Part shown: in pieces, positions 1-64,000 of the stretch | Layout of the letters: every line of letters starts with the position of its first letter | Position numbering within the stretch: the stretch's first letter is position 1 | DNA from: Mesorhizobium sp. 113-3-3 | GTDB taxonomy: Bacteria; Pseudomonadota; Alphaproteobacteria; Rhizobiales; Rhizobiaceae | Assembly: GCF_016756495.1 (NCBI RefSeq) | Contig: NZ_AP023243.1 | Span: 62,001 to 126,000 of the forward strand | Direction: 5' to 3' | Length of the DNA: 64,000 nt | The notes under the pieces: generated by a model | Seen by the model: only the letters and a program-made list of their open reading frames with translations | The model's database searches: none | What the model was told of the DNA's origin: nothing | Program-made: the position numbers and the translations under genes

Positions 1-10
1 TCTTGGTTTA

Positions 11-1834
11 TCAGGTCTCGTCATCATCCGCCGGCGGCTCGACCGGCACTTCGGCCTCGGTCGTGTCCACCTCCGGCGCGTCGGGAATGCGCACGTCGAT
101 GATCTTGGCGCCGGGAAAGCGCGCCAGAATGGCGGCAACGGTCGGATCGCTCTTGGCATCGAGGAAGGCGTTTTCGCGCTTGGTCGATTCCATCTCGGCC
201 AGCGTCTGGCCGCCCTCTTCCTTCGATAGCGACACCAGCCAGTTGCGGCCGGTCCAGGCGCGCAGTTTGGTCGTCAGATCGTTGAGCAGCAGCTTCGGCG
301 CATCCTCGGTCAGGCTGACGTCGATGCGGCCCGGCTCGAAGCGCACCGGGCGGATGCAGCGCTTGACCAGCACCTTGAAGGCGATGTCGCGCTGCGCATC
401 GGCCAGGGCGACAATGTCGGCCAGCGACCTGACCGGCACATGCTGCGGTTCGGACACCGGCGCGGGCGGCGCGACGAAGGCGGCCGGCGCAGGCGTGGCC
501 TCGACCAGCCGCATGGTCTGCGCGCCACCGGACCCGGATGGCATGCGCGCCTGCGCCACCGCGCTCGCCCCGCCGCCATTGCCGTTGCCGGAACCAGCGG
601 GTGCGCCATTCGGGCGCGATGCGCCATTTTGAATCGTTGCCGCCCCGTCCAGCGATCGCAGTGCTTCGTCCAGCGTCGGCAGGTCGGCGGCATGTGCCAG
701 CCGGATCAGCACCATTTCGGCGGCACTGACCGGCCGGTTGGAGGACTGCACCTCGGGAATGCCCTTGAGCAGCATCTGCCAGGTCCGCGACAGCACGCGG
801 ACCGAGAGCGCCCTGGCAAAATCGGCGCCGCGCTGGCGCTCGTCCTGCGACAGCGATGCATCGTCCATGGCGGTCGGCACGAAACGCAGCCGGGTGACGA
901 GGTGGTTGAATTCGGCAAGATCGGTAAGCACCGCGGCCGGATCGGCACCGGTGTCGTATTGGGTGCGGAATTCGGCGAGTGCCGCCGCCACGTCGCCCTT
1001 CATCACATGTTCGAACAGATCGACGATGCGGGCGCGGTCGGCCAGGCCCAGCATGGCCCGCACCGCTTCGGCGCTGACGGCGCCGGCGCCGTGCGCGATC
1101 GCCTGGTCGAGGATGGAGAGCGAATCGCGGGCCGAGCCTTCGGCCGCGCGGGCGATCATCGCCAGTGCGTCGTCGTCGACCGAAATGCCTTCCTTGCCGG
1201 CGATCGAGGAGAGATGCGCGACCAGCGCGCCTGCATCGATGCGCCTGAGATCAAAGCGCTGGCAGCGCGACAGGACGGTGATCGGAACCTTGCGGATTTC
1301 GGTGGTGGCGAAAATGAATTTGACGTGCGGCGGCGGCTCTTCCAGCGTTTTCAGCAGGCCGTTGAAGGCCTGCGTCGACAGCATGTGCACTTCGTCGATG
1401 ATGTAGACCTTGTAGCGGGCCGAGACCGGCGCGTAGCGCACGCGCTCGATAATGTCCCTGATGTCGTCGATGCCGGTGTGCGAGGCGGCGTCCATCTCGA
1501 TGACGTCGACATGGCGGCCTTCCATGATCGCCTGGCAATGCTCGCCGAGGACGGCGAGATCGACCGAGGGCTGGTCGACGGTCGATGTCTTGTAGTTCAG
1601 CGCCCGCGCCAGGATGCGCGCCGTGGTGGTCTTGCCGACACCGCGCACGCCGGTCAGCATCCAGGCCTGGGCAATGCGGCCGGTGGCAAAGGCGTTGGTG
1701 AGGGTGCGCACCATCGGCTCCTGGCCGACCAGCTCGGAAAAATTCGACGGACGGTATTTGCGCGCCAGCACGCGGTAGGCGGCGGCCTTTCCATTCTCCG
1801 GGCTTTTCGGCCCCGAATTTCCGGCTTCGCTCAT
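11..1834 (-). CDS. dnaX: DNA polymerase III subunit gamma/tau
   Basis: This is the clamp-loader ATPase of the replisome, which loads the beta clamp and couples the polymerases. The product is 607 aa. It shows a Walker A (GVRGVGKTT, about residues 62-70), the DEVH Walker B box (IIDEVHML), a sensor region, and a long Ala/Pro-rich tau-type C-terminus. The zinc module cysteines of the E. coli protein are largely gone: ALNC is replaced by ALNY and only one Cys (GEHC) remains, as I recall for other alphaproteobacteria. I chose the ATG at 1834 because GGAG lies at 1847-1850. An in-frame TTG at 1852 would place that GGAG inside the gene. No A-rich slippage site was noticed. It lies downstream of the SRP RNA on the same strand. 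Family call is certain. Confidence 0.97.
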   Translation of the reverse strand: MSEAGNSGPKSPENGKAAAYRVLARKYRPSNFSELVGQEPMVRTLTNAFATGRIAQAWMLTGVRGVGKTTTARILARALNYKTSTVDQPSVDLAVLGEHCQAIMEGRHVDVIEMDAASHTGIDDIRDIIERVRYAPVSARYKVYIIDEVHMLSTQAFNGLLKTLEEPPPHVKFIFATTEIRKVPITVLSRCQRFDLRRIDAGALVAHLSSIAGKEGISVDDDALAMIARAAEGSARDSLSILDQAIAHGAGAVSAEAVRAMLGLADRARIVDLFEHVMKGDVAAALAEFRTQYDTGADPAAVLTDLAEFNHLVTRLRFVPTAMDDASLSQDERQRGADFARALSVRVLSRTWQMLLKGIPEVQSSNRPVSAAEMVLIRLAHAADLPTLDEALRSLDGAATIQNGASRPNGAPAGSGNGNGGGASAVAQARMPSGSGGAQTMRLVEATPAPAAFVAPPAPVSEPQHVPVRSLADIVALADAQRDIAFKVLVKRCIRPVRFEPGRIDVSLTEDAPKLLLNDLTTKLRAWTGRNWLVSLSKEEGGQTLAEMESTKRENAFLDAKSDPTVAAILARFPGAKIIDVRIPDAPEVDTTEAEVPVEPPADDDET

Positions 1835-1940
1835 TCGCCCGTTAAGCTCCAAAAGGCCGCGCCCAAAGGCGCCGATTCCTGCGCATAGTCTCGCCCGCGC
1901 TGCAATGCGTCGTCAATGTCGCGAGGAGGGCCGATGAGGT

Positions 1941-2036
1941 GGGAGGCTGGAACAATGACCCGTTCCGGGCTCGTTAGGGCTGCTTCCTTCCGGACCTGAC
2001 CCGGTTGGCGAGTGGATCGTCCACCACCAACCTCCC
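1941..2036 (-). ncRNA. ffs: Signal recognition particle RNA (4.5S type)
   Basis: On the minus strand the segment carries the conserved SRP domain IV core GGTCAGGTCCGGAAGGAAGC, the binding site of Ffh (M domain) and FtsY. The ends GGGAGG and CCTCCC pair to close a hairpin of about 96 nt, the size of the small bacterial SRP RNA. It sits about 105 bp upstream of dnaX on the same strand, a usual alphaproteobacterial neighbourhood. The exact ends are inferred from the terminal pairing. Confidence 0.93.
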
Positions 2037-2179
2037 GCTGTCCATATCGGCAATTGCGCGACGAAATGCAAGTGCGCAGGCAAATCGGCGCGATCACACG
2101 AGAGATTCGCTTGCAGCCCCGATGCAGCCGCTCTAGCGTTCATGGTTTGAGGAAACCAAGAAAAGCAAGGGAAACGCCG

Positions 2180-2599
2180 ATGCTGCCGGGCCTGAAGGCC
2201 GGATTCACGCTGGATGCCCGGCTGGAGGCGGATAGCGAGCAGTTGATGTGGCTTGGGCTGTGCGAATTGCGGGTGATGAACGATCGCCGCTGGCCATGGC
2301 TGCTTCTGGTGCCGCAGCGGCCGGGCGCGGAAGAAATCCACGACATGACGCCGCTCGACCAGGCGATGCTGACCTTCGAAACCAATATGGTGGCGCAGGC
2401 GCTGAAGAAAGTGAGCGGCTGCACCAAGATCAACACCGGCGCGCTCGGCAATATCGTGCGCCAATTGCATATCCATATCGTCGCACGGTCCGAAGGCGAC
2501 CCCGGCTGGCCCGGTCCGGTGTGGGGGTATGGCTTGCGCGAGCCGTATCAACCTTCCGATCTGCGCCGGTTTGCCGAAACGATAAGGGCGGCGCTATAA
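2180..2599 (+). CDS. HIT domain protein
   Basis: A 139-aa protein of the histidine triad superfamily (nucleotide hydrolases or transferases such as Ap4A hydrolase). The triad region reads QLHIHIVAR at residues 95-103. The middle His97 (the nucleophile position) and His99 are present, but the first triad position is Gln instead of His. The upstream 'LLLVPQRPGAEEIHD' region matches the HIT fold's early strands. The start is ATG 2180, preceded by an AAGGGA-like ribosome site; extending upstream would run into the SRP RNA locus. Substrate is unknown. It is probably expressed separately from nudC, 70 bp downstream. Confidence 0.85.
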   Translation: MLPGLKAGFTLDARLEADSEQLMWLGLCELRVMNDRRWPWLLLVPQRPGAEEIHDMTPLDQAMLTFETNMVAQALKKVSGCTKINTGALGNIVRQLHIHIVARSEGDPGWPGPVWGYGLREPYQPSDLRRFAETIRAAL

Positions 2600-2669
2600 G
2601 CCTTCCCCGGTGTTTATTCCAAAACACGTTCATTCCCAGACATGTCCATCCCAAAGCATCAGAGTCCGT

Positions 2670-3614
2670 ATGAGCTTCCGCCTGTTTGACGCGCCTTTGC
2701 GCGAGCCGAGCCAATTCGTCGGCTTTGCCGGCAACACGATCGATCGGCAATCCGAGAACCGCGCCGACGATTCGGTCGAAAGGGCGCTGGCGGATCCGAG
2801 GACGCGGCTGCTTTTGATGAATGGCGGCCGGCTCCACCTGAAGCTTGGAACAAGCGGCAGTCTCGATCCCTGGTTCGATGCCGCCGGGAGCGAGCCGTTC
2901 AAGCCGTCCTTTGCCGGGGCTGTGCTGCTCGGCTTTTCCGAACAGGGGCCGGTGCTGGCGATGCCGGTCGCAATCGAGGCCGAACAACTGCCCGAGACCG
3001 TCAAGGCGATCGACTACCGTTCGGTCTACATGCAAGGGCTGATCGACGAAGCGGCCGCCGGCGCGATGGCGCAAGGGGCCGCCCTGCTCGCCTGGCACGC
3101 CAGCCATCGTTTCTGCAGCAAATGCGGCACACAGTCCGAAATGCGGGCCGGCGGCTACAAGCGCCACTGCCCGAATTGCGGCACCGAGCATTTCCCGCGC
3201 ACCGACCCCGTGGCGATCATGCTGACGGCGACGCGGGAGAAATGCCTGCTCGGGCGCGGCCGGCACTTCGCGCCGGGCATGTATTCCGCACTTGCCGGTT
3301 TCATCGAGCCGGGCGAGACGATCGAGGCCGCTGTGCGCCGCGAAACGCTGGAGGAGGCCGGCATCCGGCTTGGCCGCGTCGTCTACCATGCCAGCCAGCC
3401 CTGGCCGTTCCCATATTCGCTGATGATCGGCTGCTTCGGCGAACCGCTCAATGAGGACATCCAGGCCGATCTCAACGAGTTGGAAGACTGCCGCTGGTTC
3501 GGCCGCGACGAGGTGCGTCTGATGCTGGCCAGGGAGCATGCCGGCAATCTGGTCACGCCGCCGAAAGGGGCGATCGCGCATCACCTCATCCGCGCCTGGG
3601 TCGACAGCGAATAG
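2670..3614 (+). CDS. nudC: NAD(+)/NADH diphosphatase (Nudix)
   Basis: A 314-aa Nudix hydrolase that splits NADH to NMNH and AMP and, in E. coli, also removes NAD caps from RNA. Three signatures fix the assignment. There is a four-Cys zinc ribbon (CSKC at 149-152, CPNC at 167-170). There is a complete Nudix box at about 210-232 (GFIEPGE...RETLEEAGI). The NudC-specific SQPWPFPYS follows at 242-250. An N-terminal domain precedes the ribbon. The start is ATG 2670; an upstream ATG at 2610 would add 20 unconserved-looking residues. Confidence 0.95.
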   Translation: MSFRLFDAPLREPSQFVGFAGNTIDRQSENRADDSVERALADPRTRLLLMNGGRLHLKLGTSGSLDPWFDAAGSEPFKPSFAGAVLLGFSEQGPVLAMPVAIEAEQLPETVKAIDYRSVYMQGLIDEAAAGAMAQGAALLAWHASHRFCSKCGTQSEMRAGGYKRHCPNCGTEHFPRTDPVAIMLTATREKCLLGRGRHFAPGMYSALAGFIEPGETIEAAVRRETLEEAGIRLGRVVYHASQPWPFPYSLMIGCFGEPLNEDIQADLNELEDCRWFGRDEVRLMLAREHAGNLVTPPKGAIAHHLIRAWVDSE

Positions 3615-3641
3615 CTACTGAAGTCATTGCAGGAGAGACAA

Positions 3642-3947
3642 ATGATCCGTCACACCGTCGTCTTCACGCTGAAGCACCCGCCGCACTCGCTGGAGGAAAA
3701 GCGCTTCCTCGTCGACGCCAAGAAGATCCTCACAGGGATCAGGGGCGTCACGCATTTCGAACAATTGCGGCAGATCAGCCCCAAGAACGACTATCAGTTC
3801 GGCTTCTCGATGGAGTTTGCCGACCAGGCCGCCTACACCAGATACAACGACCATCCCGACCATGTCGCCTTCGTGCGCGATCGCTGGGTGCCGGAAGTCG
3901 AGAAGTTTCTCGAGATCGACTATGTGCCGCTCGGCGCGGTGATTTAG
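3642..3947 (+). CDS. Dabb-family (stress-responsive A/B barrel) protein
   Basis: A 101-aa protein starting MIRHTVVFTLK, with the central 'YQFGFSMEFADQAAYTRYNDHPDHVAFV' type region typical of Dabb ferredoxin-like barrels. These small dimeric proteins are usually of unknown function, and some are cyclases or hydrolases. AGGAG at 3631-3635 selects the ATG at 3642 over the TTG at 3627. Its stop overlaps the convergent pheA stop by 4 bp. Confidence 0.85.
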   Translation: MIRHTVVFTLKHPPHSLEEKRFLVDAKKILTGIRGVTHFEQLRQISPKNDYQFGFSMEFADQAAYTRYNDHPDHVAFVRDRWVPEVEKFLEIDYVPLGAVI

Positions 3948-4807
3948 TCAGCCACTTTCCACTGCTCGCGCGACTCGCTGGCCGGGTAGACGCCCAGGAT
4001 CCGCACTTCGCGGGAGAAGAAGCGAAGCTCGTCCAGCGCCAGCTTGACCAGCGGATCGTCGGGATGGCCCTCGATGTCGGCGTAGAACAGCGTCGCCGTG
4101 AAGGCGCCGAGCTGGTAGCTCTCCAGCTTGGTCATGTTGATGCCGTTGGTGGCGAAGCCACCCATCGCCTTGTAGAGGGCAGCCGGCACGTTGCGGACGC
4201 GGAAGATGAAGGTGGTCATCATCTTGGTGTCAGCTGACGGGCGCTCGGTCCATTGCTTGCTTTTGGTCAGGACGACGAAACGGGTGACGTTGGAATCGGT
4301 GTCCTCGACATTTTCCTCGATGATGTCGAGCCCGTAGAGCGTCGCCGCCAGCGCCGGCGACAGCGCGGCCATGGTGCGATCCTTGACCTCGGAGATCATC
4401 TTGGCCGCACCCGCCGTATCGCCGGCGACGACCGCCTTCCAGCCGTTCTTGCGAATGTATTTGCGGCACTGGCCAAGCGCGTGGATGTGGCTGTGCACGG
4501 TCTTTATCTCGTCGCGCTTGACGCCGGGCAGCACCATCAACTGGAAATGGATCGGCAGGAAATATTCGCCGACGATGTGCATCCGCGATTCCGGCAAAAG
4601 ATGATGGATGTCGGCGACGCGTCCGGCGATGGTGTTCTCGATCGGGATCATGGCGAGGTCGGCCTTGCCGGTCTCGACCGCGTTGAAGGCATCCTCGAAG
4701 GTCGGGCACGGCAACGGCTCCATCGAGGGATAGACGTTGCGGCAGGCGGTGTCGGAATTGGCGCCCGGCTCGCCCTGGAAGGATATTCTGTTGGTCTTTT
4801 CAGGCAT
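3944..4807 (-). CDS. pheA: Prephenate dehydratase
   Basis: A 287-aa monofunctional prephenate dehydratase that converts prephenate to phenylpyruvate in phenylalanine synthesis. The N-terminal PDT domain begins 'ISFQGEPGANSD' and carries the conserved TRF motif (NVTRFVVL, about 179-186). The C-terminal ACT domain has 'KLESYQLGAFTATLFYADIEG', the regulatory Phe-binding region, with LESY where enterobacterial proteins have ESRP. kdsB lies 39 bp upstream (start 5575, stop 4847), so the two are likely co-transcribed. Confidence 0.95.
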   Translation of the reverse strand: MPEKTNRISFQGEPGANSDTACRNVYPSMEPLPCPTFEDAFNAVETGKADLAMIPIENTIAGRVADIHHLLPESRMHIVGEYFLPIHFQLMVLPGVKRDEIKTVHSHIHALGQCRKYIRKNGWKAVVAGDTAGAAKMISEVKDRTMAALSPALAATLYGLDIIEENVEDTDSNVTRFVVLTKSKQWTERPSADTKMMTTFIFRVRNVPAALYKAMGGFATNGINMTKLESYQLGAFTATLFYADIEGHPDDPLVKLALDELRFFSREVRILGVYPASESREQWKVAD

Positions 4808-4846
4808 GGGCCAGGTCTCGATTCACGGGTGTCGAAGGGGGATTTT

Positions 4847-5575
4847 TCAGTTCGAAAGGATTGTCCGGGCGCGCTCGAGGTCTTCCGGCGTGTCGACGCC
4901 GAGCGGCAGCGCCCGGACGATCTCGGCATCGATGCGCATGCCGGCTTCCAACGCCCGCAGCTGCTCCAGCCGCTCGCGGCGCTCCAGCGGCGACGGTTTC
5001 AGCGCAACGAAGCGTTCGAGGGCGGCACGGCGATAGGCGTAGAGGCCGACATGGTGATAGAGCGGCCCCTCGCCCCAAGGTGCTGTGGCGCGCGTGAAAT
5101 AGAGCGCCTTCAGCCGCGTCGCCGACAGCGGCGAGCCGACGATCTTGACGACGTTGGAATTGGTCTTTTCCTCTTCGCGCACGATCTCGACGCCGAGCGT
5201 GGCGATATCCACGGCGGCGTCCTCGAACGGCCTGAGCGCGGCGGCGATGATGCCGGGGTCGATGGTCGGCAGGTCGCCCTGCACATTGACGACCGTTTCG
5301 ACCTTGCGCCCGGGATCAAGCGCAACCAGGGCCTCGTGGATGCGATCTGAACCCGACTCGTGGTCGATGCGCGTCATCACGGCCTCGAAACCATGCGTGC
5401 GCACCGCTTCGGCGACGCTTTGCGTATCGGTCGCCACCACCACGCGACCGAGGCCGGCTTCGGCCGCGCGGCGGGCGACATGGACGATCATCGGCGCGCC
5501 GGCGATGTCGGCCAGCGGCTTGCCCGGCAGGCGGGTGGAGGCCATGCGGGCCGGTATCAGGATCAAGGTGGACAT
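4847..5575 (-). CDS. kdsB: 3-deoxy-manno-octulosonate cytidylyltransferase
   Basis: A 242-aa CMP-Kdo synthetase that activates Kdo for the lipopolysaccharide inner core. The N-terminus has the diagnostic '[15 protein letters not shown]' nucleotide-binding loop, followed by 'VVATDTQ', 'QGDLP' and '[10 protein letters not shown]'. The open frame continues far upstream but without conserved sequence; ATG 5575 ([10 protein letters not shown]) is the family start. No strong Shine-Dalgarno sequence is visible. It reads towards pheA, and cycM is divergent. Confidence 0.95.
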
Positions 5576-5768
5576 CGCTGTGGCAAGGCGTTCGAAAAGA
5601 GGAGGGGAAAAGTGGCAAAAGGTCTCACTGGCAGCGCCCTTATAGGTGTTGCAACGCCGGAGCAAAAGACCTAGTTTCCGCCCGATTTGACCGGCTCTGG
5701 AGGGCAGGTCTCGATACCGACGGACGGAGTGGACGGTTCGGTCCGCCGGAAAAGGGAGCAAGGGGCGT

Positions 5769-6425
5769 ATGGATTCCAACGAAGTCAACAAACTGCTCGC
5801 CGGATTGCTCGGGACCGTTTTCGTCGTTTTCTCGGTCGGCCTGGTGTCTGACGCGCTGTTTGCCTCGCCGGCTCCTGAAAAGCCCGGTTTCGCCATCGAG
5901 GCTGCTGAGCCCGCCGAAGGCGGCGCGGCCGCGCCTGCCGCCGAATCCAAGCCGATCGCCGATCTGCTGCAGACCGCCAATGTCGAGGCGGGTGCTGCCG
6001 TCTTCAAGAAATGCCAGGCTTGCCATTCCGGCGAAAAGGGCGGCCCCAACAAGGTCGGCCCCGACCTGTGGGATCTCGTCGATCGTCCTGTCGCCGAACA
6101 TGAAGGCTTCGCCTATTCGGCCGGCATGAAGGAATTCTCCAAGGGCGGCACCGAGAAGTGGACCTACGACAACATAAACCACTTCATCACCTCGCCGAAG
6201 AAGTTCGTGAAGGGCACGGCCATGGGCTTCGCCGGCCTGCCCAAGGACGAGGACCGCGCCAACGTCATCGCCTATCTGCGCACGCTGTCGGACAATCCCA
6301 AGCCGCTGCCGGCACCGGGCGCCGCAGCCGACGCCAGCGCGCCCGCCAAGCCGGCTGATGGCGCCGCACCGGCCAAGCCTGCCGCGCCCGCGGCTCCGGC
6401 AGCACCAGCCGCGCCGGCCAAATAA
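5769..6425 (+). CDS. cycM: Membrane-anchored cytochrome c (CycM type)
   Basis: A 218-aa class I cytochrome c held in the inner membrane by an uncleaved N-terminal segment (about residues 8-30). It probably carries electrons from the bc1 complex to an aa3-type oxidase. The heme site CQACH is at about residues 82-86, and the distal Met ligand lies in '[23 protein letters not shown]'. A Pro/Ala tail of about 40 residues follows the domain. A purine-rich AAGGGG site precedes ATG 5769. The 193-bp gap to kdsB should hold divergent promoters. A strong terminator follows. Confidence 0.9.
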
Positions 6426-6451
6426 CCGAATTGTCATCAAAGCGTTCATAG

Positions 6452-6478
6452 AAAAGCCGGGTTCAGCCCGGCTTTTTT
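6452..6478 (+). terminator. Rho-independent terminator after cycM
   Basis: An 8-bp perfect stem (AAGCCGGG with CCCGGCTT), a TTCAG loop and a T-run (6473-6478), starting 27 bp past the cycM stop. Confidence 0.9.
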
Positions 6479-6592
6479 GTTGGGAAATGCCGGATGCGGC
6501 GACAAAGCCGCTGCATTGCGGTTTCCACGCGCGCCAAATCATCTAGGATCGCCTTCTGGATGATCTGGCACGCATCGCGAAGAGGATAGTGC

Positions 6593-8470
6593 ATGACGGT
6601 TGGCCGAACGCTTCTCAAGTCGCTGCTGGCGGCGGCCCTTCTGGCGGCGGGACTGCAGACGACCCTGGCCGACGAGTGGCGGACCACCTCATCGCTGATC
6701 GGCCAATCCAAATATGGCGACAACTTCCAGCATTACGACTACGTCAACCCGAACGCGCCCAAGGGCGGGACGCTGAATTCTGTGCTGCTTGGCACCTTCG
6801 ACAGCTTCAATCCCTACATCGTGCAGGGATCGCCAGCGGCGGGCCTCGTCGGCTTCGGCGGTGGCCTGCTCTACGATACGCTGATGGAGCAGGCGACGGA
6901 CGAGGGCAGCACCAGCCACCCGCTGATCGCCGATGCCTACAAATATCCCGCCGACTATTCCTCGGCGACCTACCGTCTCGATCCACGCGCGAAATGGCAT
7001 GATGGCCAGCCGATCACCGTCGACGACGTGATCTGGTCGTTCCAGGTGTTGAAGGCGAACAGCCCGCAATACAGCCGCTATTTCGAGAATGTCACTGACG
7101 CGGTAGCGATCTCCGGCCGCGAGGTCGAATTCCACTTCAACCAGAAGGGCAATCGGGAACTGCCGAAGATCATCGGAGACCTCGCCGTGCTGCCGAAACA
7201 CTGGTGGGAAGGCACCGATGCCAGCGGCAAGAAGCGCGACGTCACCAAGCCGACGCTGGAAATTCCGCTGGGTTCAGCGGCCTATAAGATCGCCAGCTTT
7301 AAGGCGGGCTCGGAAATCGTCTGGCAGCGCGTGCCGGACTATTGGGCGGCCAAGCTGCCGGTGAAGATCGGCCGCGAGAATTTCGACACGCGCCGATACA
7401 CCTACATCCTCGACGACAATGCCGCCTGGCTGGCCTTCACCAAGGGAGGATTGGAAGACATCAACCGCGAGTACAGCTCCCGCAAATGGGCGACGGCCTA
7501 TAATTTCCCGGCCGTCCAGGCCGGTGACGTCATCAAGAAGGACTTCCAGACTCAGTCGCCACAGCCGATGCAGGGCTTTGTCCTCAACCAGCGAAGGCCG
7601 CTGTTCCAGGACCGGCTGGTTCGCGAGGCATTGACCATACCCTTCGATTTCGAGAGCATGAATCGCACCTTGTTTTTCGGTTTCAACACCCGCACATCGA
7701 GCTATTTCCAGGGTACCGAACTGGCGTCGAGCGGTCTGCCGCAAGGCAAAGAATTGGATATCCTCGAGAAATATCGCGACAAGCTGCCACCCGAACTCTT
7801 CACGCAGGAGTTCAAGCTGCCGGTCTACGATTCGCCACAAGCCGAGCGAAAGTACTTGAAACAGGCGGTCGATCTCTTCGCCAAGGCGGGCTGGGTGATT
7901 AGAGGCGGCAAGATGGTCAACGCCAAGACGGGCGCCCAGTTCAAATTCGAGATCCTCGGCTGGAATGATACCGATCAGGTGATCGCCAGTCCCTATATCG
8001 CCAATCTGCGCAAGATCGGCGTCGACGCTTCCCTGCGTATCATCGACCAGACGCAGTACATCAACCGCGTCAACAACTTCGATTTCGATGTTGTCACGGG
8101 TCTGTTCGGCCAGTCGGATTCGCCTGGCAACGAGCAGCGCGACTTCTGGAGCTCGAAGGCCGCCGACTCACCCGGCTCGCGCAATCTGATGGGCATCAAG
8201 GATCCCATCGTCGATGCGCTGGTCGACCGCATCATCTTCGCCACCGACCGCGACGATCTCGTTGCCGCCACACATGCGCTCGACAGGGTTCTTCTATGGA
8301 ACTTCTACGTCGTGCCGCAGTATTATCGGTCGGCGGTCTGGTTGGCCTATTGGGACAAGTTCAAATTCCCCGACAAGCAGCCTGCCTATGTTGGTGCCGA
8401 TATCGATTCTTGGTGGATTGACCTCGACAGGGAGAAGGCACTGGCCGCCAAATACAAGGGCGGCAATTGA
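6593..8470 (+). CDS. Peptide ABC transporter substrate-binding protein, first copy (YejA-like)
   Basis: A 625-aa family 5 extracellular solute-binding protein with a Sec-type signal peptide (about residues 1-26, ending TTLADE). The 'HYDYVNPNAPKGG' start and 'WHDGQPITVDDVIWSF' are typical of the YejA/microcin C-type oligopeptide-binding branch. It is the first of two paralogous binding proteins ahead of yejB-yejE-yejF-like genes. Its TGA stop lies in a triple 15-bp repeat and shares a base with a possible start of the next gene, so translation is probably coupled. Confidence 0.9.
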   Translation: MTVGRTLLKSLLAAALLAAGLQTTLADEWRTTSSLIGQSKYGDNFQHYDYVNPNAPKGGTLNSVLLGTFDSFNPYIVQGSPAAGLVGFGGGLLYDTLMEQATDEGSTSHPLIADAYKYPADYSSATYRLDPRAKWHDGQPITVDDVIWSFQVLKANSPQYSRYFENVTDAVAISGREVEFHFNQKGNRELPKIIGDLAVLPKHWWEGTDASGKKRDVTKPTLEIPLGSAAYKIASFKAGSEIVWQRVPDYWAAKLPVKIGRENFDTRRYTYILDDNAAWLAFTKGGLEDINREYSSRKWATAYNFPAVQAGDVIKKDFQTQSPQPMQGFVLNQRRPLFQDRLVREALTIPFDFESMNRTLFFGFNTRTSSYFQGTELASSGLPQGKELDILEKYRDKLPPELFTQEFKLPVYDSPQAERKYLKQAVDLFAKAGWVIRGGKMVNAKTGAQFKFEILGWNDTDQVIASPYIANLRKIGVDASLRIIDQTQYINRVNNFDFDVVTGLFGQSDSPGNEQRDFWSSKAADSPGSRNLMGIKDPIVDALVDRIIFATDRDDLVAATHALDRVLLWNFYVVPQYYRSAVWLAYWDKFKFPDKQPAYVGADIDSWWIDLDREKALAAKYKGGN

Positions 8471-8502
8471 TGGGGCGGCAATTGATGGGGCGGCAATTGA
8501 TG
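8458..8502 (+). repeat. Three perfect tandem copies of a 15-bp stop/start junction
   Basis: GGGCGGCAATTGATG occurs three times head to tail (8458-8472, 8473-8487, 8488-8502). The first copy contains the stop of the upstream binding protein. Each copy carries a TGATG, so the downstream gene has three equivalent in-frame ATGs (8470, 8485, 8500). The unit is five codons long, so changes in copy number keep the frame. Confidence 0.98.
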
Positions 8503-10368
8503 GCGATGCTGCCCCGTCGCGATTTTCTCGCCCTCGGCGCCGCTGCCGCTGCCGCGGCCATGCTGCCGGGCCGAGCCTTCGCCGACATTGCGACCGGCGT
8601 GAAATTGCATGGGCTCTCCGCCTTCGGCGACCTCAAATACAAACCGGATTTTGCGCATTTCGACTATGTCAATCCGGACGCGCCCAAGGGCGGCCAGATG
8701 AATTTCACGCCGCCCAGCGCAACCCTCAACCAGAGTTTCCTGACCTTCAACACCCTGAATTTCCTGGTGTTGAAGGGGGAGGCGCCGCCGCGCGCCGAAC
8801 TCTGTTTCGATTCCCTGATGACAAGCGCGCTCGATGAACCGGATGCGGTCTACGGCTTGCTGGCCGAGTCCGTCACCTTGTCGGCGGACCGCAATGGTTT
8901 CCGCTTCGTGCTTCGGCCGCAGGCGCGCTTCCATGACGGCTCGCCGCTGACCGCCGAAGACGTTGTCTTCGCGTTGAAGCTCTACAAGGACAAGGGCCAC
9001 CCCAACCTCTCCAAGGCATTGCGGCACATGACCGACGCGGTCGCGGCCGATCCCGTCACCCTTGACCTGACCTTCAATGGCGAACAGTCGGCGCAAAACA
9101 TCCTGGCGGTCGTGGGCATGCCGGTCGTGTCCAAGGCCTTTTATGCGGCCAATGAGTTCGATGCCTCGACCATGACACCGCCGCTTGGCTCGGGGCCCTA
9201 CAAGATTGGACGCGTGGTCGCCGGACAGACCGTCGAATATGAGCGCGTCGCCGACTATTGGGGCCGCGATCTCCCGGTGAATCGCGGCCAGTACAATTTC
9301 GACCGCATCCGCATCGACTTCTATCTCGACCGGCAGGCGGCATTCGAGGCCTTCAAGAAAGGCGATACGCATTTTCGCGAGGAATTCACCTCGCGCGTAT
9401 GGGCGACCGGATATGATTTTCCGGCGTTGAACGAGGGCAAGGTCGTCAAACGGGAATTTCCCGGCGAGAAGACGCCCGACATGCAGGGCGTCGCGCTGAA
9501 CCAGCGCCGTCCGCAATTCCGCGATGAGCGCGTGCGACAGGCGATCGCTAACTGCTTCGATTTCGAATGGATGAAGCGCGCGCTGTTTTACGGCTCTTAC
9601 GAGCGCTCGCAATCGAACTTCGAACGGTCGGACTACAAGGCCGAGGGCCTGCCCTCGCCAGGGGAATTGGCCCTGCTGGAGCCATTACGCGCCGATGTGC
9701 CGCCACAGGTCTTTGGCGAAGCGGTAACGCTGCCTCTCTCGGACGGTTCAGGTCATGACCGCAAGCTGCTGAGCGCGGCTTCGAAACTGCTTGCCGAAGC
9801 CGGCTGGAAACGCACGGGCAGTTTCGTCGTCAACGACAAGGGCGAAAGGCTGCGGGTGGAAATGCTGGCGGAGGACGATGGCATCGTTCGCATTTTCACC
9901 CCGTGGTCCGAAAACATGAAGGCGATCGGGATCGATGCTTCGATCCGGCAGGTCGATTCGGCGCAATATGAACAGCGGCAGAGTGATTTCGATTTCGACC
10001 TCAACCTCCTGCACTGGTCGATCGGCGCAACACCCACGGCCGATAGCCTGGAGATGCTCTACGATTCGCGGATGGCGAACACGCCGGGGCAGCGCAATTA
10101 TCCGGGCACCCAAAGCAAGGCCATCGACGCGCTGATCGTCGCGGCCGGCAAGGCGCGCAGCCGAACAGACCTCGTCACCGCGCTCAGAGCGCTCGACCGG
10201 GTCTTGCGCGCGCGGCTAGACTGGATTCCAACATACTATCTGGCGAATCACCGCGTCGCCTATTGGGACATGTTCGGCTTCGTCGAGCAAAAGCCCGATT
10301 TCGGCTTTCCGGTCGAGACGCTGTGGTGGTTCGATAAGGGCAAGGCGGCAAAAATTGGCAAAGGCTGA
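8500..10368 (+). CDS. Peptide ABC transporter substrate-binding protein, second copy (YejA-like)
   Basis: A paralogue of the preceding gene, about 622 aa from the ATG at 8500. Starts at 8470, 8485 and 8506 are also possible because of the 15-bp repeat. It has a Tat signal (LPRRDFLALGAAAAAAAM) rather than the Sec signal of the first copy, so it may be exported folded. Shared landmarks with copy one are 'FDYVNPDAPKGG', 'FHDGSPLTAEDVVFAL' and 'LNQRRPQFRDERVRQA'. The Ala-rich Tat core argues for a start at 8500 or 8506, close to the twin Arg. It delivers oligopeptides to the YejBEF-like permease downstream. Confidence 0.88.
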   Translation: MAMLPRRDFLALGAAAAAAAMLPGRAFADIATGVKLHGLSAFGDLKYKPDFAHFDYVNPDAPKGGQMNFTPPSATLNQSFLTFNTLNFLVLKGEAPPRAELCFDSLMTSALDEPDAVYGLLAESVTLSADRNGFRFVLRPQARFHDGSPLTAEDVVFALKLYKDKGHPNLSKALRHMTDAVAADPVTLDLTFNGEQSAQNILAVVGMPVVSKAFYAANEFDASTMTPPLGSGPYKIGRVVAGQTVEYERVADYWGRDLPVNRGQYNFDRIRIDFYLDRQAAFEAFKKGDTHFREEFTSRVWATGYDFPALNEGKVVKREFPGEKTPDMQGVALNQRRPQFRDERVRQAIANCFDFEWMKRALFYGSYERSQSNFERSDYKAEGLPSPGELALLEPLRADVPPQVFGEAVTLPLSDGSGHDRKLLSAASKLLAEAGWKRTGSFVVNDKGERLRVEMLAEDDGIVRIFTPWSENMKAIGIDASIRQVDSAQYEQRQSDFDFDLNLLHWSIGATPTADSLEMLYDSRMANTPGQRNYPGTQSKAIDALIVAAGKARSRTDLVTALRALDRVLRARLDWIPTYYLANHRVAYWDMFGFVEQKPDFGFPVETLWWFDKGKAAKIGKG

Positions 10369-10398
10369 GATATCGGTCCACAGAAGGCAGGAAGCCTG

Positions 10399-11493
10399 AT
10401 GGGCGCCTATATACTGCGCCGCATCCTTTTGATGATCCCGACCCTGTTCGGCATCATGGCGATCTCCTTCGCCGTCATCCAGTTCGCGCCGGGCGGCCCG
10501 GTCGAGCAGGTGATCGCCAAGCTGACCAATCAGGGCGGCAGCGACCGCCTCGGCGGTGGCGGCGGCGATGCGGGCGGTTCCAATTTCGACGTCGCCGGCG
10601 ACGTCAGTTCGAAATACCGCGGCGCGCAGGGCCTCGATCCGGAATTCATCAAGAAGCTGGAGAAGCAGTTCGGTTTCGACAAGCCGCCGCTCGAGCGCTT
10701 CGGCATGATGCTGTGGAACTATATCAGGTTCGATTTCGGCAACAGCTACTTCCGCGATATCTCGGTGCTCGACCTGATCCTGGAAAAGATGCCGGTGTCG
10801 ATTTCGATCGGGCTCTGGATCACGCTGTTGTCCTATCTGATTTCCATCCCGCTCGGCATCCGCAAGGCGGTGAAGGACGGCACGCCTTTCGACGTCTGGA
10901 CCAGCGGCGTCGTCATCGTCGGCTATGCCATTCCGGGCTTCCTGTTCGGCATCATGCTGATGGTGCTGTTCGCGGGCGGCTCCTTCTGGGACTGGTTTCC
11001 GCTACGCGGCATCGTCTCGGACAATTGGGACCAGTTGTCCTGGCCGGCCAAGATCGCCGACTATTTCTGGCACATGACCCTGCCGCTGACGGCGCTGGTG
11101 CTGTCGGCCTTCGCCACGACGACACTTTTGACCAAGAACTCGTTCCTGGAGGAAATCCGCAAGCAATATGTGGTGACGGCGCGCGCCAAGGGCCTGTCGG
11201 AGCGGCAGGTGCTCTACGGCCATGTCTTCCGCAATGCCATGCTGATCGTCATTGCCGGCTTCCCCGGCGCCTTCATCTCGGCCTTCTTCACCGGCTCGCT
11301 GCTGATCGAGAACATCTTTTCGCTCGATGGCCTCGGCCTGCTCGGCTTCCGCTCGGTGGTCGAGCGCGACTATCCGGTGGTGTTCGCCAATCTCTACATC
11401 TTCTCGCTTCTCGGCCTGTTCGTCGGATTGCTGTCCGACCTCATCTACACCTGGGTCGATCCGCGCATCGATTTCGAGCGGAGAGACGTCTGA
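10399..11493 (+). CDS. yejB: Peptide ABC transporter permease (YejB-like)
   Basis: A 364-aa inner-membrane permease of the DppB/YejB type. It begins [19 protein letters not shown] (first membrane segment). A long periplasmic insert rich in Gly follows (about residues 45-75). The C-terminal half carries the EAA loop '[22 protein letters not shown]' that contacts the ATPase. AGGAAG lies just upstream of ATG 10399. The stop shares a base with the next ATG (TGATG). Confidence 0.93.
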
Positions 11494-12638
11494 TGTCGGA
11501 GGCAAGCGTTACTGCCGGCGTGGTTCCGGGGCGGATGCCGCGGCCATTCCTGTCGCCGCTCAACAAGCGCCGCCTGCAGAATTTCAAGGCCAACAGGCGC
11601 GGCTACTGGTCGTTGTGGATTTTCCTCGTCCTGTTCGTGCTGTCGCTGTTCGCCGAATTCATCGCCAACGACAAGCCGATCATCGCCTCCTACAAGGGCG
11701 AGATCCTGTTTCCGGTGCTGGTCGCCTACCCCGAGGAAAAGTTCGGCGGCTTCTATGCCGTCACCGATTACCGCGACCCGGTGATCCAGGACGAGATCAA
11801 CGCCAATGGCTGGATGATCTGGCCGCCGATCCGCTATTCCTATCAGACCGTCAACAACGCCATTCCGGAAGCGGCACCCGCCAAGCCGTCCTGGCAGTAT
11901 GACGCCGCGAAGCGCTGCAACCAGTATCCGCAAGGGGCTGCCGATCCCGCCTGCATCGTCGGCAACTGGAACTGGCTCGGCACCGACGACCAGGCGCGCG
12001 ATGTGCTGGCGCGCGTCATCTACGGCTTCCGCATCTCGGTGCTGTTCGGGCTGATCCTGACCGCCGGCTCAGCGCTGATCGGCGTCGGCGCCGGCGCCTT
12101 GCAGGGCTATTTCGGCGGCTGGACGGACCTGCTGTTCCAGCGCTTCATCGAAATCTGGTCGGCGATCCCGGTGCTCTATCTGCTGCTCATCGTCGCCGCC
12201 ATCCTGCCGCCGGGCTTCTTCATCCTGCTCGGGCTGATGCTGCTGTTTTCCTGGGTGGCGCTGGTCGGCGTGGTGCGGGCCGAGTTCCTGCGCGCCCGCA
12301 ATTTCGAATATGTCAACGCCGCCCGCGCGCTCGGCGTGCCCAACCGCACCATCATGTTCCGGCATTTGTTGCCCAACGCCATGGTGGCGACATTGACCTT
12401 CATGCCGTTCCTGCTCTCGGGTTCGATCTCGACGCTGACCTCGCTCGATTATCTGGGCTTCGGCCTGCCGCCGGGATCCGCCTCGCTCGGAGAATTGCTG
12501 AAGCAGGCGCAGCGCAACCTCAATGCGCCGTGGCTCGGCATTTCCGGCTTCGTCGTCATCTCGCTGATGCTGTCGCTGCTGGTCTTCGTCGGCGAAGCGA
12601 CGCGCGACGCCTTCGATCCGCGCAAGACGTTCAAATGA
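11493..12638 (+). CDS. yejE: Peptide ABC transporter permease (YejE-like)
   Basis: A 381-aa DppC/YejE-type permease. It has an N-terminal cytoplasmic stretch and one membrane segment (about 44-62). A long periplasmic domain typical of YejE (about 65-165) follows, with 'WNWLGTDDQARDVLARVIYGFRIS' at its end. A five-helix core has the EAA loop 'NAARALGVPNRTIMFRHLLPNAM'. It is translationally coupled on both sides (TGATG with yejB, ATGA with the ATPase). Confidence 0.93.
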   Translation: MSEASVTAGVVPGRMPRPFLSPLNKRRLQNFKANRRGYWSLWIFLVLFVLSLFAEFIANDKPIIASYKGEILFPVLVAYPEEKFGGFYAVTDYRDPVIQDEINANGWMIWPPIRYSYQTVNNAIPEAAPAKPSWQYDAAKRCNQYPQGAADPACIVGNWNWLGTDDQARDVLARVIYGFRISVLFGLILTAGSALIGVGAGALQGYFGGWTDLLFQRFIEIWSAIPVLYLLLIVAAILPPGFFILLGLMLLFSWVALVGVVRAEFLRARNFEYVNAARALGVPNRTIMFRHLLPNAMVATLTFMPFLLSGSISTLTSLDYLGFGLPPGSASLGELLKQAQRNLNAPWLGISGFVVISLMLSLLVFVGEATRDAFDPRKTFK

Positions 12639-14266
12639 GCGAAGCGCCTTTGCTCAGCGTCCAGGACCTCAGTGTCGCCTTCAGCCAGGGCGGCGGCCAG
12701 TCCGTCGCCGTCGACCACATCTCCTTCGATATCGCCAAGGGCGAGACAGTGGCGCTGGTCGGCGAGTCCGGCTCCGGCAAGTCGGTCTCCGCGCTGTCAG
12801 TTTTGAAACTCCTGCCCTACCCCAGCGCCAGCCATCCCTCCGGGAAAATCCTGTTCGAGGGCGCCGACCTGCTGGCGATGAGCGAGAAGCAGTTGCGACA
12901 GGTGCGCGGCAACAAGATCACCATGATCTTCCAGGAGCCGATGACCTCGCTCAATCCGCTGCACACGATCGAGCATCAGATCGTCGAGATCCTGAAGCTG
13001 CATCAGGGCATGGCCGACCGCGCGGCCAAGGCGCGCACGCTGGCGCTGCTCAACGAGGTCGGCATCCGCGACCCGCAGAAGCGGCTCGATGCCTATCCGC
13101 ACCAGCTGTCCGGCGGCCAGCGCCAGCGCGTCATGATCGCCATGGCGCTCGCCAACGAACCGGAACTGTTGATCGCCGACGAGCCGACGACGGCCCTCGA
13201 CGTCACCGTGCAGGCGCAGATCCTCGAACTGCTGGCGGGCCTCAAGAGCCGCAAGGGCATGTCGATGCTGTTCATCACCCATGATCTGGGCATCGTGCGC
13301 AAGATCGCCGACCGGGTCTGCGTGATGACCAAGGGCAAGATCGTCGAGACCGGACCGACCAGGGAGATCTTCGCCAACCCGCAGCACCCCTATACGCGGC
13401 ATCTGCTGGCGGCCGAACCGAAAGGCAAGCCGCCGGCCGCCAACGCCGACGCCAAGCCGGTCATGACCGGCAAGGACATCAAGGTCTGGTTCCCGATCAA
13501 GCAAGGCTTCTTCCGCCGCACGGTCGACCATGTGAAGGCGGTCGACGGCATCGATGTCACCGTGCGCGCCGGCCAGACGCTGGGCGTGGTCGGCGAGTCC
13601 GGTTCCGGCAAGACGACGCTCGGCCTGGCGCTGGCGCGCATGATCTCGTCGACGGGAACCATCCAGTTCAACGGCCGCGACATCAACCAGCTCACCTTCA
13701 ACGCCATGCGGCCGCTCCGGCGCGAATTGCAGATCGTCTTCCAGGATCCGTTCGGTTCGCTCAGCCCGCGCATGTCGATCGCCGAGATCATCGAGGAAGG
13801 ACTAAAGATCCACGAGCCGAAGCTGTCGCCCGATGAACGCGACGACAAGGTTGCCGACGTGCTGAAGGAGGTCGGCCTCGATCCGGCGACCCGCAACCGC
13901 TATCCGCACGAGTTTTCCGGCGGCCAGCGCCAGCGTGTGGCGATCGCACGCGCCATGGTGCTCAACCCGCGCTTCGTCATGCTCGACGAGCCGACATCGG
14001 CGCTCGACATGAGCGTGCAGGCGCAGGTCGTCGACCTCTTGCGCAATCTGCAGGCCAAGCACGACCTCGCTTATCTGTTCATCAGCCATGACCTCAAGGT
14101 CATCCGGGCGCTTGCCAATGACGTCATCGTCATGCGCAATGGCCAGATCGTCGAAGCCGGCCCCTCCCAGCAGATTTTTGAAAATCCGCAAACCGACTAT
14201 ACTCGGGCACTGATCTCGGCCGCCTTCAAGATAGAGACGGCGCCGGTCGGCATCGTCAGCGAGTAA
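12635..14266 (+). CDS. yejF: Peptide ABC transporter ATPase, double-domain (YejF-like)
   Basis: A 543-aa protein with two fused ABC ATPase domains, so one polypeptide energises the YejB/YejE channel. Domain one has [16 protein letters not shown] and [12 protein letters not shown]. Domain two has [17 protein letters not shown] and [12 protein letters not shown]. Each is followed by the oligopeptide-type C-terminal extension ([22 protein letters not shown]). ATG 12635 overlaps the yejE stop by 4 bp. All key catalytic motifs are intact in both halves. Confidence 0.94.
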
Positions 14267-14295
14267 TTTGCGTAAGAGGGATTAGACGAACCGCG

Positions 14296-15237
14296 ATGGA
14301 AAAAGGCCGCATCCTGCTTGCCGTCACCGGCTTTCATCCGCAGCGCTGGCGCGAGCTGCTGTCGGCCGAGCGCGAGGTGGTGCTGGAGCCGGACGGCGCC
14401 AAGGATCCGTCGATCACCTATGCGGTGGTGTGGAAGCAGAAGCCCAATTTGTTGTCGTCGCTGCCCAATCTGCGCGCCATCTTCTCGATCGGCGCCGGTG
14501 TCGACCATATCTTCGCCGATCCCGGCCTGCCCGACGTGCCGATCGTCAAGGTCGTCGCCGACAACCTCACGCAATACATGACCGAATATGTCGTCTGGCG
14601 GGTGCTCGATCATCATCGCCAGGGCCTGCTCTACCGGCAGCAGCAGCAGAAAAAGATCTGGCACGAGCCGCAGCAGCGGCCGGCCGGCGACATATCCGTC
14701 GGCATTATGGGCCTCGGCAATCTCGGCCGCGCCGCGGCTTCGGTGCTCTTGTCGCTCGGCTTCGCGGTCAATGGCTGGTCGCGCTCCGAGCGGCCGATGC
14801 AAGGGGTGGCGACCTATTCCAGCGAAGCCGGGTTGATCCCCTTCCTCAAGGCGACCGACATCCTCGTCGTGCTTCTGCCGCTGACGCCGGACACGCAAGG
14901 CATCATCAATTACGGTGTGCTCAAGGAATTGCGCAAGCGCAACGGCCTCGGCGGTTCGGTGCTGATCAATGCCGGACGCGGCCGCCTGCAGAAGGATGCC
15001 GACATCGTGCGGGCGCTGGACGACGGCACGCTGAAGGAGGCGAGCCTCGACGTGTTCGAGGTCGAGCCCCTGCCGAAGACCAGCCCGCTGTGGAACCATC
15101 CGAAAGTGTTCGTGACGCCGCACGCGGCCGCGACCTCGGATCCCATGCACCTGGTGCCGTCGATGCTGCGCCAGATGGACGCTTTCGAGCGTGGCGAAAA
15201 GCTCGAGAATCTGGTGGATCGCAAGGCCGGATACTGA
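14296..15237 (+). CDS. ghrA: Glyoxylate/hydroxypyruvate reductase A-like dehydrogenase
   Basis: A 313-aa NAD(P)-dependent D-2-hydroxyacid dehydrogenase. The Rossmann loop GLGNLG lies near residues 140-145. The catalytic Arg is in 'INAGRGRLQ', the Glu in 'DVFEVEPLP' and the His in 'TPHAAATS'. The short N-terminal domain and the 'SIGAGVDHI' motif fit the GhrA branch (reduction of glyoxylate and hydroxypyruvate). It starts 29 bp after yejF and could be read through from the transporter operon. The exact substrate is inferred from family only. Confidence 0.88.
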   Translation: MEKGRILLAVTGFHPQRWRELLSAEREVVLEPDGAKDPSITYAVVWKQKPNLLSSLPNLRAIFSIGAGVDHIFADPGLPDVPIVKVVADNLTQYMTEYVVWRVLDHHRQGLLYRQQQQKKIWHEPQQRPAGDISVGIMGLGNLGRAAASVLLSLGFAVNGWSRSERPMQGVATYSSEAGLIPFLKATDILVVLLPLTPDTQGIINYGVLKELRKRNGLGGSVLINAGRGRLQKDADIVRALDDGTLKEASLDVFEVEPLPKTSPLWNHPKVFVTPHAAATSDPMHLVPSMLRQMDAFERGEKLENLVDRKAGY

Positions 15238-15246
15238 CCAGGAATA

Positions 15247-15774
15247 CTATCTGGCCAGATCCCACTGCCGGAAGCGTTGCTTGATTGCTTGCACCGTGGA
15301 CAGCTGCAGCTTCGGCAGGTCGAGCTCGTCGAACATCGCCTGGTATCTCCGGCGGTTCTTCGGCGTGGTCACGGCAATATGGTGGATCATGTCCCATTTG
15401 ACGCTGTCGCGCCCGCCCTCCAGGGCTCCGCGTCTGTTCTTCTCGAACCAGCTTCGCCTGAAGTAACGCAGCAAGCTTGCCGGCGTGGAGATGTCCAGCA
15501 GGATCACTCCCGTCGCCCGCCGGAAACGTTGCGGCATGCAGATCGAGTAATTTCCGTCCATCACCCAGCGCTCGCCGGCGATCGCGGCATCATGCAAGGC
15601 GATGAAATCGGCCTTTGGACGCGGCTGCCAGTCGGTGTTGGGCAGATGATGAAGCAGATCGAGGTGAACGGGCTCCAGGCCACGCTTGCGGGCAATCGCG
15701 TCGGCGAGCGTCGACTTGCCGCTGTTGGACGGCCCCAGGATGCAGATGCGGTCGCCAAGGTCCGAGAGTTTCAT
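15247..15774 (-). CDS. P-loop NTPase, adenylate kinase/FlaR-like
   Basis: A 175-aa protein with a clear Walker A (GPSNSGKST, residues 14-22), followed by 'HLDLLHHLPNTDWQPRP' and 'WVMDGNYS'. This pattern belongs to small kinase-like ATPases often named topology modulation (FlaR-like) proteins. A basic lid-like region (LRYFRRSWFEKNRRG) is present. Substrate and role are unknown. It converges with ghrA with a 9-bp gap. Confidence 0.8.
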   Translation of the reverse strand: MKLSDLGDRICILGPSNSGKSTLADAIARKRGLEPVHLDLLHHLPNTDWQPRPKADFIALHDAAIAGERWVMDGNYSICMPQRFRRATGVILLDISTPASLLRYFRRSWFEKNRRGALEGGRDSVKWDMIHHIAVTTPKNRRRYQAMFDELDLPKLQLSTVQAIKQRFRQWDLAR

Positions 15775-15839
15775 CCGACAGTGCCCTTATGCGGATGCAG
15801 AACGCCGTCCACGACGAATTGCCGACCTATAGCGTGTCC

Positions 15840-16202
15840 TCAACTGGGCAAAGCGAATTTCTTCTTCTGATTGTCCGGCTTGCCGCAGTCGCGGCGCGCG
15901 ATCGACCGGTTCATGGCGTCGATCTCGCCCGCCGCCTTGTCGCTGTCGCGCTTGGCCTTGGAGCGCATGTCGGGCGTGAACGGACCGAAACCCATGGCGG
16001 GATTGGAGAAGGTCGGCTTCGCGGTCACCGGAAGGCTGTATTGCTGCGCCAGGCCATTGCGCTGCGCCAGCAACTGATCGCACGGCACGGTGTCGTATTG
16101 CAGGGAGGATTCTACGTTGGCGTCCTGCCGCTCGGACATCGAATTGCCGACGCAGCCGGCCGTTGCCAGGCAAGATGCCAAGATCATCATGTTCCAGCGC
16201 AT
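15840..16202 (-). CDS. Small lipoprotein of unknown function
   Basis: A 120-aa predicted outer- or inner-membrane lipoprotein. It has a short basic N-terminus (MRWNMM), a hydrophobic stretch and the lipobox LATAGC with Cys at about residue 17. The mature part is hydrophilic, with Cys at 'VPCDQLL' and 'RRDCGKP' that could pair. A strong AGGAGGAGGAG ribosome site sits just upstream of ATG 16202, ruling out the longer open frame. I do not recognise the family. Confidence 0.75.
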   Translation of the reverse strand: MRWNMMILASCLATAGCVGNSMSERQDANVESSLQYDTVPCDQLLAQRNGLAQQYSLPVTAKPTFSNPAMGFGPFTPDMRSKAKRDSDKAAGEIDAMNRSIARRDCGKPDNQKKKFALPS

Positions 16203-16327
16203 CCGATATGCTCCTCCTCCTGTCCCGCCCTGATGCGACCAGATCGCAAATATCAGTGGCGCACGCAAATCGGACTTTTTCGCAGCAGGCCGTGGCAGCA
16301 CTACCGCAAGATGATCCTGCACACGCT

Positions 16328-17245
16328 TCAAACGGCGTGAGGCTTCCACGCCACAACGCCCAGCCCTTTGACAGGCTCGCGGCGATCCTGCCGGATGGTG
16401 GTCGGCTCCAGCGCCAGGATCGTAAGCCCTTTGGCCTCGAGTGTCCGCCTGACATAGAATTCCGAATGGGCGTAACGCCGCGAGGTCTGCAGCGCGAAAT
16501 CACCTTCGCCCGCCAGGGTCTCGACGGAGAAGGCAAACAGGCCACCCTCGGCGAGCAGGCCAGCCACCGTGCCCACCAGGCCGTCGAGCGCGCCGATGTA
16601 GATCAGGACATCGGCCGATGTCACCAGATCGGGCTTTTCGCCTTGGTGGGAAAATCGCTGCAGATCCGCTTTTGTCAGCGTGTCGTAGATGCCTTTCGAC
16701 CGTGCCTTCTTCAGCATCCTGGCCGAGATATCGACCCCTTCCAGCCGGTCGACAATCGGCCTCAACCTCTCGCCCATCAGCCCGGTGCCGCAGCCCAGAT
16801 CGAGCGCCAGGCGGAAGCGGCCCGGCTTTGCCTTGCGAATCATGTGCTCGAGGAATTCGGGCAACCGGTAATCGAGCTTGCCGACCAGCATCTCCTCGAA
16901 CGTCTCGGCATAGTGGTCGAACAGCGCTTCGACAAAGGCGCTGGGTGGGGCTGCGGCAACCGCACCCTTGCCGATCAGCTGCAGTTTGAGGGCCGCGCCC
17001 TGGCGATCGGCCGGATCGAGTTTCACCGACATCGCCCAGGCCTGCGCCGCCAGGTCGAGCCTGCCGGAAGCCTCCTGAATTTCGCCGAGGCGGAACCAGC
17101 CCATTGCCCATTCCGGCGCCAGCTCCAATGCGCCGAGCAGCAGCTCGGCCGCCGCCGTGTGATCGCCGGAGGCAACGAGCATCTCGGCATAGTCGGCACG
17201 GCGATCGGCGTTCAAATCGCCTGATGAGGTCTGGAGCGGCTTCAT
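16328..17245 (-). CDS. TPR-containing class I SAM-dependent methyltransferase
   Basis: A 305-aa protein. The N-terminal third (about 10-85) looks like two or three tetratricopeptide-type helices ('AAELLLGALELAPEWAMGWFRLGEIQEASGRLDLA' type pattern). A class I methyltransferase domain follows, with motif I 'LALDLGCGTGLMG' at about 147-159 and 'GVDISARML' after it. The acceptor substrate is unknown. ATG 17245 (MKPLQTSSG) is chosen as the first start after the unconserved upstream extension. It faces away from the exonuclease gene, leaving a 151-bp divergent promoter region. Confidence 0.85.
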   Translation of the reverse strand: MKPLQTSSGDLNADRRADYAEMLVASGDHTAAAELLLGALELAPEWAMGWFRLGEIQEASGRLDLAAQAWAMSVKLDPADRQGAALKLQLIGKGAVAAAPPSAFVEALFDHYAETFEEMLVGKLDYRLPEFLEHMIRKAKPGRFRLALDLGCGTGLMGERLRPIVDRLEGVDISARMLKKARSKGIYDTLTKADLQRFSHQGEKPDLVTSADVLIYIGALDGLVGTVAGLLAEGGLFAFSVETLAGEGDFALQTSRRYAHSEFYVRRTLEAKGLTILALEPTTIRQDRREPVKGLGVVAWKPHAV

Positions 17246-17396
17246 GATGATGGTTCCGCCGGCGGAGGCCGGACCGCCACCTCTGTAGAGCAAAGGATGC
17301 GGAAGCTGAACCGAATTGCGCGTCCTTTGCCCAGGAGAGTCAGCAGTCTGCGACCACAGGCTTCCCGCGGCGGAATTATATCCTATCTTGGAAACC

Positions 17397-18404
17397 ATGC
17401 GCGCCAGCGACCTGCTTCATCCCCGGCCCGAGGGCCTTTACTGCCCGCCGGGCGATTTCTTCATCGACCCGGTGCGGCCCGTGAACCGGGCGCTGATCAC
17501 GCACGGCCATTCCGACCATGCGCGTTCCGGCCACCGCTCGGTGCTGGCGACGCAGCAGACGCTCGACATTATGGGCCTGCGCTATGGCGAGGACTTTGCC
17601 GGAACGACCCAGGCCGCACGGCTCGGCGAGACGATCGCGCTCGGCGGCGTCAGCATCAGCTTCCATCCGGCCGGCCATGTGCTGGGTTCGGCGCAGATAT
17701 CGGTCGAGCATCAGGGCATGCGCATCGTCGCCTCCGGCGACTACAAGAGGCGCAGGGACGCGACCTGCGCGCCGTTCGAGCCGATCCGCTGCGACGTGTT
17801 CATCACCGAGGCGACATTCGGCCTTCCGGTGTTTCGCCATCCGCCCGACACGGAAGAGATCGCCCGCCTGCTGAAGTCGGCGGCGCAGTTTCCCGAACGC
17901 TCGCATCTGGTCGGCGCCTATGCGCTGGGCAAGGCGCAGCGAGTGATGCGGCTGCTGCGCGATGCCGGCTACGACAGGCCGCTCTACATCCATGGCGCGC
18001 TGGCCAGGCTCAGCGCGTACTATCAGAGCCAGGGCATCGACCTGGGTATCCTCGAACCGGCAACGGTCGAGGGCGGCAAGGATGACTTCACAGGCGCAAT
18101 CGTCGTCGGCCCGCCATCGGCCTTCGCCGACCGCTGGGCGCGGCGCTTTCCCGATCCGATCTCATGTTTCGCGTCGGGCTGGATGCGCATCCGCCAGCGC
18201 GCCAAGCAAGGCGGCGTCGAACTGCCCCTGATCATCTCGGACCATGCCGACTGGGACGAACTCATCGCCACCATCAAGGAGACCGGCGCCGAGGAAATCT
18301 GGGTGACGCATGGCCGCGAGGAAGCCCTGGTGCGCTGGTGCGAACTGGAAGGCATTGCCGCGCGGCCGCTGCATCTGGTGGGCTATGAGGATGAAGGCGA
18401 TTGA
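17397..18404 (+). CDS. Ligase-associated DNA damage response exonuclease (metallo-beta-lactamase fold)
   Basis: A 335-aa MBL/beta-CASP-type nuclease. The metal-binding motif ITHGHSDHA is at about residues 36-44, with further His/Asp in 'HPAGHVLGSAQI' and 'SGDYKRRRD'. In many alphaproteobacteria this protein family is encoded next to an ATP-dependent DNA ligase, a DEXH helicase and the PdeM phosphoesterase (a set linked to crosslink/cisplatin damage response). Here the ligase is present 420 bp downstream, but an oppositely oriented gene separates the two, and the helicase and PdeM are not seen. Confidence 0.9.
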   Translation: MRASDLLHPRPEGLYCPPGDFFIDPVRPVNRALITHGHSDHARSGHRSVLATQQTLDIMGLRYGEDFAGTTQAARLGETIALGGVSISFHPAGHVLGSAQISVEHQGMRIVASGDYKRRRDATCAPFEPIRCDVFITEATFGLPVFRHPPDTEEIARLLKSAAQFPERSHLVGAYALGKAQRVMRLLRDAGYDRPLYIHGALARLSAYYQSQGIDLGILEPATVEGGKDDFTGAIVVGPPSAFADRWARRFPDPISCFASGWMRIRQRAKQGGVELPLIISDHADWDELIATIKETGAEEIWVTHGREEALVRWCELEGIAARPLHLVGYEDEGD

Positions 18405-18409
18405 CCCGG

Positions 18410-18733
18410 CTAGTTTGCTTCTGTCACCTTCACCCGCGTGATGATGGATTTCTCATAGAAGATATCCACCTCGGTATACTGTCCTTTCCTGGCAGGCTTC
18501 CGGTATGCCACCTTCCGGTAGGCGACATCGTCGGTGCCAACGTCGCCTTTTTTTACGATCGTCAGATCGAGCATCAGAATTGCCGGATTGATACCTTGTG
18601 GAACCGTCATTTTCAGTTTCGGAACCAGATTTCCTGCTCTTGTTTCGACTTCGCCTGTGACATGAATCGCCGGCGATGCTCCCGGCATAACATTGATCCA
18701 GGCTTTCCATTTGCGATTTGCAGGTGCTGCCAT
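18410..18733 (-). CDS. Small protein of unknown function, AT-richer than its neighbours
   Basis: A 107-aa protein starting MAAPANRKWKAWINV. GGGAGGT lies 5 bases upstream of ATG 18733, which rules out the longer frame. It has no signal peptide or Cys, and looks like a strand-rich soluble fold (alternating hydrophobic pattern in 'AILMLDLTIVKKGDV' and 'YTEVDIFYEKSIITRVKV'). Its codon use and base composition are clearly lower in GC than both flanking repair genes, and it is inserted against their direction. This suggests acquisition by transfer. I do not recognise the family. Confidence 0.75.
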   Translation of the reverse strand: MAAPANRKWKAWINVMPGASPAIHVTGEVETRAGNLVPKLKMTVPQGINPAILMLDLTIVKKGDVGTDDVAYRKVAYRKPARKGQYTEVDIFYEKSIITRVKVTEAN

Positions 18734-18825
18734 GTTTTTACCTCCCAGGTTAAAGACACGCGGTATCATATCTTATCGAGACCTCGACCGCGAGATGTTG
18801 CGTTAACTGGTGATTTGGTTTTCTC

Positions 18826-20427
18826 ATGAACCGCTTCGCCGAACTTCTCGACCGCCTGGTGCTGACGCCGTCGCGCAACGGCAAGCTGACGCTGCTGGTC
18901 GATTACTTCCGAACCGTCGAGGATCCGGACCGCGGGTTGGCGCTGGCCGCCATCACCGGTGACCTTACAATAGCCGCGGTCAAGCCGGCGATGCTGCGCA
19001 TGCTGGTCACCGAACGCATGGACCCGGTGCTGTTCGGCTATTCCTACGACTATGTCGGCGACCTCGCCGAGACCGTGTCACTGGTCTGGCCGCAGACGCC
19101 GGGCAAGATCCCCAACCGCGAGCCGACGCTCGGCGAGGTCGTGGCAAAATTGCAGGCGGCAAGCCGCTCCGACGGGCCGAAGGTGCTGACGAGCCTGCTG
19201 GACAGCGCCGGCATCTCGGCGCGCTTCGCCATCATCAAGCTGGTCACCGGCGGCCTGCGCATCGGCGTCTCGGCACGGCTGGCCAAACAGGCGCTGGCGG
19301 ATTTCGGCAAGGTCGAGGTCGCCGAGATCGAGGAGCTCTGGCACGGGCTGTCGCCGCCCTACACGGCGCTGTTCGCCTGGCTGGAAGGCAAGGCCGAAAA
19401 ACCCCGGAATACGGCATTGGCGCTGTTCCGCCCGGTGATGCTGTCGAACCCGGTTGGCGACGGCGATCTCGAAAAACTCGATCCGGCGGATTACGCGGCC
19501 GAATGGAAATGGGACGGCATCCGCGTCCAGGCGGCGGCGGAAGGCGGCATCCGCCGGCTCTATTCGCGCACCGGCGACGATGTCTCCGGCGCCTTCCCCG
19601 ACCTCGCCGACGCCATGCATTTTTCCGCGACGCTGGACGGCGAGTTGCTGGTCGGCGACCCGCGGGAGGCGACCGGGACCTTCTCGGACCTGCAGCAGCG
19701 GCTGAACCGCAAGACGGTGACGCCGAAGATGCAGCAGCAATATCCGGCCTTCATGCGCTGCTACGACCTGCTTCAGCTCGGCGACGAAGACCTTCGCGCA
19801 TTGCCGTTCCGGGAACGCCGCAGCTGCCTCGAAGCCTTCGTGAAAACGCTCGACCCCAGCCGTTTCGACCTGTCGCCCTTCGTCGCCTTCGCGGACTGGC
19901 GGGCGCTGGAAGAACTGCGTCGCGCGCCGCCGCACCCGATCATCGAGGGCGTGATGCTGAAGCGCTGGGATTCGCCCTATGTCGCCGGACGGCCGAAAGG
20001 CCCGTGGTTCAAATGGAAGCGCGATCCGCACACGGTGGACGCGGTGCTGATGTATGCCCAGCGCGGCCATGGCAAGCGCTCGAGTTTTTACTCCGACTAC
20101 ACGTTCGGCGTCTGGTCCGGCGCCGAGGGTGAGGAGGAACTCGTGCCGGTCGGCAAGGCCTATTTCGGCTTCACCGACGAGGAACTGAAGCAGATCGACA
20201 AATATGTCCGGGACAACACGGTCGAGCGTTTCGGGCCGGTGCGGTCGGTGCGGGCCGACCGCGACAATGGGCTGGTGCTGGAAGTCGCCTTCGAGGGGCT
20301 CAACCGCTCGACGCGGCACAAATCCGGCGTCGCCATGCGCTTTCCCCGCATTTCACGGCTGCGCTGGGACAAACCGGCCAACGAGGCCGACCGCATCGAG
20401 ACGCTGCAGGCATTGCTCGATCGCTAA
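18826..20427 (+). CDS. ATP-dependent DNA ligase (cisplatin-damage-response type)
   Basis: A 533-aa DNA ligase. It has an N-terminal DNA-binding helical domain (about 1-190) and the adenylation domain with the nucleotidyl-lysine motif KWDG (in AEWKWDGIRVQ, about 226-230). Motif III-like 'LDGELLVG' and motif V 'EGVMLKRWDSPY...WFKWKR' follow, then an OB-fold C-terminus. The size and layout fit the ligase of the ligase/exonuclease/helicase/PdeM repair set rather than LigD or phage ligases. All active-site motifs look intact. Confidence 0.92.
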   Translation: MNRFAELLDRLVLTPSRNGKLTLLVDYFRTVEDPDRGLALAAITGDLTIAAVKPAMLRMLVTERMDPVLFGYSYDYVGDLAETVSLVWPQTPGKIPNREPTLGEVVAKLQAASRSDGPKVLTSLLDSAGISARFAIIKLVTGGLRIGVSARLAKQALADFGKVEVAEIEELWHGLSPPYTALFAWLEGKAEKPRNTALALFRPVMLSNPVGDGDLEKLDPADYAAEWKWDGIRVQAAAEGGIRRLYSRTGDDVSGAFPDLADAMHFSATLDGELLVGDPREATGTFSDLQQRLNRKTVTPKMQQQYPAFMRCYDLLQLGDEDLRALPFRERRSCLEAFVKTLDPSRFDLSPFVAFADWRALEELRRAPPHPIIEGVMLKRWDSPYVAGRPKGPWFKWKRDPHTVDAVLMYAQRGHGKRSSFYSDYTFGVWSGAEGEEELVPVGKAYFGFTDEELKQIDKYVRDNTVERFGPVRSVRADRDNGLVLEVAFEGLNRSTRHKSGVAMRFPRISRLRWDKPANEADRIETLQALLDR

Positions 20428-20431
20428 AATC

Positions 20432-21577
20432 CTACTGCTCGATCGAGACGCGGATCTCGTAGATGTCGACCGCCTTGCCCTGCTTGTCGAAATCGGAATT
20501 GACGGCGATGGTTCCGGCCGAGCCCGGATGCTTGGCGGGGAACTGCACGTCGAACAGATATTCGTTGCGCTGCTGGCCGACCGCGTAGCGCTTGCGGCCG
20601 CAGTCGCCGAGTTCGCCGAAATTGCAGTCGACCGAGATCTGCGTGTCCTTGCCGTCCTCGGCACGCGCGATGATGTCGAACACGGCGTGCTTGCCGGCGA
20701 GCTTCTCCAGCACGCCCTGCCCGACATCGAAGGCGATCGCCGAACCGGAGGGGCCGGACTGGATGCGCAGGAACGACCCGGTGTCGTCCTTCATCACCGA
20801 GGCCTTGGCGTCCGACGGGGCGGCGACATGTGTCGGGTCTGCCGGCGAGAACACATTGATCCAGTTGCGCGACTGGTCCGCCGCACCAGGCTTGGCCGGC
20901 GCGTTGGCGCCGTCGGCCGGGGTGAAATCGTCGTCCTCGACGGTTGGCGGCGCTTCGGGCGGCGCCGTGTCGAGTTGCGCCGCCGTCTTGAACACGCCGG
21001 TCTGGAAGGCGAAGAAACCGCCGATGCCGATCGCCGCAAGCAGGGTCACGGTGAAGAAGATGGCGGTCAGCGGCAGGCGGCGCCCGCGAATGCGCCGTTC
21101 ATCGCGATCGGGCGCCACTTCCGTGGCGACACCCGAAGCAGCGGGAGCGGACATGTCTATGGCCGGCACGCCGGGAAGGGTCGCGTCCGGCATGATATCG
21201 GGGACGACCGGCAGCACGCGCGAGCGCGGCGCATCGGAGGCGGGCTGCGCGGGGCCGTCGACGGTGACGGCGGGCGATGGCGCCTTGTCGCCGATCTCGA
21301 TGGCGGGCGCCGCGATGGCCGCGGGCTCGGCCGCCGGTGCGTCGACCTCCAGGCCCACATCCGGCACCGCCGGCAGGAACTCCGATTCGATTTCGGTGAT
21401 CGTCGCCTGGATCGCCTTGCGGCGCTTGATGGCGACCTCCACGGTCACGCCGGGATTGGCCTGGAGCGCACGGTCGAGCGCGGCAAAGGCCGACCGATAG
21501 ACCTTCTCGCGGAACGCGCGGTCCTCGGCATTGCCCTTTTCCAAGGCGTTCCGGATCGCTTTTTCGATCGCGTCCAC
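20432..21577 (-). CDS. Conserved-looking single-pass membrane protein, function unknown
   Basis: A 381-aa protein with three parts. A cytoplasmic N-terminus has a helical start (MDAIEKAIRNALEKGNAEDRAFREKVYRSAF) and a Pro/Ala-rich linker. One membrane segment spans about 172-193 (LTAIFFTVTLLAAIGIGGFF). A periplasmic C-terminal domain (about 245-381) contains two Cys (DCNFGELGDCG) that could form a disulfide. The last domain is strand-rich and resembles a carbohydrate-binding-type beta sandwich, which is a guess. It ends 4 bp from the ligase stop (convergent). Confidence 0.8.
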   Translation of the reverse strand: MDAIEKAIRNALEKGNAEDRAFREKVYRSAFAALDRALQANPGVTVEVAIKRRKAIQATITEIESEFLPAVPDVGLEVDAPAAEPAAIAAPAIEIGDKAPSPAVTVDGPAQPASDAPRSRVLPVVPDIMPDATLPGVPAIDMSAPAASGVATEVAPDRDERRIRGRRLPLTAIFFTVTLLAAIGIGGFFAFQTGVFKTAAQLDTAPPEAPPTVEDDDFTPADGANAPAKPGAADQSRNWINVFSPADPTHVAAPSDAKASVMKDDTGSFLRIQSGPSGSAIAFDVGQGVLEKLAGKHAVFDIIARAEDGKDTQISVDCNFGELGDCGRKRYAVGQQRNEYLFDVQFPAKHPGSAGTIAVNSDFDKQGKAVDIYEIRVSIEQ

Positions 21578-21865
21578 GCGGATCCCTCTGCAAATTGCCC
21601 CAATCTTCCCTGATGGTTAGCGGTAGGCGACCAATCAATCAACGGGCGGGCGGCCGCATTCTGCCTCGACGGGCCATCCAAAGTCCATCTTGGCGGTATT
21701 CCGGCAAACAAAATCGGCTCAGGCCGGGGATTCTCGCACGCCGGGCTGCGCGAACCCTTGTTTCGATCGCGGCGGGCGCCTGTGCATGATTTGGCAAGTG
21801 GCATCTTGAATTCGCGGCCGGTTGAGTCTATCACCCAGCCCATCTTGGAGGCCTCGGCCTCCCGG

Positions 21866-21941
21866 GCCGCTTTAGCTCAGTTGGTAGAGCACATCATTCG
21901 TAATGATGGGGTCAGGTGTTCGAGTCACCTAAGCGGCACCA
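21866..21941 (+). tRNA. tRNA-Thr (anticodon CGU)
   Basis: A full cloverleaf. The acceptor GCCGCTT pairs with AAGCGGC, and the D arm is AGCTCAGTTGGTAGAGC. The anticodon stem CATCA/TGATG encloses loop TTCGTAA (anticodon CGT, reading ACG). The T arm has GTTCGAGTC, and CCA is encoded. A T-run follows directly and could end transcription. No integrase or att duplication was seen next to it. Confidence 0.97.
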
Positions 21942-22078
21942 TTTTTTTCCCCTCCCGTCGTCCTCTCATATGCGCCTGCACCACCTGTGCAGGGGATCCC
22001 GCCAAGCCCTCCATATCCACCATTGTCGCGACTCGTCTTTGGTGGGAAACTCGTGGGCCTCAGCATGGGAGGTCCAAA

Positions 22079-22267
22079 ATGCCCAACACTTTCAAGACCG
22101 GAGACGTCGTCAAGCTGAAGTCGGGAGGGCCGAAGATGACGGTCAGCGACGGCGCCGCTTCCGGCATGTATCTGTGCCACTGGTTCAACCGCGAGGGCGA
22201 TGTCTGGATTCCGCAACATGCGGGATTCAAACCGGACCAACTGGTGGCCGCCGACCCATCGGCATAG
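22079..22267 (+). CDS. YodC-family (DUF2158) small protein
   Basis: A 62-aa protein, MPNTFKTGDVVKLKSGGPKM..., matching the short YodC/DUF2158 pattern: a 'GDVVxLKSGGPxMTV' SH3-like strand pair, then 'YLCHWF' and 'FKPDQLV'. Function is unknown. GGGAGG at 22068-22073 selects the ATG at 22079. It is isolated, between tRNA-Thr and the EF-hand gene. Confidence 0.88.
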   Translation: MPNTFKTGDVVKLKSGGPKMTVSDGAASGMYLCHWFNREGDVWIPQHAGFKPDQLVAADPSA

Positions 22268-22480
22268 CTCCCGCCCGTTCGCCAGGGGCGGTGGCCGGCC
22301 GGCGTGGACGACGCCGGACGGGGTGTCATGGCCGCCGCTTTTAGCATGCACGGGGGTGGCACCGCAGAATCGAATGATCGGCACGGGCGACCGACGGATT
22401 TCTCGCGTCACGGCGTTTAACGGTTGAAGCGTGACCACGGCATGGGCCGTGGCCGACGCGCCAACCGGAGACGCCTAAGC

Positions 22481-22918
22481 ATGATAAGCCGTTCGATCCT
22501 TGCCGCTGCCTTGAGCCTGCTGACCGTTGCGGCCCTCGCCCAGACGGCGACGCAGCCTCCGGCCGCCACACCTCCGGGCGCCACGCCGCCGGCCGCCGCC
22601 GCGCCAAAGGTCAGGTCCGACATCACGCTGGCCAAGTTCCAGAAGCGGCGGGAGAAGGCGATCATGGCCGCCGACACGGATGGCGACGGCAAGATCAGCC
22701 TGCTCGAGTGGGAGGCCTTCCAGGCCAAGCGCAACATCAAGGGCGATGCCGCCAAATCCTTCGCGCGCATCGATTCCAATCATGACGGCTTTATCGACCG
22801 CGCCGAGCTCGATGCGTTCTTCGCCAAGCGCTTTGCCAGGCTGGACAAGAATGGCGACGGCGTTCTGACGGCCGACGAGATGCCAGGCCACAAATCCGCT
22901 CCCAAGCCGGAGCAATGA
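22481..22918 (+). CDS. Exported EF-hand protein
   Basis: A 145-aa protein with a signal peptide (about 1-20) and a Pro/Ala linker. Three calcium-binding loops follow: DTDGDGKISLLEWE, DSNHDGFIDRAELD and DKNGDGVLTADEM, each with acidic residues at loop positions 1, 3, 5 and 12 or near equivalents. It is likely a periplasmic Ca2+-binding sensor or buffer. GGAG lies before ATG 22481. It stands 45 bp before the ECF sigma factor gene, so it may be part of the same envelope-response unit. Confidence 0.88.
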   Translation: MISRSILAAALSLLTVAALAQTATQPPAATPPGATPPAAAAPKVRSDITLAKFQKRREKAIMAADTDGDGKISLLEWEAFQAKRNIKGDAAKSFARIDSNHDGFIDRAELDAFFAKRFARLDKNGDGVLTADEMPGHKSAPKPEQ

Positions 22919-22963
22919 CCAAGAGGCCATGACGCGTGATGGATATCGGGAGTGCGCCAGCCC

Positions 22964-23500
22964 ATGAGCGCCGATCCGGACGAGGAGCTGGTTCGCCGGG
23001 TCGGGGCCGGCGACCCGGCGGCCGTGCAGACGCTCGTTGCGCGCAAACTGCCGCGCATCCTTTCGCTTGCCGTGCGCATGCTGGGCGACGCGGCGGAGGC
23101 CGAGGACGTCGCGCAGGAGACTTTCGTGCGCATCTGGCGCCACGCCTCGAGCTGGCGGCGCGGCAATGCACGCTTCGACAGCTGGATCCACCGGGTGACG
23201 CTCAACCTCTGCTACGACCGGCTGCGCCGGCGCCGCGAGGTGGTGACCGACGATTTGCCGGACATGGCCGACCCCGCCCCGCTTCCCGATGCTCGCGAAG
23301 AGCCGCACCGTGTCGAGCAGGCCTTGCAGGCAATCGCGCCACGCCAGCGCGAGGCGATCATCCTGGTCTACTATCAGGAGATGTCCAACATCGAGGCGGC
23401 CGCGACCCTGGAGATCAGCGTCGATGCGCTGGAGAGCCTGCTCTCGCGCGGCCGGCGGGCCTTGCAGATGATATTGGCCAGGGATGGCGTCCATGACTGA
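22964..23500 (+). CDS. ECF-type RNA polymerase sigma factor
   Basis: A 178-aa sigma-70-family factor with region 2 ('RMLGDAAEAEDVAQETFVRIWRHA', promoter melting and -10 recognition) and region 4 ('LQAIAPRQREAIILVYYQEMSNIEAA', helix-turn-helix for -35 contact). GGGAG at 22948-22952 favours the ATG at 22964 over the GTG at 22952. The downstream membrane proteins could control it, although none shows a zinc anti-sigma HxxxCxxC motif. Confidence 0.93.
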   Translation: MSADPDEELVRRVGAGDPAAVQTLVARKLPRILSLAVRMLGDAAEAEDVAQETFVRIWRHASSWRRGNARFDSWIHRVTLNLCYDRLRRRREVVTDDLPDMADPAPLPDAREEPHRVEQALQAIAPRQREAIILVYYQEMSNIEAAATLEISVDALESLLSRGRRALQMILARDGVHD

Positions 23501-23619
23501 GAGGAGCGCGACCATGGATGGCGGACATTCACCGCGCCTCGCGGGCGACCGGGGGGGACCGGTTTTTATCGTTTCCAACCCGCCTGCGCACGCGGCACCA
23601 AGGGGCAAGGGGAAGACCG

Positions 23620-24066
23620 ATGGCTGAAGAAATCGAGGACGGGCCGGCAATGGACGCCAGGCGTTTCGCGGCGCTCACCGAGGCCTATGGCGGCGATCCG
23701 CGGCGCTGGCCGCAAGCGGAGCGCGAGGCCGCCGCTGCCTTTGCTTCAAGCGAGACGGGCCAGGCCATTTCACGAAACGCCGGCGCGCTTGACGCCCTGC
23801 TCGACAGCTACAGCATCCGGCACCCCGGCAAGGCGCTGCACGACACGATCCTGCGGACCGCCGACCGGTACGTCGTCCGGCGCCGGCGTCAGCGCTTCTG
23901 GTGGCTGGGGCTGGGGCTTGCCGGCATCGGGCTCGCCGGCGCCATCGCCGGGCTGGTCCTGGTGACCGTCGTCACGCCCGAGATCCAGCCCGACCACTAT
24001 GTGCTCGATGCCAATGCGACGGCGTTCGGCGATGCCGGACCCGACACGATCGAGGAAGACCTATGA
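23620..24066 (+). CDS. Single-pass membrane protein in the sigma-factor operon
   Basis: A 148-aa protein with a cytoplasmic N-terminus of about 85 residues (containing 'LTEAYGGDPRRWP' and a helical stretch), one membrane segment (about 88-112, Leu/Gly/Ala-rich) and a short periplasmic tail. Its position after an ECF sigma gene and its topology suggest an anti-sigma factor, but no classical zinc motif is present; that role is inference. GGGGAAG precedes ATG 23620. The stop overlaps the next start (ATGA). Confidence 0.8.
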   Translation: MAEEIEDGPAMDARRFAALTEAYGGDPRRWPQAEREAAAAFASSETGQAISRNAGALDALLDSYSIRHPGKALHDTILRTADRYVVRRRRQRFWWLGLGLAGIGLAGAIAGLVLVTVVTPEIQPDHYVLDANATAFGDAGPDTIEEDL

Positions 24067-24518
24067 GCACCGGCCGCAACCTCCTCATCGCCTCGGTGGT
24101 GCTGAACGTTTTCCTGGCCGGTGCGCTTGCCGGCGGGGCCGTCTGGATAAAAAGCGGGAAGCCGGCGCAGGGCACTTCGCTGGAGGCGGCCGGCGGCCGG
24201 CTTCCCGACCAGCAGCGCACGCTGTTCCGCAAGGCGCTGCGCGAAGTCCGCCGCGAGTCGCGCGATATCATCCTCGACGGCCAGCAGGCCAGGCGCGACG
24301 CGGCGGATCTGCTGCGGCAGCCCGTCCTCGACACGGCTGCCCTGTCCGCCGCCCTGGAGCGGGCCCGCAATGCCGACGTCACCGTGCGCACGCGGCTTGA
24401 GCAGCGCATCATCGAGTTCGCGGCGGCAGGCTCCGCCGAGGATCGCAGCGTGCTGGCGGAAGGCCTCTCGAGGCGCGCCGGGCCGCAGCCGTCGACACCG
24501 CCAAAAAAATCGCCGTGA
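24063..24518 (+). CDS. Periplasmic heavy-metal sensor-like protein (CpxP/Spy/CnrX-like)
   Basis: A 151-aa protein with an N-terminal membrane anchor (about 6-28). A helical, Arg/Gln-rich periplasmic domain follows ('RTLFRKALREVRRESRDIILDGQQARRDAADLL', then 'RTRLEQRIIEFAAAGSAEDRSVLAEGL'). The pattern fits the Metal_resist/CnrX-like hooked hairpin. Such proteins sense metals or misfolded envelope proteins for an ECF sigma factor. Translationally coupled to the preceding membrane protein (4-bp overlap). No His/Met cluster is seen, so the ligand is unknown. Confidence 0.82.
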   Translation: MSTGRNLLIASVVLNVFLAGALAGGAVWIKSGKPAQGTSLEAAGGRLPDQQRTLFRKALREVRRESRDIILDGQQARRDAADLLRQPVLDTAALSAALERARNADVTVRTRLEQRIIEFAAAGSAEDRSVLAEGLSRRAGPQPSTPPKKSP

Positions 24519-24627
24519 CGACCGACGGAAAATGCCGACGGCGCCCGTTTAACGAGATGAAGGGCAAGGCCTGCCGGGCCATCCGGCGCCGACAGGTTTC
24601 AACCTCGGATAACTTCGGAGCATGGTC

Positions 24628-24906
24628 ATGAACTATCTGACAAAATACGCAGCCACCGCCGCTCTCGCGATGACCGGAACGGTTGCTACGGTTGCGGCAT
24701 CCTCGGCGATGCCGCTGGCGCCGCTTGCCGCGCCGGCGGTGGTCGAGCACGTCGCCTGGGGTTGCGGGCCTGGCTGGCATCCCAATCCCTGGGGGCGCTG
24801 CGTGCCCAATCGCGTGGTCGTCTACCCCGGCTACTATTATTGGCACCGCCCGGCTTTCTACGGGTGGCATCCGCACCGTCACTGGCACCGCTGGCATCGC
24901 TGGTAA
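24628..24906 (+). CDS. GCG_CRPN-type small exported His/Trp-rich protein, copy 1
   Basis: A 92-aa protein with a signal peptide (about 1-28). The motif 'GCGPGWHPNPWGRCVPN' carries two Cys, and an aromatic/His-rich tail (YYYWHRPAFYGWHPHRHWHRWHRW) follows. The His and Trp density suggests metal or surface binding. GGAG at 24617-24620 is too close to the ATG at 24622 and well placed for the ATG at 24628. A second copy lies at 27883-28134. Confidence 0.88.
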   Translation: MNYLTKYAATAALAMTGTVATVAASSAMPLAPLAAPAVVEHVAWGCGPGWHPNPWGRCVPNRVVVYPGYYYWHRPAFYGWHPHRHWHRWHRW

Positions 24907-25022
24907 GGGTCTTTCGGGGCCGACAACTTGAGTCGGCCCCACGATCTCATTGAACAGGGACGAAACGGCTCGAACGGACTTCCGGCGCCGCGCGCGGGAA
25001 GCCCAAGCAATGGAGAGCTGAC

Positions 25023-26528
25023 TTGGCTATCCCGGCCTCCAATTCCCCGCCAGACCCAGTGCCAGACCCAGTGCTTGTCGCTTTCAACCGCTTCGGGCTC
25101 GGGGCAAGGCCCGGCGACCGCGACAAGGTGGCCCACGATCCGCGAGGCTATCTGAAGGCGGAATTGCGGCAGCCCGACATCGCCCTGATCGCGCTCGACG
25201 ATCCGGCCTATGCGAGCCTGCCGGGCAGCACGCCGGCCATCCAGGCCAGCATGGCGGCAAACCTCCAACGCAAGCTCGACCGCGAGCAAAAGGCCGCGGC
25301 GGCACAGCCGGCAATGGCGCGCGCCGATCCCATGCCTGGCCAGGCCACGCCGGCCCCAATTGCGCCTGCCCAACCCACGCCGCCGCCCATGGCCCCGGCA
25401 AAGCCCGTGCCGCCAATCGAGGCCACGCTGTTTCGCGCTGAAGCCCAGGCGCGCTTCGACAAGGCGTTGCGGGCCGAGGCCGGCTTTGTCGAACGCCTCG
25501 TCTATTTCTGGTCGAACCATTTCTGCGTCTCCGTGGCGAAGGACAATATCGTGCGGGCGAGCGCCGGCGCCTTCGAACGGGAAGCCATCCGCCCCTTCGT
25601 GCTCGGCCGTTTCGCCGACATGCTGATGGCGGTGGAGCGGCATCCGGCGATGCTGTTCTATCTCGACAACCAGCAGTCGATCGGCCCCGACTCGCGCGCC
25701 GGCAGGAACCGCCAGCGCGGGCTCAACGAGAACCTCGCCCGCGAGATCATGGAACTGCATACACTGGGCGTCGGCAGCGGCTATACCCAGGCCGACGTCA
25801 CCAGTTTCGCGCGCATCCTGACCGGCTGGACGATGGCCGGGCGCGAAGGACGGCTGGGCGAACCCGGCACTTCCGTCTTCAACCCCAACGCCCATGAGCC
25901 GGGCGACGCGGTGCTGCTGGGCAAGACCTATCCGGCCGGCGGCATGGGCCAGGCAGAGGCGGCGCTCAACGACATCGCCAGCCACCCGGCGACGGCACAG
26001 CACATTGCCACGGAACTTGCCCGCCATTTCATTGCTGATGACCCGCCGCCGGCGGCGGTCGCGCGGCTGGCCAGGGTTTTCGCCAAGAGCGACGGCAATC
26101 TCCGGGCACTGGCGGCGGCCCTCATCGACATGCCGGAGGCCTGGTCGACGCCGCTGGCCAAGATGCGCTCGCCCTTCGACTACATCGCCGCCATCCGCCG
26201 GGCGGCCGGCCCGGGTCCGGCGAACGATCCCGGCCAGACGCTCAACTGGCTCAACGTGCTGGGCGAGCCGCTCTGGCAGCCGCCGGGGCCGAACGGCTTT
26301 TCCGACCAGGCGGACAGCTGGGCCTCGGCCGAAGGCATGAAGATCCGCCTCGACATCGCCTGGCAGACGGCCCGCCAGGTCAAGGATATTGGCAATCCCA
26401 ACGACATGCTCGACGCCGTCATCGGTCCCTCGGCCTCGCCGGAGACGCGCCAAGCGGTCGCCCGCGCCGAGTCCAGGCAGCAAGGCCTGGCGCTGCTTTT
26501 GATGGCGCCCGAATTCCAGCGACGATAG
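25023..26528 (+). CDS. DUF1800 family protein
   Basis: A 501-aa protein of the widespread DUF1800 family. Its genes nearly always precede a DUF1501 gene, and its function is unknown. Typical landmarks are 'FNRFGLGARPGDRD', 'VYFWSNHFCVS', 'NQQSIGPDSRAG...RGLNENLAREIMELHTLGVGSGYTQADV' and 'RILTGWT'. A long Pro/Ala/Met-rich insert sits at about 95-135. The start is TTG 25023, with GGAGAG 6 bases upstream; no ATG nearby is better placed. Confidence 0.9.
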   Translation: MAIPASNSPPDPVPDPVLVAFNRFGLGARPGDRDKVAHDPRGYLKAELRQPDIALIALDDPAYASLPGSTPAIQASMAANLQRKLDREQKAAAAQPAMARADPMPGQATPAPIAPAQPTPPPMAPAKPVPPIEATLFRAEAQARFDKALRAEAGFVERLVYFWSNHFCVSVAKDNIVRASAGAFEREAIRPFVLGRFADMLMAVERHPAMLFYLDNQQSIGPDSRAGRNRQRGLNENLAREIMELHTLGVGSGYTQADVTSFARILTGWTMAGREGRLGEPGTSVFNPNAHEPGDAVLLGKTYPAGGMGQAEAALNDIASHPATAQHIATELARHFIADDPPPAAVARLARVFAKSDGNLRALAAALIDMPEAWSTPLAKMRSPFDYIAAIRRAAGPGPANDPGQTLNWLNVLGEPLWQPPGPNGFSDQADSWASAEGMKIRLDIAWQTARQVKDIGNPNDMLDAVIGPSASPETRQAVARAESRQQGLALLLMAPEFQRR

Positions 26529-26576
26529 CGCGAGCAAGGGTCGTTCCGTCGCCGATACCTCCGTGGAGATCTCGTC

Positions 26577-27809
26577 ATGAGCCCGCTGTGTGAAACCCCC
26601 TCCCGACGCGCCGTGCTGATGACCGGCGGCGCGCTGTTTGCCTGGGCCTATCTGCCGCGCTTTGCCCGCGCCGCCGACAATCGCGATCCGCGCCTGATCG
26701 TCATCGTGCTGCGCGGCGCGCTCGATGGCCTGTCGGCGGTCGGTCCGGTCGGCGATCCCGACTATGCCGGCCTGCATGGCGACATCGCCTTGTCGCTCGC
26801 CGGCCCGCATCCGGCGCTGCCGCTCGATGGTTTCTTCGCGGTCAATCCGGCGATGCCGGTCTTCGCCAGGCTGTTCAAGGCAAGCCAAGCCGCAGTGGTG
26901 CATGCGGCCGCGACAGGCTATCGTGAACGCTCGCACTTCGACGGCCAGGACGTGCTCGAAAGCGGTTTCGCCGGTCCCGGCCATGTCGCCACGGGGTGGC
27001 TCAACCGGGCCCTGGAGAGCCTGCCGGCGGGCGACCGCGTGGCGACGCTTGGCGGCTTGGCCGTCGGACCGTCGACGCCGCTGGTGATCCGAGGTGCCGC
27101 CCCCGTGCTCGGCTGGGCGCCGCAATCACTGCCGGAGCCGGCCGGCGACCTCGCAACGCGGGTTCTCGACCTTTACCAGCATCGCGACCCTGTGCTGGCG
27201 GTGGCCCTGCAAAAGGGCCTCGATGCCGACCGGATGGCGCTCGACGACCATATGGGCGCCAAGGCGATGAAGCCGAAGGGCGGCCTCGACAGCGCCGCCG
27301 GCATGCGGCAGGCCGCGCAAGGTGCGGCCAGGCTGATCGCGGCGGATGACGGGCCGCGCGTTGCGGCGCTCGCCTTCGACGGCTGGGACACGCATGTCAA
27401 CGAAGGCGGCGCGACCGGCCGGCTCGCCACGCTGCTCGGCGGCCTCGACGGCGCCTTCGAGGAGTTCGAGAAGGGTCTCGGCGAGCGCTGGAAGGACACG
27501 GCGGTCGTCGCCATCACCGAGTTCGGGCGCACGGCACGGATCAACGGCACGGTCGGCACCGATCACGGCACCGGCACGGTGGTGCTGCTGGCCGGCGGCG
27601 CGATCAAGGGCGGCCGCGTCATCGCCGACTGGCCGGGATTGAAGCCGGCCCAGCTCTACGAACAGCGCGACCTTGCCCCGACCAGCGATGTCAGGGCGGT
27701 GCTGAAGGGCGTGCTCGCCGACCAGTTCGGCCTGTCTGCCACCGTGCTCGGCGACAAGGTGTTTCCGGAGTCCGCGGCCGTGAAGCCGATGCGCGATCTC
27801 GTCGCGTAA
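26577..27809 (+). CDS. DUF1501 family protein (Tat-exported)
   Basis: A 410-aa sulfatase-fold protein with a Tat signal (SRRAVLMTGGALFAWAYLP). The core motifs are 'LIVIVLRGALDGLSAVGP', 'RSHFDGQDVLESG', 'FDGWDTH' and 'ITEFGRTARINGTVGTDHGTG', usual for the DUF1501 partner of DUF1800. The pair is probably periplasmic. The Asp/His residues in 'DGWDTH' and 'TDHGTG' are where alkaline-phosphatase-fold enzymes bind metal, so a hydrolase is possible. It starts 48 bp after the DUF1800 gene. Confidence 0.9.
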   Translation: MSPLCETPSRRAVLMTGGALFAWAYLPRFARAADNRDPRLIVIVLRGALDGLSAVGPVGDPDYAGLHGDIALSLAGPHPALPLDGFFAVNPAMPVFARLFKASQAAVVHAAATGYRERSHFDGQDVLESGFAGPGHVATGWLNRALESLPAGDRVATLGGLAVGPSTPLVIRGAAPVLGWAPQSLPEPAGDLATRVLDLYQHRDPVLAVALQKGLDADRMALDDHMGAKAMKPKGGLDSAAGMRQAAQGAARLIAADDGPRVAALAFDGWDTHVNEGGATGRLATLLGGLDGAFEEFEKGLGERWKDTAVVAITEFGRTARINGTVGTDHGTGTVVLLAGGAIKGGRVIADWPGLKPAQLYEQRDLAPTSDVRAVLKGVLADQFGLSATVLGDKVFPESAAVKPMRDLVA

Positions 27810-27882
27810 AAAGCCTGATGGCGTCACAAGGGACGCCATCTTTGGCGAAAAGGAGCAGGCTCCGCGTCGATCCGCTCAGCGA

Positions 27883-28134
27883 TCACCAGCGGTGGTGCCA
27901 GCGGTGGTAGTGGTGGTAGCGCCAATGACCCGGCCTGACCACTATCACACGACGATGGTTGGGCACGCAATTTCCCCACCGGTTCAGGTGCCAGCCGGGG
28001 CCGCATCTCCAGCCGACGCTTTCGATTGGCGACGGAGCGGCGCTGGGCTTTGCCATGGGCAGAGCCTGCGAGCCGACACTCGACAGCAGTAGCGTGCCTG
28101 CGGCGGTAGCAATCGGCAGAATGTATCTGAGCAT
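27883..28134 (-). CDS. GCG_CRPN-type small exported His/Trp-rich protein, copy 2
   Basis: An 83-aa paralogue of the protein at 24628, on the opposite strand. It has a signal peptide (about 1-25), 'RCGPGWHLNRWGNCVPNH' and a tail of His/Trp/Tyr (HWRYHHYHRWHHRW). The first Gly-Cys is Arg-Cys here. A strong GGAGGAC site lies just before ATG 28134, ruling out the longer frame. The two copies bracket the DUF1800/DUF1501 pair. Confidence 0.87.
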   Translation of the reverse strand: MLRYILPIATAAGTLLLSSVGSQALPMAKPSAAPSPIESVGWRCGPGWHLNRWGNCVPNHRRVIVVRPGHWRYHHYHRWHHRW

Positions 28135-28293
28135 GATTGTGTCCTCCATGGTTGATATTCCCGAGGACAACATACCACCCACCCGGCTGAATGCCGGATG
28201 GGTGGCCCTATCACATATTCGTTAGCCTAGCGGGCGGAGCGCTCGCCAATCGACGCCGCGACTTTCGGCGAGGCATCGGCTCGCTGCCCATGA

Positions 28294-31200
28294 TCAGGCG
28301 GCCTCGACCTTGATGACCGTCGCGTCCCGCACCAGTTTGGTCACGCCGGCGAAGTCGAGCTTGCCGGAACCGAGCACCGGCACTTTCGGGACGACGCGCA
28401 CTTCGGCGGGCACCATCAGGTCCATGGCGCCATTGGCCTTGGCGAAGGCCAGGAACTCCGCGCGTGTGGCGCCGGGAGCCTCGGTGATGAGAATGAGCTT
28501 CTCGCCCTTGCGCGCATCCGGCACCGAAGCGACCGCCGACAATGTGCCTTTCCACATTTCACCCGCCAGAGCCTCGACGGCGGCGAGCGAGATCATCTCG
28601 CCGCCGATCTTGGCGAAACGCTTGGCCCGGCCGCGAATGGTGATGAAGCCGCCGTCGTCGACCGAGACGACGTCGCCGGTGTCATGCCAGCCGTCCTCCA
28701 ACGGCTCCAGCACACCGGGCTTCTCGGCGCGCAGATAGCCCGACATGACATTCGGGCCGCGCACGTAGAGACGTCCGCCTTCATCGACGCCGGGTACCGG
28801 ATCCAGGCGGTATTCCATGCCGGGCATGATTTTGCCGACGCTGCCGGACTTGTTGTACATCGGCGTGTTGATGGCGATTACAGGTGCCGCTTCGATCACG
28901 CCGTAGCCCTCGAGGATACGCACGCCGAACTTTTCCATATAGGTCATGCGTGTCGCTGCCTTGACCGGTTCGGCCCCGGCAAAACAATAACGTATCGAAC
29001 GGAAGTCGTAGGGGTGCGCAGTGCGCGCATAGCCGTTGAGGAACGTATCGGTGCCGAAGATGATCGTCGCGTTGGACGCGTAGATCAGTTCCGGCACGAT
29101 GCGGTAGTGCAGCGGCGACGGGTAGAAATACACCGGCACGCCCGAGATCAGCGGCAGCACCGTGCCCGCCGTCATGCCGAAGGAATGGAAGATCGGCAAC
29201 ACGTTGAACACCTTGTCGCCAGAGTGGAAGTCGATGCGCGAGGCCGCCTGCGCGGCATTGGCCAGGATGTTGCGGTGGGTGAGCACGACGCCCTTCGGCG
29301 TGCCTTCCGAGCCGGAGGTGAACAGGATCACCGCCGGATCGTCAGCCTTGCGCGGTGCGCGCGGCGTCGACTTGCGCAACAGGCCGAGCAGCTTGTCCCT
29401 GAGGCCGATGGTCTTGCGCAGATCGTCGAGCCAGACGATGTCGACCGAGCGGCCGATCTCCTCGACCACCGCACCAAGCTTGGCCTGCTCGACGAAGGCG
29501 CGCGAGGTGAGCACGGTGCGCACTTCTGCGGCCTTGCAGGCGGACAGGATGTTGGCGGCACCCGCGGTGAAGTTGATCATAGCCGGCACCTTGCCGGCCG
29601 ACATGACGCCAAGCAGCGTCGCGCAGGAGCCGTTGGCGTTGGGCAGCATGATGCCGAGCGTCTGCTGGTCGGCATAAAGGTTCTGGAATTTCTCGCCAAG
29701 CACGGCGGCCGCCGTCAGCAGCTTGCCATAGCTCAGCGAGCCGGTGACCGGATCCTGCACGGCGAGCCGTTTCATGCCGCGTTCATTCGCCGTCAGGATG
29801 ATCTTTTCCAGCACCGTCCTGTCGATGTCCTGGGTGCGGAAGACGAGATCCGACATGACCTGGTAGAGGGCGGCACCCGCCGCGGCGCGGCGCTGGCGGC
29901 CCTTCAGTTCCGGCGGCACTTGCAGCTTGACCGGTTCCAGTATGGTCACCTTGACCTTCGGGAACAGGCGGCGGCGCACATGCTGCGACGTCAGCCGCGA
30001 GAACGGGCTTTTCTCCAGCCCGTCGATGCGGATCGGCACGACCATCGAGCCGGTCTTGTCCGCCACCATGGCGGCGCCGTCATAGACCTTCATCAGCCCG
30101 CCGGTGACGGTGATGCGGCCTTCGGGGAAGATGACCAGCGGATCGCCGCCCTGCACGATCTTGATCAGCGTGCGGGTCGACATCGGCTTGGCCGGATTGA
30201 GCGGCAAAGCGCGGGCAAGCTTCATGAACGGCTTCATCCACCAGGCCTGGGCGATGGTGTAGTCGATGGCGAAGACCGGCTCCTCATCGGTCAGCGTCAG
30301 CGCCAGCGGACCGTCGAGGAAGCTGACATGGTTGAGCGCCAGGATCGGCGCCTTGCCGGCCGCCTTGAGGTTCTCCATGCCCTCGACCTCCAGGCGCAGG
30401 AAGGCGCGGAACAGGATGGAGACGAAGTCACGGAACGCGTTGGTCGGCAGGAATTTCAGCATCAGCCAGGCGGCGACGGCGTTGGCCACGGCCAGGCCGA
30501 ACAGGATGCCGCCGGTGGAGACTTTCGTCTGGATCAAGGCGACAACAATACCGCCTACCGTCATGAAGCCGGCATTGACGATGCTGACCGCGGCGACGAC
30601 GCGGGCGCGGCGCGCTTCCGGCGACCAGGCCTGCACGGCGGCGAAGGTCGGCACCACGAGGAAGGCGCTGGCGATGGCCATGGCGGCGAGGTCGATCGCT
30701 ACACGGATCGTGTTTGGCCCGGCGAAGAACAGCGCAAGTGTTTGCGCCTTCGGCGAAGGCTGCATGCTCCAGACGGCCCAGGCCAAATGCAGGCCGAACA
30801 GCGCCAGCAGCGCCGTTCCGACCGGCGCGGGCAGAAGCACGATGCGGCCCTGCGACATCCATGCGGCAATCGCCGAACCGATGGCGATCGAGACGGCAAA
30901 CACCGCGAGATAGACGGTGACGGCGATCTCGTCGCCGCCGAGCGAATCCTTGATCAAGGTCGGCAGAATCGAGAGCACGATGGCGCCGATCAGCCAGAAC
31001 CACGAGGTCATCAGGCCGGCGCGCCAGATGCGCATATCGGTGCGCAATTCGCTGACCTGGCGCCAGGTCGAGCGGAAGATGTTCTTGTCGATGGCAAGGT
31101 TGGGCGCCGCCGAACCGGTGGGCGGAATGTAGCGGCTTACGAACCAGCAGCCGACGGCGAGGGCCATCATGATCGGGCCGAACACCATGACGCCAATGCC

Positions 31201-31707
31201 GTCGGCCGAGACGACGCCGCCGGCGATCGTGCCGCCGAGGATGGCGGCAAACGTGGCCGACTCGATCCAGGCGTTTGCCTTGGGCAGTTCCTTGCGCTCG
31301 AGATGGTCGGGCAGGATGCCGTATTTGATCGGCCCGAACAGCGCCGAGATGATGCCGAACATCAGCAGCGCCGTCATCAGCACCGGGATCGAAGACAGCG
31401 CGATGCCGGCGACGGAGACCGCCGCCGCGGCGATCTCGGCGAATTTCAGCCGCCGGGCGATCAGGGCCTTGTCGAAACGGTCGGCGATCTCGCCGCCAAG
31501 CGCCGACAAGAGCAGGAAGGGCGCCATGAAGACGGCGCCGGCGAGCGTGACCAGCGAGGCCGCCTGGTCGGCGGCCAGCGTGAAGAGGATCAGGAACACC
31601 AGTGTGTTCTTGAGAAAATTGTCGTTGAAAGCGGACAGGAACTGCGTCCAGAACAGAGGCGCAAAGCGCCGGGACAACATCAGATGCGTGTTCATGGCGA
31701 TTTCCAT
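28294..31707 (-). CDS. aas: Bifunctional lysophospholipid transporter/acyltransferase and acyl-ACP synthetase
   Basis: A 1137-aa three-module fusion for phospholipid remodelling and exogenous fatty acid use. Residues 1-410 form an MFS lysophospholipid flippase (LplT-like, many membrane segments). About 440-640 form a PlsC-type acyltransferase with the NHVSFLD (HX4D) motif near 456 and 'FPEGRIT'. About 650-1130 form an AMP-forming acyl-ACP synthetase with 'ILFTSGSEGTPKG' near 790 and 'GYGVIEAAPV'. The same order occurs in other proteobacterial fused Aas proteins. Starts at 31707 and 31695 are both possible; neither ribosome site is strong. The promoter is overlapped by three palindromes. Confidence 0.93.
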   Translation of the reverse strand: MEIAMNTHLMLSRRFAPLFWTQFLSAFNDNFLKNTLVFLILFTLAADQAASLVTLAGAVFMAPFLLLSALGGEIADRFDKALIARRLKFAEIAAAAVSVAGIALSSIPVLMTALLMFGIISALFGPIKYGILPDHLERKELPKANAWIESATFAAILGGTIAGGVVSADGIGVMVFGPIMMALAVGCWFVSRYIPPTGSAAPNLAIDKNIFRSTWRQVSELRTDMRIWRAGLMTSWFWLIGAIVLSILPTLIKDSLGGDEIAVTVYLAVFAVSIAIGSAIAAWMSQGRIVLLPAPVGTALLALFGLHLAWAVWSMQPSPKAQTLALFFAGPNTIRVAIDLAAMAIASAFLVVPTFAAVQAWSPEARRARVVAAVSIVNAGFMTVGGIVVALIQTKVSTGGILFGLAVANAVAAWLMLKFLPTNAFRDFVSILFRAFLRLEVEGMENLKAAGKAPILALNHVSFLDGPLALTLTDEEPVFAIDYTIAQAWWMKPFMKLARALPLNPAKPMSTRTLIKIVQGGDPLVIFPEGRITVTGGLMKVYDGAAMVADKTGSMVVPIRIDGLEKSPFSRLTSQHVRRRLFPKVKVTILEPVKLQVPPELKGRQRRAAAGAALYQVMSDLVFRTQDIDRTVLEKIILTANERGMKRLAVQDPVTGSLSYGKLLTAAAVLGEKFQNLYADQQTLGIMLPNANGSCATLLGVMSAGKVPAMINFTAGAANILSACKAAEVRTVLTSRAFVEQAKLGAVVEEIGRSVDIVWLDDLRKTIGLRDKLLGLLRKSTPRAPRKADDPAVILFTSGSEGTPKGVVLTHRNILANAAQAASRIDFHSGDKVFNVLPIFHSFGMTAGTVLPLISGVPVYFYPSPLHYRIVPELIYASNATIIFGTDTFLNGYARTAHPYDFRSIRYCFAGAEPVKAATRMTYMEKFGVRILEGYGVIEAAPVIAINTPMYNKSGSVGKIMPGMEYRLDPVPGVDEGGRLYVRGPNVMSGYLRAEKPGVLEPLEDGWHDTGDVVSVDDGGFITIRGRAKRFAKIGGEMISLAAVEALAGEMWKGTLSAVASVPDARKGEKLILITEAPGATRAEFLAFAKANGAMDLMVPAEVRVVPKVPVLGSGKLDFAGVTKLVRDATVIKVEAA

Positions 31708-31842
31708 TTGGCGGAACCCTGCGGCTGTGTGCCGAAAGGCCCTGCAGGTTGCACGCGCTGTTTCGATCTCAGTGATAGTCCTGAGCTGGTTAAACTTCCT
31801 TGCTGTGCTTGATGCTCATCGGCGGCTTTTTGCTTGCCTGAA

Positions 31843-31913
31843 ATGAACATCGTTCATAATCGCACCTTATCACGTTTTGAACATTGTTCAAGATAAAAAT
31901 GAACGACGTTCAT
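31843..31913 (-). promoter_or_regulatory. aas promoter with three copies of a WTGAACNNNGTTCAW operator
   Basis: Three 15-bp perfect dyads share one pattern: ATGAACATCGTTCAT (31843-31857), TTGAACATTGTTCAA (31877-31891) and ATGAACGACGTTCAT (31899-31913). Centres are 34 and 22 bp apart. On the minus strand a candidate promoter has -35 TTCAAA (31876-31881) and -10 TATGAA (31853-31858) with a 17-bp spacer, both inside or touching palindromes. This is repressor-like architecture; the symmetry suits a TetR-family dimer, but the regulator is not in the window. Confidence 0.8.
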
Positions 31914-31999
31914 TGGACTCGAAAACGGAGCCGGCGGCTTGTGGAGTCTGTCAGGATTAGGATCGCGCCGCCCCGTAATGAGGCGGCGCGAAAGGTCGC

Positions 32000-33439
32000 C
32001 TATGCAGCGGCACCAGCCCTTTGCTTTATCAATGCCTTCTCAAACTCACCAACGGCAAACTCATGGCTCGCCTGATTTTTCGCTAGCTTCTGGGGATCAA
32101 ACCGCGCCATGTCCAAAACTAGGCGGTAAGCACCAGCAATGTCCTTCAGGTGTCTGTCTATAAATTTGAACGGGTCTGTTGCCCACACAATCCTTCCATC
32201 TTTGGCTTCCATAATACCCTTCAATCCATAAACTAGTGGCATAATAAGACCATCCGGATATCGGTAATATACCGGCATTCCAAGGTAATGCGTCGTCGGT
32301 TGGGTAAGCAAAAATCCGCTTTTATCTTTAGCAGTTTCGCGCTTTCCCGGATCGTACATTTTAACTATGTTATTAGATCCAAATCTATAATTATTTGAAT
32401 TATACGCGTCTGGAAATTGCGCGTAAATAATATCATAAAGTTCCGGAAGGTCAGCAAGAATATCGAAGCAGCTCTTCACGACATCATTTGTCAGCTCATG
32501 AGTTGGTCCATCAACAGGAGCAGAGACCGCCGGATTTGACATAAGGCGATCAAATTGCTTTGAGCACTCGCCCTTATTTCTGTATATATTCTGCGGAGTT
32601 ACAGATATGTCTAAAGGAAGAAGATGCTCTTCGTTCGCCTTGTTGAGGGGGATCCAGGCAAGCGCGAGAAGGTCTCGGACTTTGATGGGCTTACCTTCGC
32701 CGCTTTCCCACTCATTACTCTTCCACTCGACCTGCGCAGCAACATCCGGATCAAGGCGCTCCCGAATTTCAGTGTAGAAGCCGAGCTTGTTCGATTTCGT
32801 CTCCTGCGTGAGCTGTGCGTTATTGTTTCTAGCCGCACAAATATCTAAAACGGACATCTCGAACTGCTGAACTATGTGTTGATCACTCACGTCAGACGGC
32901 ACGATGATTTCTACTGGTACCAAGAAATCGAACTGATCCTTCACAGCATCGAGTTCGGCTCGATACTCTTCCCAAAGATCCTTCATGTCCTCCCAAAGCG
33001 AAATCTTGGCGATTTCCCTCTCTTCGAGAACTGCGGAGAGCATATGAATTCCGATTGCAAGCATATTGTGCCCGCCGTCCAACACCCCCTCGGATGCTGG
33101 ATCGTTGAAACGAAGTTCGAATCTGTTTCGTTGAAGCGCCTCGTAGTCAGACGTTCCAAGTAAGATTCCCTTCGATTTAAAAGGGAAAAGTTCAGGAGTT
33201 TTGGCAAGCGATTCAAGAATCGAGCTGGTAACATTGCCCGTTTTGGCTGCTCGCGGATTAGCTTCAAGGGAGACATGATCGAACAAAGGGTAGAGATCAC
33301 GCCCACGCATAAAACCAGTATATCGCTTTATGCCTGCAATCGAATTTTCGGATGCGATATGGCTCAGACGATCTTCATCGCGCGCGCTTGGCTGTTCGGC
33401 AACAAGTGCGAAGCGAACTATCAGTTTTTGATTTTCCAT
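32000..33439 (-). CDS. AIPR-family (abortive infection phage resistance) protein
   Basis: A 479-aa protein with the two signatures I associate with AIPR proteins: 'GVLDGGHNMLAIG' near residues 116-128, and the Asn/Gln-rich 'ARNNNAQLTQETKSNKLGFY' near 202-220. The family is linked to abortive infection against phage; its biochemical action is not settled. It is much richer in A+T than the neighbours and uses AT-ended codons, a sign of transfer. ATG 33439 has GGAA close upstream; an ATG at 33487 lacks a clear site. No partner toxin, nuclease or methylase gene is adjacent, so it would act alone or with distant partners. Confidence 0.72.
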   Translation of the reverse strand: MENQKLIVRFALVAEQPSARDEDRLSHIASENSIAGIKRYTGFMRGRDLYPLFDHVSLEANPRAAKTGNVTSSILESLAKTPELFPFKSKGILLGTSDYEALQRNRFELRFNDPASEGVLDGGHNMLAIGIHMLSAVLEEREIAKISLWEDMKDLWEEYRAELDAVKDQFDFLVPVEIIVPSDVSDQHIVQQFEMSVLDICAARNNNAQLTQETKSNKLGFYTEIRERLDPDVAAQVEWKSNEWESGEGKPIKVRDLLALAWIPLNKANEEHLLPLDISVTPQNIYRNKGECSKQFDRLMSNPAVSAPVDGPTHELTNDVVKSCFDILADLPELYDIIYAQFPDAYNSNNYRFGSNNIVKMYDPGKRETAKDKSGFLLTQPTTHYLGMPVYYRYPDGLIMPLVYGLKGIMEAKDGRIVWATDPFKFIDRHLKDIAGAYRLVLDMARFDPQKLAKNQASHEFAVGEFEKALIKQRAGAAA

Positions 33440-33599
33440 TTGTTCCAGTCCTTCGTTGCGAAGAGACTGGCCCCGGCGAAGTGCCATGCAGCGTAAGTAA
33501 GCCTACCTACGTTTCCACTTTTCAGCAGCACCACAACCGAAACCATCTCAGGTTTCTTTTCAGCCCTCCATCCGGAAGGCGATATGAAGATGCATGCGA

Positions 33600-33615
33600 A
33601 CAAACCGTTTGTCAA
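33600..33615 (-). promoter_or_regulatory. Candidate AIPR promoter element with overlapping palindrome
   Basis: On the minus strand TTGACA (33610-33615) is a consensus -35 box. It is overlapped by the dyad ACAAACCGTTTGT (33600-33612). No good -10 is evident. The intergenic stretch 33440-33671 is AT-rich and otherwise holds no convincing gene. Confidence 0.35.
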
Positions 33616-33671
33616 CGGATCGTTACTAAGCTTGTCTTACTGGGTCCTTACAAGACAATTCGGATGAATAT

Positions 33672-35243
33672 TCATTCCGACCCCAACGTCGCCACTGTCT
33701 TCAGGGCGCCGTCGAGCATGTCGCCCTTCTCGTCCTTCAAAGCGACCTCACGTAAACGCCGGATCCAGTCGGCGGCATCGTCGCGGCCCTTGAGCATGGG
33801 AAGCGCCGACAGCACGCGGTCGAATTTCGATTGCGCCCGGACATGGGTGTCGCTGTAGCCCTTGATCAGCCGGCGGCAGTTGAGGACTTCGACGGCCAGC
33901 GTGTAGTCCTGGGGCACATATCCCAGTGCCAGCGCGTACCAGCGCTCGAGATGCGCGGTCTCGACCTTGTGGCGCAGCAGGCCGCGGCGCCAGCGGCGCA
34001 GGCCGCCGATGAACCACAAAGCGGCGAAGCCGGCAAAGCTGTCGGTGCGGATGCGGCGGCCATGGTTGATGCGGCGGTCGAGGAAGGCGGCAAGCTTCGG
34101 CCGGCTCTCGATATAGCTGCCCAGCCCCGCCGGCAGCGTGCCGCAGAATTCTTCGATGCGGGGATGGAAATATTCGGTGACCTGCAGGATCGAGCCATCC
34201 TTGACGCCGACCTCCTTGCGCACGCGCCTGTCACGCGTCGAGCGTGTCTTCAGGTCGGCGACGCGGATCATGTCATCGTAGCATAGCGCGTTGGCCAGAT
34301 GCTTGGCGGCGGCGATGGACAGCGCATAAGCACGGTCGGCGCCGTCCAGCGCGACAGCCTTGTCCAGCCGGTCGAGATACTCGCGCCCATAGGCGATGTC
34401 CTGATAGTCGACGACCTTTTTCAGGCCCCGCAGCGCCATGTCGCGCACCGTCGCGGGCATCAGATCGATACGGGCGGCGAGCGCCTGCCAGCCCTGCAGC
34501 AGGTTCTGCGGGCCGGTGACGCGCCCCGCACCCAGGGCGGATTCGACAATCGCCGGCTCCGCCGGCTTTGGCGCCGGCGCGGCCGTGCCGCGCGCGCGGT
34601 CATAGGCAGCGCCAAAGGCGGCGAGGCTGGCCTTGACGCCACGGCCGCCGGCACCGATCGCCTGCTCATAGCTTTCGCGCGTGAACGGCAGCGCGTCCGA
34701 CCCGGCCAGCGCGCCAAGCAGGCTGGCCGAGATCATCGAGCCGTTGTCAGCGGCGATCTTCTCCATGTCGAAGGCGATGAAGCGCTTCGACGCGGCTTCC
34801 GCCGTCGCATGCACCTTGGAGGACGAGGCCCGGCCGTCGCCCGGCTCGATCTTTTCCGACACCGCGGCGATGCGGTGCGAGGAGGCAATCAGCGTCGTGC
34901 GTTCCGGCGTGACGAAGCCACGGATGATGGCGCGGCCGGCTTCCATCAATTCGGCGGCGATCAGTATGTCGACATCGCCTTGCGAGGGCGACAGCGCGAA
35001 GACCGGAAGCCGGCCGGTGTCGCGGGCCATCTCGACATAATAGATTGTCGCGCCGGTGCGTTGCGCCACGCCGGCGACCGAGGTCGATTGCGCGACATAG
35101 CCATTGCGCTCGGCAACGTCGGTGATCCAGTCGGCCAAGACGCCACCGCCCTGGCCGCCGACCGCCAGCACGGCGAGCTTGATGACACGCTCGTCATCCT
35201 GGGCGCCGGCCTTGGCGCGGAGTGGGGGGACGGCGTCAAGCAT
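33672..35243 (-). CDS. iorB: Indolepyruvate ferredoxin oxidoreductase beta-type subunit
   Basis: A 523-aa protein. The first 200 or so residues are the gamma/beta-type domain of 2-oxoacid:ferredoxin oxidoreductases ('KLAVLAVGGQGGGVLADWITDVAERNGY', then 'SVAGVAQRTGATIYYVEM'). The remainder is a long C-terminal extension, as in the large IorB of aerobic proteobacteria. It works with IorA in CoA-dependent oxidative decarboxylation of an aryl 2-oxoacid. It overlaps iorA by 8 bp. In this context the substrate could be 2-aminophenylglyoxylate (isatinate) rather than indolepyruvate; this is inference from neighbours. Confidence 0.87.
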   Translation of the reverse strand: MLDAVPPLRAKAGAQDDERVIKLAVLAVGGQGGGVLADWITDVAERNGYVAQSTSVAGVAQRTGATIYYVEMARDTGRLPVFALSPSQGDVDILIAAELMEAGRAIIRGFVTPERTTLIASSHRIAAVSEKIEPGDGRASSSKVHATAEAASKRFIAFDMEKIAADNGSMISASLLGALAGSDALPFTRESYEQAIGAGGRGVKASLAAFGAAYDRARGTAAPAPKPAEPAIVESALGAGRVTGPQNLLQGWQALAARIDLMPATVRDMALRGLKKVVDYQDIAYGREYLDRLDKAVALDGADRAYALSIAAAKHLANALCYDDMIRVADLKTRSTRDRRVRKEVGVKDGSILQVTEYFHPRIEEFCGTLPAGLGSYIESRPKLAAFLDRRINHGRRIRTDSFAGFAALWFIGGLRRWRRGLLRHKVETAHLERWYALALGYVPQDYTLAVEVLNCRRLIKGYSDTHVRAQSKFDRVLSALPMLKGRDDAADWIRRLREVALKDEKGDMLDGALKTVATLGSE

Positions 35244-37389
35244 CGGCGAAGGTCAGGCGCCGGCTTTCGCGGCGGCGTTGCAACAGGCTAATGGTGGCGC
35301 GGCGCGCGGATTCCAGAAACCGGTCCCAGCGGCTCGGATTGTGCACGACATCGGCGCGGTAGAAGGACGGGCAGAGCACCGCAGCATCGGCGACCTCGCC
35401 GCAATTGCCGCAGCCGACGCAGCTCTGGTCGATGGATGCCACGGGATCGTCGCGCAGCGGATCGTCGAGCGACTTCACCGACAGCGACGGGCAGCCCGAC
35501 AGCCGCATGCAGGCATGATCGCCGGTGCAGATGTCCTCGTCGACGCCGAATTTCGGTTTGACGACCCTTGTCCCTCCCTTGATCGCCTTGTCGACCAGCG
35601 GCTTTTCGCGGCGCTGGCGGTTGAGCATGCATTCGGACGAGGCGACGATGACCTTCGGCCCCTTCTCCTCCGTCGTTAGCGCCTCGCGCAGCGTGTCCTG
35701 CATCTTGCCGACATCGTAGGTGCGGTCGACATGGCGCAGCCATTTGACGCCCATACCCTTCACCGCCTCGGTGATCGGATGCTTGGTCGACTTGGTCTTG
35801 TTGCCGGCGCGCGACGACAGGATGTCCTGCCCACCGGTCGCGGCCGAGTAGAAATTGTCGACGATGACGATGACGCCGTCATTCTTGTTGAACACCGCAT
35901 TGCCGATCGAGGAGGTCAGGCCATTGTGCCAGAAGCCGCCATCGCCGACGAAGGAGATCGAGCGGCGCTTGGCGTCGGGCGAATTGAACGCCGAGGCCGA
36001 GGCCGGGCCGAGACCATAGCCCATGGTTGTCGCGCCGAGTTCGAAGGGCGGCATGATCGAGAACAAATGGCAGCCGATGTCAGAGGCAATATGGTGCTTG
36101 CCGAGTTCCTGCTCGACCAGCTTTGTCGCTGCAAAGATCGGCCGCTCCGGACAGCCGATGCAGAACCCAGGCGGGCGGCCCGGCACGACGTTGATCAGGT
36201 CGGCCGTATCGACGCCGTCGCCGACCTTGTTGGGCGCGCGCACTTCGCCCGGCAAGAGATGCGGCGCTTCGGCGCGCAGGAAGGTGCCGATGCCGTCGAG
36301 CATGACCTGGCCGGTATATTCGCCGGCCATCGGAAGATATTCCTTGCCGACCAGCCTGGTGCCACGCCCGGCCTTGTGCAGCATCGCGGCAAAGGCCTGT
36401 TCGATGTAGTTGGGCTGGCCTTCCTCGACGACCAGCACCGACTGCTTGCCCTCGCAGAAGGACAGGAACTCGTCGTCGATCAAGGGATAGACGGCGTTGA
36501 GCACATAGAGCGGCACCTCGGTCTCGCCATAGGTGTCGGCAAGGCCGAGACGCTGCAAGGCGCGGATGACCGAATTGTACATGCCGCCCTGCATGACGAT
36601 GCCGACCGAGCCATGATCCGAACCGAAGAATTCGTTGATCTTGTTCTTGGCGATGAAGTCGACCGCCGCCGGCCAGCGTTTTTGCACCTTCTCCTTCTCG
36701 TGCAGGAAGGAGGCGGGCGGCAGCACGATGCGGCCGGTGTCGCGGCGCGGCGCGTCCAGCGCATCGGCCACCGTCATGGGCGGGCGCTTGTTGTCCTTGG
36801 CGATGAAGTGGCCGTGCACATGGCAGCAGCGGATGCGCACCTGCAGCATCACCGGCGTGTTGGAGACCTCCGACAGTTCGAACCCGTCTTCCACCGCCTT
36901 GACGATCGACGGCAAATTGGGGCGCGGGTCGAGCAGCCAGACCTGGCTCTTCATGGCGAAGGCATGGCTGCGCTCCTGCATGATCGAGGAGCCCTCGCCA
37001 TAATCCTCGCCGACGATGATCAGCGCGCCGCCGGTGACGCCGCCGGAGGCAAGGTTGGCGAGCGCATCGGAGGCGACATTGGTGCCGACAGTCGACTTGA
37101 AGGTGGCGGCACCACGAATGGGATAGTGCACCGAGGCGGCCAGCATGGCGGTGGCTGTCGCCTCCGACGCGCTCGCCTCGAAATGCACGCCGAGTTCACC
37201 CAGAATGTCCTGCGCGTCGGCCAGCACGTCCATCAGATGGCTGATCGGCGCGCCCTGATAGCCGCCGACATAGCCGACGCCGCATTGCAGCAGCGCCTTG
37301 GTGATGGCGAGGATGCCCTCACCGGCGAATTCCTCGCCGGCGCCAAGCCTGAGTTTCTCGACTTCCTTGGCAAAAGACCGTTCGGCCAT
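35236..37389 (-). CDS. iorA: Indolepyruvate ferredoxin oxidoreductase alpha-type subunit (TPP enzyme)
   Basis: A 717-aa thiamine diphosphate 2-oxoacid oxidoreductase subunit. It has an N-terminal pyrimidine-binding domain ('GVGYVGGYQGAPISHLMD', 'TFKSTVGTNVASDAL'). The TPP motif begins at GDGGFWHNG (about 481) and ends near VIVDN (about 512). A C-terminal ferredoxin domain (about 620-663) follows. Its second cluster is canonical (CVGCGNCG...C), while the first has wider Cys spacing (CTGDHACMRLSGC). It acts with IorB in the cytoplasm. A GAAGG site precedes ATG 37389. It lies 43 bp after the MarR gene and is likely the fourth gene of the operon starting at 40337. Confidence 0.9.
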   Translation of the reverse strand: MAERSFAKEVEKLRLGAGEEFAGEGILAITKALLQCGVGYVGGYQGAPISHLMDVLADAQDILGELGVHFEASASEATATAMLAASVHYPIRGAATFKSTVGTNVASDALANLASGGVTGGALIIVGEDYGEGSSIMQERSHAFAMKSQVWLLDPRPNLPSIVKAVEDGFELSEVSNTPVMLQVRIRCCHVHGHFIAKDNKRPPMTVADALDAPRRDTGRIVLPPASFLHEKEKVQKRWPAAVDFIAKNKINEFFGSDHGSVGIVMQGGMYNSVIRALQRLGLADTYGETEVPLYVLNAVYPLIDDEFLSFCEGKQSVLVVEEGQPNYIEQAFAAMLHKAGRGTRLVGKEYLPMAGEYTGQVMLDGIGTFLRAEAPHLLPGEVRAPNKVGDGVDTADLINVVPGRPPGFCIGCPERPIFAATKLVEQELGKHHIASDIGCHLFSIMPPFELGATTMGYGLGPASASAFNSPDAKRRSISFVGDGGFWHNGLTSSIGNAVFNKNDGVIVIVDNFYSAATGGQDILSSRAGNKTKSTKHPITEAVKGMGVKWLRHVDRTYDVGKMQDTLREALTTEEKGPKVIVASSECMLNRQRREKPLVDKAIKGGTRVVKPKFGVDEDICTGDHACMRLSGCPSLSVKSLDDPLRDDPVASIDQSCVGCGNCGEVADAAVLCPSFYRADVVHNPSRWDRFLESARRATISLLQRRRESRRLTFADA

Positions 37390-37428
37390 TTTTCCAACCT
37401 TCCGTTGCCGCCGAAATTGGCAGCGCGT

Positions 37429-37440
37429 ACATCTAGATGT
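37429..37440. promoter_or_regulatory. Perfect 12-bp palindrome between marR and iorA
   Basis: ACATCTAGATGT overlaps the stop codon of the MarR gene and lies about 40 bp upstream of the iorA start. Its symmetry and place fit an internal operator for that MarR protein, but the overlap with coding sequence makes chance plausible. Confidence 0.4.
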
Positions 37441-37915
37441 CGTGCTTGCGAATGTTCTTGAGCATCTTCAAAAGCGTGGCGATGAGTGCCGCATATTCGG
37501 CGTCGTCGATATCGTCGAACATCGCCTCGAAGGCGTCATGCATGGCCGGCCAGGCGCGGGTGAACTCGGCGCGGCCCTCGTCGGTCAGGAAGACATGGCG
37601 GATGCGGCTGTCGGTAACGCCCTGCTCGCGACGCACGAAGCCCTGCCCCTCCAGCGTGTCGAGCGTGCGGCTCAAGGTCGACTGCTCGATGACCGTGTAG
37701 ACCGAGAGATCGTTGACGGTGACGCCGTCGGTGACCGACAGCACGGCCAGCGTGCGCACCTGCGGAATGGTCAGGCCCTGCTTGCGGAAATCATCGCGCA
37801 AGGTGGCGTTGTAGCGGCCCATGATGCGGTTCATCAGATAGGGCGCGAATTGCTGCAGGCCGATCTGCCCGAGGGTCGAAATGCGCTGGCGCTTTTCCGT
37901 GATCTTCTGTTCCAT
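37433..37915 (-). CDS. MarR-family regulator of the hydrolase/iorAB operon
   Basis: A 160-aa winged-helix protein. The DNA-recognition region is 'GVTVNDLSVYTVIEQSTLSRTLDTLEGQGFVRRE', followed by the wing 'TDSRIRHVFLTDEGRA', typical MarR. GGAGG lies 5 bases before ATG 37915, and the ATG shares a base with the stop of the flavoprotein gene upstream. MarR proteins commonly sense aromatic acids or CoA thioesters, so it is a candidate sensor of the substrate of this cluster. Confidence 0.92.
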   Translation of the reverse strand: MEQKITEKRQRISTLGQIGLQQFAPYLMNRIMGRYNATLRDDFRKQGLTIPQVRTLAVLSVTDGVTVNDLSVYTVIEQSTLSRTLDTLEGQGFVRREQGVTDSRIRHVFLTDEGRAEFTRAWPAMHDAFEAMFDDIDDAEYAALIATLLKMLKNIRKHDI

Positions 37916-39486
37916 CACAGCCTCCCCGCCAGCAGAAAGCCGGAGCGGCCGCCGAGACCCGCGCCCGGATGGGTGGAGGCGCCGATATGGTAGAGGTTCT
38001 TGATGCCGGTCTGGTGGTTGCGGCTGGTCTTGAACGGCCGCCACAGGAAGGACTGGTCGATGGTCGACGAGCCGCCATAGGGATCGCCGCCGACCAGGTT
38101 GATGTTCATCGCCTCGAGATCGGCCGGCGAATAGGCGCGGCGTGCGATCACGCTGTCCTTGAAGCCGTCGATATGGCTGGCGAGGATGGCTTCGGCGCGG
38201 TCGGCATAGGCCTCGCGCAGCGCTTCAGTCCATTGTCCGTCAGCCGGCGCCTGCAGCTTGCCGGCGGCATCGCCCTTGATGTGGCGGGGCGCCTCGGGCA
38301 GTTGCAGCCAGAGGATCGCCTTGCCTTGCGGACAGCGCGACGGGTCGAGCGCGTGCGGCTGGCCGACGCAGATGGTCGGCACTTCCGGCAGCATGCCGCG
38401 CGCCGCCTCGTTGCAGGCTTTCGAGACGCCATCGAGCCCAGGCGTCAGATGCAGCAGCGCCACCTTGTCCAGCCCTTCGCCACGCCATGCCGGCGGCTTG
38501 GCCAGCGCGTAGTGGATCTGGAAATTGCCCTTGCCGTAGCGATATTGCCGCGTCGCCTCGACATCGTTCCTGGGCGCATCCGCGCCGAGTAGGCGGCCAT
38601 AAAGCTGCGTCGGCGTGACCGAGCAGATGACGCTCTTGTTCGCCGCGATGGTTTCACCCGAGGCGAGCCGCACGCCGGTCGCACGGCCACCGGTCTGGAT
38701 GATTGAGGCGACATCGGCACCGGTGCGGATCTCGCCGCCACGTTCCCGGATCAGGGCCTCGAAGGCCGACAGCAGGTTCTTCGCCCCGCCCTTGACGATC
38801 GGAGCGCCTGCGGCCTCCAGCGCGAAGGCGATCACCTTGGCGATCTGGCCGGAGAAGGCATCTTCCGGCCCAAGACCGGCATGCAGCACCCAGGGCGCCC
38901 AGAGCGCGCGGATGGTCTCGGACTGGTAGGTGCTTTCCAGCCAGCCGCGTGCCGGCGCCAGCGCCTCGCCGAGAAAGGCGGCAAGGCCGCGCGGGCCGCG
39001 CCGCCAGGCATCGCCGGCCAGCAGCTTGGCTGTCGGGTAGGACCACAGGCTGCCGCCGAGCAGGCCGAACAGCAGGCCGGCATTGCGCTCGATGCCACCG
39101 ACATCGTCGGCATGCCGGTCGCCATCACCCGCCGCGATCGCGTTGAGGGCGGCGACATTGGCGGCGCGGTCGGTGTTGAGCACGGCATGGCTGCCGTCCG
39201 GCCGCAACACGCCCGTCGGCGTGCCGGTGTGGCAGAACTCCAGCCCGTGCCGGGCGAGGTCGCCGCCCAATGCGGCAAAGGCCGGCGAGGTGATGAACAG
39301 CACGAAGGTCGTCGCCATCACGTCATGGATGAAGCCGGGCGCGGTGACCTCCTCGGTGCGCATGCAGCCGCCGATGCGATCATTGCGCTCCAGCACGAGC
39401 ACACGCGCCCCTTTGCCGCCGAGCATCGCCGCGCAGACCAGCGCATTGATGCCGCTGCCGACGATGATGTGATCGGGCGCTTTCAT
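37915..39486 (-). CDS. Phytoene-desaturase-like FAD oxidoreductase, copy 1
   Basis: A 523-aa flavoprotein of the CrtI/PYROXD2-like group. The N-terminal dinucleotide fold reads 'IIVGSGINALVCAAMLGGKGARVLVLERNDRIGG' (GxGxxA). The C-terminal FAD contact region is 'GIKNLYHIGASTHPGAGLGGRSGFLLA'. It is homologous to the protein at 40457: both share 'VGQP.A.DPSR.PQGK..LW.Q'. It lies between a cyclase-family hydrolase and a MarR gene, so a role in oxidising an aromatic or heterocyclic intermediate is likely. The substrate cannot be read from sequence. Start ATG 39486 is chosen by fold alignment; the longer open frame upstream overlaps the hydrolase. Confidence 0.88.
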   Translation of the reverse strand: MKAPDHIIVGSGINALVCAAMLGGKGARVLVLERNDRIGGCMRTEEVTAPGFIHDVMATTFVLFITSPAFAALGGDLARHGLEFCHTGTPTGVLRPDGSHAVLNTDRAANVAALNAIAAGDGDRHADDVGGIERNAGLLFGLLGGSLWSYPTAKLLAGDAWRRGPRGLAAFLGEALAPARGWLESTYQSETIRALWAPWVLHAGLGPEDAFSGQIAKVIAFALEAAGAPIVKGGAKNLLSAFEALIRERGGEIRTGADVASIIQTGGRATGVRLASGETIAANKSVICSVTPTQLYGRLLGADAPRNDVEATRQYRYGKGNFQIHYALAKPPAWRGEGLDKVALLHLTPGLDGVSKACNEAARGMLPEVPTICVGQPHALDPSRCPQGKAILWLQLPEAPRHIKGDAAGKLQAPADGQWTEALREAYADRAEAILASHIDGFKDSVIARRAYSPADLEAMNINLVGGDPYGGSSTIDQSFLWRPFKTSRNHQTGIKNLYHIGASTHPGAGLGGRSGFLLAGRL

Positions 39487-39545
39487 TGGCGGTTGCTCTC
39501 GACCGTCGGGCCTGTGCGCATGATCTTCTCCCGAAGATCCTCGCT

Positions 39546-40337
39546 TTATTTTCCCGACACCAGCGCCAGTGCGCGGATCGGGCTGCCGGTGCCGTGCTCG
39601 ATCTTCAGCGGCGCCGCGATCAGGATGGCTCCTTTCGGCGGCAGCTGGTCGAGGTTGCAGAGGCTGGCAAGGCCGTAGCGATTGGCCTTGTGCATCAGCG
39701 TGTGCGCCGGGAATGGCGGCTCCATGCCGCCCGCCTTGCCGGCGTCGGTACCTATCGTCTCCGAGCCCCACCCCTTGATGTCCTTGGCTATCAGATACTG
39801 GATGGCTTCGGCAGTCGGGCCGGGCGTGTGCGGGCCGGTTTCGTTGGCGTTGAGGAATTCGGCTTCCGAACCATTGCGCTTGTACCAGTCGGTGCGCATC
39901 ACCACCCACTCGCCTGGGTTGATGGCGCCATGCTTGGCTTCCCACGCCTTGATGTGGTCGACGGTGAGCAGGAAATCGTGATCGGCGGCGGCCTCCTTGG
40001 AGCAGTCGATGACATTGACCGGGCCAACGAAATTCTGCGCCGGAATGGTGTCGGTGGCGCCGTCCGGATAGTCCTTGCCGGTGATCCAGTGCTGCGGCGC
40101 ATCGAAATGCGTGCCCGAATGCTCGCCGAGCTTCAGCCAGTTCCACGCCCACCACGGACCATTCTTGTCGTATTTCGAGATCTGATGAATCTCGACCTTC
40201 GGCGTGTCGACGGCAAGCTCCGGCGGCAGCTTGATCAGCGGCGTGTCCGGCCCGAGCTGCGCGGAGAGGTCAACCACCTTGATGGCGCCTGACAGCAACT
40301 GGCCAGCGACTTCGCCGAGGAGTTTTTGGGTGTCCAT
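39546..40337 (-). CDS. Cyclase-family metal hydrolase, candidate isatin hydrolase
   Basis: A 263-aa protein of the cyclase/kynurenine formamidase-like fold (PF04199 type). The metal motif HSGTHFDAPQH spans residues 73-83, giving His73, His77 and Asp79. His212 and Ser225 (GLASLCN) follow. From memory, the Labrenzia isatin hydrolase binds Mn2+ through His73/His77/Asp79 and uses Ser225 in its proton channel; the same numbers occur here at the same total length. This was not checked by alignment. The enzyme opens the lactam of isatin to isatinate. Kynurenine formamidase is an alternative. It is the first gene of a leftward operon with a flavoprotein, MarR, iorA and iorB. Confidence 0.8.
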   Translation of the reverse strand: MDTQKLLGEVAGQLLSGAIKVVDLSAQLGPDTPLIKLPPELAVDTPKVEIHQISKYDKNGPWWAWNWLKLGEHSGTHFDAPQHWITGKDYPDGATDTIPAQNFVGPVNVIDCSKEAAADHDFLLTVDHIKAWEAKHGAINPGEWVVMRTDWYKRNGSEAEFLNANETGPHTPGPTAEAIQYLIAKDIKGWGSETIGTDAGKAGGMEPPFPAHTLMHKANRYGLASLCNLDQLPPKGAILIAAPLKIEHGTGSPIRALALVSGK

Positions 40338-40426
40338 GGTCTGAAGTTCCCTCTTTCTAGTGATGATCAAGGCTCGTCTCGGCCCTTAATATCCTACTAG
40401 ACGAAAACATATGCATCTGCAATTAT

Positions 40427-40440
40427 CTTTAAGCATAAAG
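40427..40440. promoter_or_regulatory. TTYAAGCNTRAA operator, copy 1
   Basis: TTTAAGCATAAA (40428-40439, one mismatch to symmetry; flanking C and G extend the dyad) lies 17 bp before the flavoprotein start at 40457. It sits in the 119-bp divergent gap to the hydrolase. On the minus strand its arm CTTAAA is followed 16 bp later by TATGTT, a reasonable -35/-10 pair for the hydrolase operon. Related copies lie at 48145, 55342 and 56235. Confidence 0.65.
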
Positions 40441-40456
40441 GAAATGGGAACGGGGC

Positions 40457-42031
40457 GTGAGCGAGTTCGACGCCATCTTTGTCGGGGCGGGCCACAACAG
40501 TCTGGCATGCGCCGCGCATCTGGCGCTCAAAGGCTGGAAAACCGGGATTTTCGAGCGCAGCGCAACAATCGGCGGCGCCGTCCAGACCCGCGAACTCACC
40601 CTTCCCGGCTTCCGTCATGATTTCGGCGCGATGAATCTGAGCCTGTTTGCCGGCTCGGCCTTCCACCGGAAATATGCAAATGAATTGAAAGCGCAGGGCC
40701 TGGAATTCTCGCCAGTCGCGGACTGTTTCGCCAGCGCCTTCCCGGATGGACGCTGGTTCGGCGTCAGCAACGACTTGGAAAAGACCGCCACGCGCATGGC
40801 CAATTTCTCCGCCGCCGATGCCGCGGCATGGCGCAGGCTGGTCGCCGCCTTCCCGGCCGAGGCCGAGCATCTGTTCCGGCTGCTGGGTTCGCCGATGAGT
40901 GCGCGGGCGCTTGCCGGCACGGCGTGGAACCTGTGGCGCAGGAAGGGTGTTGCCGGTGCGCTCGACACCGGCCGGCTGCTGCTGTCGTCGCCCCGCGCCT
41001 GGCTGGAGGAGACTTTCGAGTCGCCTTATGTGCGGGCAACGCTTGCCACCTGGGGCATGCATCTCGACTTCGCGCCCGACATCGCCGGGGGTGCGGTTTT
41101 TCCGTACCTGGAATCGATGGCGAACCAGAGTTTCGGCATGGTGCTGGGCAAGGGCGGCGCCGACACCATCATCCGGGCGCTGGCCGGCATGGTCACATCT
41201 GCCGGCGGCCAGATCGTCACCGGCGCCGAAGTTTCGGAGATCACGGTGTCCGCCGGCAAGGCGACCGGTGTCCGGCTCGCTTCAGGTGAGACGCATACGG
41301 CGACCAAGGCTGTCATCGCCGGCGTCGCGCCCAAGGCGCTGACCGGCACGCTGCTGCCCGGCGGTTCCGGCAATGCCGGCTTCGACACGGCGATGAAAAA
41401 GTTCCGGTATGCGCCGGGCACGATGATGATCCACCTGGCGCTGGACGACCTGCCGGACTGGCGCGCCGGGGCCGAGTTGCGGCAGTTTGCCTATGTGCAT
41501 CTGTCGCCCTCGCTCGACGCGATGTCGCGCACCTATCAGCAGGCGATGGCCGGCATGCTGCCCGACGAACCGGTGCTGGTCGTCGGCCAGCCTACCGCGA
41601 TCGATCCTTCACGTGCGCCTCAGGGCAAGCATGTGCTGTGGGTACAGGTGCGCATGCTGCCTGCCGAGATCCTTGGCGATGCGTCGGCCAAGATCGCGCC
41701 CGCGCATTGGGATCAGGTTAAGGACGCCTATGCCGAGCGCGTGCTCGACATCATCGAAACCTATGCGCCCGGGCTGCGGAGCAAAATCCTTGGCCGTTCC
41801 GTGTTCTCGCCCATCGATCTCGAGCGCGAGAACCCGAACCTTGTCGGCGGCGACCAGGTCTGCGGCAGCCATCATCTGGCGCAGAACTTTCTGTTCCGCC
41901 CGGCACGTGGCTACGCCGGCTGGAACACGCCGGTCGGCAATCTGCATTTGACGGGAGCCGCGACATGGCCGGGCGCCGGCACCGGCGCGGCCTCTGGTTT
42001 CATGCTCGCGCAACAGCTTGGCGGGAGGTAG
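40457..42031 (+). CDS. Phytoene-desaturase-like FAD oxidoreductase, copy 2
   Basis: A 524-aa flavoprotein with 'AIFVGAGHNSLACAAHLALKGWKTGIFE' at the N-terminus and 'GNLHLTGAATWPGAGTGAASGFMLA' at the C-terminus, the same family as the protein at 37915. It starts with GTG 40457 after a purine-rich stretch (GGGAACGGGG). It is divergent from the hydrolase operon and first of a rightward set leading into an oligopeptide-type ABC importer (111 bp gap). Two non-identical copies facing each other suggest two consecutive oxidations, or two substrates, in one pathway. Confidence 0.88.
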   Translation: MSEFDAIFVGAGHNSLACAAHLALKGWKTGIFERSATIGGAVQTRELTLPGFRHDFGAMNLSLFAGSAFHRKYANELKAQGLEFSPVADCFASAFPDGRWFGVSNDLEKTATRMANFSAADAAAWRRLVAAFPAEAEHLFRLLGSPMSARALAGTAWNLWRRKGVAGALDTGRLLLSSPRAWLEETFESPYVRATLATWGMHLDFAPDIAGGAVFPYLESMANQSFGMVLGKGGADTIIRALAGMVTSAGGQIVTGAEVSEITVSAGKATGVRLASGETHTATKAVIAGVAPKALTGTLLPGGSGNAGFDTAMKKFRYAPGTMMIHLALDDLPDWRAGAELRQFAYVHLSPSLDAMSRTYQQAMAGMLPDEPVLVVGQPTAIDPSRAPQGKHVLWVQVRMLPAEILGDASAKIAPAHWDQVKDAYAERVLDIIETYAPGLRSKILGRSVFSPIDLERENPNLVGGDQVCGSHHLAQNFLFRPARGYAGWNTPVGNLHLTGAATWPGAGTGAASGFMLAQQLGGR

Positions 42032-42142
42032 GCTCCGACGATTTTATCGAGGCGACGAGAGGCAAGGCGCTGCTGCCGACGAAGCCTGAACCAACGAACG
42101 GACAGTGCCGCGCAAAGACAATAACCAACAAGGGGAACGACC

Positions 42143-43672
42143 ATGAAAATCAACAGACGCGAATTGCTGGGATACAGTGCCGCGGCACTCGGTGTGACCG
42201 CTATTGGCCTGCCTAAAATAGCCAAGGCCGCTGCCGGCGAACTGACCATCGCCTACAATGTCAACCTGCCGTCCTGGGACCCGACCACCGGACCTTCGGC
42301 AGTGAACCCGACCATCCAGGGTCTCTACCAGTCGGTGTTCGACCAGATCATTCCGCAGAAGCCCGACCTGTCCTTCGCGCCGGGCCTGCTCACCGAATGG
42401 GGCTGGAACGACGACCGTACCAAGGTGATGATGACGGTACGCGAGGGCGTGAAATGGCATGACGGCTCGCCCTTCACGCCCGAGGATGTCGTCTGGTCGC
42501 TGCAGCGCGCGGGCGATGAAAAGACCGGTAACCCGATCCAGTTCGTCTGGAAGAACGTCAACAACTTCAAGATCGACGGCAACAAGATCACCGGCGACGT
42601 GGTGCAGTTCGACCCGGTCTATTTCAAGTGGATGTCGTTCCTGACCGGATACATCCTGCCGAAGGCCTATTACGAGAAGGTGGGTGCGGAAGGTTTCGAG
42701 AAGGCGCCGATCGGCACCGGCCCCTATATGGTGGAAAAATTCGAGCGCAACGCCTTCCTGCGGCTGAAGGCCAATCCGAACTATTGGGGCGGCAAGCCGG
42801 CTTTCGAGAATGTGACGATCAAGTTCGTCACCGATGCGGCGAGCCGTGTGGCCGAAATCGAATCCGGCTCCTCGCAGGTGACGCTCGAAATCCCCTACGA
42901 AGAATATGACCGGCTGATCGCCAAGGACGGGCTTGCCGGCTCGATCAAGAACGTCTCCGACATCGGCATGATCTTCTTCAACAACAAGGATGCCATGCTG
43001 GACAAGAATGTCCGCCAGGCGGCGGTGATGGCGGTGGACAAGGAGCTTCTGGTCAAGCGGCTGCTGCGCGGCTACGGCCAGCCGATCGACACGCTGGAGA
43101 CGCCGGAATACGCGGCCTACGATCCGTCGATCAAGGTCGAGCACAATCCGGAGAAGGCCAAGGAATTGCTGGCCGCCTCCGGCTATTCGACCAAGAAGCC
43201 GGCAAAGTTCACCATCCAGACCACCAAGGGCTTCAAGCCCAAGGACTACGAGATGGTACAGGCGATCGTCGGCATGTGGCGCAAGGTCGGCATCGAGGCC
43301 GAGATCGAGGTCTACGAGATCGCCAAGCACTATGAACTGCGCGCCGCGCACAAGCTGGCGCCGGCGGCGTTCTACAACTGGGGCAATTCCATCGGCGACC
43401 CGACCACCTCGACCGGTTTCGCCATGTTCGGACCGTCGCCGCATTCGTCGTGGAAGACCGACGATCTCGATGCCAAGATCGGTCCGCTCTGGGGCGAGAA
43501 GGACGAGGCCAAGCGCATCGCCGGCTGGAAAGCGGTCGACAAGTACATCGCCGAAGAGGCCTATGTGCTGCCGCTGATCCAGTACGCCCAGCCGATCGTG
43601 CACTCGAAGAAGGTCAATGTCGTACAGCACATTTCCGGCGCGCTGCTGCCGGCTTTGATGACCCCGGCCTGA
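42143..43672 (+). CDS. ABC transporter substrate-binding protein (family 5)
   Basis: A 509-aa Dpp/Opp-type binding protein with a Tat-like signal (INRRELLGYSAAALGVTAIGLP). Typical motifs are 'WHDGSPFTPEDVVWSL', 'IGTGPYMVEKF' and 'FFNNKDAMLDKNVRQAAVMAVDKELL'. AAGGGG lies 8 bases before ATG 42143. It begins the importer encoded through 47405. The family takes peptides, but also nickel, opines and other small organics. Its position suggests the imported compound feeds the adjacent aromatic pathway (inference). Confidence 0.9.
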   Translation: MKINRRELLGYSAAALGVTAIGLPKIAKAAAGELTIAYNVNLPSWDPTTGPSAVNPTIQGLYQSVFDQIIPQKPDLSFAPGLLTEWGWNDDRTKVMMTVREGVKWHDGSPFTPEDVVWSLQRAGDEKTGNPIQFVWKNVNNFKIDGNKITGDVVQFDPVYFKWMSFLTGYILPKAYYEKVGAEGFEKAPIGTGPYMVEKFERNAFLRLKANPNYWGGKPAFENVTIKFVTDAASRVAEIESGSSQVTLEIPYEEYDRLIAKDGLAGSIKNVSDIGMIFFNNKDAMLDKNVRQAAVMAVDKELLVKRLLRGYGQPIDTLETPEYAAYDPSIKVEHNPEKAKELLAASGYSTKKPAKFTIQTTKGFKPKDYEMVQAIVGMWRKVGIEAEIEVYEIAKHYELRAAHKLAPAAFYNWGNSIGDPTTSTGFAMFGPSPHSSWKTDDLDAKIGPLWGEKDEAKRIAGWKAVDKYIAEEAYVLPLIQYAQPIVHSKKVNVVQHISGALLPALMTPA

Positions 43673-43710
43673 TCTTCAGCCTTGCACCTGCCGGTCTTCG
43701 CCCGGCAGGC

Positions 43711-43832
43711 CCCCCTCATCCGGCCGCTTCGCGGCCACCTTCTCCCCGGTGGGGAGAAGAGAAACGGCCTCGGCCGTCCGCGGCCTCTTCTCCTCTCGGG
43801 GAGAAGGTGGCCCGAAGGGCCGGATGAGGGGG
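43711..43832. repeat. RIME-like intergenic dyad repeat
   Basis: A 122-bp element between the binding protein and permease genes. It is bounded by inverted arms CCCCCTCATCCGGCC (43711-43725) and GGCCGGATGAGGGGG (43818-43832). Inner inverted pairs are also present (CACCTTCTCCCC with GGGGAGAAGGTG). This matches the rhizobial intergenic mosaic type. It would form a long hairpin in RNA and may lower permease expression relative to the binding protein. Confidence 0.85.
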
Positions 43833-43858
43833 AGTTTCCCCAGAGTGGTTACGCCGGC

Positions 43859-44866
43859 ATGCTCCTGCAAAGATTCCTGATCCGCCTTCTGACGATGCTG
43901 ATCACGCTGTTCGGCGTGGCCGTCGTCGTCTTCGTCGTGATCCGCGTCGCGCCGGGCGATCCGATCGCCATGATGCTGCCGCCTGGTGCGACGGATGACG
44001 ACATTGCCCGCCTGCGCGCGCTCTACGGGCTCGACAAGACCATCGTGCAGCAATTCTTCATCTGGCTGTCCGGCGTCGTCAGGGGCGATTTCGGCACCTC
44101 GATTTCGCTGCGGCAAGACGTGCTCGGCCTCGTCTTCAACCGGCTGCCGGCGACGCTGGAACTCGCCATCGTCGCGCTGATCATGGCGGTGCTGCTTGGC
44201 GGCACGACGGCCGTTCTCGGCGCGCGCGAACGCGGCACAGCGGTGGAAGCCGGCATCGACATCGCCAGCGGTGCAGCACTCTCCATTCCCGATTTCCTGT
44301 GGGGCCTGGTGCTGATCCTTCTGTTCGGCGTGCTGGTGCCGATCTTCGACATTTCCGGCCGCGTATCGCCGCAGCTCGACCTGCCCTTCGTCACCCAGTT
44401 CTATTTCTTCGAAAGCCTGCTTCGGCTGCGCTTCGACCTGACCTGGGACCTGTTGAAACACATGCTGATGCCGGCTGTGGCACTGGCGCTGCCGCTGGCG
44501 GCGATCATCTCGCAGCTGTTGAAACAGTCGCTGAAGGAGGTGCTCGACCTCGACTATGTCGTGCTGGCGCGGGTGAAAGGGTTTTCCGAGACGCAGGTCA
44601 TCCTGCGCGAGGCGTTGAAGAACGCGGCACTGCCGACGCTGACGCTGGTCGGCGTGCAGTTCACTTTCCTCATCGGCGGCACCGTCATCGTCGAGCGGCT
44701 GTTCTCCTATGAAGGCCTCGGCAACATGGCGATCGATGCCGTCATCAACCGCGACCTGCCGCTGATCCAGGGCATCGTGCTGGTCTTCGCGCTGCTGTTC
44801 GTGCTGATCAACCTCACCGTCGACATGATGTATGCGCTGCTCAATCCGAGGCTGCGCCATGGATAG
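43859..44866 (+). CDS. ABC transporter permease (DppB-like)
   Basis: A 335-aa permease starting MLLQRFLIRLLTMLITLFGVAVV. It has the usual DppB periplasmic loop 'RVAPGDPIAMMLPPGATDDDIARLRALYGLDK' and the EAA loop 'ARVKGFSETQVILREALKNAALP' for ATPase contact. ATG 43859 follows the repeat. The last 8 bp overlap the next permease gene. Confidence 0.92.
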   Translation: MLLQRFLIRLLTMLITLFGVAVVVFVVIRVAPGDPIAMMLPPGATDDDIARLRALYGLDKTIVQQFFIWLSGVVRGDFGTSISLRQDVLGLVFNRLPATLELAIVALIMAVLLGGTTAVLGARERGTAVEAGIDIASGAALSIPDFLWGLVLILLFGVLVPIFDISGRVSPQLDLPFVTQFYFFESLLRLRFDLTWDLLKHMLMPAVALALPLAAIISQLLKQSLKEVLDLDYVVLARVKGFSETQVILREALKNAALPTLTLVGVQFTFLIGGTVIVERLFSYEGLGNMAIDAVINRDLPLIQGIVLVFALLFVLINLTVDMMYALLNPRLRHG

Positions 44867-45701
44867 GGCCTCGAGACGCGGACTGAATCCCAGGCTGTGG
44901 CTCGCCGGCGGTTGGCTGCTGCTGGCCCTGCTGGCGGCGATCTTCGCGCCGCTGGTCGCGCCGCAGGACCCGCTGGCGCAGGATCTGATGCTGGAGCGGC
45001 TGCCGCCCTTCTGGCTCGATGGCGCCGAGCCCGGCTATTGGCTGGGCACCGACAGTCTTGGCCGCGATCTCTTGTCCCGGCTGATCTTCGGCGGCCGCAT
45101 CGCCTTCATCGTCGCCTTCGCCGCGGCGATCGCCGCCTGCCTCGTCGGTTCGACGCTCGGGCTGATAGCCGGCTATTTCGGCGGCTGGGCCGATCGCATC
45201 ATTTCGCGCATCGTCGACATCTGGATGGCGTTTCCGCCAGTACTGTTCGCCATCCTGCTGGTGGCCGTGCTCGGCACCGGCCTCAGCTCCGTCATCCTGG
45301 CGATCGCGATCATCGACTGGACGCGCTTCTGCCGGGTGATCCGCGCCGAGGCGATGGGCCAGTCGCGCATGGACTATGTCGAAAACGCCCGCATCGCCGG
45401 CTATGGCCGCATCGGCATCATGCTGCGCGAAGTGCTGCCCAACGTCGTGCCGTCGATCGTGGCGCTGCTGTCGCTGGAAATGGGCATAGCCGTCATCGTC
45501 GAGGCGATCCTGTCCTTCGTCAATCTGTCGATCTCGACCGACGATCCGACCTGGGGCGGCATCATCGCCGAGGGCCGGCTGTCGATCCACCAGGCCTGGT
45601 GGGTGCTGGTGTTTCCGCTGATCACGCTGATCCTCACCGTGCTGTCGTTCAGCCAGTTCGGCGAAGCGCTGAAGGCGCGTTTCGACCCGGTGCTGCGATG
45701 A
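44859..45701 (+). CDS. ABC transporter permease (DppC-like)
   Basis: A 280-aa permease with an N-terminal membrane segment (about 14-33), 'YWLGTDSLGRDLLSRLIFGGRI' and the EAA loop 'NARIAGYGRIGIMLREVLPNVVP'. Overlaps both neighbours (8 bp before, ATGA after), showing tight coupling in the importer operon. Confidence 0.92.
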   Translation: MDRASRRGLNPRLWLAGGWLLLALLAAIFAPLVAPQDPLAQDLMLERLPPFWLDGAEPGYWLGTDSLGRDLLSRLIFGGRIAFIVAFAAAIAACLVGSTLGLIAGYFGGWADRIISRIVDIWMAFPPVLFAILLVAVLGTGLSSVILAIAIIDWTRFCRVIRAEAMGQSRMDYVENARIAGYGRIGIMLREVLPNVVPSIVALLSLEMGIAVIVEAILSFVNLSISTDDPTWGGIIAEGRLSIHQAWWVLVFPLITLILTVLSFSQFGEALKARFDPVLR

Positions 45702-46576
45702 GCGCCTGTCTCGACATCGCCAATCTGAGCGCCGTGCTGCCGAACGGCCAGCGCGTGCTGCGCTCGGTGTCGCTCTCCGTCCAGCCCGGCGAGGTGCGCG
45801 CGCTGGTCGGCGAGAGCGGCGCCGGCAAGACGATGATAGGCAAGGCGGTGCTCGGCGTGCTGCCGTCGAGTGTGCGCATCGTCGAAGGCGACATGAAGCT
45901 CGAAGGCGAAGACCTCGGCAAGTTGCAGCCCAAGGCCCGGCGTACGCTGATCGGCGCGCGTACGGCGCTGATCCCGCAGGATCCGCTGACCGCGCTCAAC
46001 CCGTCGCGCCGCATCGGCCCGCAGATGACCGACCGGCTGGTGCGCATTCTGGGCTGGAGCGGCGAGAAGGCGGATCAACGTGTCCGGCAATTGCTTGACG
46101 AGGTGCAGATCCGCGATCCCGATCGCGTGCTGAAATGCTATCCGCATGAGCTCTCCGGCGGGATGCGCCAGCGCGTGCTGATCGCCGCCGCCTTCGCCGC
46201 CGAGCCCCGGCTGATCGTCGCCGACGAGCCGACCACGGCGCTCGACGTCACCGTGCAGAAGCAGATCCTGCGCCTGATCGCCGCGTTGCAGCGCGAGCAC
46301 GGCACGGCGATCCTGTTCGTCACCCATGATCTCGGCGTCGTCGCCAAGATCAGCCAGGAGGTCTCGGTGCTCTACGCCGGCAAGGTGGTGGAGGAAGCCG
46401 ACACGGCGGCGCTCTTCGCCTCGCCACAACACCCCTACACACGGGCGCTGATGGCGGCGACGCCGCGCTACACCGATCCCTTCGCTTCGCTGAAGCCGGT
46501 GGACGAGGCGGTGCTGGCCGGGCTTGCCGCCGAGATCGCAGCAGCAGACGAGGCATGGAGGCGGCCGCATGGTTGA
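45698..46576 (+). CDS. ABC transporter ATPase (DppD-like)
   Basis: A 292-aa ATPase with GESGAGKT (Walker A), LSGGMRQRV (signature; Met in place of the usual Gln) and [16 protein letters not shown] (Walker B, D-loop). The oligopeptide-type tail 'SPQHPYTRALMAATPRY' follows. Coupled to both neighbours by overlaps of 4 and 8 bp. It pairs with the ATPase at 46569. Confidence 0.92.
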   Translation: MSACLDIANLSAVLPNGQRVLRSVSLSVQPGEVRALVGESGAGKTMIGKAVLGVLPSSVRIVEGDMKLEGEDLGKLQPKARRTLIGARTALIPQDPLTALNPSRRIGPQMTDRLVRILGWSGEKADQRVRQLLDEVQIRDPDRVLKCYPHELSGGMRQRVLIAAAFAAEPRLIVADEPTTALDVTVQKQILRLIAALQREHGTAILFVTHDLGVVAKISQEVSVLYAGKVVEEADTAALFASPQHPYTRALMAATPRYTDPFASLKPVDEAVLAGLAAEIAAADEAWRRPHG

Positions 46577-47405
46577 GCCGCTGTTTTCCGTGCGCGGGCT
46601 GAAGGTCGCGCTGCCCGACATGACCCGCAAGCCGCTGATCGGCCGTGCGCCTCTAGCCGAAATTCTGAAAGGCCTCGACTTCGATCTGCCGAGGGGCTCG
46701 GTGACCGGCATTGTCGGCGAATCCGGGTCCGGCAAGTCGACGCTCGGCCGCGCGCTGGTCAGGCTGCTCGAGCCGAGCGCCGGCAGCATCAGCTTCGAGG
46801 GCCGCGACATCACCCATCTGCCGGAGGCGGAGCTGCGGCCGCTGCGCCGTGACCTGCAGATGATCTTCCAGGACCCGATGTCGTCGCTCAATCCGCGCCG
46901 CACCATCGCCAGCATCATCGCCGCGCCGCTCAAGCAGAACGGGCTTGGCGACAATCTCAGGGACCGTGTTGCAGAGGCGTTGAAGCGGGTCGGTTTGCCG
47001 CAGAGTTTCGCCAGCCGTTACCGCCACGAACTGTCGGGCGGACAGCGCCAGCGCGTCGGCATTGCCCGCGCGCTCGCGCTATCGCCGAAATTCGTGCTGG
47101 CCGACGAGATCGTCTCCGGCCTCGACGTGTCGACGCAGGCGCAGATCCTCACTTTGCTGGAAAAGCTCGCGGCGGAGATGGGCCTGACCGTCGCTTTCAT
47201 CAGTCACGATCTGTCGGTTATCCGGCGGCTGTGCCGGCAAGTCATCGTCATGCGCGAAGGCGTGATCGTCGAAGCCAGTGCCACCGACGCCTTGTTCGAC
47301 AATCCCCGAGAGGCCTACACGCGCGACCTCATCGCAGCCATTCCGCTGCCCGAAATCGACGCCGGCTGGCTGGACATGCCTTCGGCGGCCAAGCCGCCAG
47401 CGTGA
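46569..47405 (+). CDS. ABC transporter ATPase (DppF-like) with unusual Walker B/D-loop
   Basis: A 278-aa ATPase with GESGSGKST and LSGGQRQRV intact. The Walker B/D-loop reads FVLADEIVSGLDVSTQ where most relatives have DEPTSALD; the catalytic Glu is kept, but Pro, Thr and Ala are changed. Second ATPase of the importer, last of the five overlapping transport genes, followed 76 bp later by the VOC gene. Confidence 0.9.
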   Translation: MVEPLFSVRGLKVALPDMTRKPLIGRAPLAEILKGLDFDLPRGSVTGIVGESGSGKSTLGRALVRLLEPSAGSISFEGRDITHLPEAELRPLRRDLQMIFQDPMSSLNPRRTIASIIAAPLKQNGLGDNLRDRVAEALKRVGLPQSFASRYRHELSGGQRQRVGIARALALSPKFVLADEIVSGLDVSTQAQILTLLEKLAAEMGLTVAFISHDLSVIRRLCRQVIVMREGVIVEASATDALFDNPREAYTRDLIAAIPLPEIDAGWLDMPSAAKPPA

Positions 47406-47481
47406 ATGCATACGCACGCCGAAAAGCGGGCTTCGGACGTGCGACCGCAAAGATCCAGGTCCCGCCAATGAGAGGACTGAC

Positions 47482-48081
47482 ATGAAGACGATACTTCGAA
47501 ATGCAACGCTCGCCGCCGCTGTCCTTGGCAGCGCCGGCATGGCCTCGGCGGATTCGATCCCCGGCATGCGCGGCCATGATCATACCGGCATCACCGTTCC
47601 CGACATGAAGCAGGCGGTCGACTTCTTCACCGAAGTGGTCGGTTGCAAGAAGGCGATGTCGTTCGGTCCGTTCGCCGACGACAAGGGCACTTTCATGCAG
47701 GATGTGCTGGGTGTCGACCCGAAGGCCGTGATCGAGCAGATCACCATGGTCCGCTGCGGCTATGGATCGAACATCGAGCTGTTCAAATACACCGCGCCCG
47801 ATCAGAAGGATCTGACGCCGAAGAACAGCGACATTGGCGGCTTCCACATCGCCTTCTATGTCGACGACGTCGCCGCCGCCAAAGCCTATCTCGACGGCAA
47901 GGGCGTCAAGACGCGGATGGGACCACTGCCGGTCAAGGAAGGCCCCGCCGGCGGCCAGACCATTCTCTATTTCCAGGCGCCCTGGGGATTGCAGCTGGAA
48001 GCAATCAGCTATCCCGACGGCATGGCCTATGAGAAGGGTGCCGAGACGGTGCTGTGGAGCCCGAAGAACCCGGAAAAGTAA
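47482..48081 (+). CDS. VOC (glyoxalase-fold) protein with signal peptide
   Basis: A 199-aa protein with a Sec signal (MKTILRNATLAAAVLGSAGMASA, about 1-23) and a vicinal oxygen chelate domain. The domain has 'HDHTGITVPDMKQAVDFFTEVVGCKKAM', 'NIELFKYTAPD', 'GFHIAFYVDDVAAAKAYLDGKGV' and 'WGLQLEAISYPDG'. The His and Glu residues expected for metal binding are present. Export of a VOC protein is unusual, and its place after an importer suggests it acts on or binds the substrate in the periplasm. GAGGA precedes ATG 47482. Substrate unknown. Confidence 0.85.
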   Translation: MKTILRNATLAAAVLGSAGMASADSIPGMRGHDHTGITVPDMKQAVDFFTEVVGCKKAMSFGPFADDKGTFMQDVLGVDPKAVIEQITMVRCGYGSNIELFKYTAPDQKDLTPKNSDIGGFHIAFYVDDVAAAKAYLDGKGVKTRMGPLPVKEGPAGGQTILYFQAPWGLQLEAISYPDGMAYEKGAETVLWSPKNPEK

Positions 48082-48144
48082 TCCTTGGCGCGCGCTTGCG
48101 GAACAACACGCAGGCGCGCCCGCACAATGATTTCGACATAAAAC

Positions 48145-48180
48145 TTTAAGCTTGAAATATCTCGCCGCCGGCGCGATACT
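48145..48180 (+). promoter_or_regulatory. Promoter of the aminobenzoyl-CoA monooxygenase operon with TTYAAGCNTRAA operator, copy 2
   Basis: TTTAAGCTTGAA (48145-48156) overlaps a -35 box TTGAAA (48152-48157). This is followed after exactly 17 bp by GATACT (48175-48180), 33 bp before the ATG at 48214. Binding at the palindrome would block the -35 region. Confidence 0.75.
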
Positions 48181-48213
48181 CACGAGGCAGCAAGCGAAGA
48201 GGAGATCGCACGG

Positions 48214-50508
48214 ATGAAGGTTGCGGTTCTCGGCGGCGGACCAGCCGGCCTCTACTTTGCCATTTCGATGAAGCTCAGGGACGCCGGCCACGACGTGACG
48301 GTGTTCGAGCGCAACCGCGCCGACGACACATTCGGCTGGGGCGTCGTGCTGTCGGCCGAAACGCTGGAGAACCTCGCCAAGAATGATCCGGTCAGCGCCG
48401 TCTGGATCAAGAAGCATTTTGCCTATTGGGACGACATCGCCGTCATCCATGACGGCGTGCGCACCGTCTCTTCAGGCCATGGTTTCTGCGGCATCGGCCG
48501 CAAGCGGCTGCTGATCCTGCTGCAGCGCCGCGCCCGCGAACTCGGCGTCAAGCTGATGTTCGAGACTGATATCGCCGACCCCCGCCCCTATATGGAAACG
48601 CATGACCTTGTCGTCGCCGCCGACGGACTTAATTCCAGGGCGCGCAACACCTTCGTCGAAATCTTCAAGCCCGACATCGACACGCGCAAATGCAAGTTCG
48701 TCTGGCTCGGCACCAATCAGAAATTCGACGACGCCTTCACCTTCATCTTCGAGAAGACGGAGCATGGCTGGGTGTGGGCGCACGCCTACCAGTTCGACAG
48801 CGAGACCGCGACCTTCATCGTCGAATGCAGCGAACAGACCTGGGCTGCCTTCGGCTTCGGCGCGATGACGCAGCAGGAATCGATCGCGGTGTGCGAGCGC
48901 ATCTTCGCCAAGCATCTTGGCGGCCATGCGCTGATGACCAATGCCAACCACATCAGAGGTTCGGCCTGGATCAATTTCCCGCGCGTGCTGTGCGAGCGCT
49001 GGTCCTACAAGAACCTGGCGCTGATGGGCGATGCGGCGGCATCGGCGCATTTTTCGATCGGCTCCGGCACCAAGCTCGCTTTGGAGAGCGCGGTGGCACT
49101 GGCCGAGTATGTCGAGACCGAGCCGGATCTCGACGCCGCCTTCCGCAAATATGAGGATGCCCGCCGCACCGAGGTGCTGAAGCTGCAATCGGCGGCGCGC
49201 AATTCGCTGGAATGGTTCGAGGAGGTCGAGCGCTATCTCGGCCTCGACCCGGTGCAGTTCAACTATTCGCTGCTGACGCGCTCGCAGCGCATCAGCCACG
49301 AGAATTTGCGGCTGCGCGATGCCGAGTGGCTGGGCGGCGCCGAAGAATGGTTCCAGCGCCAGGCGGGCGCCGGCGGCAACAGGCTGCGCCGTGCGCCGAT
49401 GTTCGCGCCGTTCAAGCTGCGCGACATGAAGCTCAACAACCGCGTCGTCGTCTCGCCGATGGCGCAGTACAAGGCCGTCGACGGCTGTCCGACCGACTGG
49501 CATTTCACCCACTATGCCGAGCGCGCCAAGGGCGGCGCCGGCCTTGTCTATATCGAGATGACCTGCGTCAGTCCGGAAGGCCGCATCACGCCCGGCTGTC
49601 CGGGTTTCTACGCGCCCAAACACGAGGTGGCGTGGAAGCGGCTGGTCGATTTCGTCCACGCCGAGACCGAGGCCAAGATCTGCGCCCAGATCGGCCATTC
49701 CGGCGCCAAGGGTTCGACCCGGCTCGGCTGGGAAGGCACCGACGTGCCGCTGGCCTCGGGCAACTGGCCTGTGATGGCGGCATCGGCCGTCGCATGGTCG
49801 CCGCAGAATCAGGTGCCGAAGGCGATGGACCGCGCCGACATGGATCTGGTGCGCGACCAGTTCGTGGCCTCGGCCAAGATGGCTGACCGCTGCGGCTTCG
49901 ACATGCTCGAGATCCACGCCGCGCACGGTTATCTCCTGTCGTCCTTCATCACGCCGGTCACCAACCGGCGCACGGATGAGTATGGCGGTTCGCTGGAAAA
50001 CCGCATGCGCTATCCCCTCGAAATCTTCCGCGCCGTGCGTGCCGCCTGGCCGGTGGGGAAGCCGATCTCGATGCGCATTTCGGCCAATGACTGGGTCGGC
50101 ATCGAAGGCGTCACACCCGCCGACGCGGTCGAGATCGCGCGGCTGCTGCACGAAGCCGGCGTCGACATATGCGACGTCTCGGCCGGGCAGACATCGGCGC
50201 TGGCGAAGCCGGTCTATGGCCGCATGTTCCAGACGCCGTTTTCCGACCGCATCCGCAATGAGGTCGGCATGGCGACGATGGCGGTCGGCAACATCTATGA
50301 GCCGGACCATGTCAATTCGATCCTGATGGCCGGCCGTGCCGATCTGGTGGCGCTGGCGCGGCCGCACCTTGCCGACCCCTATTGGACGCTGCATGCGGCG
50401 GTGACGCTTGGCGACCGCGGCGTGAAATGGCCGGATCCCTATTTGCCCGGGCGCGACCAGATCTACCGGCTGGCCGAGCGCGATGCCGCCGCGGGGCTGA
50501 AAGTATGA
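48214..50508 (+). CDS. Fused flavin monooxygenase/old-yellow-enzyme reductase: 2-aminobenzoyl-CoA or salicylyl-CoA type
   Basis: A 764-aa fusion. About 1-380 is an aromatic monooxygenase with [13 protein letters not shown] and the FAD motif '[26 protein letters not shown]'. About 390-764 is an FMN old-yellow-enzyme domain ('[22 protein letters not shown]', '[30 protein letters not shown]'). The layout is that of 2-aminobenzoyl-CoA monooxygenase/reductase, which hydroxylates and partly reduces the ring. Databases often name the same family salicylyl-CoA 5-hydroxylase/oxidoreductase. With SDR, hydratase, acyl-CoA dehydrogenase and RidA genes downstream, the aminobenzoyl-CoA role fits best. No CoA ligase gene is nearby. 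Confidence 0.87.
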
Positions 50509-51278
50509 CGGCCCCAACAGCGATTTCAGGCAAGCATGCGCTGGTCACCGGCGGCGGCTCCGGGGTCGGCCGGGCCATCGCGCTGGCGCTGGCCAAGGCT
50601 GGCGTCAACGTGACCATATGCGGCCGGCGCGAGGCGGAACTCGCCAAAGTGGCCAGCGAAAACGACCGCATTTTCGGCGTCGCCGCCGATGTCACCAATG
50701 AGGCGTCCATGGCCTCGCTCTACGAGACAGCGCAAGCCGCGCGCGGGGCCTTCGACATCGTCATTGCCAATGCTGGCATGGCCGGCAGCACGCCGGCGCA
50801 CAAGACCACGCTCGCCGACTGGCAAAAGACGCTCGACGTCAATTTGACCGGTGCCTTCCTGACGGTGAAACCGGCGCTTGCCGGCATGGCCGCGCGCAAG
50901 GCGGGACGGATCGTGTTCATCGCCTCCACGGCCGGCTTGAAAGGTTATGCCTATGTCGCGCCTTACGTGGCGGCCAAGCATGGCGTCGTCGGGCTGATGC
51001 GGGCGCTGGCGGCGGAGACGGCGAAATCAGGCGTCACCGTCAACGCGGTGTGCCCGGGCTTCGTCGAGACCGACATGCTGGAAGAGTCCATCCAGCGCAT
51101 TGTCGAAAAAACCGGCCGCTCGGCCGGCGAGGCACGCGCCAGCCTTGCCTCGACCAATCCGCAAGGCCGCTTCATCCAGCCGCAGGAAGTCGCCGCCGCC
51201 GTGCTGTGGCTGTGCGGCGATGCGGCGGCATCGATCACCGGACAGGCAATTTCCATCTCAGGAGGCGAGACATGGTAG
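50505..51278 (+). CDS. SDR-family oxidoreductase
   Basis: A 257-aa short-chain dehydrogenase with the cofactor motif GGGSGVGRA (16-24), NAG near 88 and the catalytic Ser ('FIASTAG') with YVAAK (Tyr/Lys). The C-terminus '[12 protein letters not shown]' is usual for 3-hydroxyacyl-CoA type SDRs. It starts inside the monooxygenase stop (ATGA). It probably oxidises or reduces the hydroxy/oxo group of the alicyclic CoA ester made by the upstream enzyme (inference). Confidence 0.92.
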
Positions 51279-51742
51279 CCGGCCCCCTGCCCGCACCGTC
51301 GGGACCCGGCAAGGACAGGCTGCGCCTGTGGATCAGGCTGCTGCGCGCCTCGCGTACGATCGAGGCCGAACTGCGCGAGCGCCTGAAGAAGGAATTCGAT
51401 ACGACGCTGCCGCGCTTCGACGTGATGGCCGCACTCTACCGCGTGCCGGAAGGCATGCTGATGAGCGACCTGTCGCGCTTCCTGCTGGTCTCCAACGGCA
51501 ATGTCACCGGCATTGTCGACCGGCTGGTTTCGGAAGGGCTGGTTGCCCGCGCGCGCCGCAATGGCGACCGCCGCACGTCCATGGTGCGGCTGACGGAGGA
51601 AGGCACCAAATCCTTCGCCACCATCGCTGCCGCGCATGAGGGCTGGATCGGCGAATTGCTGGGCAAGGTCAGCGAGGAGGATGCCCGCCGGCTGACCGGC
51701 ATGCTGACCTCGTTCCGCAGCAACTGGGAGGGACGCGAATGA
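51272..51742 (+). CDS. MarR-family regulator in the CoA-ester operon
   Basis: A 156-aa winged-helix protein with '[35 protein letters not shown]' (recognition helix region) and the wing '[16 protein letters not shown]'. GGAGG precedes ATG 51272; it overlaps the SDR by 7 bp and the next gene by 4 bp. It is the closest candidate to bind the TTYAAGCNTRAA palindromes, with a CoA thioester as possible ligand, as for BadR- or CouR-type MarR proteins. Confidence 0.92.
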
Positions 51743-52551
51743 CCGCGATGGCCAACCTCAAGCCGAAGCATTTCCTGTGGGAGGTCGAGGGCAGGATCGC
51801 CAAGATCCGGCTCGATCGGCCGGAGCGCAAGAACCCGCTGACTTTCGACAGCTATGCGGAACTCCGCGACACGTTCCGCGACCTCGTCTACGCCGACGAT
51901 GTCGATGCCGTGGTGTTCCTCTCCAATGGCGGCAATTTCTGCTCCGGCGGCGATGTCCACGACATTATCGGTCCGCTGGTCAAGATGGACATGAAGCAGC
52001 TTTTGGCCTTCACCCGCATGACCGGCGATTTCGTCAAGGCGATGCTCAACTGCGGCAAGCCGATTATCGCCGCTGTCGACGGCGTGGCGGTCGGGGCCGG
52101 CGCCATCATCGCCATGAGCTCCGACATTCGCATCGCCACGCCGGAGGCCAAGACCGCCTTCCTGTTCACCCGCGTCGGCCTCGCCGGCTGCGACATGGGC
52201 GCCTGCGCGATCCTGCCGCGCATCATCGGCCAGGGCCGCGCCGCCGAACTGCTCTACACCGGCCGCACCATGACGGCCGCCGAGGGCGAGCGCTGGGGCT
52301 TTTACAACCGGCTGGTCGATGCCGCCTCGCTCGAGGCCGACGCACTCGACATGGCGGCGCGCATCGTCTCCGGCCCGACCTTCGCTCACGGCATCACCAA
52401 GACGCAGCTCAACCAGGAATGGTCGATGGGCCTTGACCAGGCGATCGAGGCGGAAGCGCAGGCTCAAGCGATCTGCATGCAGACGCGCGATTTCGAGCGC
52501 GCCTACAAGGCGTTCGTGGCCAAGGAAAAGCCGGTGTTCGAGGGGAATTGA
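51739..52551 (+). CDS. Enoyl-CoA hydratase/isomerase family protein
   Basis: A 270-aa crotonase-fold protein: '[20 protein letters not shown]', oxyanion-hole region '[13 protein letters not shown]', '[19 protein letters not shown]' and '[22 protein letters not shown]'. The usual catalytic Glu of the second motif is replaced by Asp/Met in 'GCDMGA', so it may be an isomerase or ring-opening hydrolase rather than a simple hydratase. Overlaps both neighbours (ATGA and TGATG). Confidence 0.9.
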
Positions 52552-53699
52552 TGGCTGACAAGAGTTTCCTCAACTGGCCGTTCTTCGAAGACCGCCACCG
52601 CGAACTGGCCGAAAGCCTGGAAGCGTGGTGCGCGAAGAACCTCCCCGTCGATCATCACGACGTCGACGCCGCCTGCCGCGAGCTGGTGCAAAAACTTGGC
52701 CGAGACGGCTGGCTGAAACCGACGGCTGTCGACACCGACAATCCCGGACCGCTCGATGTGCGTACCTTGTGCATCACGCGCGAGACTCTCGCCAGGCATG
52801 ACGGGCTCGCCGATTTCGCTTTCGCCATGCAGGGGCTTGGCACCGGCGCGCTCAGCCTGTTCGGCACGGCGGACCAACAGCAATGGCTGGCGAAGACGCG
52901 CGCCGGCAAGGCGATCTCGGCCTTTGCCCTGTCGGAGCCGCGCTCCGGTTCGGATGTCGCCAACACCGAGATGACGGCGACCCACGACGGCGACAGCTAT
53001 GTTCTCACGGGCGAAAAGACCTGGATCTCCAATGGTGGCATCGCCGACCTCTACATCGTTTTTGCCCGCACCGGCGAGGCGCCGGGCGCCAAGGGGCTTT
53101 CCGCCTTTGTCGTACCGGGTGACGCCAAGGGCCTCGGCATCGCCGAACGCCTCGAAGTGATCGCGCCGCATCCGCTGGCGAGGCTGTCCTTCGATCATGT
53201 CCGTCTGCCTGCCTCGGCACTGATCGGCAAGCCCGGCGACGGTTTTCGTATCGCCATGTCGGTGCTCGACGTGTTCCGCTCGACTGTCGGCGCCGCGGCA
53301 CTCGGCTTTGCCCGTCGGGCGCTCGATGAAAGCATCAGCAGAGTGGCCGAGCGCAAGCTGTTCGGCGCACCGATGGCCGAGTTGCAGATGGTGCAGGGCC
53401 ACATCGCCGACATGGCGCTCGACGTCGATGCGGCGGCGCTTCTGGTCTACCGCGCCGCCTGGACCAAGGACATGGGCGCGGCGCGGGTAACGCGCGAGGC
53501 GGCGATGGCCAAGCTGTTCGCCACCGACAAGGCGCAGGAGGTGATCGACAGAGCGGTGCAGTTGCATGGCGGCGATGGCGTGCGCAAAGGCCACATCGTC
53601 GAAAGCCTGTATCGCGAGATCCGCGCGCTGCGCATCTATGAGGGTGCTTCCGACGTGCAGAAAGTGGTCATCGCGCGGCAAGTGATGGGCGCGGCCTGA
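52551..53699 (+). CDS. Acyl-CoA dehydrogenase family protein
   Basis: A 382-aa FAD acyl-CoA dehydrogenase. It has '[50 protein letters not shown]' (FAD/substrate region) and the C-terminal '[19 protein letters not shown]' with the Glu position used as catalytic base in many members. GAGGGG precedes ATG 52551, which shares a base with the hydratase stop. A likely role is dehydrogenation of the ring or of the opened acyl chain in the aminobenzoyl-CoA route. Confidence 0.92.
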
Positions 53700-53761
53700 C
53701 GACGGGAAATTGAAGAGTATTCGATTTTGAGACTTGGTTTTTAGAATACCGGGAGGCTTGA

Positions 53762-54175
53762 ATGCATGAGATTTTGCAGCCGGAAGGCTGGGCCAAACCG
53801 GTCGGCTACGCCAATGGCGTCGCGGCGCGCGGGCGGCTCATCTTCGTTGGTGGACAGGTCGGCTGGAACGGGCAATGCCAGTTCGAGACCGACGATTTTG
53901 TTGGCCAGGTAAAACAGACGCTGCAAAACATCGTGGCGGTGCTGGCCGAGGCGGGCGCCGAGCCGCAGCACATCACCTCGATGACCTGGTATTTCACCGA
54001 CAAGGCCGAGTACCTCGCCAACCTCAGAGGAATCGGCGAGGCCTATCGCGAGGTGATCGGCCGGCATTTCCCGGCAATGGCCGCCATGCAGGTGATGGCC
54101 CTGGTCGAGGATCGCGCCAAGGTGGAGATCCAGGCCACCGCCGTCATTCCTGACGAACTCGTTCGTCCGGAATAA
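53762..54175 (+). CDS. RidA-family (enamine/imine deaminase) protein
   Basis: A 137-aa YjgF/YER057c/UK114-type protein: 'ANGVAARGRLIFVGGQVGWNG', 'VKQTLQNIVAVLAEAGAEPQHITSMTWYFTD' and 'PAMAAMQVMALVEDRAKVEIQATAVI'. The catalytic Arg of true RidA (before the final Glu/Ile stretch) is replaced in this 'ALVEDRAKVEIQ' context, so it may be a subgroup member with altered activity. Its place after the CoA-ester genes fits release of ammonia from the enamine made after ring reduction. GGGAGG lies before ATG 53762. Confidence 0.9.
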   Translation: MHEILQPEGWAKPVGYANGVAARGRLIFVGGQVGWNGQCQFETDDFVGQVKQTLQNIVAVLAEAGAEPQHITSMTWYFTDKAEYLANLRGIGEAYREVIGRHFPAMAAMQVMALVEDRAKVEIQATAVIPDELVRPE

Positions 54176-54199
54176 TGAATTCGCTGTTCCTGGAATAAT

Positions 54200-55291
54200 T
54201 TATGCGCGCAGACCCGCCTTCCGCAAAATCGGCAGCACGTGGTCGCAGAAATAGGGCAGCTCCTGCGTGTAGTTGACGAAGGAGAGCGCGATGCCCTGAT
54301 AGCCGTGCCCAGCAATGGCGGCCATGTCGGCAGCGATCGTTTCCGGTGTTCCGATCAGGGGATAAGTGCCGGCGCCGCCGGCGAAGCGTTGGCGGTAGCG
54401 GTCATAGGCGTGCGGGTCGTGCGACTGCGAGAATTCCTTCTTGCCGGCCATATGGGCGTCGACCGCCTCATGATCGGCCAGATCGACGGCGTAGCGCGTG
54501 TAGTAGGCCTGCGCCTCCTCCATCGTCGGGCGGCAGACGACATGCGCCACGGTGTAGACGCCGACATCGCGGCCGACCTTGTCGGCCCGCTCGCTGATGT
54601 CGGCGACATGCCTGCCGGCATCGCTCATCTCGGAAAAGGTCGTGAACAGGTAGTCGCATCGGGCGGCGGCGAAATCGCGGCCCGGGCCGCCAAAAGCGGC
54701 GTTCATCGTCACCGGTCGCGGAGCCTGCAGGCTGGCCGGCCGGCTCACAGCCTCCTTCAGGCGATAGTAGGTGCCTTCGTAGTCGAGCGGCTCGGCCGAC
54801 GCATAAAGCTTCTCTAGAACCTCGATCCACTCGGCTGCCTGGTCGTAGCCCTTCTCGACCAGCGGCGTACCGAACATGCCGAATTCCTTCGGGTTCCAAC
54901 CGCAGACGATGTTGAGGCCGGCGCGGCCCTGGCTGATGTGGTCGACCGTCGCCAGCGCCTTGGCGGCGTAGAGCGGATGCACCAGCGGCACGTGCACGGT
55001 CATGAACAGGCCGATCTGTTCGGTGGCCACGGCGAGCGCCGCTGCCCAGGTGAAGGTCTCGAACGACCATTCGCGCACCTTGTTGCGGCCGCCAAAGCCG
55101 CGCCAGCGCGCGATGGGCAGCATGAACTCCAGCCCGGCGCGGTCGGCGATTTGCGCCGCCGTCAGATTGTCCTGCCAGCTTGCCGTCCAGCGTTCCGGCA
55201 CATCGGTGATGGCAAGCCCGCCATCGGCGTTGGTCGAGAAGACGCCGAGCTTCAGTTTGTTCGGGCCGTGCAGGGGATGCGCTTTGATCAT
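54200..55291 (-). CDS. LLM-class flavin-dependent monooxygenase
   Basis: A 363-aa bacterial luciferase-like (RutA/SsuD/NtaA type) enzyme. Landmarks are 'LKLGVFSTNADGG', 'IADRAGLEFMLPIARWRGFGG', 'QGRAGLNIVCGWNPKEFGMFG' and 'PLIGTPETIAADMAAIAGHGYQGIALSFVNY'. Such enzymes oxygenate a reduced-flavin-accessible substrate, often cleaving a C-N or C-S bond. ATG 55291 is chosen; an in-frame GTG at 55318 is possible. It converges with ridA (24 bp) and is divergent from the aldolase gene behind a shared palindrome. Confidence 0.9.
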   Translation of the reverse strand: MIKAHPLHGPNKLKLGVFSTNADGGLAITDVPERWTASWQDNLTAAQIADRAGLEFMLPIARWRGFGGRNKVREWSFETFTWAAALAVATEQIGLFMTVHVPLVHPLYAAKALATVDHISQGRAGLNIVCGWNPKEFGMFGTPLVEKGYDQAAEWIEVLEKLYASAEPLDYEGTYYRLKEAVSRPASLQAPRPVTMNAAFGGPGRDFAAARCDYLFTTFSEMSDAGRHVADISERADKVGRDVGVYTVAHVVCRPTMEEAQAYYTRYAVDLADHEAVDAHMAGKKEFSQSHDPHAYDRYRQRFAGGAGTYPLIGTPETIAADMAAIAGHGYQGIALSFVNYTQELPYFCDHVLPILRKAGLRA

Positions 55292-55337
55292 CTCGGGAAC
55301 TCTTGGGCGGGAGGCCACACGCTAGGCCCGCGGCAAA

Positions 55338-55357
55338 ATATTTCAAGCCTGAAATAG
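55338..55357. promoter_or_regulatory. Divergent promoter with TTYAAGCNTRAA operator, copy 3
   Basis: TATTTCAAGCCTGAAATA is an 18-bp dyad with one mismatched pair, centred between 55347 and 55348. Leftward, TTGAAA (55341-55346) is followed after 16 bp by TAGCGT for the LLM gene. Rightward, CTGAAA (55349-55354) and a weak -10 near 55373 lead to the aldolase gene. One bound dimer could control both genes. Confidence 0.75.
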
Positions 55358-55415
55358 CTTCGCCTCGCCGGCGATTGCGGATATGAATTCGGGGCCAGAC
55401 AAAAAGGGGAACGGC

Positions 55416-56177
55416 ATGAGCGAATTCCGCCAGAAATGCGTCGGCAGAGCAAACCTCGTCGGTTCGTTTGCCGCCATTCCCCATCCGGTCGCGGTCGAAG
55501 TGATGGCGCTGGCTGGTCTCGACTTCCTCTGCATTGACTGGGAGCATGCGCAGATCTCGCGTGACATGATCGAGACCATGGTGCGTGCGGCCGACGTTCA
55601 CCGCGTGCCGGCGATGGTGCGGGTTCCCGGCCATGCGCCGGAAGCCATCCAGGCGGCGCTGGACAGTGGCGCGCAAGGCGTGCTGGTGCCGCGCGTCTCG
55701 ACCGCCGCCCAGGCAGCGATGGCCGTCAAAGCCTCGCGCTATCCGCCGCTGGGCGGGCGCGGCGTCGGACCCGGCCGGGCCGCCGGCTATGGCTATCGCA
55801 TTCCCGAATATCTAGCCGGCGCCAATGACAGGACCGTCGTCGCGGTCCAGGTCGAGACAGCGGAGGGGCTGGCCAATATCGACGCGATCGCGGCGGTCGA
55901 CGGCGTCGACGTGATCTTCGTCGGCCCCGGCGATCTTTCGGTGTCGATCGACGCGATCGGACCGCAAGGCGCCGACAAGCTCAATGCGGCGATCCGGACG
56001 ATCATTGCTGCCACGATCGCGCACGGCAAGACATCAGGCATATTTTGCGCCAGCCCACAGGCCGTAGGCCGGTGGGCGGCCATCGGCGCGAGTTTCTTCG
56101 TGCTGGCCAGCGACACGATGTTTCTGGGCGCCGGGGCCGCGGCCAACGCTGCCGCGGCACGCGACGAATTGGCTTGA
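55416..56177 (+). CDS. HpcH/HpaI aldolase family protein
   Basis: A 253-aa class II (metal-dependent) pyruvate aldolase-type protein: 'DFLCIDWEHAQIS', 'AMVRVPGHAPEAIQAALDSGAQGVLVPRVSTAAQA', 'YPPLGGRGVGPGRAAGYG', 'VQVETAEGLANIDAIAAVDGVDVIFVGPGDLS'. The metal-binding Glu (VQVETAEG) and Asp (VGPGDLS) and the active-site Arg/His are in place. It would cleave a 4-hydroxy-2-oxo acid to pyruvate and an aldehyde. AAGGGGA selects ATG 55416. Divergent from the LLM gene under one operator. Confidence 0.9.
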   Translation: MSEFRQKCVGRANLVGSFAAIPHPVAVEVMALAGLDFLCIDWEHAQISRDMIETMVRAADVHRVPAMVRVPGHAPEAIQAALDSGAQGVLVPRVSTAAQAAMAVKASRYPPLGGRGVGPGRAAGYGYRIPEYLAGANDRTVVAVQVETAEGLANIDAIAAVDGVDVIFVGPGDLSVSIDAIGPQGADKLNAAIRTIIAATIAHGKTSGIFCASPQAVGRWAAIGASFFVLASDTMFLGAGAAANAAAARDELA

Positions 56178-56574
56178 GGCAGGCACGGCCCGACAAAAAA
56201 GGCGTATCGCCGGAGCAACACGCAAGCCAAGCTTTTTAAGCTTAAAACTTTCGCCTTGAAAACCGTCCCACTTTGGATAAGCATTCAAGATCGATGACGG
56301 CGGCCGTGCCGCAGGGGTGCCGGCCAGTCCATCGTGGTGCTTCGGGGGGTTCAGTCCTTGTCGTTCATGCTGCCCCAGTCATCATCCAGCGCGCGCTCTG
56401 CTTTCCATGGCGTGCGCGGCCAAATCCATGATCCGCATACAGAGACCGTCGCCGGCCACGCGCGCAGGTCGCTGCCATGAATTGACGCCCCGCTGGGAGG
56501 CGGGACGGCAAGAAACCGTGCGGGGCGAGCCCCGCCCGATCAACAACCAGAGGGAATACCCCAGAGGGAACACC
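56178..56574 (+). promoter_or_regulatory. 397-bp gap with a perfect palindrome (TTYAAGCNTRAA, copy 4)
   Basis: TTTTAAGCTTAAAA (56234-56247) is a perfect 14-bp dyad containing the motif core (56235-56246). Nine bp on, TTGAAA (56256-56261) with a -10 near GGATAAG (56275-56281) is a possible promoter for the amino-acid binding protein at 56575, giving a leader of about 290 nt. The rest of the gap has GC-rich short inverted repeats but no gene I can support. Confidence 0.55.
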
Positions 56575-57372
56575 ATGAAGCTGTCACGTCGCAATCTCAT
56601 CCTGCTCGCCGCCGCCATCGGCATCGCCGCCGGCCCGGCAACCGCCTACGCCGCCGATGTGCTCAATGTCGGCGCCTACCCGACCAATCCGCCCTTCGAG
56701 TACAAAAACGAGAGCGGCACTTTCGAGGGCTTTGAAGTCGACATCGTCAACGAGGCTGCCAAGCGCATCGGCATGACCACCGACATCGCCGATCTCGGCT
56801 TCCAGGCGCTGTTCGCCGCCACGACGTCGAAGCGCATCGATGTCGCCATCTCGTCGATCACCATCACCCCGGAGCGGCTGAAGTCGCAGTCCTTCACGCA
56901 GCCCTATTATGATTCCGACATGGGCATTGCGACGAAGACCGACAGCGCCATCAACGCCGAGGCCGACCTCAAGGGCAAGATTGTCGGCGTGCTTTCCGGC
57001 TCGACTGGCGAAACCTGGGTCAAGGCACATCAGGAAGCCGACGGCTTCAGCGACGTGAAGGGCTATGACACGCAGCAGAACCTTTTGCTCGACCTCAGCG
57101 CCGGCCGCGTCGATGCCGCTGTCAGCGACATTCCGGGCATGGAATACTCCTTCACCAAGATGAAGGATCTGAAGGTCAAGCAGCGCATCAAGACCGGCGA
57201 ACAGTACGGCCTGATGATGACCAAGGACCATCCGCTGCTCGGCAAGCTGAACGATGCGCTGACGGCGATGAAGAAGGACGGCACGCTGGCCGCGATCCAC
57301 AAGAAGTGGTTCGGCAGCGACGCGCCGGCCGATTCCTCGACGGTCAAGGAAATGCCGCTGCCGAAGGCCTGA
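56575..57372 (+). CDS. Polar amino acid ABC transporter substrate-binding protein (family 3)
   Basis: A 265-aa periplasmic binding protein with a signal peptide (SRRNLILLAAAIGIAAGPATAYA; twin Arg present but a Sec-like core). It starts its mature part 'DVLNVGAYPTNPPFEYKNESGTFEGFEVDIVNEAAKR' and has 'VAISSITITPERLKSQSFTQPYYDS', the SBP_bac_3 pattern. GAGGG precedes ATG 56575. The long upstream open frame is not conserved-looking. The partner permease follows after a hairpin. No ATPase for it lies in the window. Confidence 0.92.
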   Translation: MKLSRRNLILLAAAIGIAAGPATAYAADVLNVGAYPTNPPFEYKNESGTFEGFEVDIVNEAAKRIGMTTDIADLGFQALFAATTSKRIDVAISSITITPERLKSQSFTQPYYDSDMGIATKTDSAINAEADLKGKIVGVLSGSTGETWVKAHQEADGFSDVKGYDTQQNLLLDLSAGRVDAAVSDIPGMEYSFTKMKDLKVKQRIKTGEQYGLMMTKDHPLLGKLNDALTAMKKDGTLAAIHKKWFGSDAPADSSTVKEMPLPKA

Positions 57373-57388
57373 GCGGCGATGCATTGAA

Positions 57389-57419
57389 AATCGTGCCGGC
57401 TTTCCAGGCCGGCACGATT
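57389..57419 (+). terminator. Stem-loop between binding protein and permease genes
   Basis: A perfect 12-bp stem (AATCGTGCCGGC with GCCGGCACGATT) and a 7-nt loop, 16 bp after the binding protein stop, without a T-run. It likely protects the 3' end or partly terminates, giving more binding protein than permease. Confidence 0.75.
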
Positions 57420-57521
57420 CATTTCACGCTTCGGCGCCGCTGCCGCGCGGACCGTCTCGCCATAGGCGCGGTCGATTGGTTTTAACTTGAGCACCCCTGC
57501 TCCGGGGTGCGGGAACGCCCC

Positions 57522-58196
57522 ATGTCGCTGATCGACACTTTCTTCAATCCCGATGTCATCATGTCCAGCCTGCCGGCGCTGCTGCGCGGTTTCCTGAACA
57601 CGCTGCTGCTCGGCATTCTGAGCATCGGCATCGGCATTCCCATCGGCCTGGTGATCAGCCTGCTGCGGCTCTATGCGCCGAAGCCGGTGCGCTGGCTGGC
57701 GGTCGGCTACACCGACATTTTCCGCGCGCTGCCGGTGCTGGTGGTGCTGATCCTGATCTATTACGCGCTGCCCTTCCTCGGCATCCGCCTGTCGTCCTGG
57801 GCGTCCGCCGTGACGGCTTTCGCCTTCATCATGTCGGCCTATTCGGCCGAAGTGTTCCGCTCCGGCATCGAAAGCATTCCGAAAGGCCAATTCGAGGCGT
57901 CGCAGGCGCTTGGCCTGCCGTTCCTTTTGACCTTGCGCAAGGTGGTGCTGCCGCAGGCGATCCGCGTCGTCATCCCGCCGATGACCAGCAATTGCGTCTC
58001 GATGTTCAAGGACACTTCGCTCGCCTCCACCGTGGCGCTGCCGGAACTGTTGAAGGAAGCGACCAATGCGCAGTCGCTCTACGCCAACCCCTCGCCGCTG
58101 ATCGGCGCGGCCCTTGTCTATCTGATCTTCCTTTGGCCGATGGTTCGCCTCGTCAGCCTGCTTGAAGACCGCTTCAAGACCGAGAAGGCGCGCTGA
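57522..58196 (+). CDS. Amino acid ABC transporter permease (HisM/GltK type)
   Basis: A 224-aa permease with about five membrane segments, '[21 protein letters not shown]' and the EAA-type loop '[30 protein letters not shown]'. The start is ATG 57522 (MSLIDTFF). It forms a unit with the binding protein at 56575; a single permease gene suggests a homodimer. A matching ATPase must come from elsewhere. Confidence 0.92.
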
Positions 58197-58243
58197 TCTC
58201 GCCAATCAATCTCCACCCGCTAAATTCTTCGCAGGAGCTATCC

Positions 58244-59533
58244 GTGAACAAGCACCAGACCGACAATGCGAGCGCCGTGGCGTTCCCCGTCGACAGCATC
58301 CGCGCCATGTTTCCCGCTTTGCAGCGGGCCGGCGATTTCATCTTCATGGACAATGCCGCCGGCGCGCAGATCCCGCAGAGCGTGCTCGACGCGGTGACCA
58401 ACCATCTGGTTTCACACAATGTCCAGCGCGGCGGCCGCTATGGCCGCAGCGTCACCGTCGACCAGTCGGTCGCCGATGCAAGGGCAAGCGTGGCGCTGCT
58501 GATCAACGCCTACAGCCCGGCGGAAATCTGCTTCGGCATGAACGCCACCTCGTTCATCCGCCTGGTCAGCCTGGGCATCGGCCAGATGCTCGCCAAAGAG
58601 ATAGATGGGGGGCGAGACGAGATCGTCATCACCGACATGGACCACGACGCCAACATCGCCACCTGGCTGGCGCTGGAATCCGCCGGCGCCAAGTTCAAGT
58701 GGTGGCGCATGCGCGAGGACGGCAATCTGCATGTCGACGATCTCAAGCCCCTGGTCTCCGACCGCACCCGCCTTGTCGCCTGCACGGTGACGGCGCATTC
58801 GATCGGCTCGATCGTCGATGTCGCCTCCGTGGCCAAGATCGCGCATGCGGCCGGCGCGGAAGTGTTTCTCGACTGCGTGCATTACGGTCCGCACGGGCTG
58901 ATCGACGTGCAGGCCTGGGACTGCGATTATCTCGTCTGCTCCGGCTACAAGAATTTCTCGCCGCATATGGGTTTTCTCTGGGGCCGCTTCGACACACTGA
59001 AGCGGCTGCCGACGTTCCGCGAGGATTTCATCCCCGACGAGCCGCCCTACAAGGTCGAGGCCGGCACCTTCATCTACGAGAATGTCTCGGGCATGGATGC
59101 GGCCGTGCAGTATCTGGAACTGATCGGTCGCAATCTGGCCCCTTCCAACAACCGCTCGCGGCGCGAGAACATCGTCGCCGGCATGGGCGCCATCCGCGAC
59201 TATGAGCTGCTTCTGGCGCGCGAGATGCTTGCCGTGCTGAAAGGTTGCGGCGCGACCATCTATGGCGTCGCCGACGAGGCCCGCATCAACGAGCGCGTGC
59301 CGACCTTCTGCTTCAACATCGGCAGACTGTCACCACAGCGGATCGTCGAGGAAATGGCCGAGATGCAGATCGGTATCCGCGACGGCCACATGTACGCGCC
59401 GCGGCTGATGAAGCGCCTCAATCTGTCGATGGACAGCGGCGCCATCCGCGCGTCGCTGGTGCATTACAACACGGTTGAGGAAGTGCATAAATTCGGCGAG
59501 GCGTTGCGCGCGATTATCGCGAAGCTGTCGTAG
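58244..59533 (+). CDS. Cysteine desulfurase-like class V PLP enzyme
   Basis: A 429-aa fold-type I PLP protein: '[22 protein letters not shown]', '[12 protein letters not shown]', '[17 protein letters not shown]', '[39 protein letters not shown]', and the PLP Lys in '[13 protein letters not shown]'. It belongs to the cysteine desulfurase-like/isopenicillin-epimerase group, but no conserved mobile Cys loop is apparent, so desulfuration is doubtful. It starts with GTG 58244 behind a good AGGAG (58233-58237). It probably acts on the amino acid taken up by the preceding transporter (inference). Confidence 0.87.
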
Positions 59534-59544
59534 CTTGGGCGCTT

Positions 59545-59600
59545 ACCCCCACCCGGACCTTCGGTCCGGCCTCCCCACAAGGGGCAGGTGGCGCCCCGGC
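59545..59600. repeat. Intergenic dyad element/bidirectional terminator
   Basis: Between convergent genes lies CCGGACC-TTC-GGTCCGG, a 7-bp perfect stem, followed by CCCCACAAGGGG. The sequence resembles the short GC-rich palindromic units common between rhizobial genes. It may end transcription from both sides. Confidence 0.65.
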
Positions 59601-59601
59601 T

Positions 59602-60435
59602 TTAAGCCGCCGCCTTCTTCTTCGCCAGCCTCGCCTTGATCGAGGCGACGTCGGCGCGCGGCGTCGCGGCGAACAGCGTTTTGGTGTAGCTGTGCTTGGG
59701 GTCTGAGAAGACCTCGTCGCGCGAGCCGTATTCGACCGCCTCGCCGAAATACATCACCATCACATCGTCGGCGATGTAGCGCACCACGGACAGATCGTGG
59801 CTGATGAAGACATAGGTCAGCTGGAACTCGTCCTGCAGGTCGGCAAGCAGGTTCAGCACCTGCGCCTGCACCGACAGGTCGAGCGCCGAGACCGGCTCGT
59901 CGAGCACCAGCAAGCTCGGATTGAGCATCAGCGCGCGGGCAATCGCGATGCGCTGGCGCTGGCCGCCCGAGAACATATGCGGGTAGCGGTTGTAGTGTTC
60001 GGGTCCGAGGCCGACCTTCTTCAGCATCTTCATGGCGAGGTCGCGCCGCTCGTCGGCCGGCTTGCCGGTGTTGATGAGCAGCGGTTCGCCCAGCACATCG
60101 CCGATCTTCTGGCGCGGGTTGAGCGAGCCGTATGGATTCTGGAACACGATCTGCACCTTGCGGCGCATCTCCTTGGTCAGGCCGTCCTTGGCGATGTCGA
60201 CCTTGTTGCCGTCGATGAACAGCTCGCCCGAAGTCGCCGGATCGATCAGCGTGATGATGCGGGCAAGCGTTGACTTGCCGCAGCCGCTTTCGCCGACGAT
60301 GGCGAGCGTCTTGCCCTTGTCGACGCTGAATGAGACGCCCTTGACCGCATGCACGGTGCGCGAACCGCGGAACAGGCCGCCGCCGACGTGATAGTCGCGC
60401 TTGATGTCCTTGCCTTCAACGACCTTGATGCTCAT
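59602..60435 (-). CDS. dppF: Dipeptide ABC transporter ATPase (DppF-like)
   Basis: A 277-aa ATPase with [18 protein letters not shown] and LLVLDEPVSALDLSVQ, plus the 'DPKHSYTKTLFAATPRAD' tail of peptide importers. Last gene of the leftward dpp operon; its start abuts the stop of dppD (shared base at 60435). Confidence 0.93.
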   Translation of the reverse strand: MSIKVVEGKDIKRDYHVGGGLFRGSRTVHAVKGVSFSVDKGKTLAIVGESGCGKSTLARIITLIDPATSGELFIDGNKVDIAKDGLTKEMRRKVQIVFQNPYGSLNPRQKIGDVLGEPLLINTGKPADERRDLAMKMLKKVGLGPEHYNRYPHMFSGGQRQRIAIARALMLNPSLLVLDEPVSALDLSVQAQVLNLLADLQDEFQLTYVFISHDLSVVRYIADDVMVMYFGEAVEYGSRDEVFSDPKHSYTKTLFAATPRADVASIKARLAKKKAAA

Positions 60436-61279
60436 CAGGCGACTCCGGCGGCCGGTTCGAACAGCATGTCTGAAACGGTGGGCAGCCGGTCGCCGACGGC
60501 GTTATCCGGCAGCGCCGACAGGAGCGCACGGGTGTAATTGCTCTTTGGCGATTCAAACAGCGACAGCACGTCGGCCTCTTCCATCTTGCGGCCCTTGTAC
60601 TGGACGATGACGCGGTCGGCGGTCTCGGCCACCACGCCCATATTGTGCGTGATCATGATCAGGCCCATGCCGTATTTGGCCTGCAGCGAGACGAGGAGAT
60701 CGAGGATCTGCTTCTGGATGGTGACGTCGAGCGCGGTGGTCGGCTCGTCGGCGATCAGAAGCTTCGGATTGCAGGCGATGGCGATCGCGATCATGACGCG
60801 CTGGCACTGGCCGCCCGACATTTGGTGCGGGAACGAGTTCAGCCTTTCCGCCGGCTCGGCAATGCCGACCTGCTTCAGGAGTTCGATGGCCCGCTGCCGG
60901 CGCTGCGCACCATCCATGCCCATATGGAAACGCAGCACCTCTTCGATCTGGAAGCCGACGGTGAAGCAGGGATTGAGGCTGGCCATCGGCTCCTGGAAGA
61001 TCATCGACATGTCCTTGCCGACGATCTTGCGCCGCTCGGCCGGGCTCAGCTTCAGGAGATCGCGGCCATTGAAGCTCATGCGATCGGCCGTGACCTTGGC
61101 CGTCCACGGCAAAAGGCCCATCACCGCCAACATCGAGACCGACTTGCCGGAACCGGATTCGCCGACGATCGCCAGCACTTCGCGCTCGTCGACATGGAGC
61201 GAGACGCCGTCGACGGCGCGGAAGGAACCGGATGCGGTCTGGAACTCGACGACAAGATTTTGAATGTCGAGCAGCGCCA

Positions 61280-61280
<1 letters not shown>
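60435..61280 (-). CDS. dppD: Dipeptide ABC transporter ATPase (DppD-like)
   Basis: A 281-aa ATPase with [18 protein letters not shown] (signature; Cys in place of the usual Arg) and [21 protein letters not shown] lies 5 bases before ATG 61280; an adjacent GTG at 61283 is too close to it. The ATG shares a base with the dppC stop (TGATG). Confidence 0.93.
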
Positions 61281-62190
<910 letters not shown>

Positions 62191-62191
<1 letters not shown>

Positions 62192-63198
62192 CACGCCGCC
62201 CTTATGCGTGGGTTGATGACGGCATAGAGCACGTCGACGATCAGGTTCACGGCCATGACGATAAGGGCAATCAACAGCAGGCCGGACTGCACGACGACAT
62301 AGTCGCGCTTGGAAATGGATTCGACCATCCATCTGCCGATGCCGGGCCACGAGAAGATCGTTTCGGTAAGGATGGCGCCGGCGAGCAGCGTACTAACCTG
62401 CAGGCCGATGGTGGTGACCACCGGAATGAGCGCGTTGCGCAGAGCATGCACGCCGATGACCCTGGCCGACGAAAGCCCTTTGGCTCGGGCCGTCCGCACA
62501 TAGTCCTCGCCCAGCACCTCGAGCATGGCGGAGCGCGTCTGGCGCGCTATCACAGCCAGCGGAATGGTGCCGAGCACGATTGTCGGCAGCACCAGATGGC
62601 GCAACACCGAGCGAAACGCGTCCCATTTGCCGTAGAGCAAGGTGTCGATGGTCATGAAGCCGGTGATCGGCTTGAAGAAGTACTGCAGGTCGATGCGGCC
62701 GTTAACCGGTGTCCAGCCGAGATAACCGGAGAAAAAGATGATCAGCAGCAGACCCCACCAGAAGATCGGCATGGAGTAGCCGACGAGCGCGGTGCCCATC
62801 AGCGACTGGTCGAACCACGAGCCGCGCTTGACGGCCGCGAAGATGCCGGCCGGGATGCCGAGCACCATGGCGAAAATCATGGCGAAAAACGACAGTTCCA
62901 GCGTCGCCGGGAAGAGCGTCTTGAACTCTTCGAGCACCGGGCGCTTGGATGAAATGGAAACGCCGAAGTCGCCTTTGGCGACTGCACCGACATAGCGCGT
63001 GTATTGCTCCCAGATCGGCAGATTGTAGCCGAACTGCTCCTTGAGCTCTTCGTAACGCGCCGGCGCCACGCCGTGTTCGCCGGCCATGGCAAGAATAGGA
63101 TCGCCGGGCAGCAGCCTGACGAAGGCGAAGGCACAGATTGTGATGCCGACAAGCGTCGGGATCAAAAGTGCAATTCGGTGGAGTATATATTTCAGCAT
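62191..63198 (-). CDS. dppB: Dipeptide ABC transporter permease (DppB-like)
   Basis: A 335-aa permease: MLKYILHRIALLIPTLVGITICAFAFVRLLPGDP at the start, a periplasmic loop with 'EELKEQFGYNLPIWEQY', and the EAA loop '[24 protein letters not shown]'. It begins 45 bp after the binding protein stop, behind a GC-rich hairpin. Confidence 0.93.
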
Positions 63199-63206
63199 GA
63201 TGTAGG

Positions 63207-63232
63207 GGGGCGGCGCCTCATTGCGCCGCCCC
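63207..63232 (-). terminator. GC-rich hairpin between dppA and dppB
   Basis: A perfect 10-bp stem (GGGGCGGCGC with GCGCCGCCCC) and a 6-nt loop, 11 bp past the dppA stop in the transcribed direction. No U-run follows, so it is probably an mRNA-stabilising or partial attenuator hairpin that favours dppA expression. Confidence 0.75.
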
Positions 63233-63243
63233 GCTCTATAGTC

Positions 63244-64000
63244 TTATTCGGCCTTGTCAACGCCGTCGAAGCGGTGAATGCCGAGCGGATCCATCTTGAA
63301 ACCGCTGACATTGTTGCGCACGACCGCATAGACTTGGCTATGGACCAGCAGGAAGGCGGGCGCCTCCTTGGCGAAGATCACCTGCGCCTGCTCATAGAGC
63401 TTGGTGCGTTCGGCCTGGTCGCTGGTCTTCTTGGCCTTCTGGATCAGATCCTCGAAGTCCTTGTCGCACCAGCTGGAGTAGTTCGACACGCCGATGGCCG
63501 AGCAGGCGAACAGGGTGGCGAAGAAGTTGTCCGGATCGCCATTGTCGCCGGTCCAGCCGATCTGGAACGCGCCGGGACGGTCCTTCTTCTTGCCTTCCGA
63601 GCGATACTTGGTCCACTCGTAGTTGACGATCTCCGCCTTGACGCCGACCTTGGCCCAGTCGGCCTGGATCAGTTCGGCGGCGCGCTGGAAGTTCGGATTG
63701 TAGGGACGAACGCGATCGGAAGCCCAGAGCTGGATTTCCTTCAGCCCGGCAGCCTCGAGCACCTTCTTGGCCGCATCCGGATTGTAGGCGTCGGTCTTCA
63801 CATCCTTGTTCCACGACCACATGGTCGGCGGGATCAGGTTTTCGGCAGGCGTGGCGCCGGCATCCTGGAAGAGCGACTTGATCAGCGATTCCCGGTCGAT
63901 CGCCTGGTTGAGCGCGTGGCGCACTTCAGGCTTGTCGAGCGGCGGGATGGTGGTGTTGTAGCTCATATAGCCGATGTTCAGGCCGGCCTGATCCATCAGG
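63244..64000 (-). CDS. dppA: Dipeptide ABC transporter substrate-binding protein (DppA-like), C-terminal part
   Basis: The C-terminal 252 or so residues of a family 5 binding protein; the reading frame is open to the window edge and the N-terminus lies beyond 64000. Visible landmarks are 'LNIGYMSYNTTIPPLDKPEVRHALNQAIDRE' (central hinge region), 'WKGDNGDPDNFF'-like 'WTGDNGDPDNFFATLFAC' and 'FAKEAPAFLLVHSQVYAVVRNNVSGFKMDPLG'. Two Cys (FACSAIG, SSWCDKD) fit the disulfide seen in DppA-type proteins. First gene of the leftward dppABCDF operon. Confidence 0.93.
   Translation of the reverse strand, partial: LMDQAGLNIGYMSYNTTIPPLDKPEVRHALNQAIDRESLIKSLFQDAGATPAENLIPPTMWSWNKDVKTDAYNPDAAKKVLEAAGLKEIQLWASDRVRPYNPNFQRAAELIQADWAKVGVKAEIVNYEWTKYRSEGKKKDRPGAFQIGWTGDNGDPDNFFATLFACSAIGVSNYSSWCDKDFEDLIQKAKKTSDQAERTKLYEQAQVIFAKEAPAFLLVHSQVYAVVRNNVSGFKMDPLGIHRFDGVDKAE

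Follow-up and report, generated by a model that had tools for sequence, protein, structure and literature searches.

Candidate isatin degradation genes in Mesorhizobium in which an IorAB-type oxidoreductase may form 2-aminobenzoyl-CoA directly

INTRODUCTION

The iad auxin-degradation loci of Variovorax, Bradyrhizobium, and Achromobacter (PMC9613470, PMC12633357), whose carriers reverse root growth inhibition, are among the closest described systems. According to the accessible parts of these papers, IadA and IadB are homologues of IorA and IorB, and isatin, isatinic acid, and anthranilate were detected (Conway et al. 2022, PMC9613470), so that a link between IorAB and isatin is not in itself new. 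The nine-gene region iadC-K2 is reported to suffice for the formation of anthranilate (Jiang et al. 2025, PMC12633357), and its overexpression led to the accumulation of C8H7NO3, the formula of isatinic acid, and of C7H7NO. The name iadC-K2 suggests that iadAB are excluded, and the word iadA does not occur in the accessible text of that paper. If iadAB are indeed excluded, anthranilate forms without IadAB, since iadC-K2 suffices, and this counts against the explanation that we favor below. In Bradyrhizobium japonicum, iorA and iorB were reported to be induced 30.7- and 7.64-fold, respectively, by auxin (PMC3788728); this and the accumulation of C8H7NO3 speak for the favored explanation. The iad names were also given to a cluster in a strain with homologues of all of the IAA degradation genes of strain 1290, an iac strain (PMC8383072, accessible parts); because of this gene set, the iadA and iadB mutants of that study do not appear to bear on IorAB. 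No reaction is given for IadAB in the accessible parts of the auxin-degradation papers, and full-text searches of the open literature, outside which most subscription titles fall, turned up no statement that this enzyme converts isatinate to 2-aminobenzoyl-CoA.

Isatin hydrolases have been described from Labrenzia and Ralstonia (PMC6117287, accessible parts; PDB 4j0n, 5nnb, 5nna, and 5nmp), with a metal motif (HxG[T/A]HxDxPxH), a GLAS/GLQC motif, and an aromatic pocket motif (WxW/FxW) as their signatures. The aerobic 2-aminobenzoyl-CoA pathway, named in PMC6221969, comprises a CoA ligase and a 2-aminobenzoyl-CoA monooxygenase/reductase (ABMR). Here we describe a window of 64,000 nucleotides from Mesorhizobium sp. 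113-3-3 (genome of 7.73 Mb in three contigs) in which a sequence-only reading had proposed that IorAB connects the two. All coordinates are positions in this window unless stated otherwise.

RESULTS

A putative isatin hydrolase gene is located on the minus strand (39546..40337; start inferred, ORF opening at 40370). Its product matched isatin hydrolase B (4j0n) with 429 bits and three further isatin hydrolase chains (5nnb, 5nna, and 5nmp) with 303 to 315 bits, versus no more than 100 bits for the other seven PDB chains listed. It contains the metal motif as HSGTHFDAPQH, the signature GLAS, and the aromatic motif as WWAWNW. The sequence-only reading had named this protein a candidate isatin hydrolase, and the three published motifs together with the match to isatin hydrolase B make it a strong candidate. 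On the same strand are FAD1, encoding a CrtI/CrtO-like FAD oxidoreductase by family scan (37915..39486; start inferred, ORF opening at 40155), a MarR family regulator gene (37433..37915; PF12802 and PF01047; start inferred from translation, ORF opening at 38044), iorA (35236..37389), and iorB (33672..35243), the last two ORFs overlapping by 8 bases. A second CrtI/CrtO-like oxidoreductase, FAD2, identified by family scan and fold model, is encoded divergently on the plus strand (40457..42031). It is 39% identical to FAD1, and its predicted model (pLDDT 86.7) has carotenoid desaturase as its nearest fold. The divergent promoter region contains a 48-bp block conserved in an alignment of 12 loci (40393..40440), a candidate control site; a simple scan of this promoter in the window found no inverted repeat.

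IorA (717 residues) is a ThDP oxidoreductase alpha subunit with an Fe-S domain (PF02775), and IorB (523 residues) combines a POR (gamma) domain with DUF6537 (PF01558 and PF20169). IorB belongs to the short IorB family NF006179 (709.3 bits; cutoff, 348), and IorA is an outlier relative to the IOR_alpha family TIGR03336, scoring 273.5 bits against a cutoff of 650.9. Its GDG motif and Fe-S cysteines are invariant in 10 homologues, with the exception that one cluster position in the aligned sequences is Asp rather than Cys (CxxDxxC), and its Fer4_10 score of 19.9 is under the cutoff of 25.5. With the ThDP domain, the GDG motif, the Fe-S cysteines, and the POR domain, IorAB has sequence features of the 2-oxoacid oxidoreductase superfamily. 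Within this superfamily it can be likened, by description, to phenylglyoxylate oxidoreductase, which converts an arylglyoxylate to an aryl-CoA, the same chemistry as that proposed here for IorAB; phenylglyoxylate oxidoreductase has a different subunit makeup and belongs to anaerobic benzoyl-CoA metabolism. The best contig matches of IorA were Mesorhizobium loci, with up to 98% identity. Searches of the PDB found no relative of IorA and, for IorB, a single marginal match to an unrelated enzyme. The IorA model (pLDDT 59) was too poor to use, the 50 structural matches listed being other ThDP enzymes with TM scores of about 0.2.

The plus-strand genes continue from FAD2 with an Opp-type solute-binding protein (42143..43672; PF00496, 258 bits), four Opp-type permease and ATPase genes identified by family scans (43682..47405), and a VOC family protein with a leader-like N terminus (47482..48081; PF00903; start inferred from translation). 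The ABMR-type fusion follows (48214..50508), matching NF006101 with 1,260 bits (cutoff, 1,078). Family scans show a fusion with an old-yellow-enzyme domain, an arrangement that we take to be consistent with ABMR. Downstream are an SDR dehydrogenase (50505..51278; family scans; start inferred), a second MarR regulator (51272..51742; family scan; start inferred from translation), an enoyl-CoA hydratase (51739..52551; NF006107, 482 bits; cutoff, 330), an acyl-CoA dehydrogenase (52548..53699; family scans), and a RidA family protein (53762..54175; PF01042). Gene calls and family scans recovered each gene of the sequence-only reading where it had been placed. The VOC gene, the second MarR gene, and the right-hand neighbors (54200-59533) lay beyond its list. 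These neighbors are a minus-strand LLM FMN monooxygenase gene (54200..55318), a probable partner, and, on the plus strand, a possible partner encoding an HpaI-type aldolase (55383..56177; TIGR02311, 181 bits, below the cutoff of 369), a binding protein and permease of a polar amino acid ABC importer (56317..58196; family scans), and a class V aminotransferase-fold PLP enzyme (58244..59533; TIGR01976, 592 bits; cutoff, 352).

All of the reactions proposed for this strain are deduced from the gene identities, motifs, co-occurrence, linkage, and ligase distribution that were observed, and this applies most of all to the IorAB step and to its dependence on CoA. Isatin hydrolase would open the ring of isatin by Mn-dependent hydrolysis to give isatinate (2-aminophenylglyoxylate), a 2-oxo acid. 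From isatinate, IorAB, using CoA and an electron acceptor, would form 2-aminobenzoyl-CoA and CO2 by oxidative decarboxylation. ABMR would then hydroxylate and reduce the ring of 2-aminobenzoyl-CoA, and the SDR protein, the hydratase, the acyl-CoA dehydrogenase, and RidA may carry out further steps resembling beta-oxidation. Judged from the gene patterns, the conversion of isatinate and CoA to 2-aminobenzoyl-CoA is the likely step for IorAB.

Linkage was examined among the best 80 of 581 IorA relatives, in named genomes and with flanks of up to 10 kb on either side. These flanks contained the hydrolase at 56 loci, FAD1 or FAD2 at 39, ABMR at 20, and the ligase family at 5. The order FAD2-hydrolase-FAD1-MarR-iorA-iorB, with the Opp importer, recurs among them in Rhizobiales and Rhodobacterales. 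M. loti DSM 2626 (L138) likewise carries the cluster. At three loci (L170, L173, and L184), ABMR, SDR, Rid, hydrolase, FAD1, MarR, iorA, iorB, FAD2, and Opp genes all lie on one strand, with an opposite-strand SDR-like match between them at L170 and L173. Neither a ligase match nor an AMP-ligase motif was found at these three loci; the hydratase and the acyl-CoA dehydrogenase were likewise not found in their flanks, which counts against the favored explanation. Another locus (L207) has the hydrolase, IorAB, ABMR, SDR, hydratase, dehydrogenase, and Rid genes together and no ligase match. In the order sample described below, IorB and ABMR are 8 to 19 kb apart in the four genomes of the same genus and in G010, G050, G068, and G071. 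The distance is 35 kb in G112, and in the remaining hydrolase-positive genomes the two are widely separated or on different contigs. The hydrolase, IorAB, and ABMR are often linked, with differing genes upstream.

Co-occurrence was determined in 199 genomes of the order at E-value thresholds of 1e-30 for short IorB, 1e-40 for isatin hydrolase, and 1e-150 for ABMR, which were present in 37, 22, and 61 genomes, respectively. All 22 hydrolase-positive genomes also carried short IorB and ABMR. The hydrolase-ABMR association had a P value of 2e-13 by genome and 4e-7 by genus (13/13 genera), and ABMR was present in 36 of 37 IorB genomes (P = 5e-22; the exception is G024), these P values being inflated by kinship because genomes and genera are taken as independent. 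The best IorB match was below 303 bits in 9 of the 37 genomes and may there represent another subfamily; 6 of the 28 strong-IorB genomes had no hydrolase match at 1e-40, which counts against the favored explanation. ABMR was also present in all 27 named IorA genomes searched (L191 left out), a set picked by hand from the best 80 of 581 loci so as to span many genera and to include, with one exception, the nine loci that have an IadD homologue. The fetched IorA locus lacked the hydrolase in 11 of these and ABMR in 26, and ABMR must therefore sit elsewhere in the latter genomes. The hydrolase, IorAB, and ABMR co-occur far above chance, as the sequence-only reading would have it for related genomes.

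A CoA ligase was sought in the flanks of ABMR, about 9 kb to either side or up to the contig end, in the window and in the 60 other genomes of the 61 with ABMR. The profile was built from six ABMR-cluster ligases (five belonging to hydrolase-negative genomes, the sixth, L037, to a hydrolase-positive one) and was run on ORFs of at least 80 residues, among which members scored at least 813 bits and the rest at most 240 bits. It detected the ligase of G071, which a search for the AMP-ligase motif had missed. Of the 39 hydrolase-negative genomes, 34 had a ligase near ABMR, compared with 8 of the 22 hydrolase-positive genomes (Fisher P = 9e-5). After removal of cut-off loci without a ligase (three per side; those with a ligase kept), the counts were 34/36 versus 8/19 (P = 3.4e-5), and a hand tally by genus gave 22/23 versus 7/13 (P = 0.005). 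In two hydrolase-positive genomes (G112 and G181), an AMP-ligase-like ORF of another kind lies next to ABMR, and counting these as ligases gave a P value of 5e-4; such an ORF also adjoins ABMR at the Agrobacterium locus L180. G071 runs counter to the pattern, with iorAB, ABMR, and ligase in one cluster (L042). Among the best 80 of 581 IorA loci, the ligases in the flanks (L148, L199, L204, L211, and L215) cover 4 of the 20 loci bearing ABMR.

In the window, no ORF of at least 80 residues scored above 150 bits against the ligase profile, and the sole AMP-binding match among the ORFs given to Pfam was a fused MFS/acyltransferase/AMP-binding ORF (28294-31707). The observation in the sequence-only reading that no aminobenzoate-CoA ligase is seen thus holds for the window; it does not extend to the strain, and a strain without a ligase was rejected, since an orthologue of the ABMR-cluster ligase is encoded elsewhere in the genome (G000:C1:4114316-4115938, 1,021 bits). 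The ligase family was absent from G105 and G085 among 30 order-sample genomes searched, and G183 had a fragment only. At 1e-150, it was kept in 40 of 49 IorA genomes (L184 left out), which counts against the favored explanation, and was missing in nine (G214, G219, G231, G234, G237, G238, G240, G241, and G242). Searches or loci confirmed ABMR in five of these (G214, G219, G231, G234, and G240), and at G240 another AMP ligase is near ABMR. At least six genomes (G105, G085, G214, G219, G231, and G234) therefore have IorAB and ABMR without the family ligase, although a non-orthologous ligase is possible in them.

The ligase gene of the source genome adjoins a tryptophan 2,3-dioxygenase gene, with kynureninase following next to the dioxygenase. 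Ligase and dioxygenase genes are adjoining or at most 2 kb apart in G069, G136, G068, G181, G171, G194, and G188; this adjacency was not seen in G010, G100, G013, G070, G106, and G112, and in G050 and G071 a ligase is present with no tryptophan dioxygenase match. G105, a 100% complete genome of the same genus, is without ligase and dioxygenase and has kept kynureninase and the isatin locus. Tryptophan dioxygenase, kynureninase, and 2-aminobenzoate-CoA ligase would provide a separate inlet to the same trunk in the same genome. The simplest reading is that the ligase inlet, from tryptophan via anthranilate, and the IorAB inlet, from isatin via isatinate, share one trunk. The window thus has in common with the aerobic 2-aminobenzoyl-CoA pathway (PMC6221969) the ABMR fusion and the beta-oxidation-like set but differs from it in that its cluster has no ligase, the ligase lying in a distant locus of the kynurenine type.

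The proposal that indole-3-acetate is the natural source of isatin was not borne out. No IadD orthologue was found in the source genome, its three PF00848 Rieske alpha matches being only 27 to 29% identical to the IadD-type protein over about 200 residues; auxin as the source is for this reason set aside as not supported. Among the best 80 of 581 loci, an IadD homologue is near iorA in nine, three of which have the hydrolase in the flank, and the window proteins are 68 to 77% (IorA) and 50 to 58% (IorB) identical to those of the nine. The window shares with the iad locus the IorA/IorB homologues, a MarR regulator, and, as proposed, isatin and isatinic acid as intermediates (PMC9613470 and PMC12633357, accessible parts), but differs in the lack of IadD, of the IadDE oxygenase, in the genome and in having the flavoprotein/Opp module, the LLM and aldolase genes, and an adjacent ABMR trunk.

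Several neighbors suggest a non-auxin source, perhaps oxidized tryptophan. The LLM monooxygenase occurs in 13 of the 199 genomes, 12 of them hydrolase positive (P = 1.4e-12). LLM, HpaI-type aldolase, and hydrolase genes are adjoining at L101, L130, and L131 and within about 7 kb at L147, and the Pfam family of the aldolase is found near isatin hydrolase at L101, L130, and L147; in G010, G085, G100, G131, and G183, the LLM and hydrolase genes are widely separated or on different contigs. Amino acid importer homologues are found no more than about 6 kb from the hydrolase at L147, L148, L192, L196, L199, L204, L211 (permease only), and L215. By chemical analogy, retro-aldol cleavage of 3-hydroxyoxindole-3-pyruvate would yield isatin and pyruvate, and oxindolylalanine and dioxindolylalanine are known degradation products of tryptophan (PMC8228365, accessible parts). 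The class V aminotransferase-fold gene was considered as a general partner of the hydrolase and rejected: in the order sample, copies of more than 90% identity are confined to four genomes of the same genus, others being below 40%. A copy 75% identical is near isatin hydrolase in Inquilinus (L192).

DISCUSSION

The locus is probably an isatin-catabolic module in which IorAB makes 2-aminobenzoyl-CoA directly for the ABMR trunk, with a separate ligase inlet elsewhere in the genome. The co-occurrence, the linkage, the rarer ligase near ABMR, and the genomes with IorAB and ABMR but no family ligase make this the best reading of the gene patterns. Of the original proposal, the entry of IorAB into 2-aminobenzoyl-CoA has been kept, and the ligase-less organism and the auxin source have been given up.

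IorAB or another enzyme might instead produce free anthranilate or 2-aminobenzaldehyde, with a CoA ligase then activating anthranilate for ABMR. This would agree with anthranilate as the reported end product of iad (PMC9613470 and PMC12633357, accessible parts), with the C7H7NO that accumulates on iadC-K2 overexpression (PMC12633357), and with the ligase found in the source genome and in 40 of 49 IorA genomes. The ligase is, however, rarer near ABMR in hydrolase-positive genomes, and the family is absent from G105, G085, and 9 of the 49 IorA genomes, although a non-orthologous enzyme could substitute there. Moreover, the 2-oxoacid oxidoreductase superfamily usually yields acyl-CoA. We consider a route through free anthranilate improbable.

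The family names of IorA and IorB, with the aminotransferase-fold gene and the amino acid importer nearby, could also point to an ordinary indolepyruvate (arylpyruvate) oxidoreductase that is a mere neighbor of the isatin genes. This is clearly unlikely given the score of IorA far below the IOR_alpha cutoff, the tight association, seen across 13 genera, of IorB with ABMR and isatin hydrolase, the occurrence of IorAB homologues in auxin-degradation loci, and a separate DUF6537 protein, within a 1,188-residue open frame, elsewhere in the source genome. More doubtful still is a trunk of the salicylate/gentisate type, or for another aryl-CoA, to which the isatin genes are adjacent by chance or co-regulation. 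Such a trunk would fit the name under which the ABMR family is curated, salicylyl-CoA 5-hydroxylase/oxidoreductase, but the fusion to an old-yellow-enzyme domain, the RidA family gene within the set, and the ligase beside tryptophan dioxygenase in the source and other genomes argue against it.

If IorAB makes 2-aminobenzoyl-CoA directly, this branch would need no ATP-dependent ligase, and anthranilate would be a by-product. For rhizobia and marine relatives of Roseobacter, the gene set offers a concrete candidate pathway of isatin degradation. A bolder extension, to which we assign a small but real chance, is that IorAB/IadAB have a new specificity, from isatinate to 2-aminobenzoyl-CoA, that is the missing iad step, free anthranilate being a shunt. 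In Mesorhizobium, the route would then be independent of auxin and start from an imported amino acid, perhaps oxidized tryptophan (oxindolylalanine or dioxindolylalanine), with isatin formed via LLM and aldolase or by a PLP-dependent retro-aldol reaction.

In an IorA tree of 79 rows (the best 80 of 581 relatives minus L176, which has an in-frame stop), loci with and without the hydrolase are scattered. TRAP importers are found beside hydrolase-less iorAB, where their role is a matter of speculation.

In the Fe-S region of IorA (window 35236-37389, leftward), the CxxDxxC motif at residues 621-627 was found to be invariant, with Asp replacing a cluster cysteine. At two iorAB loci that lack a match to the hydrolase, the iorAB genes are adjoined by TRAP-type importer genes (L158:13735-16530 and L155:6875-9897), and a divergent cyclase-family gene is also present at L155.

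To the left of iorB, the window carries consecutive DUF1800 and DUF1501 genes at 25023-27809, followed at 28294-31707 by one ORF that combines an MFS, an acyltransferase and an AMP-binding domain. The 495-aa ORF that lies beside iorB (32000-33487) gave no Pfam or NCBIfam match at a threshold of 0.001.

In two related genomes, G136 and G105, the latter of the same genus, a class I/II aminotransferase gene separates the aldolase gene from that of the amino-acid binding protein. The window, where this interval lies at 56177-56600, has no match to this aminotransferase. In another genome, G071, a single open frame (L101:735-2300) holds both the aldolase and a second isatin hydrolase. At the right edge of the window, a second dipeptide-type ABC importer is encoded leftward at 59602-63996.
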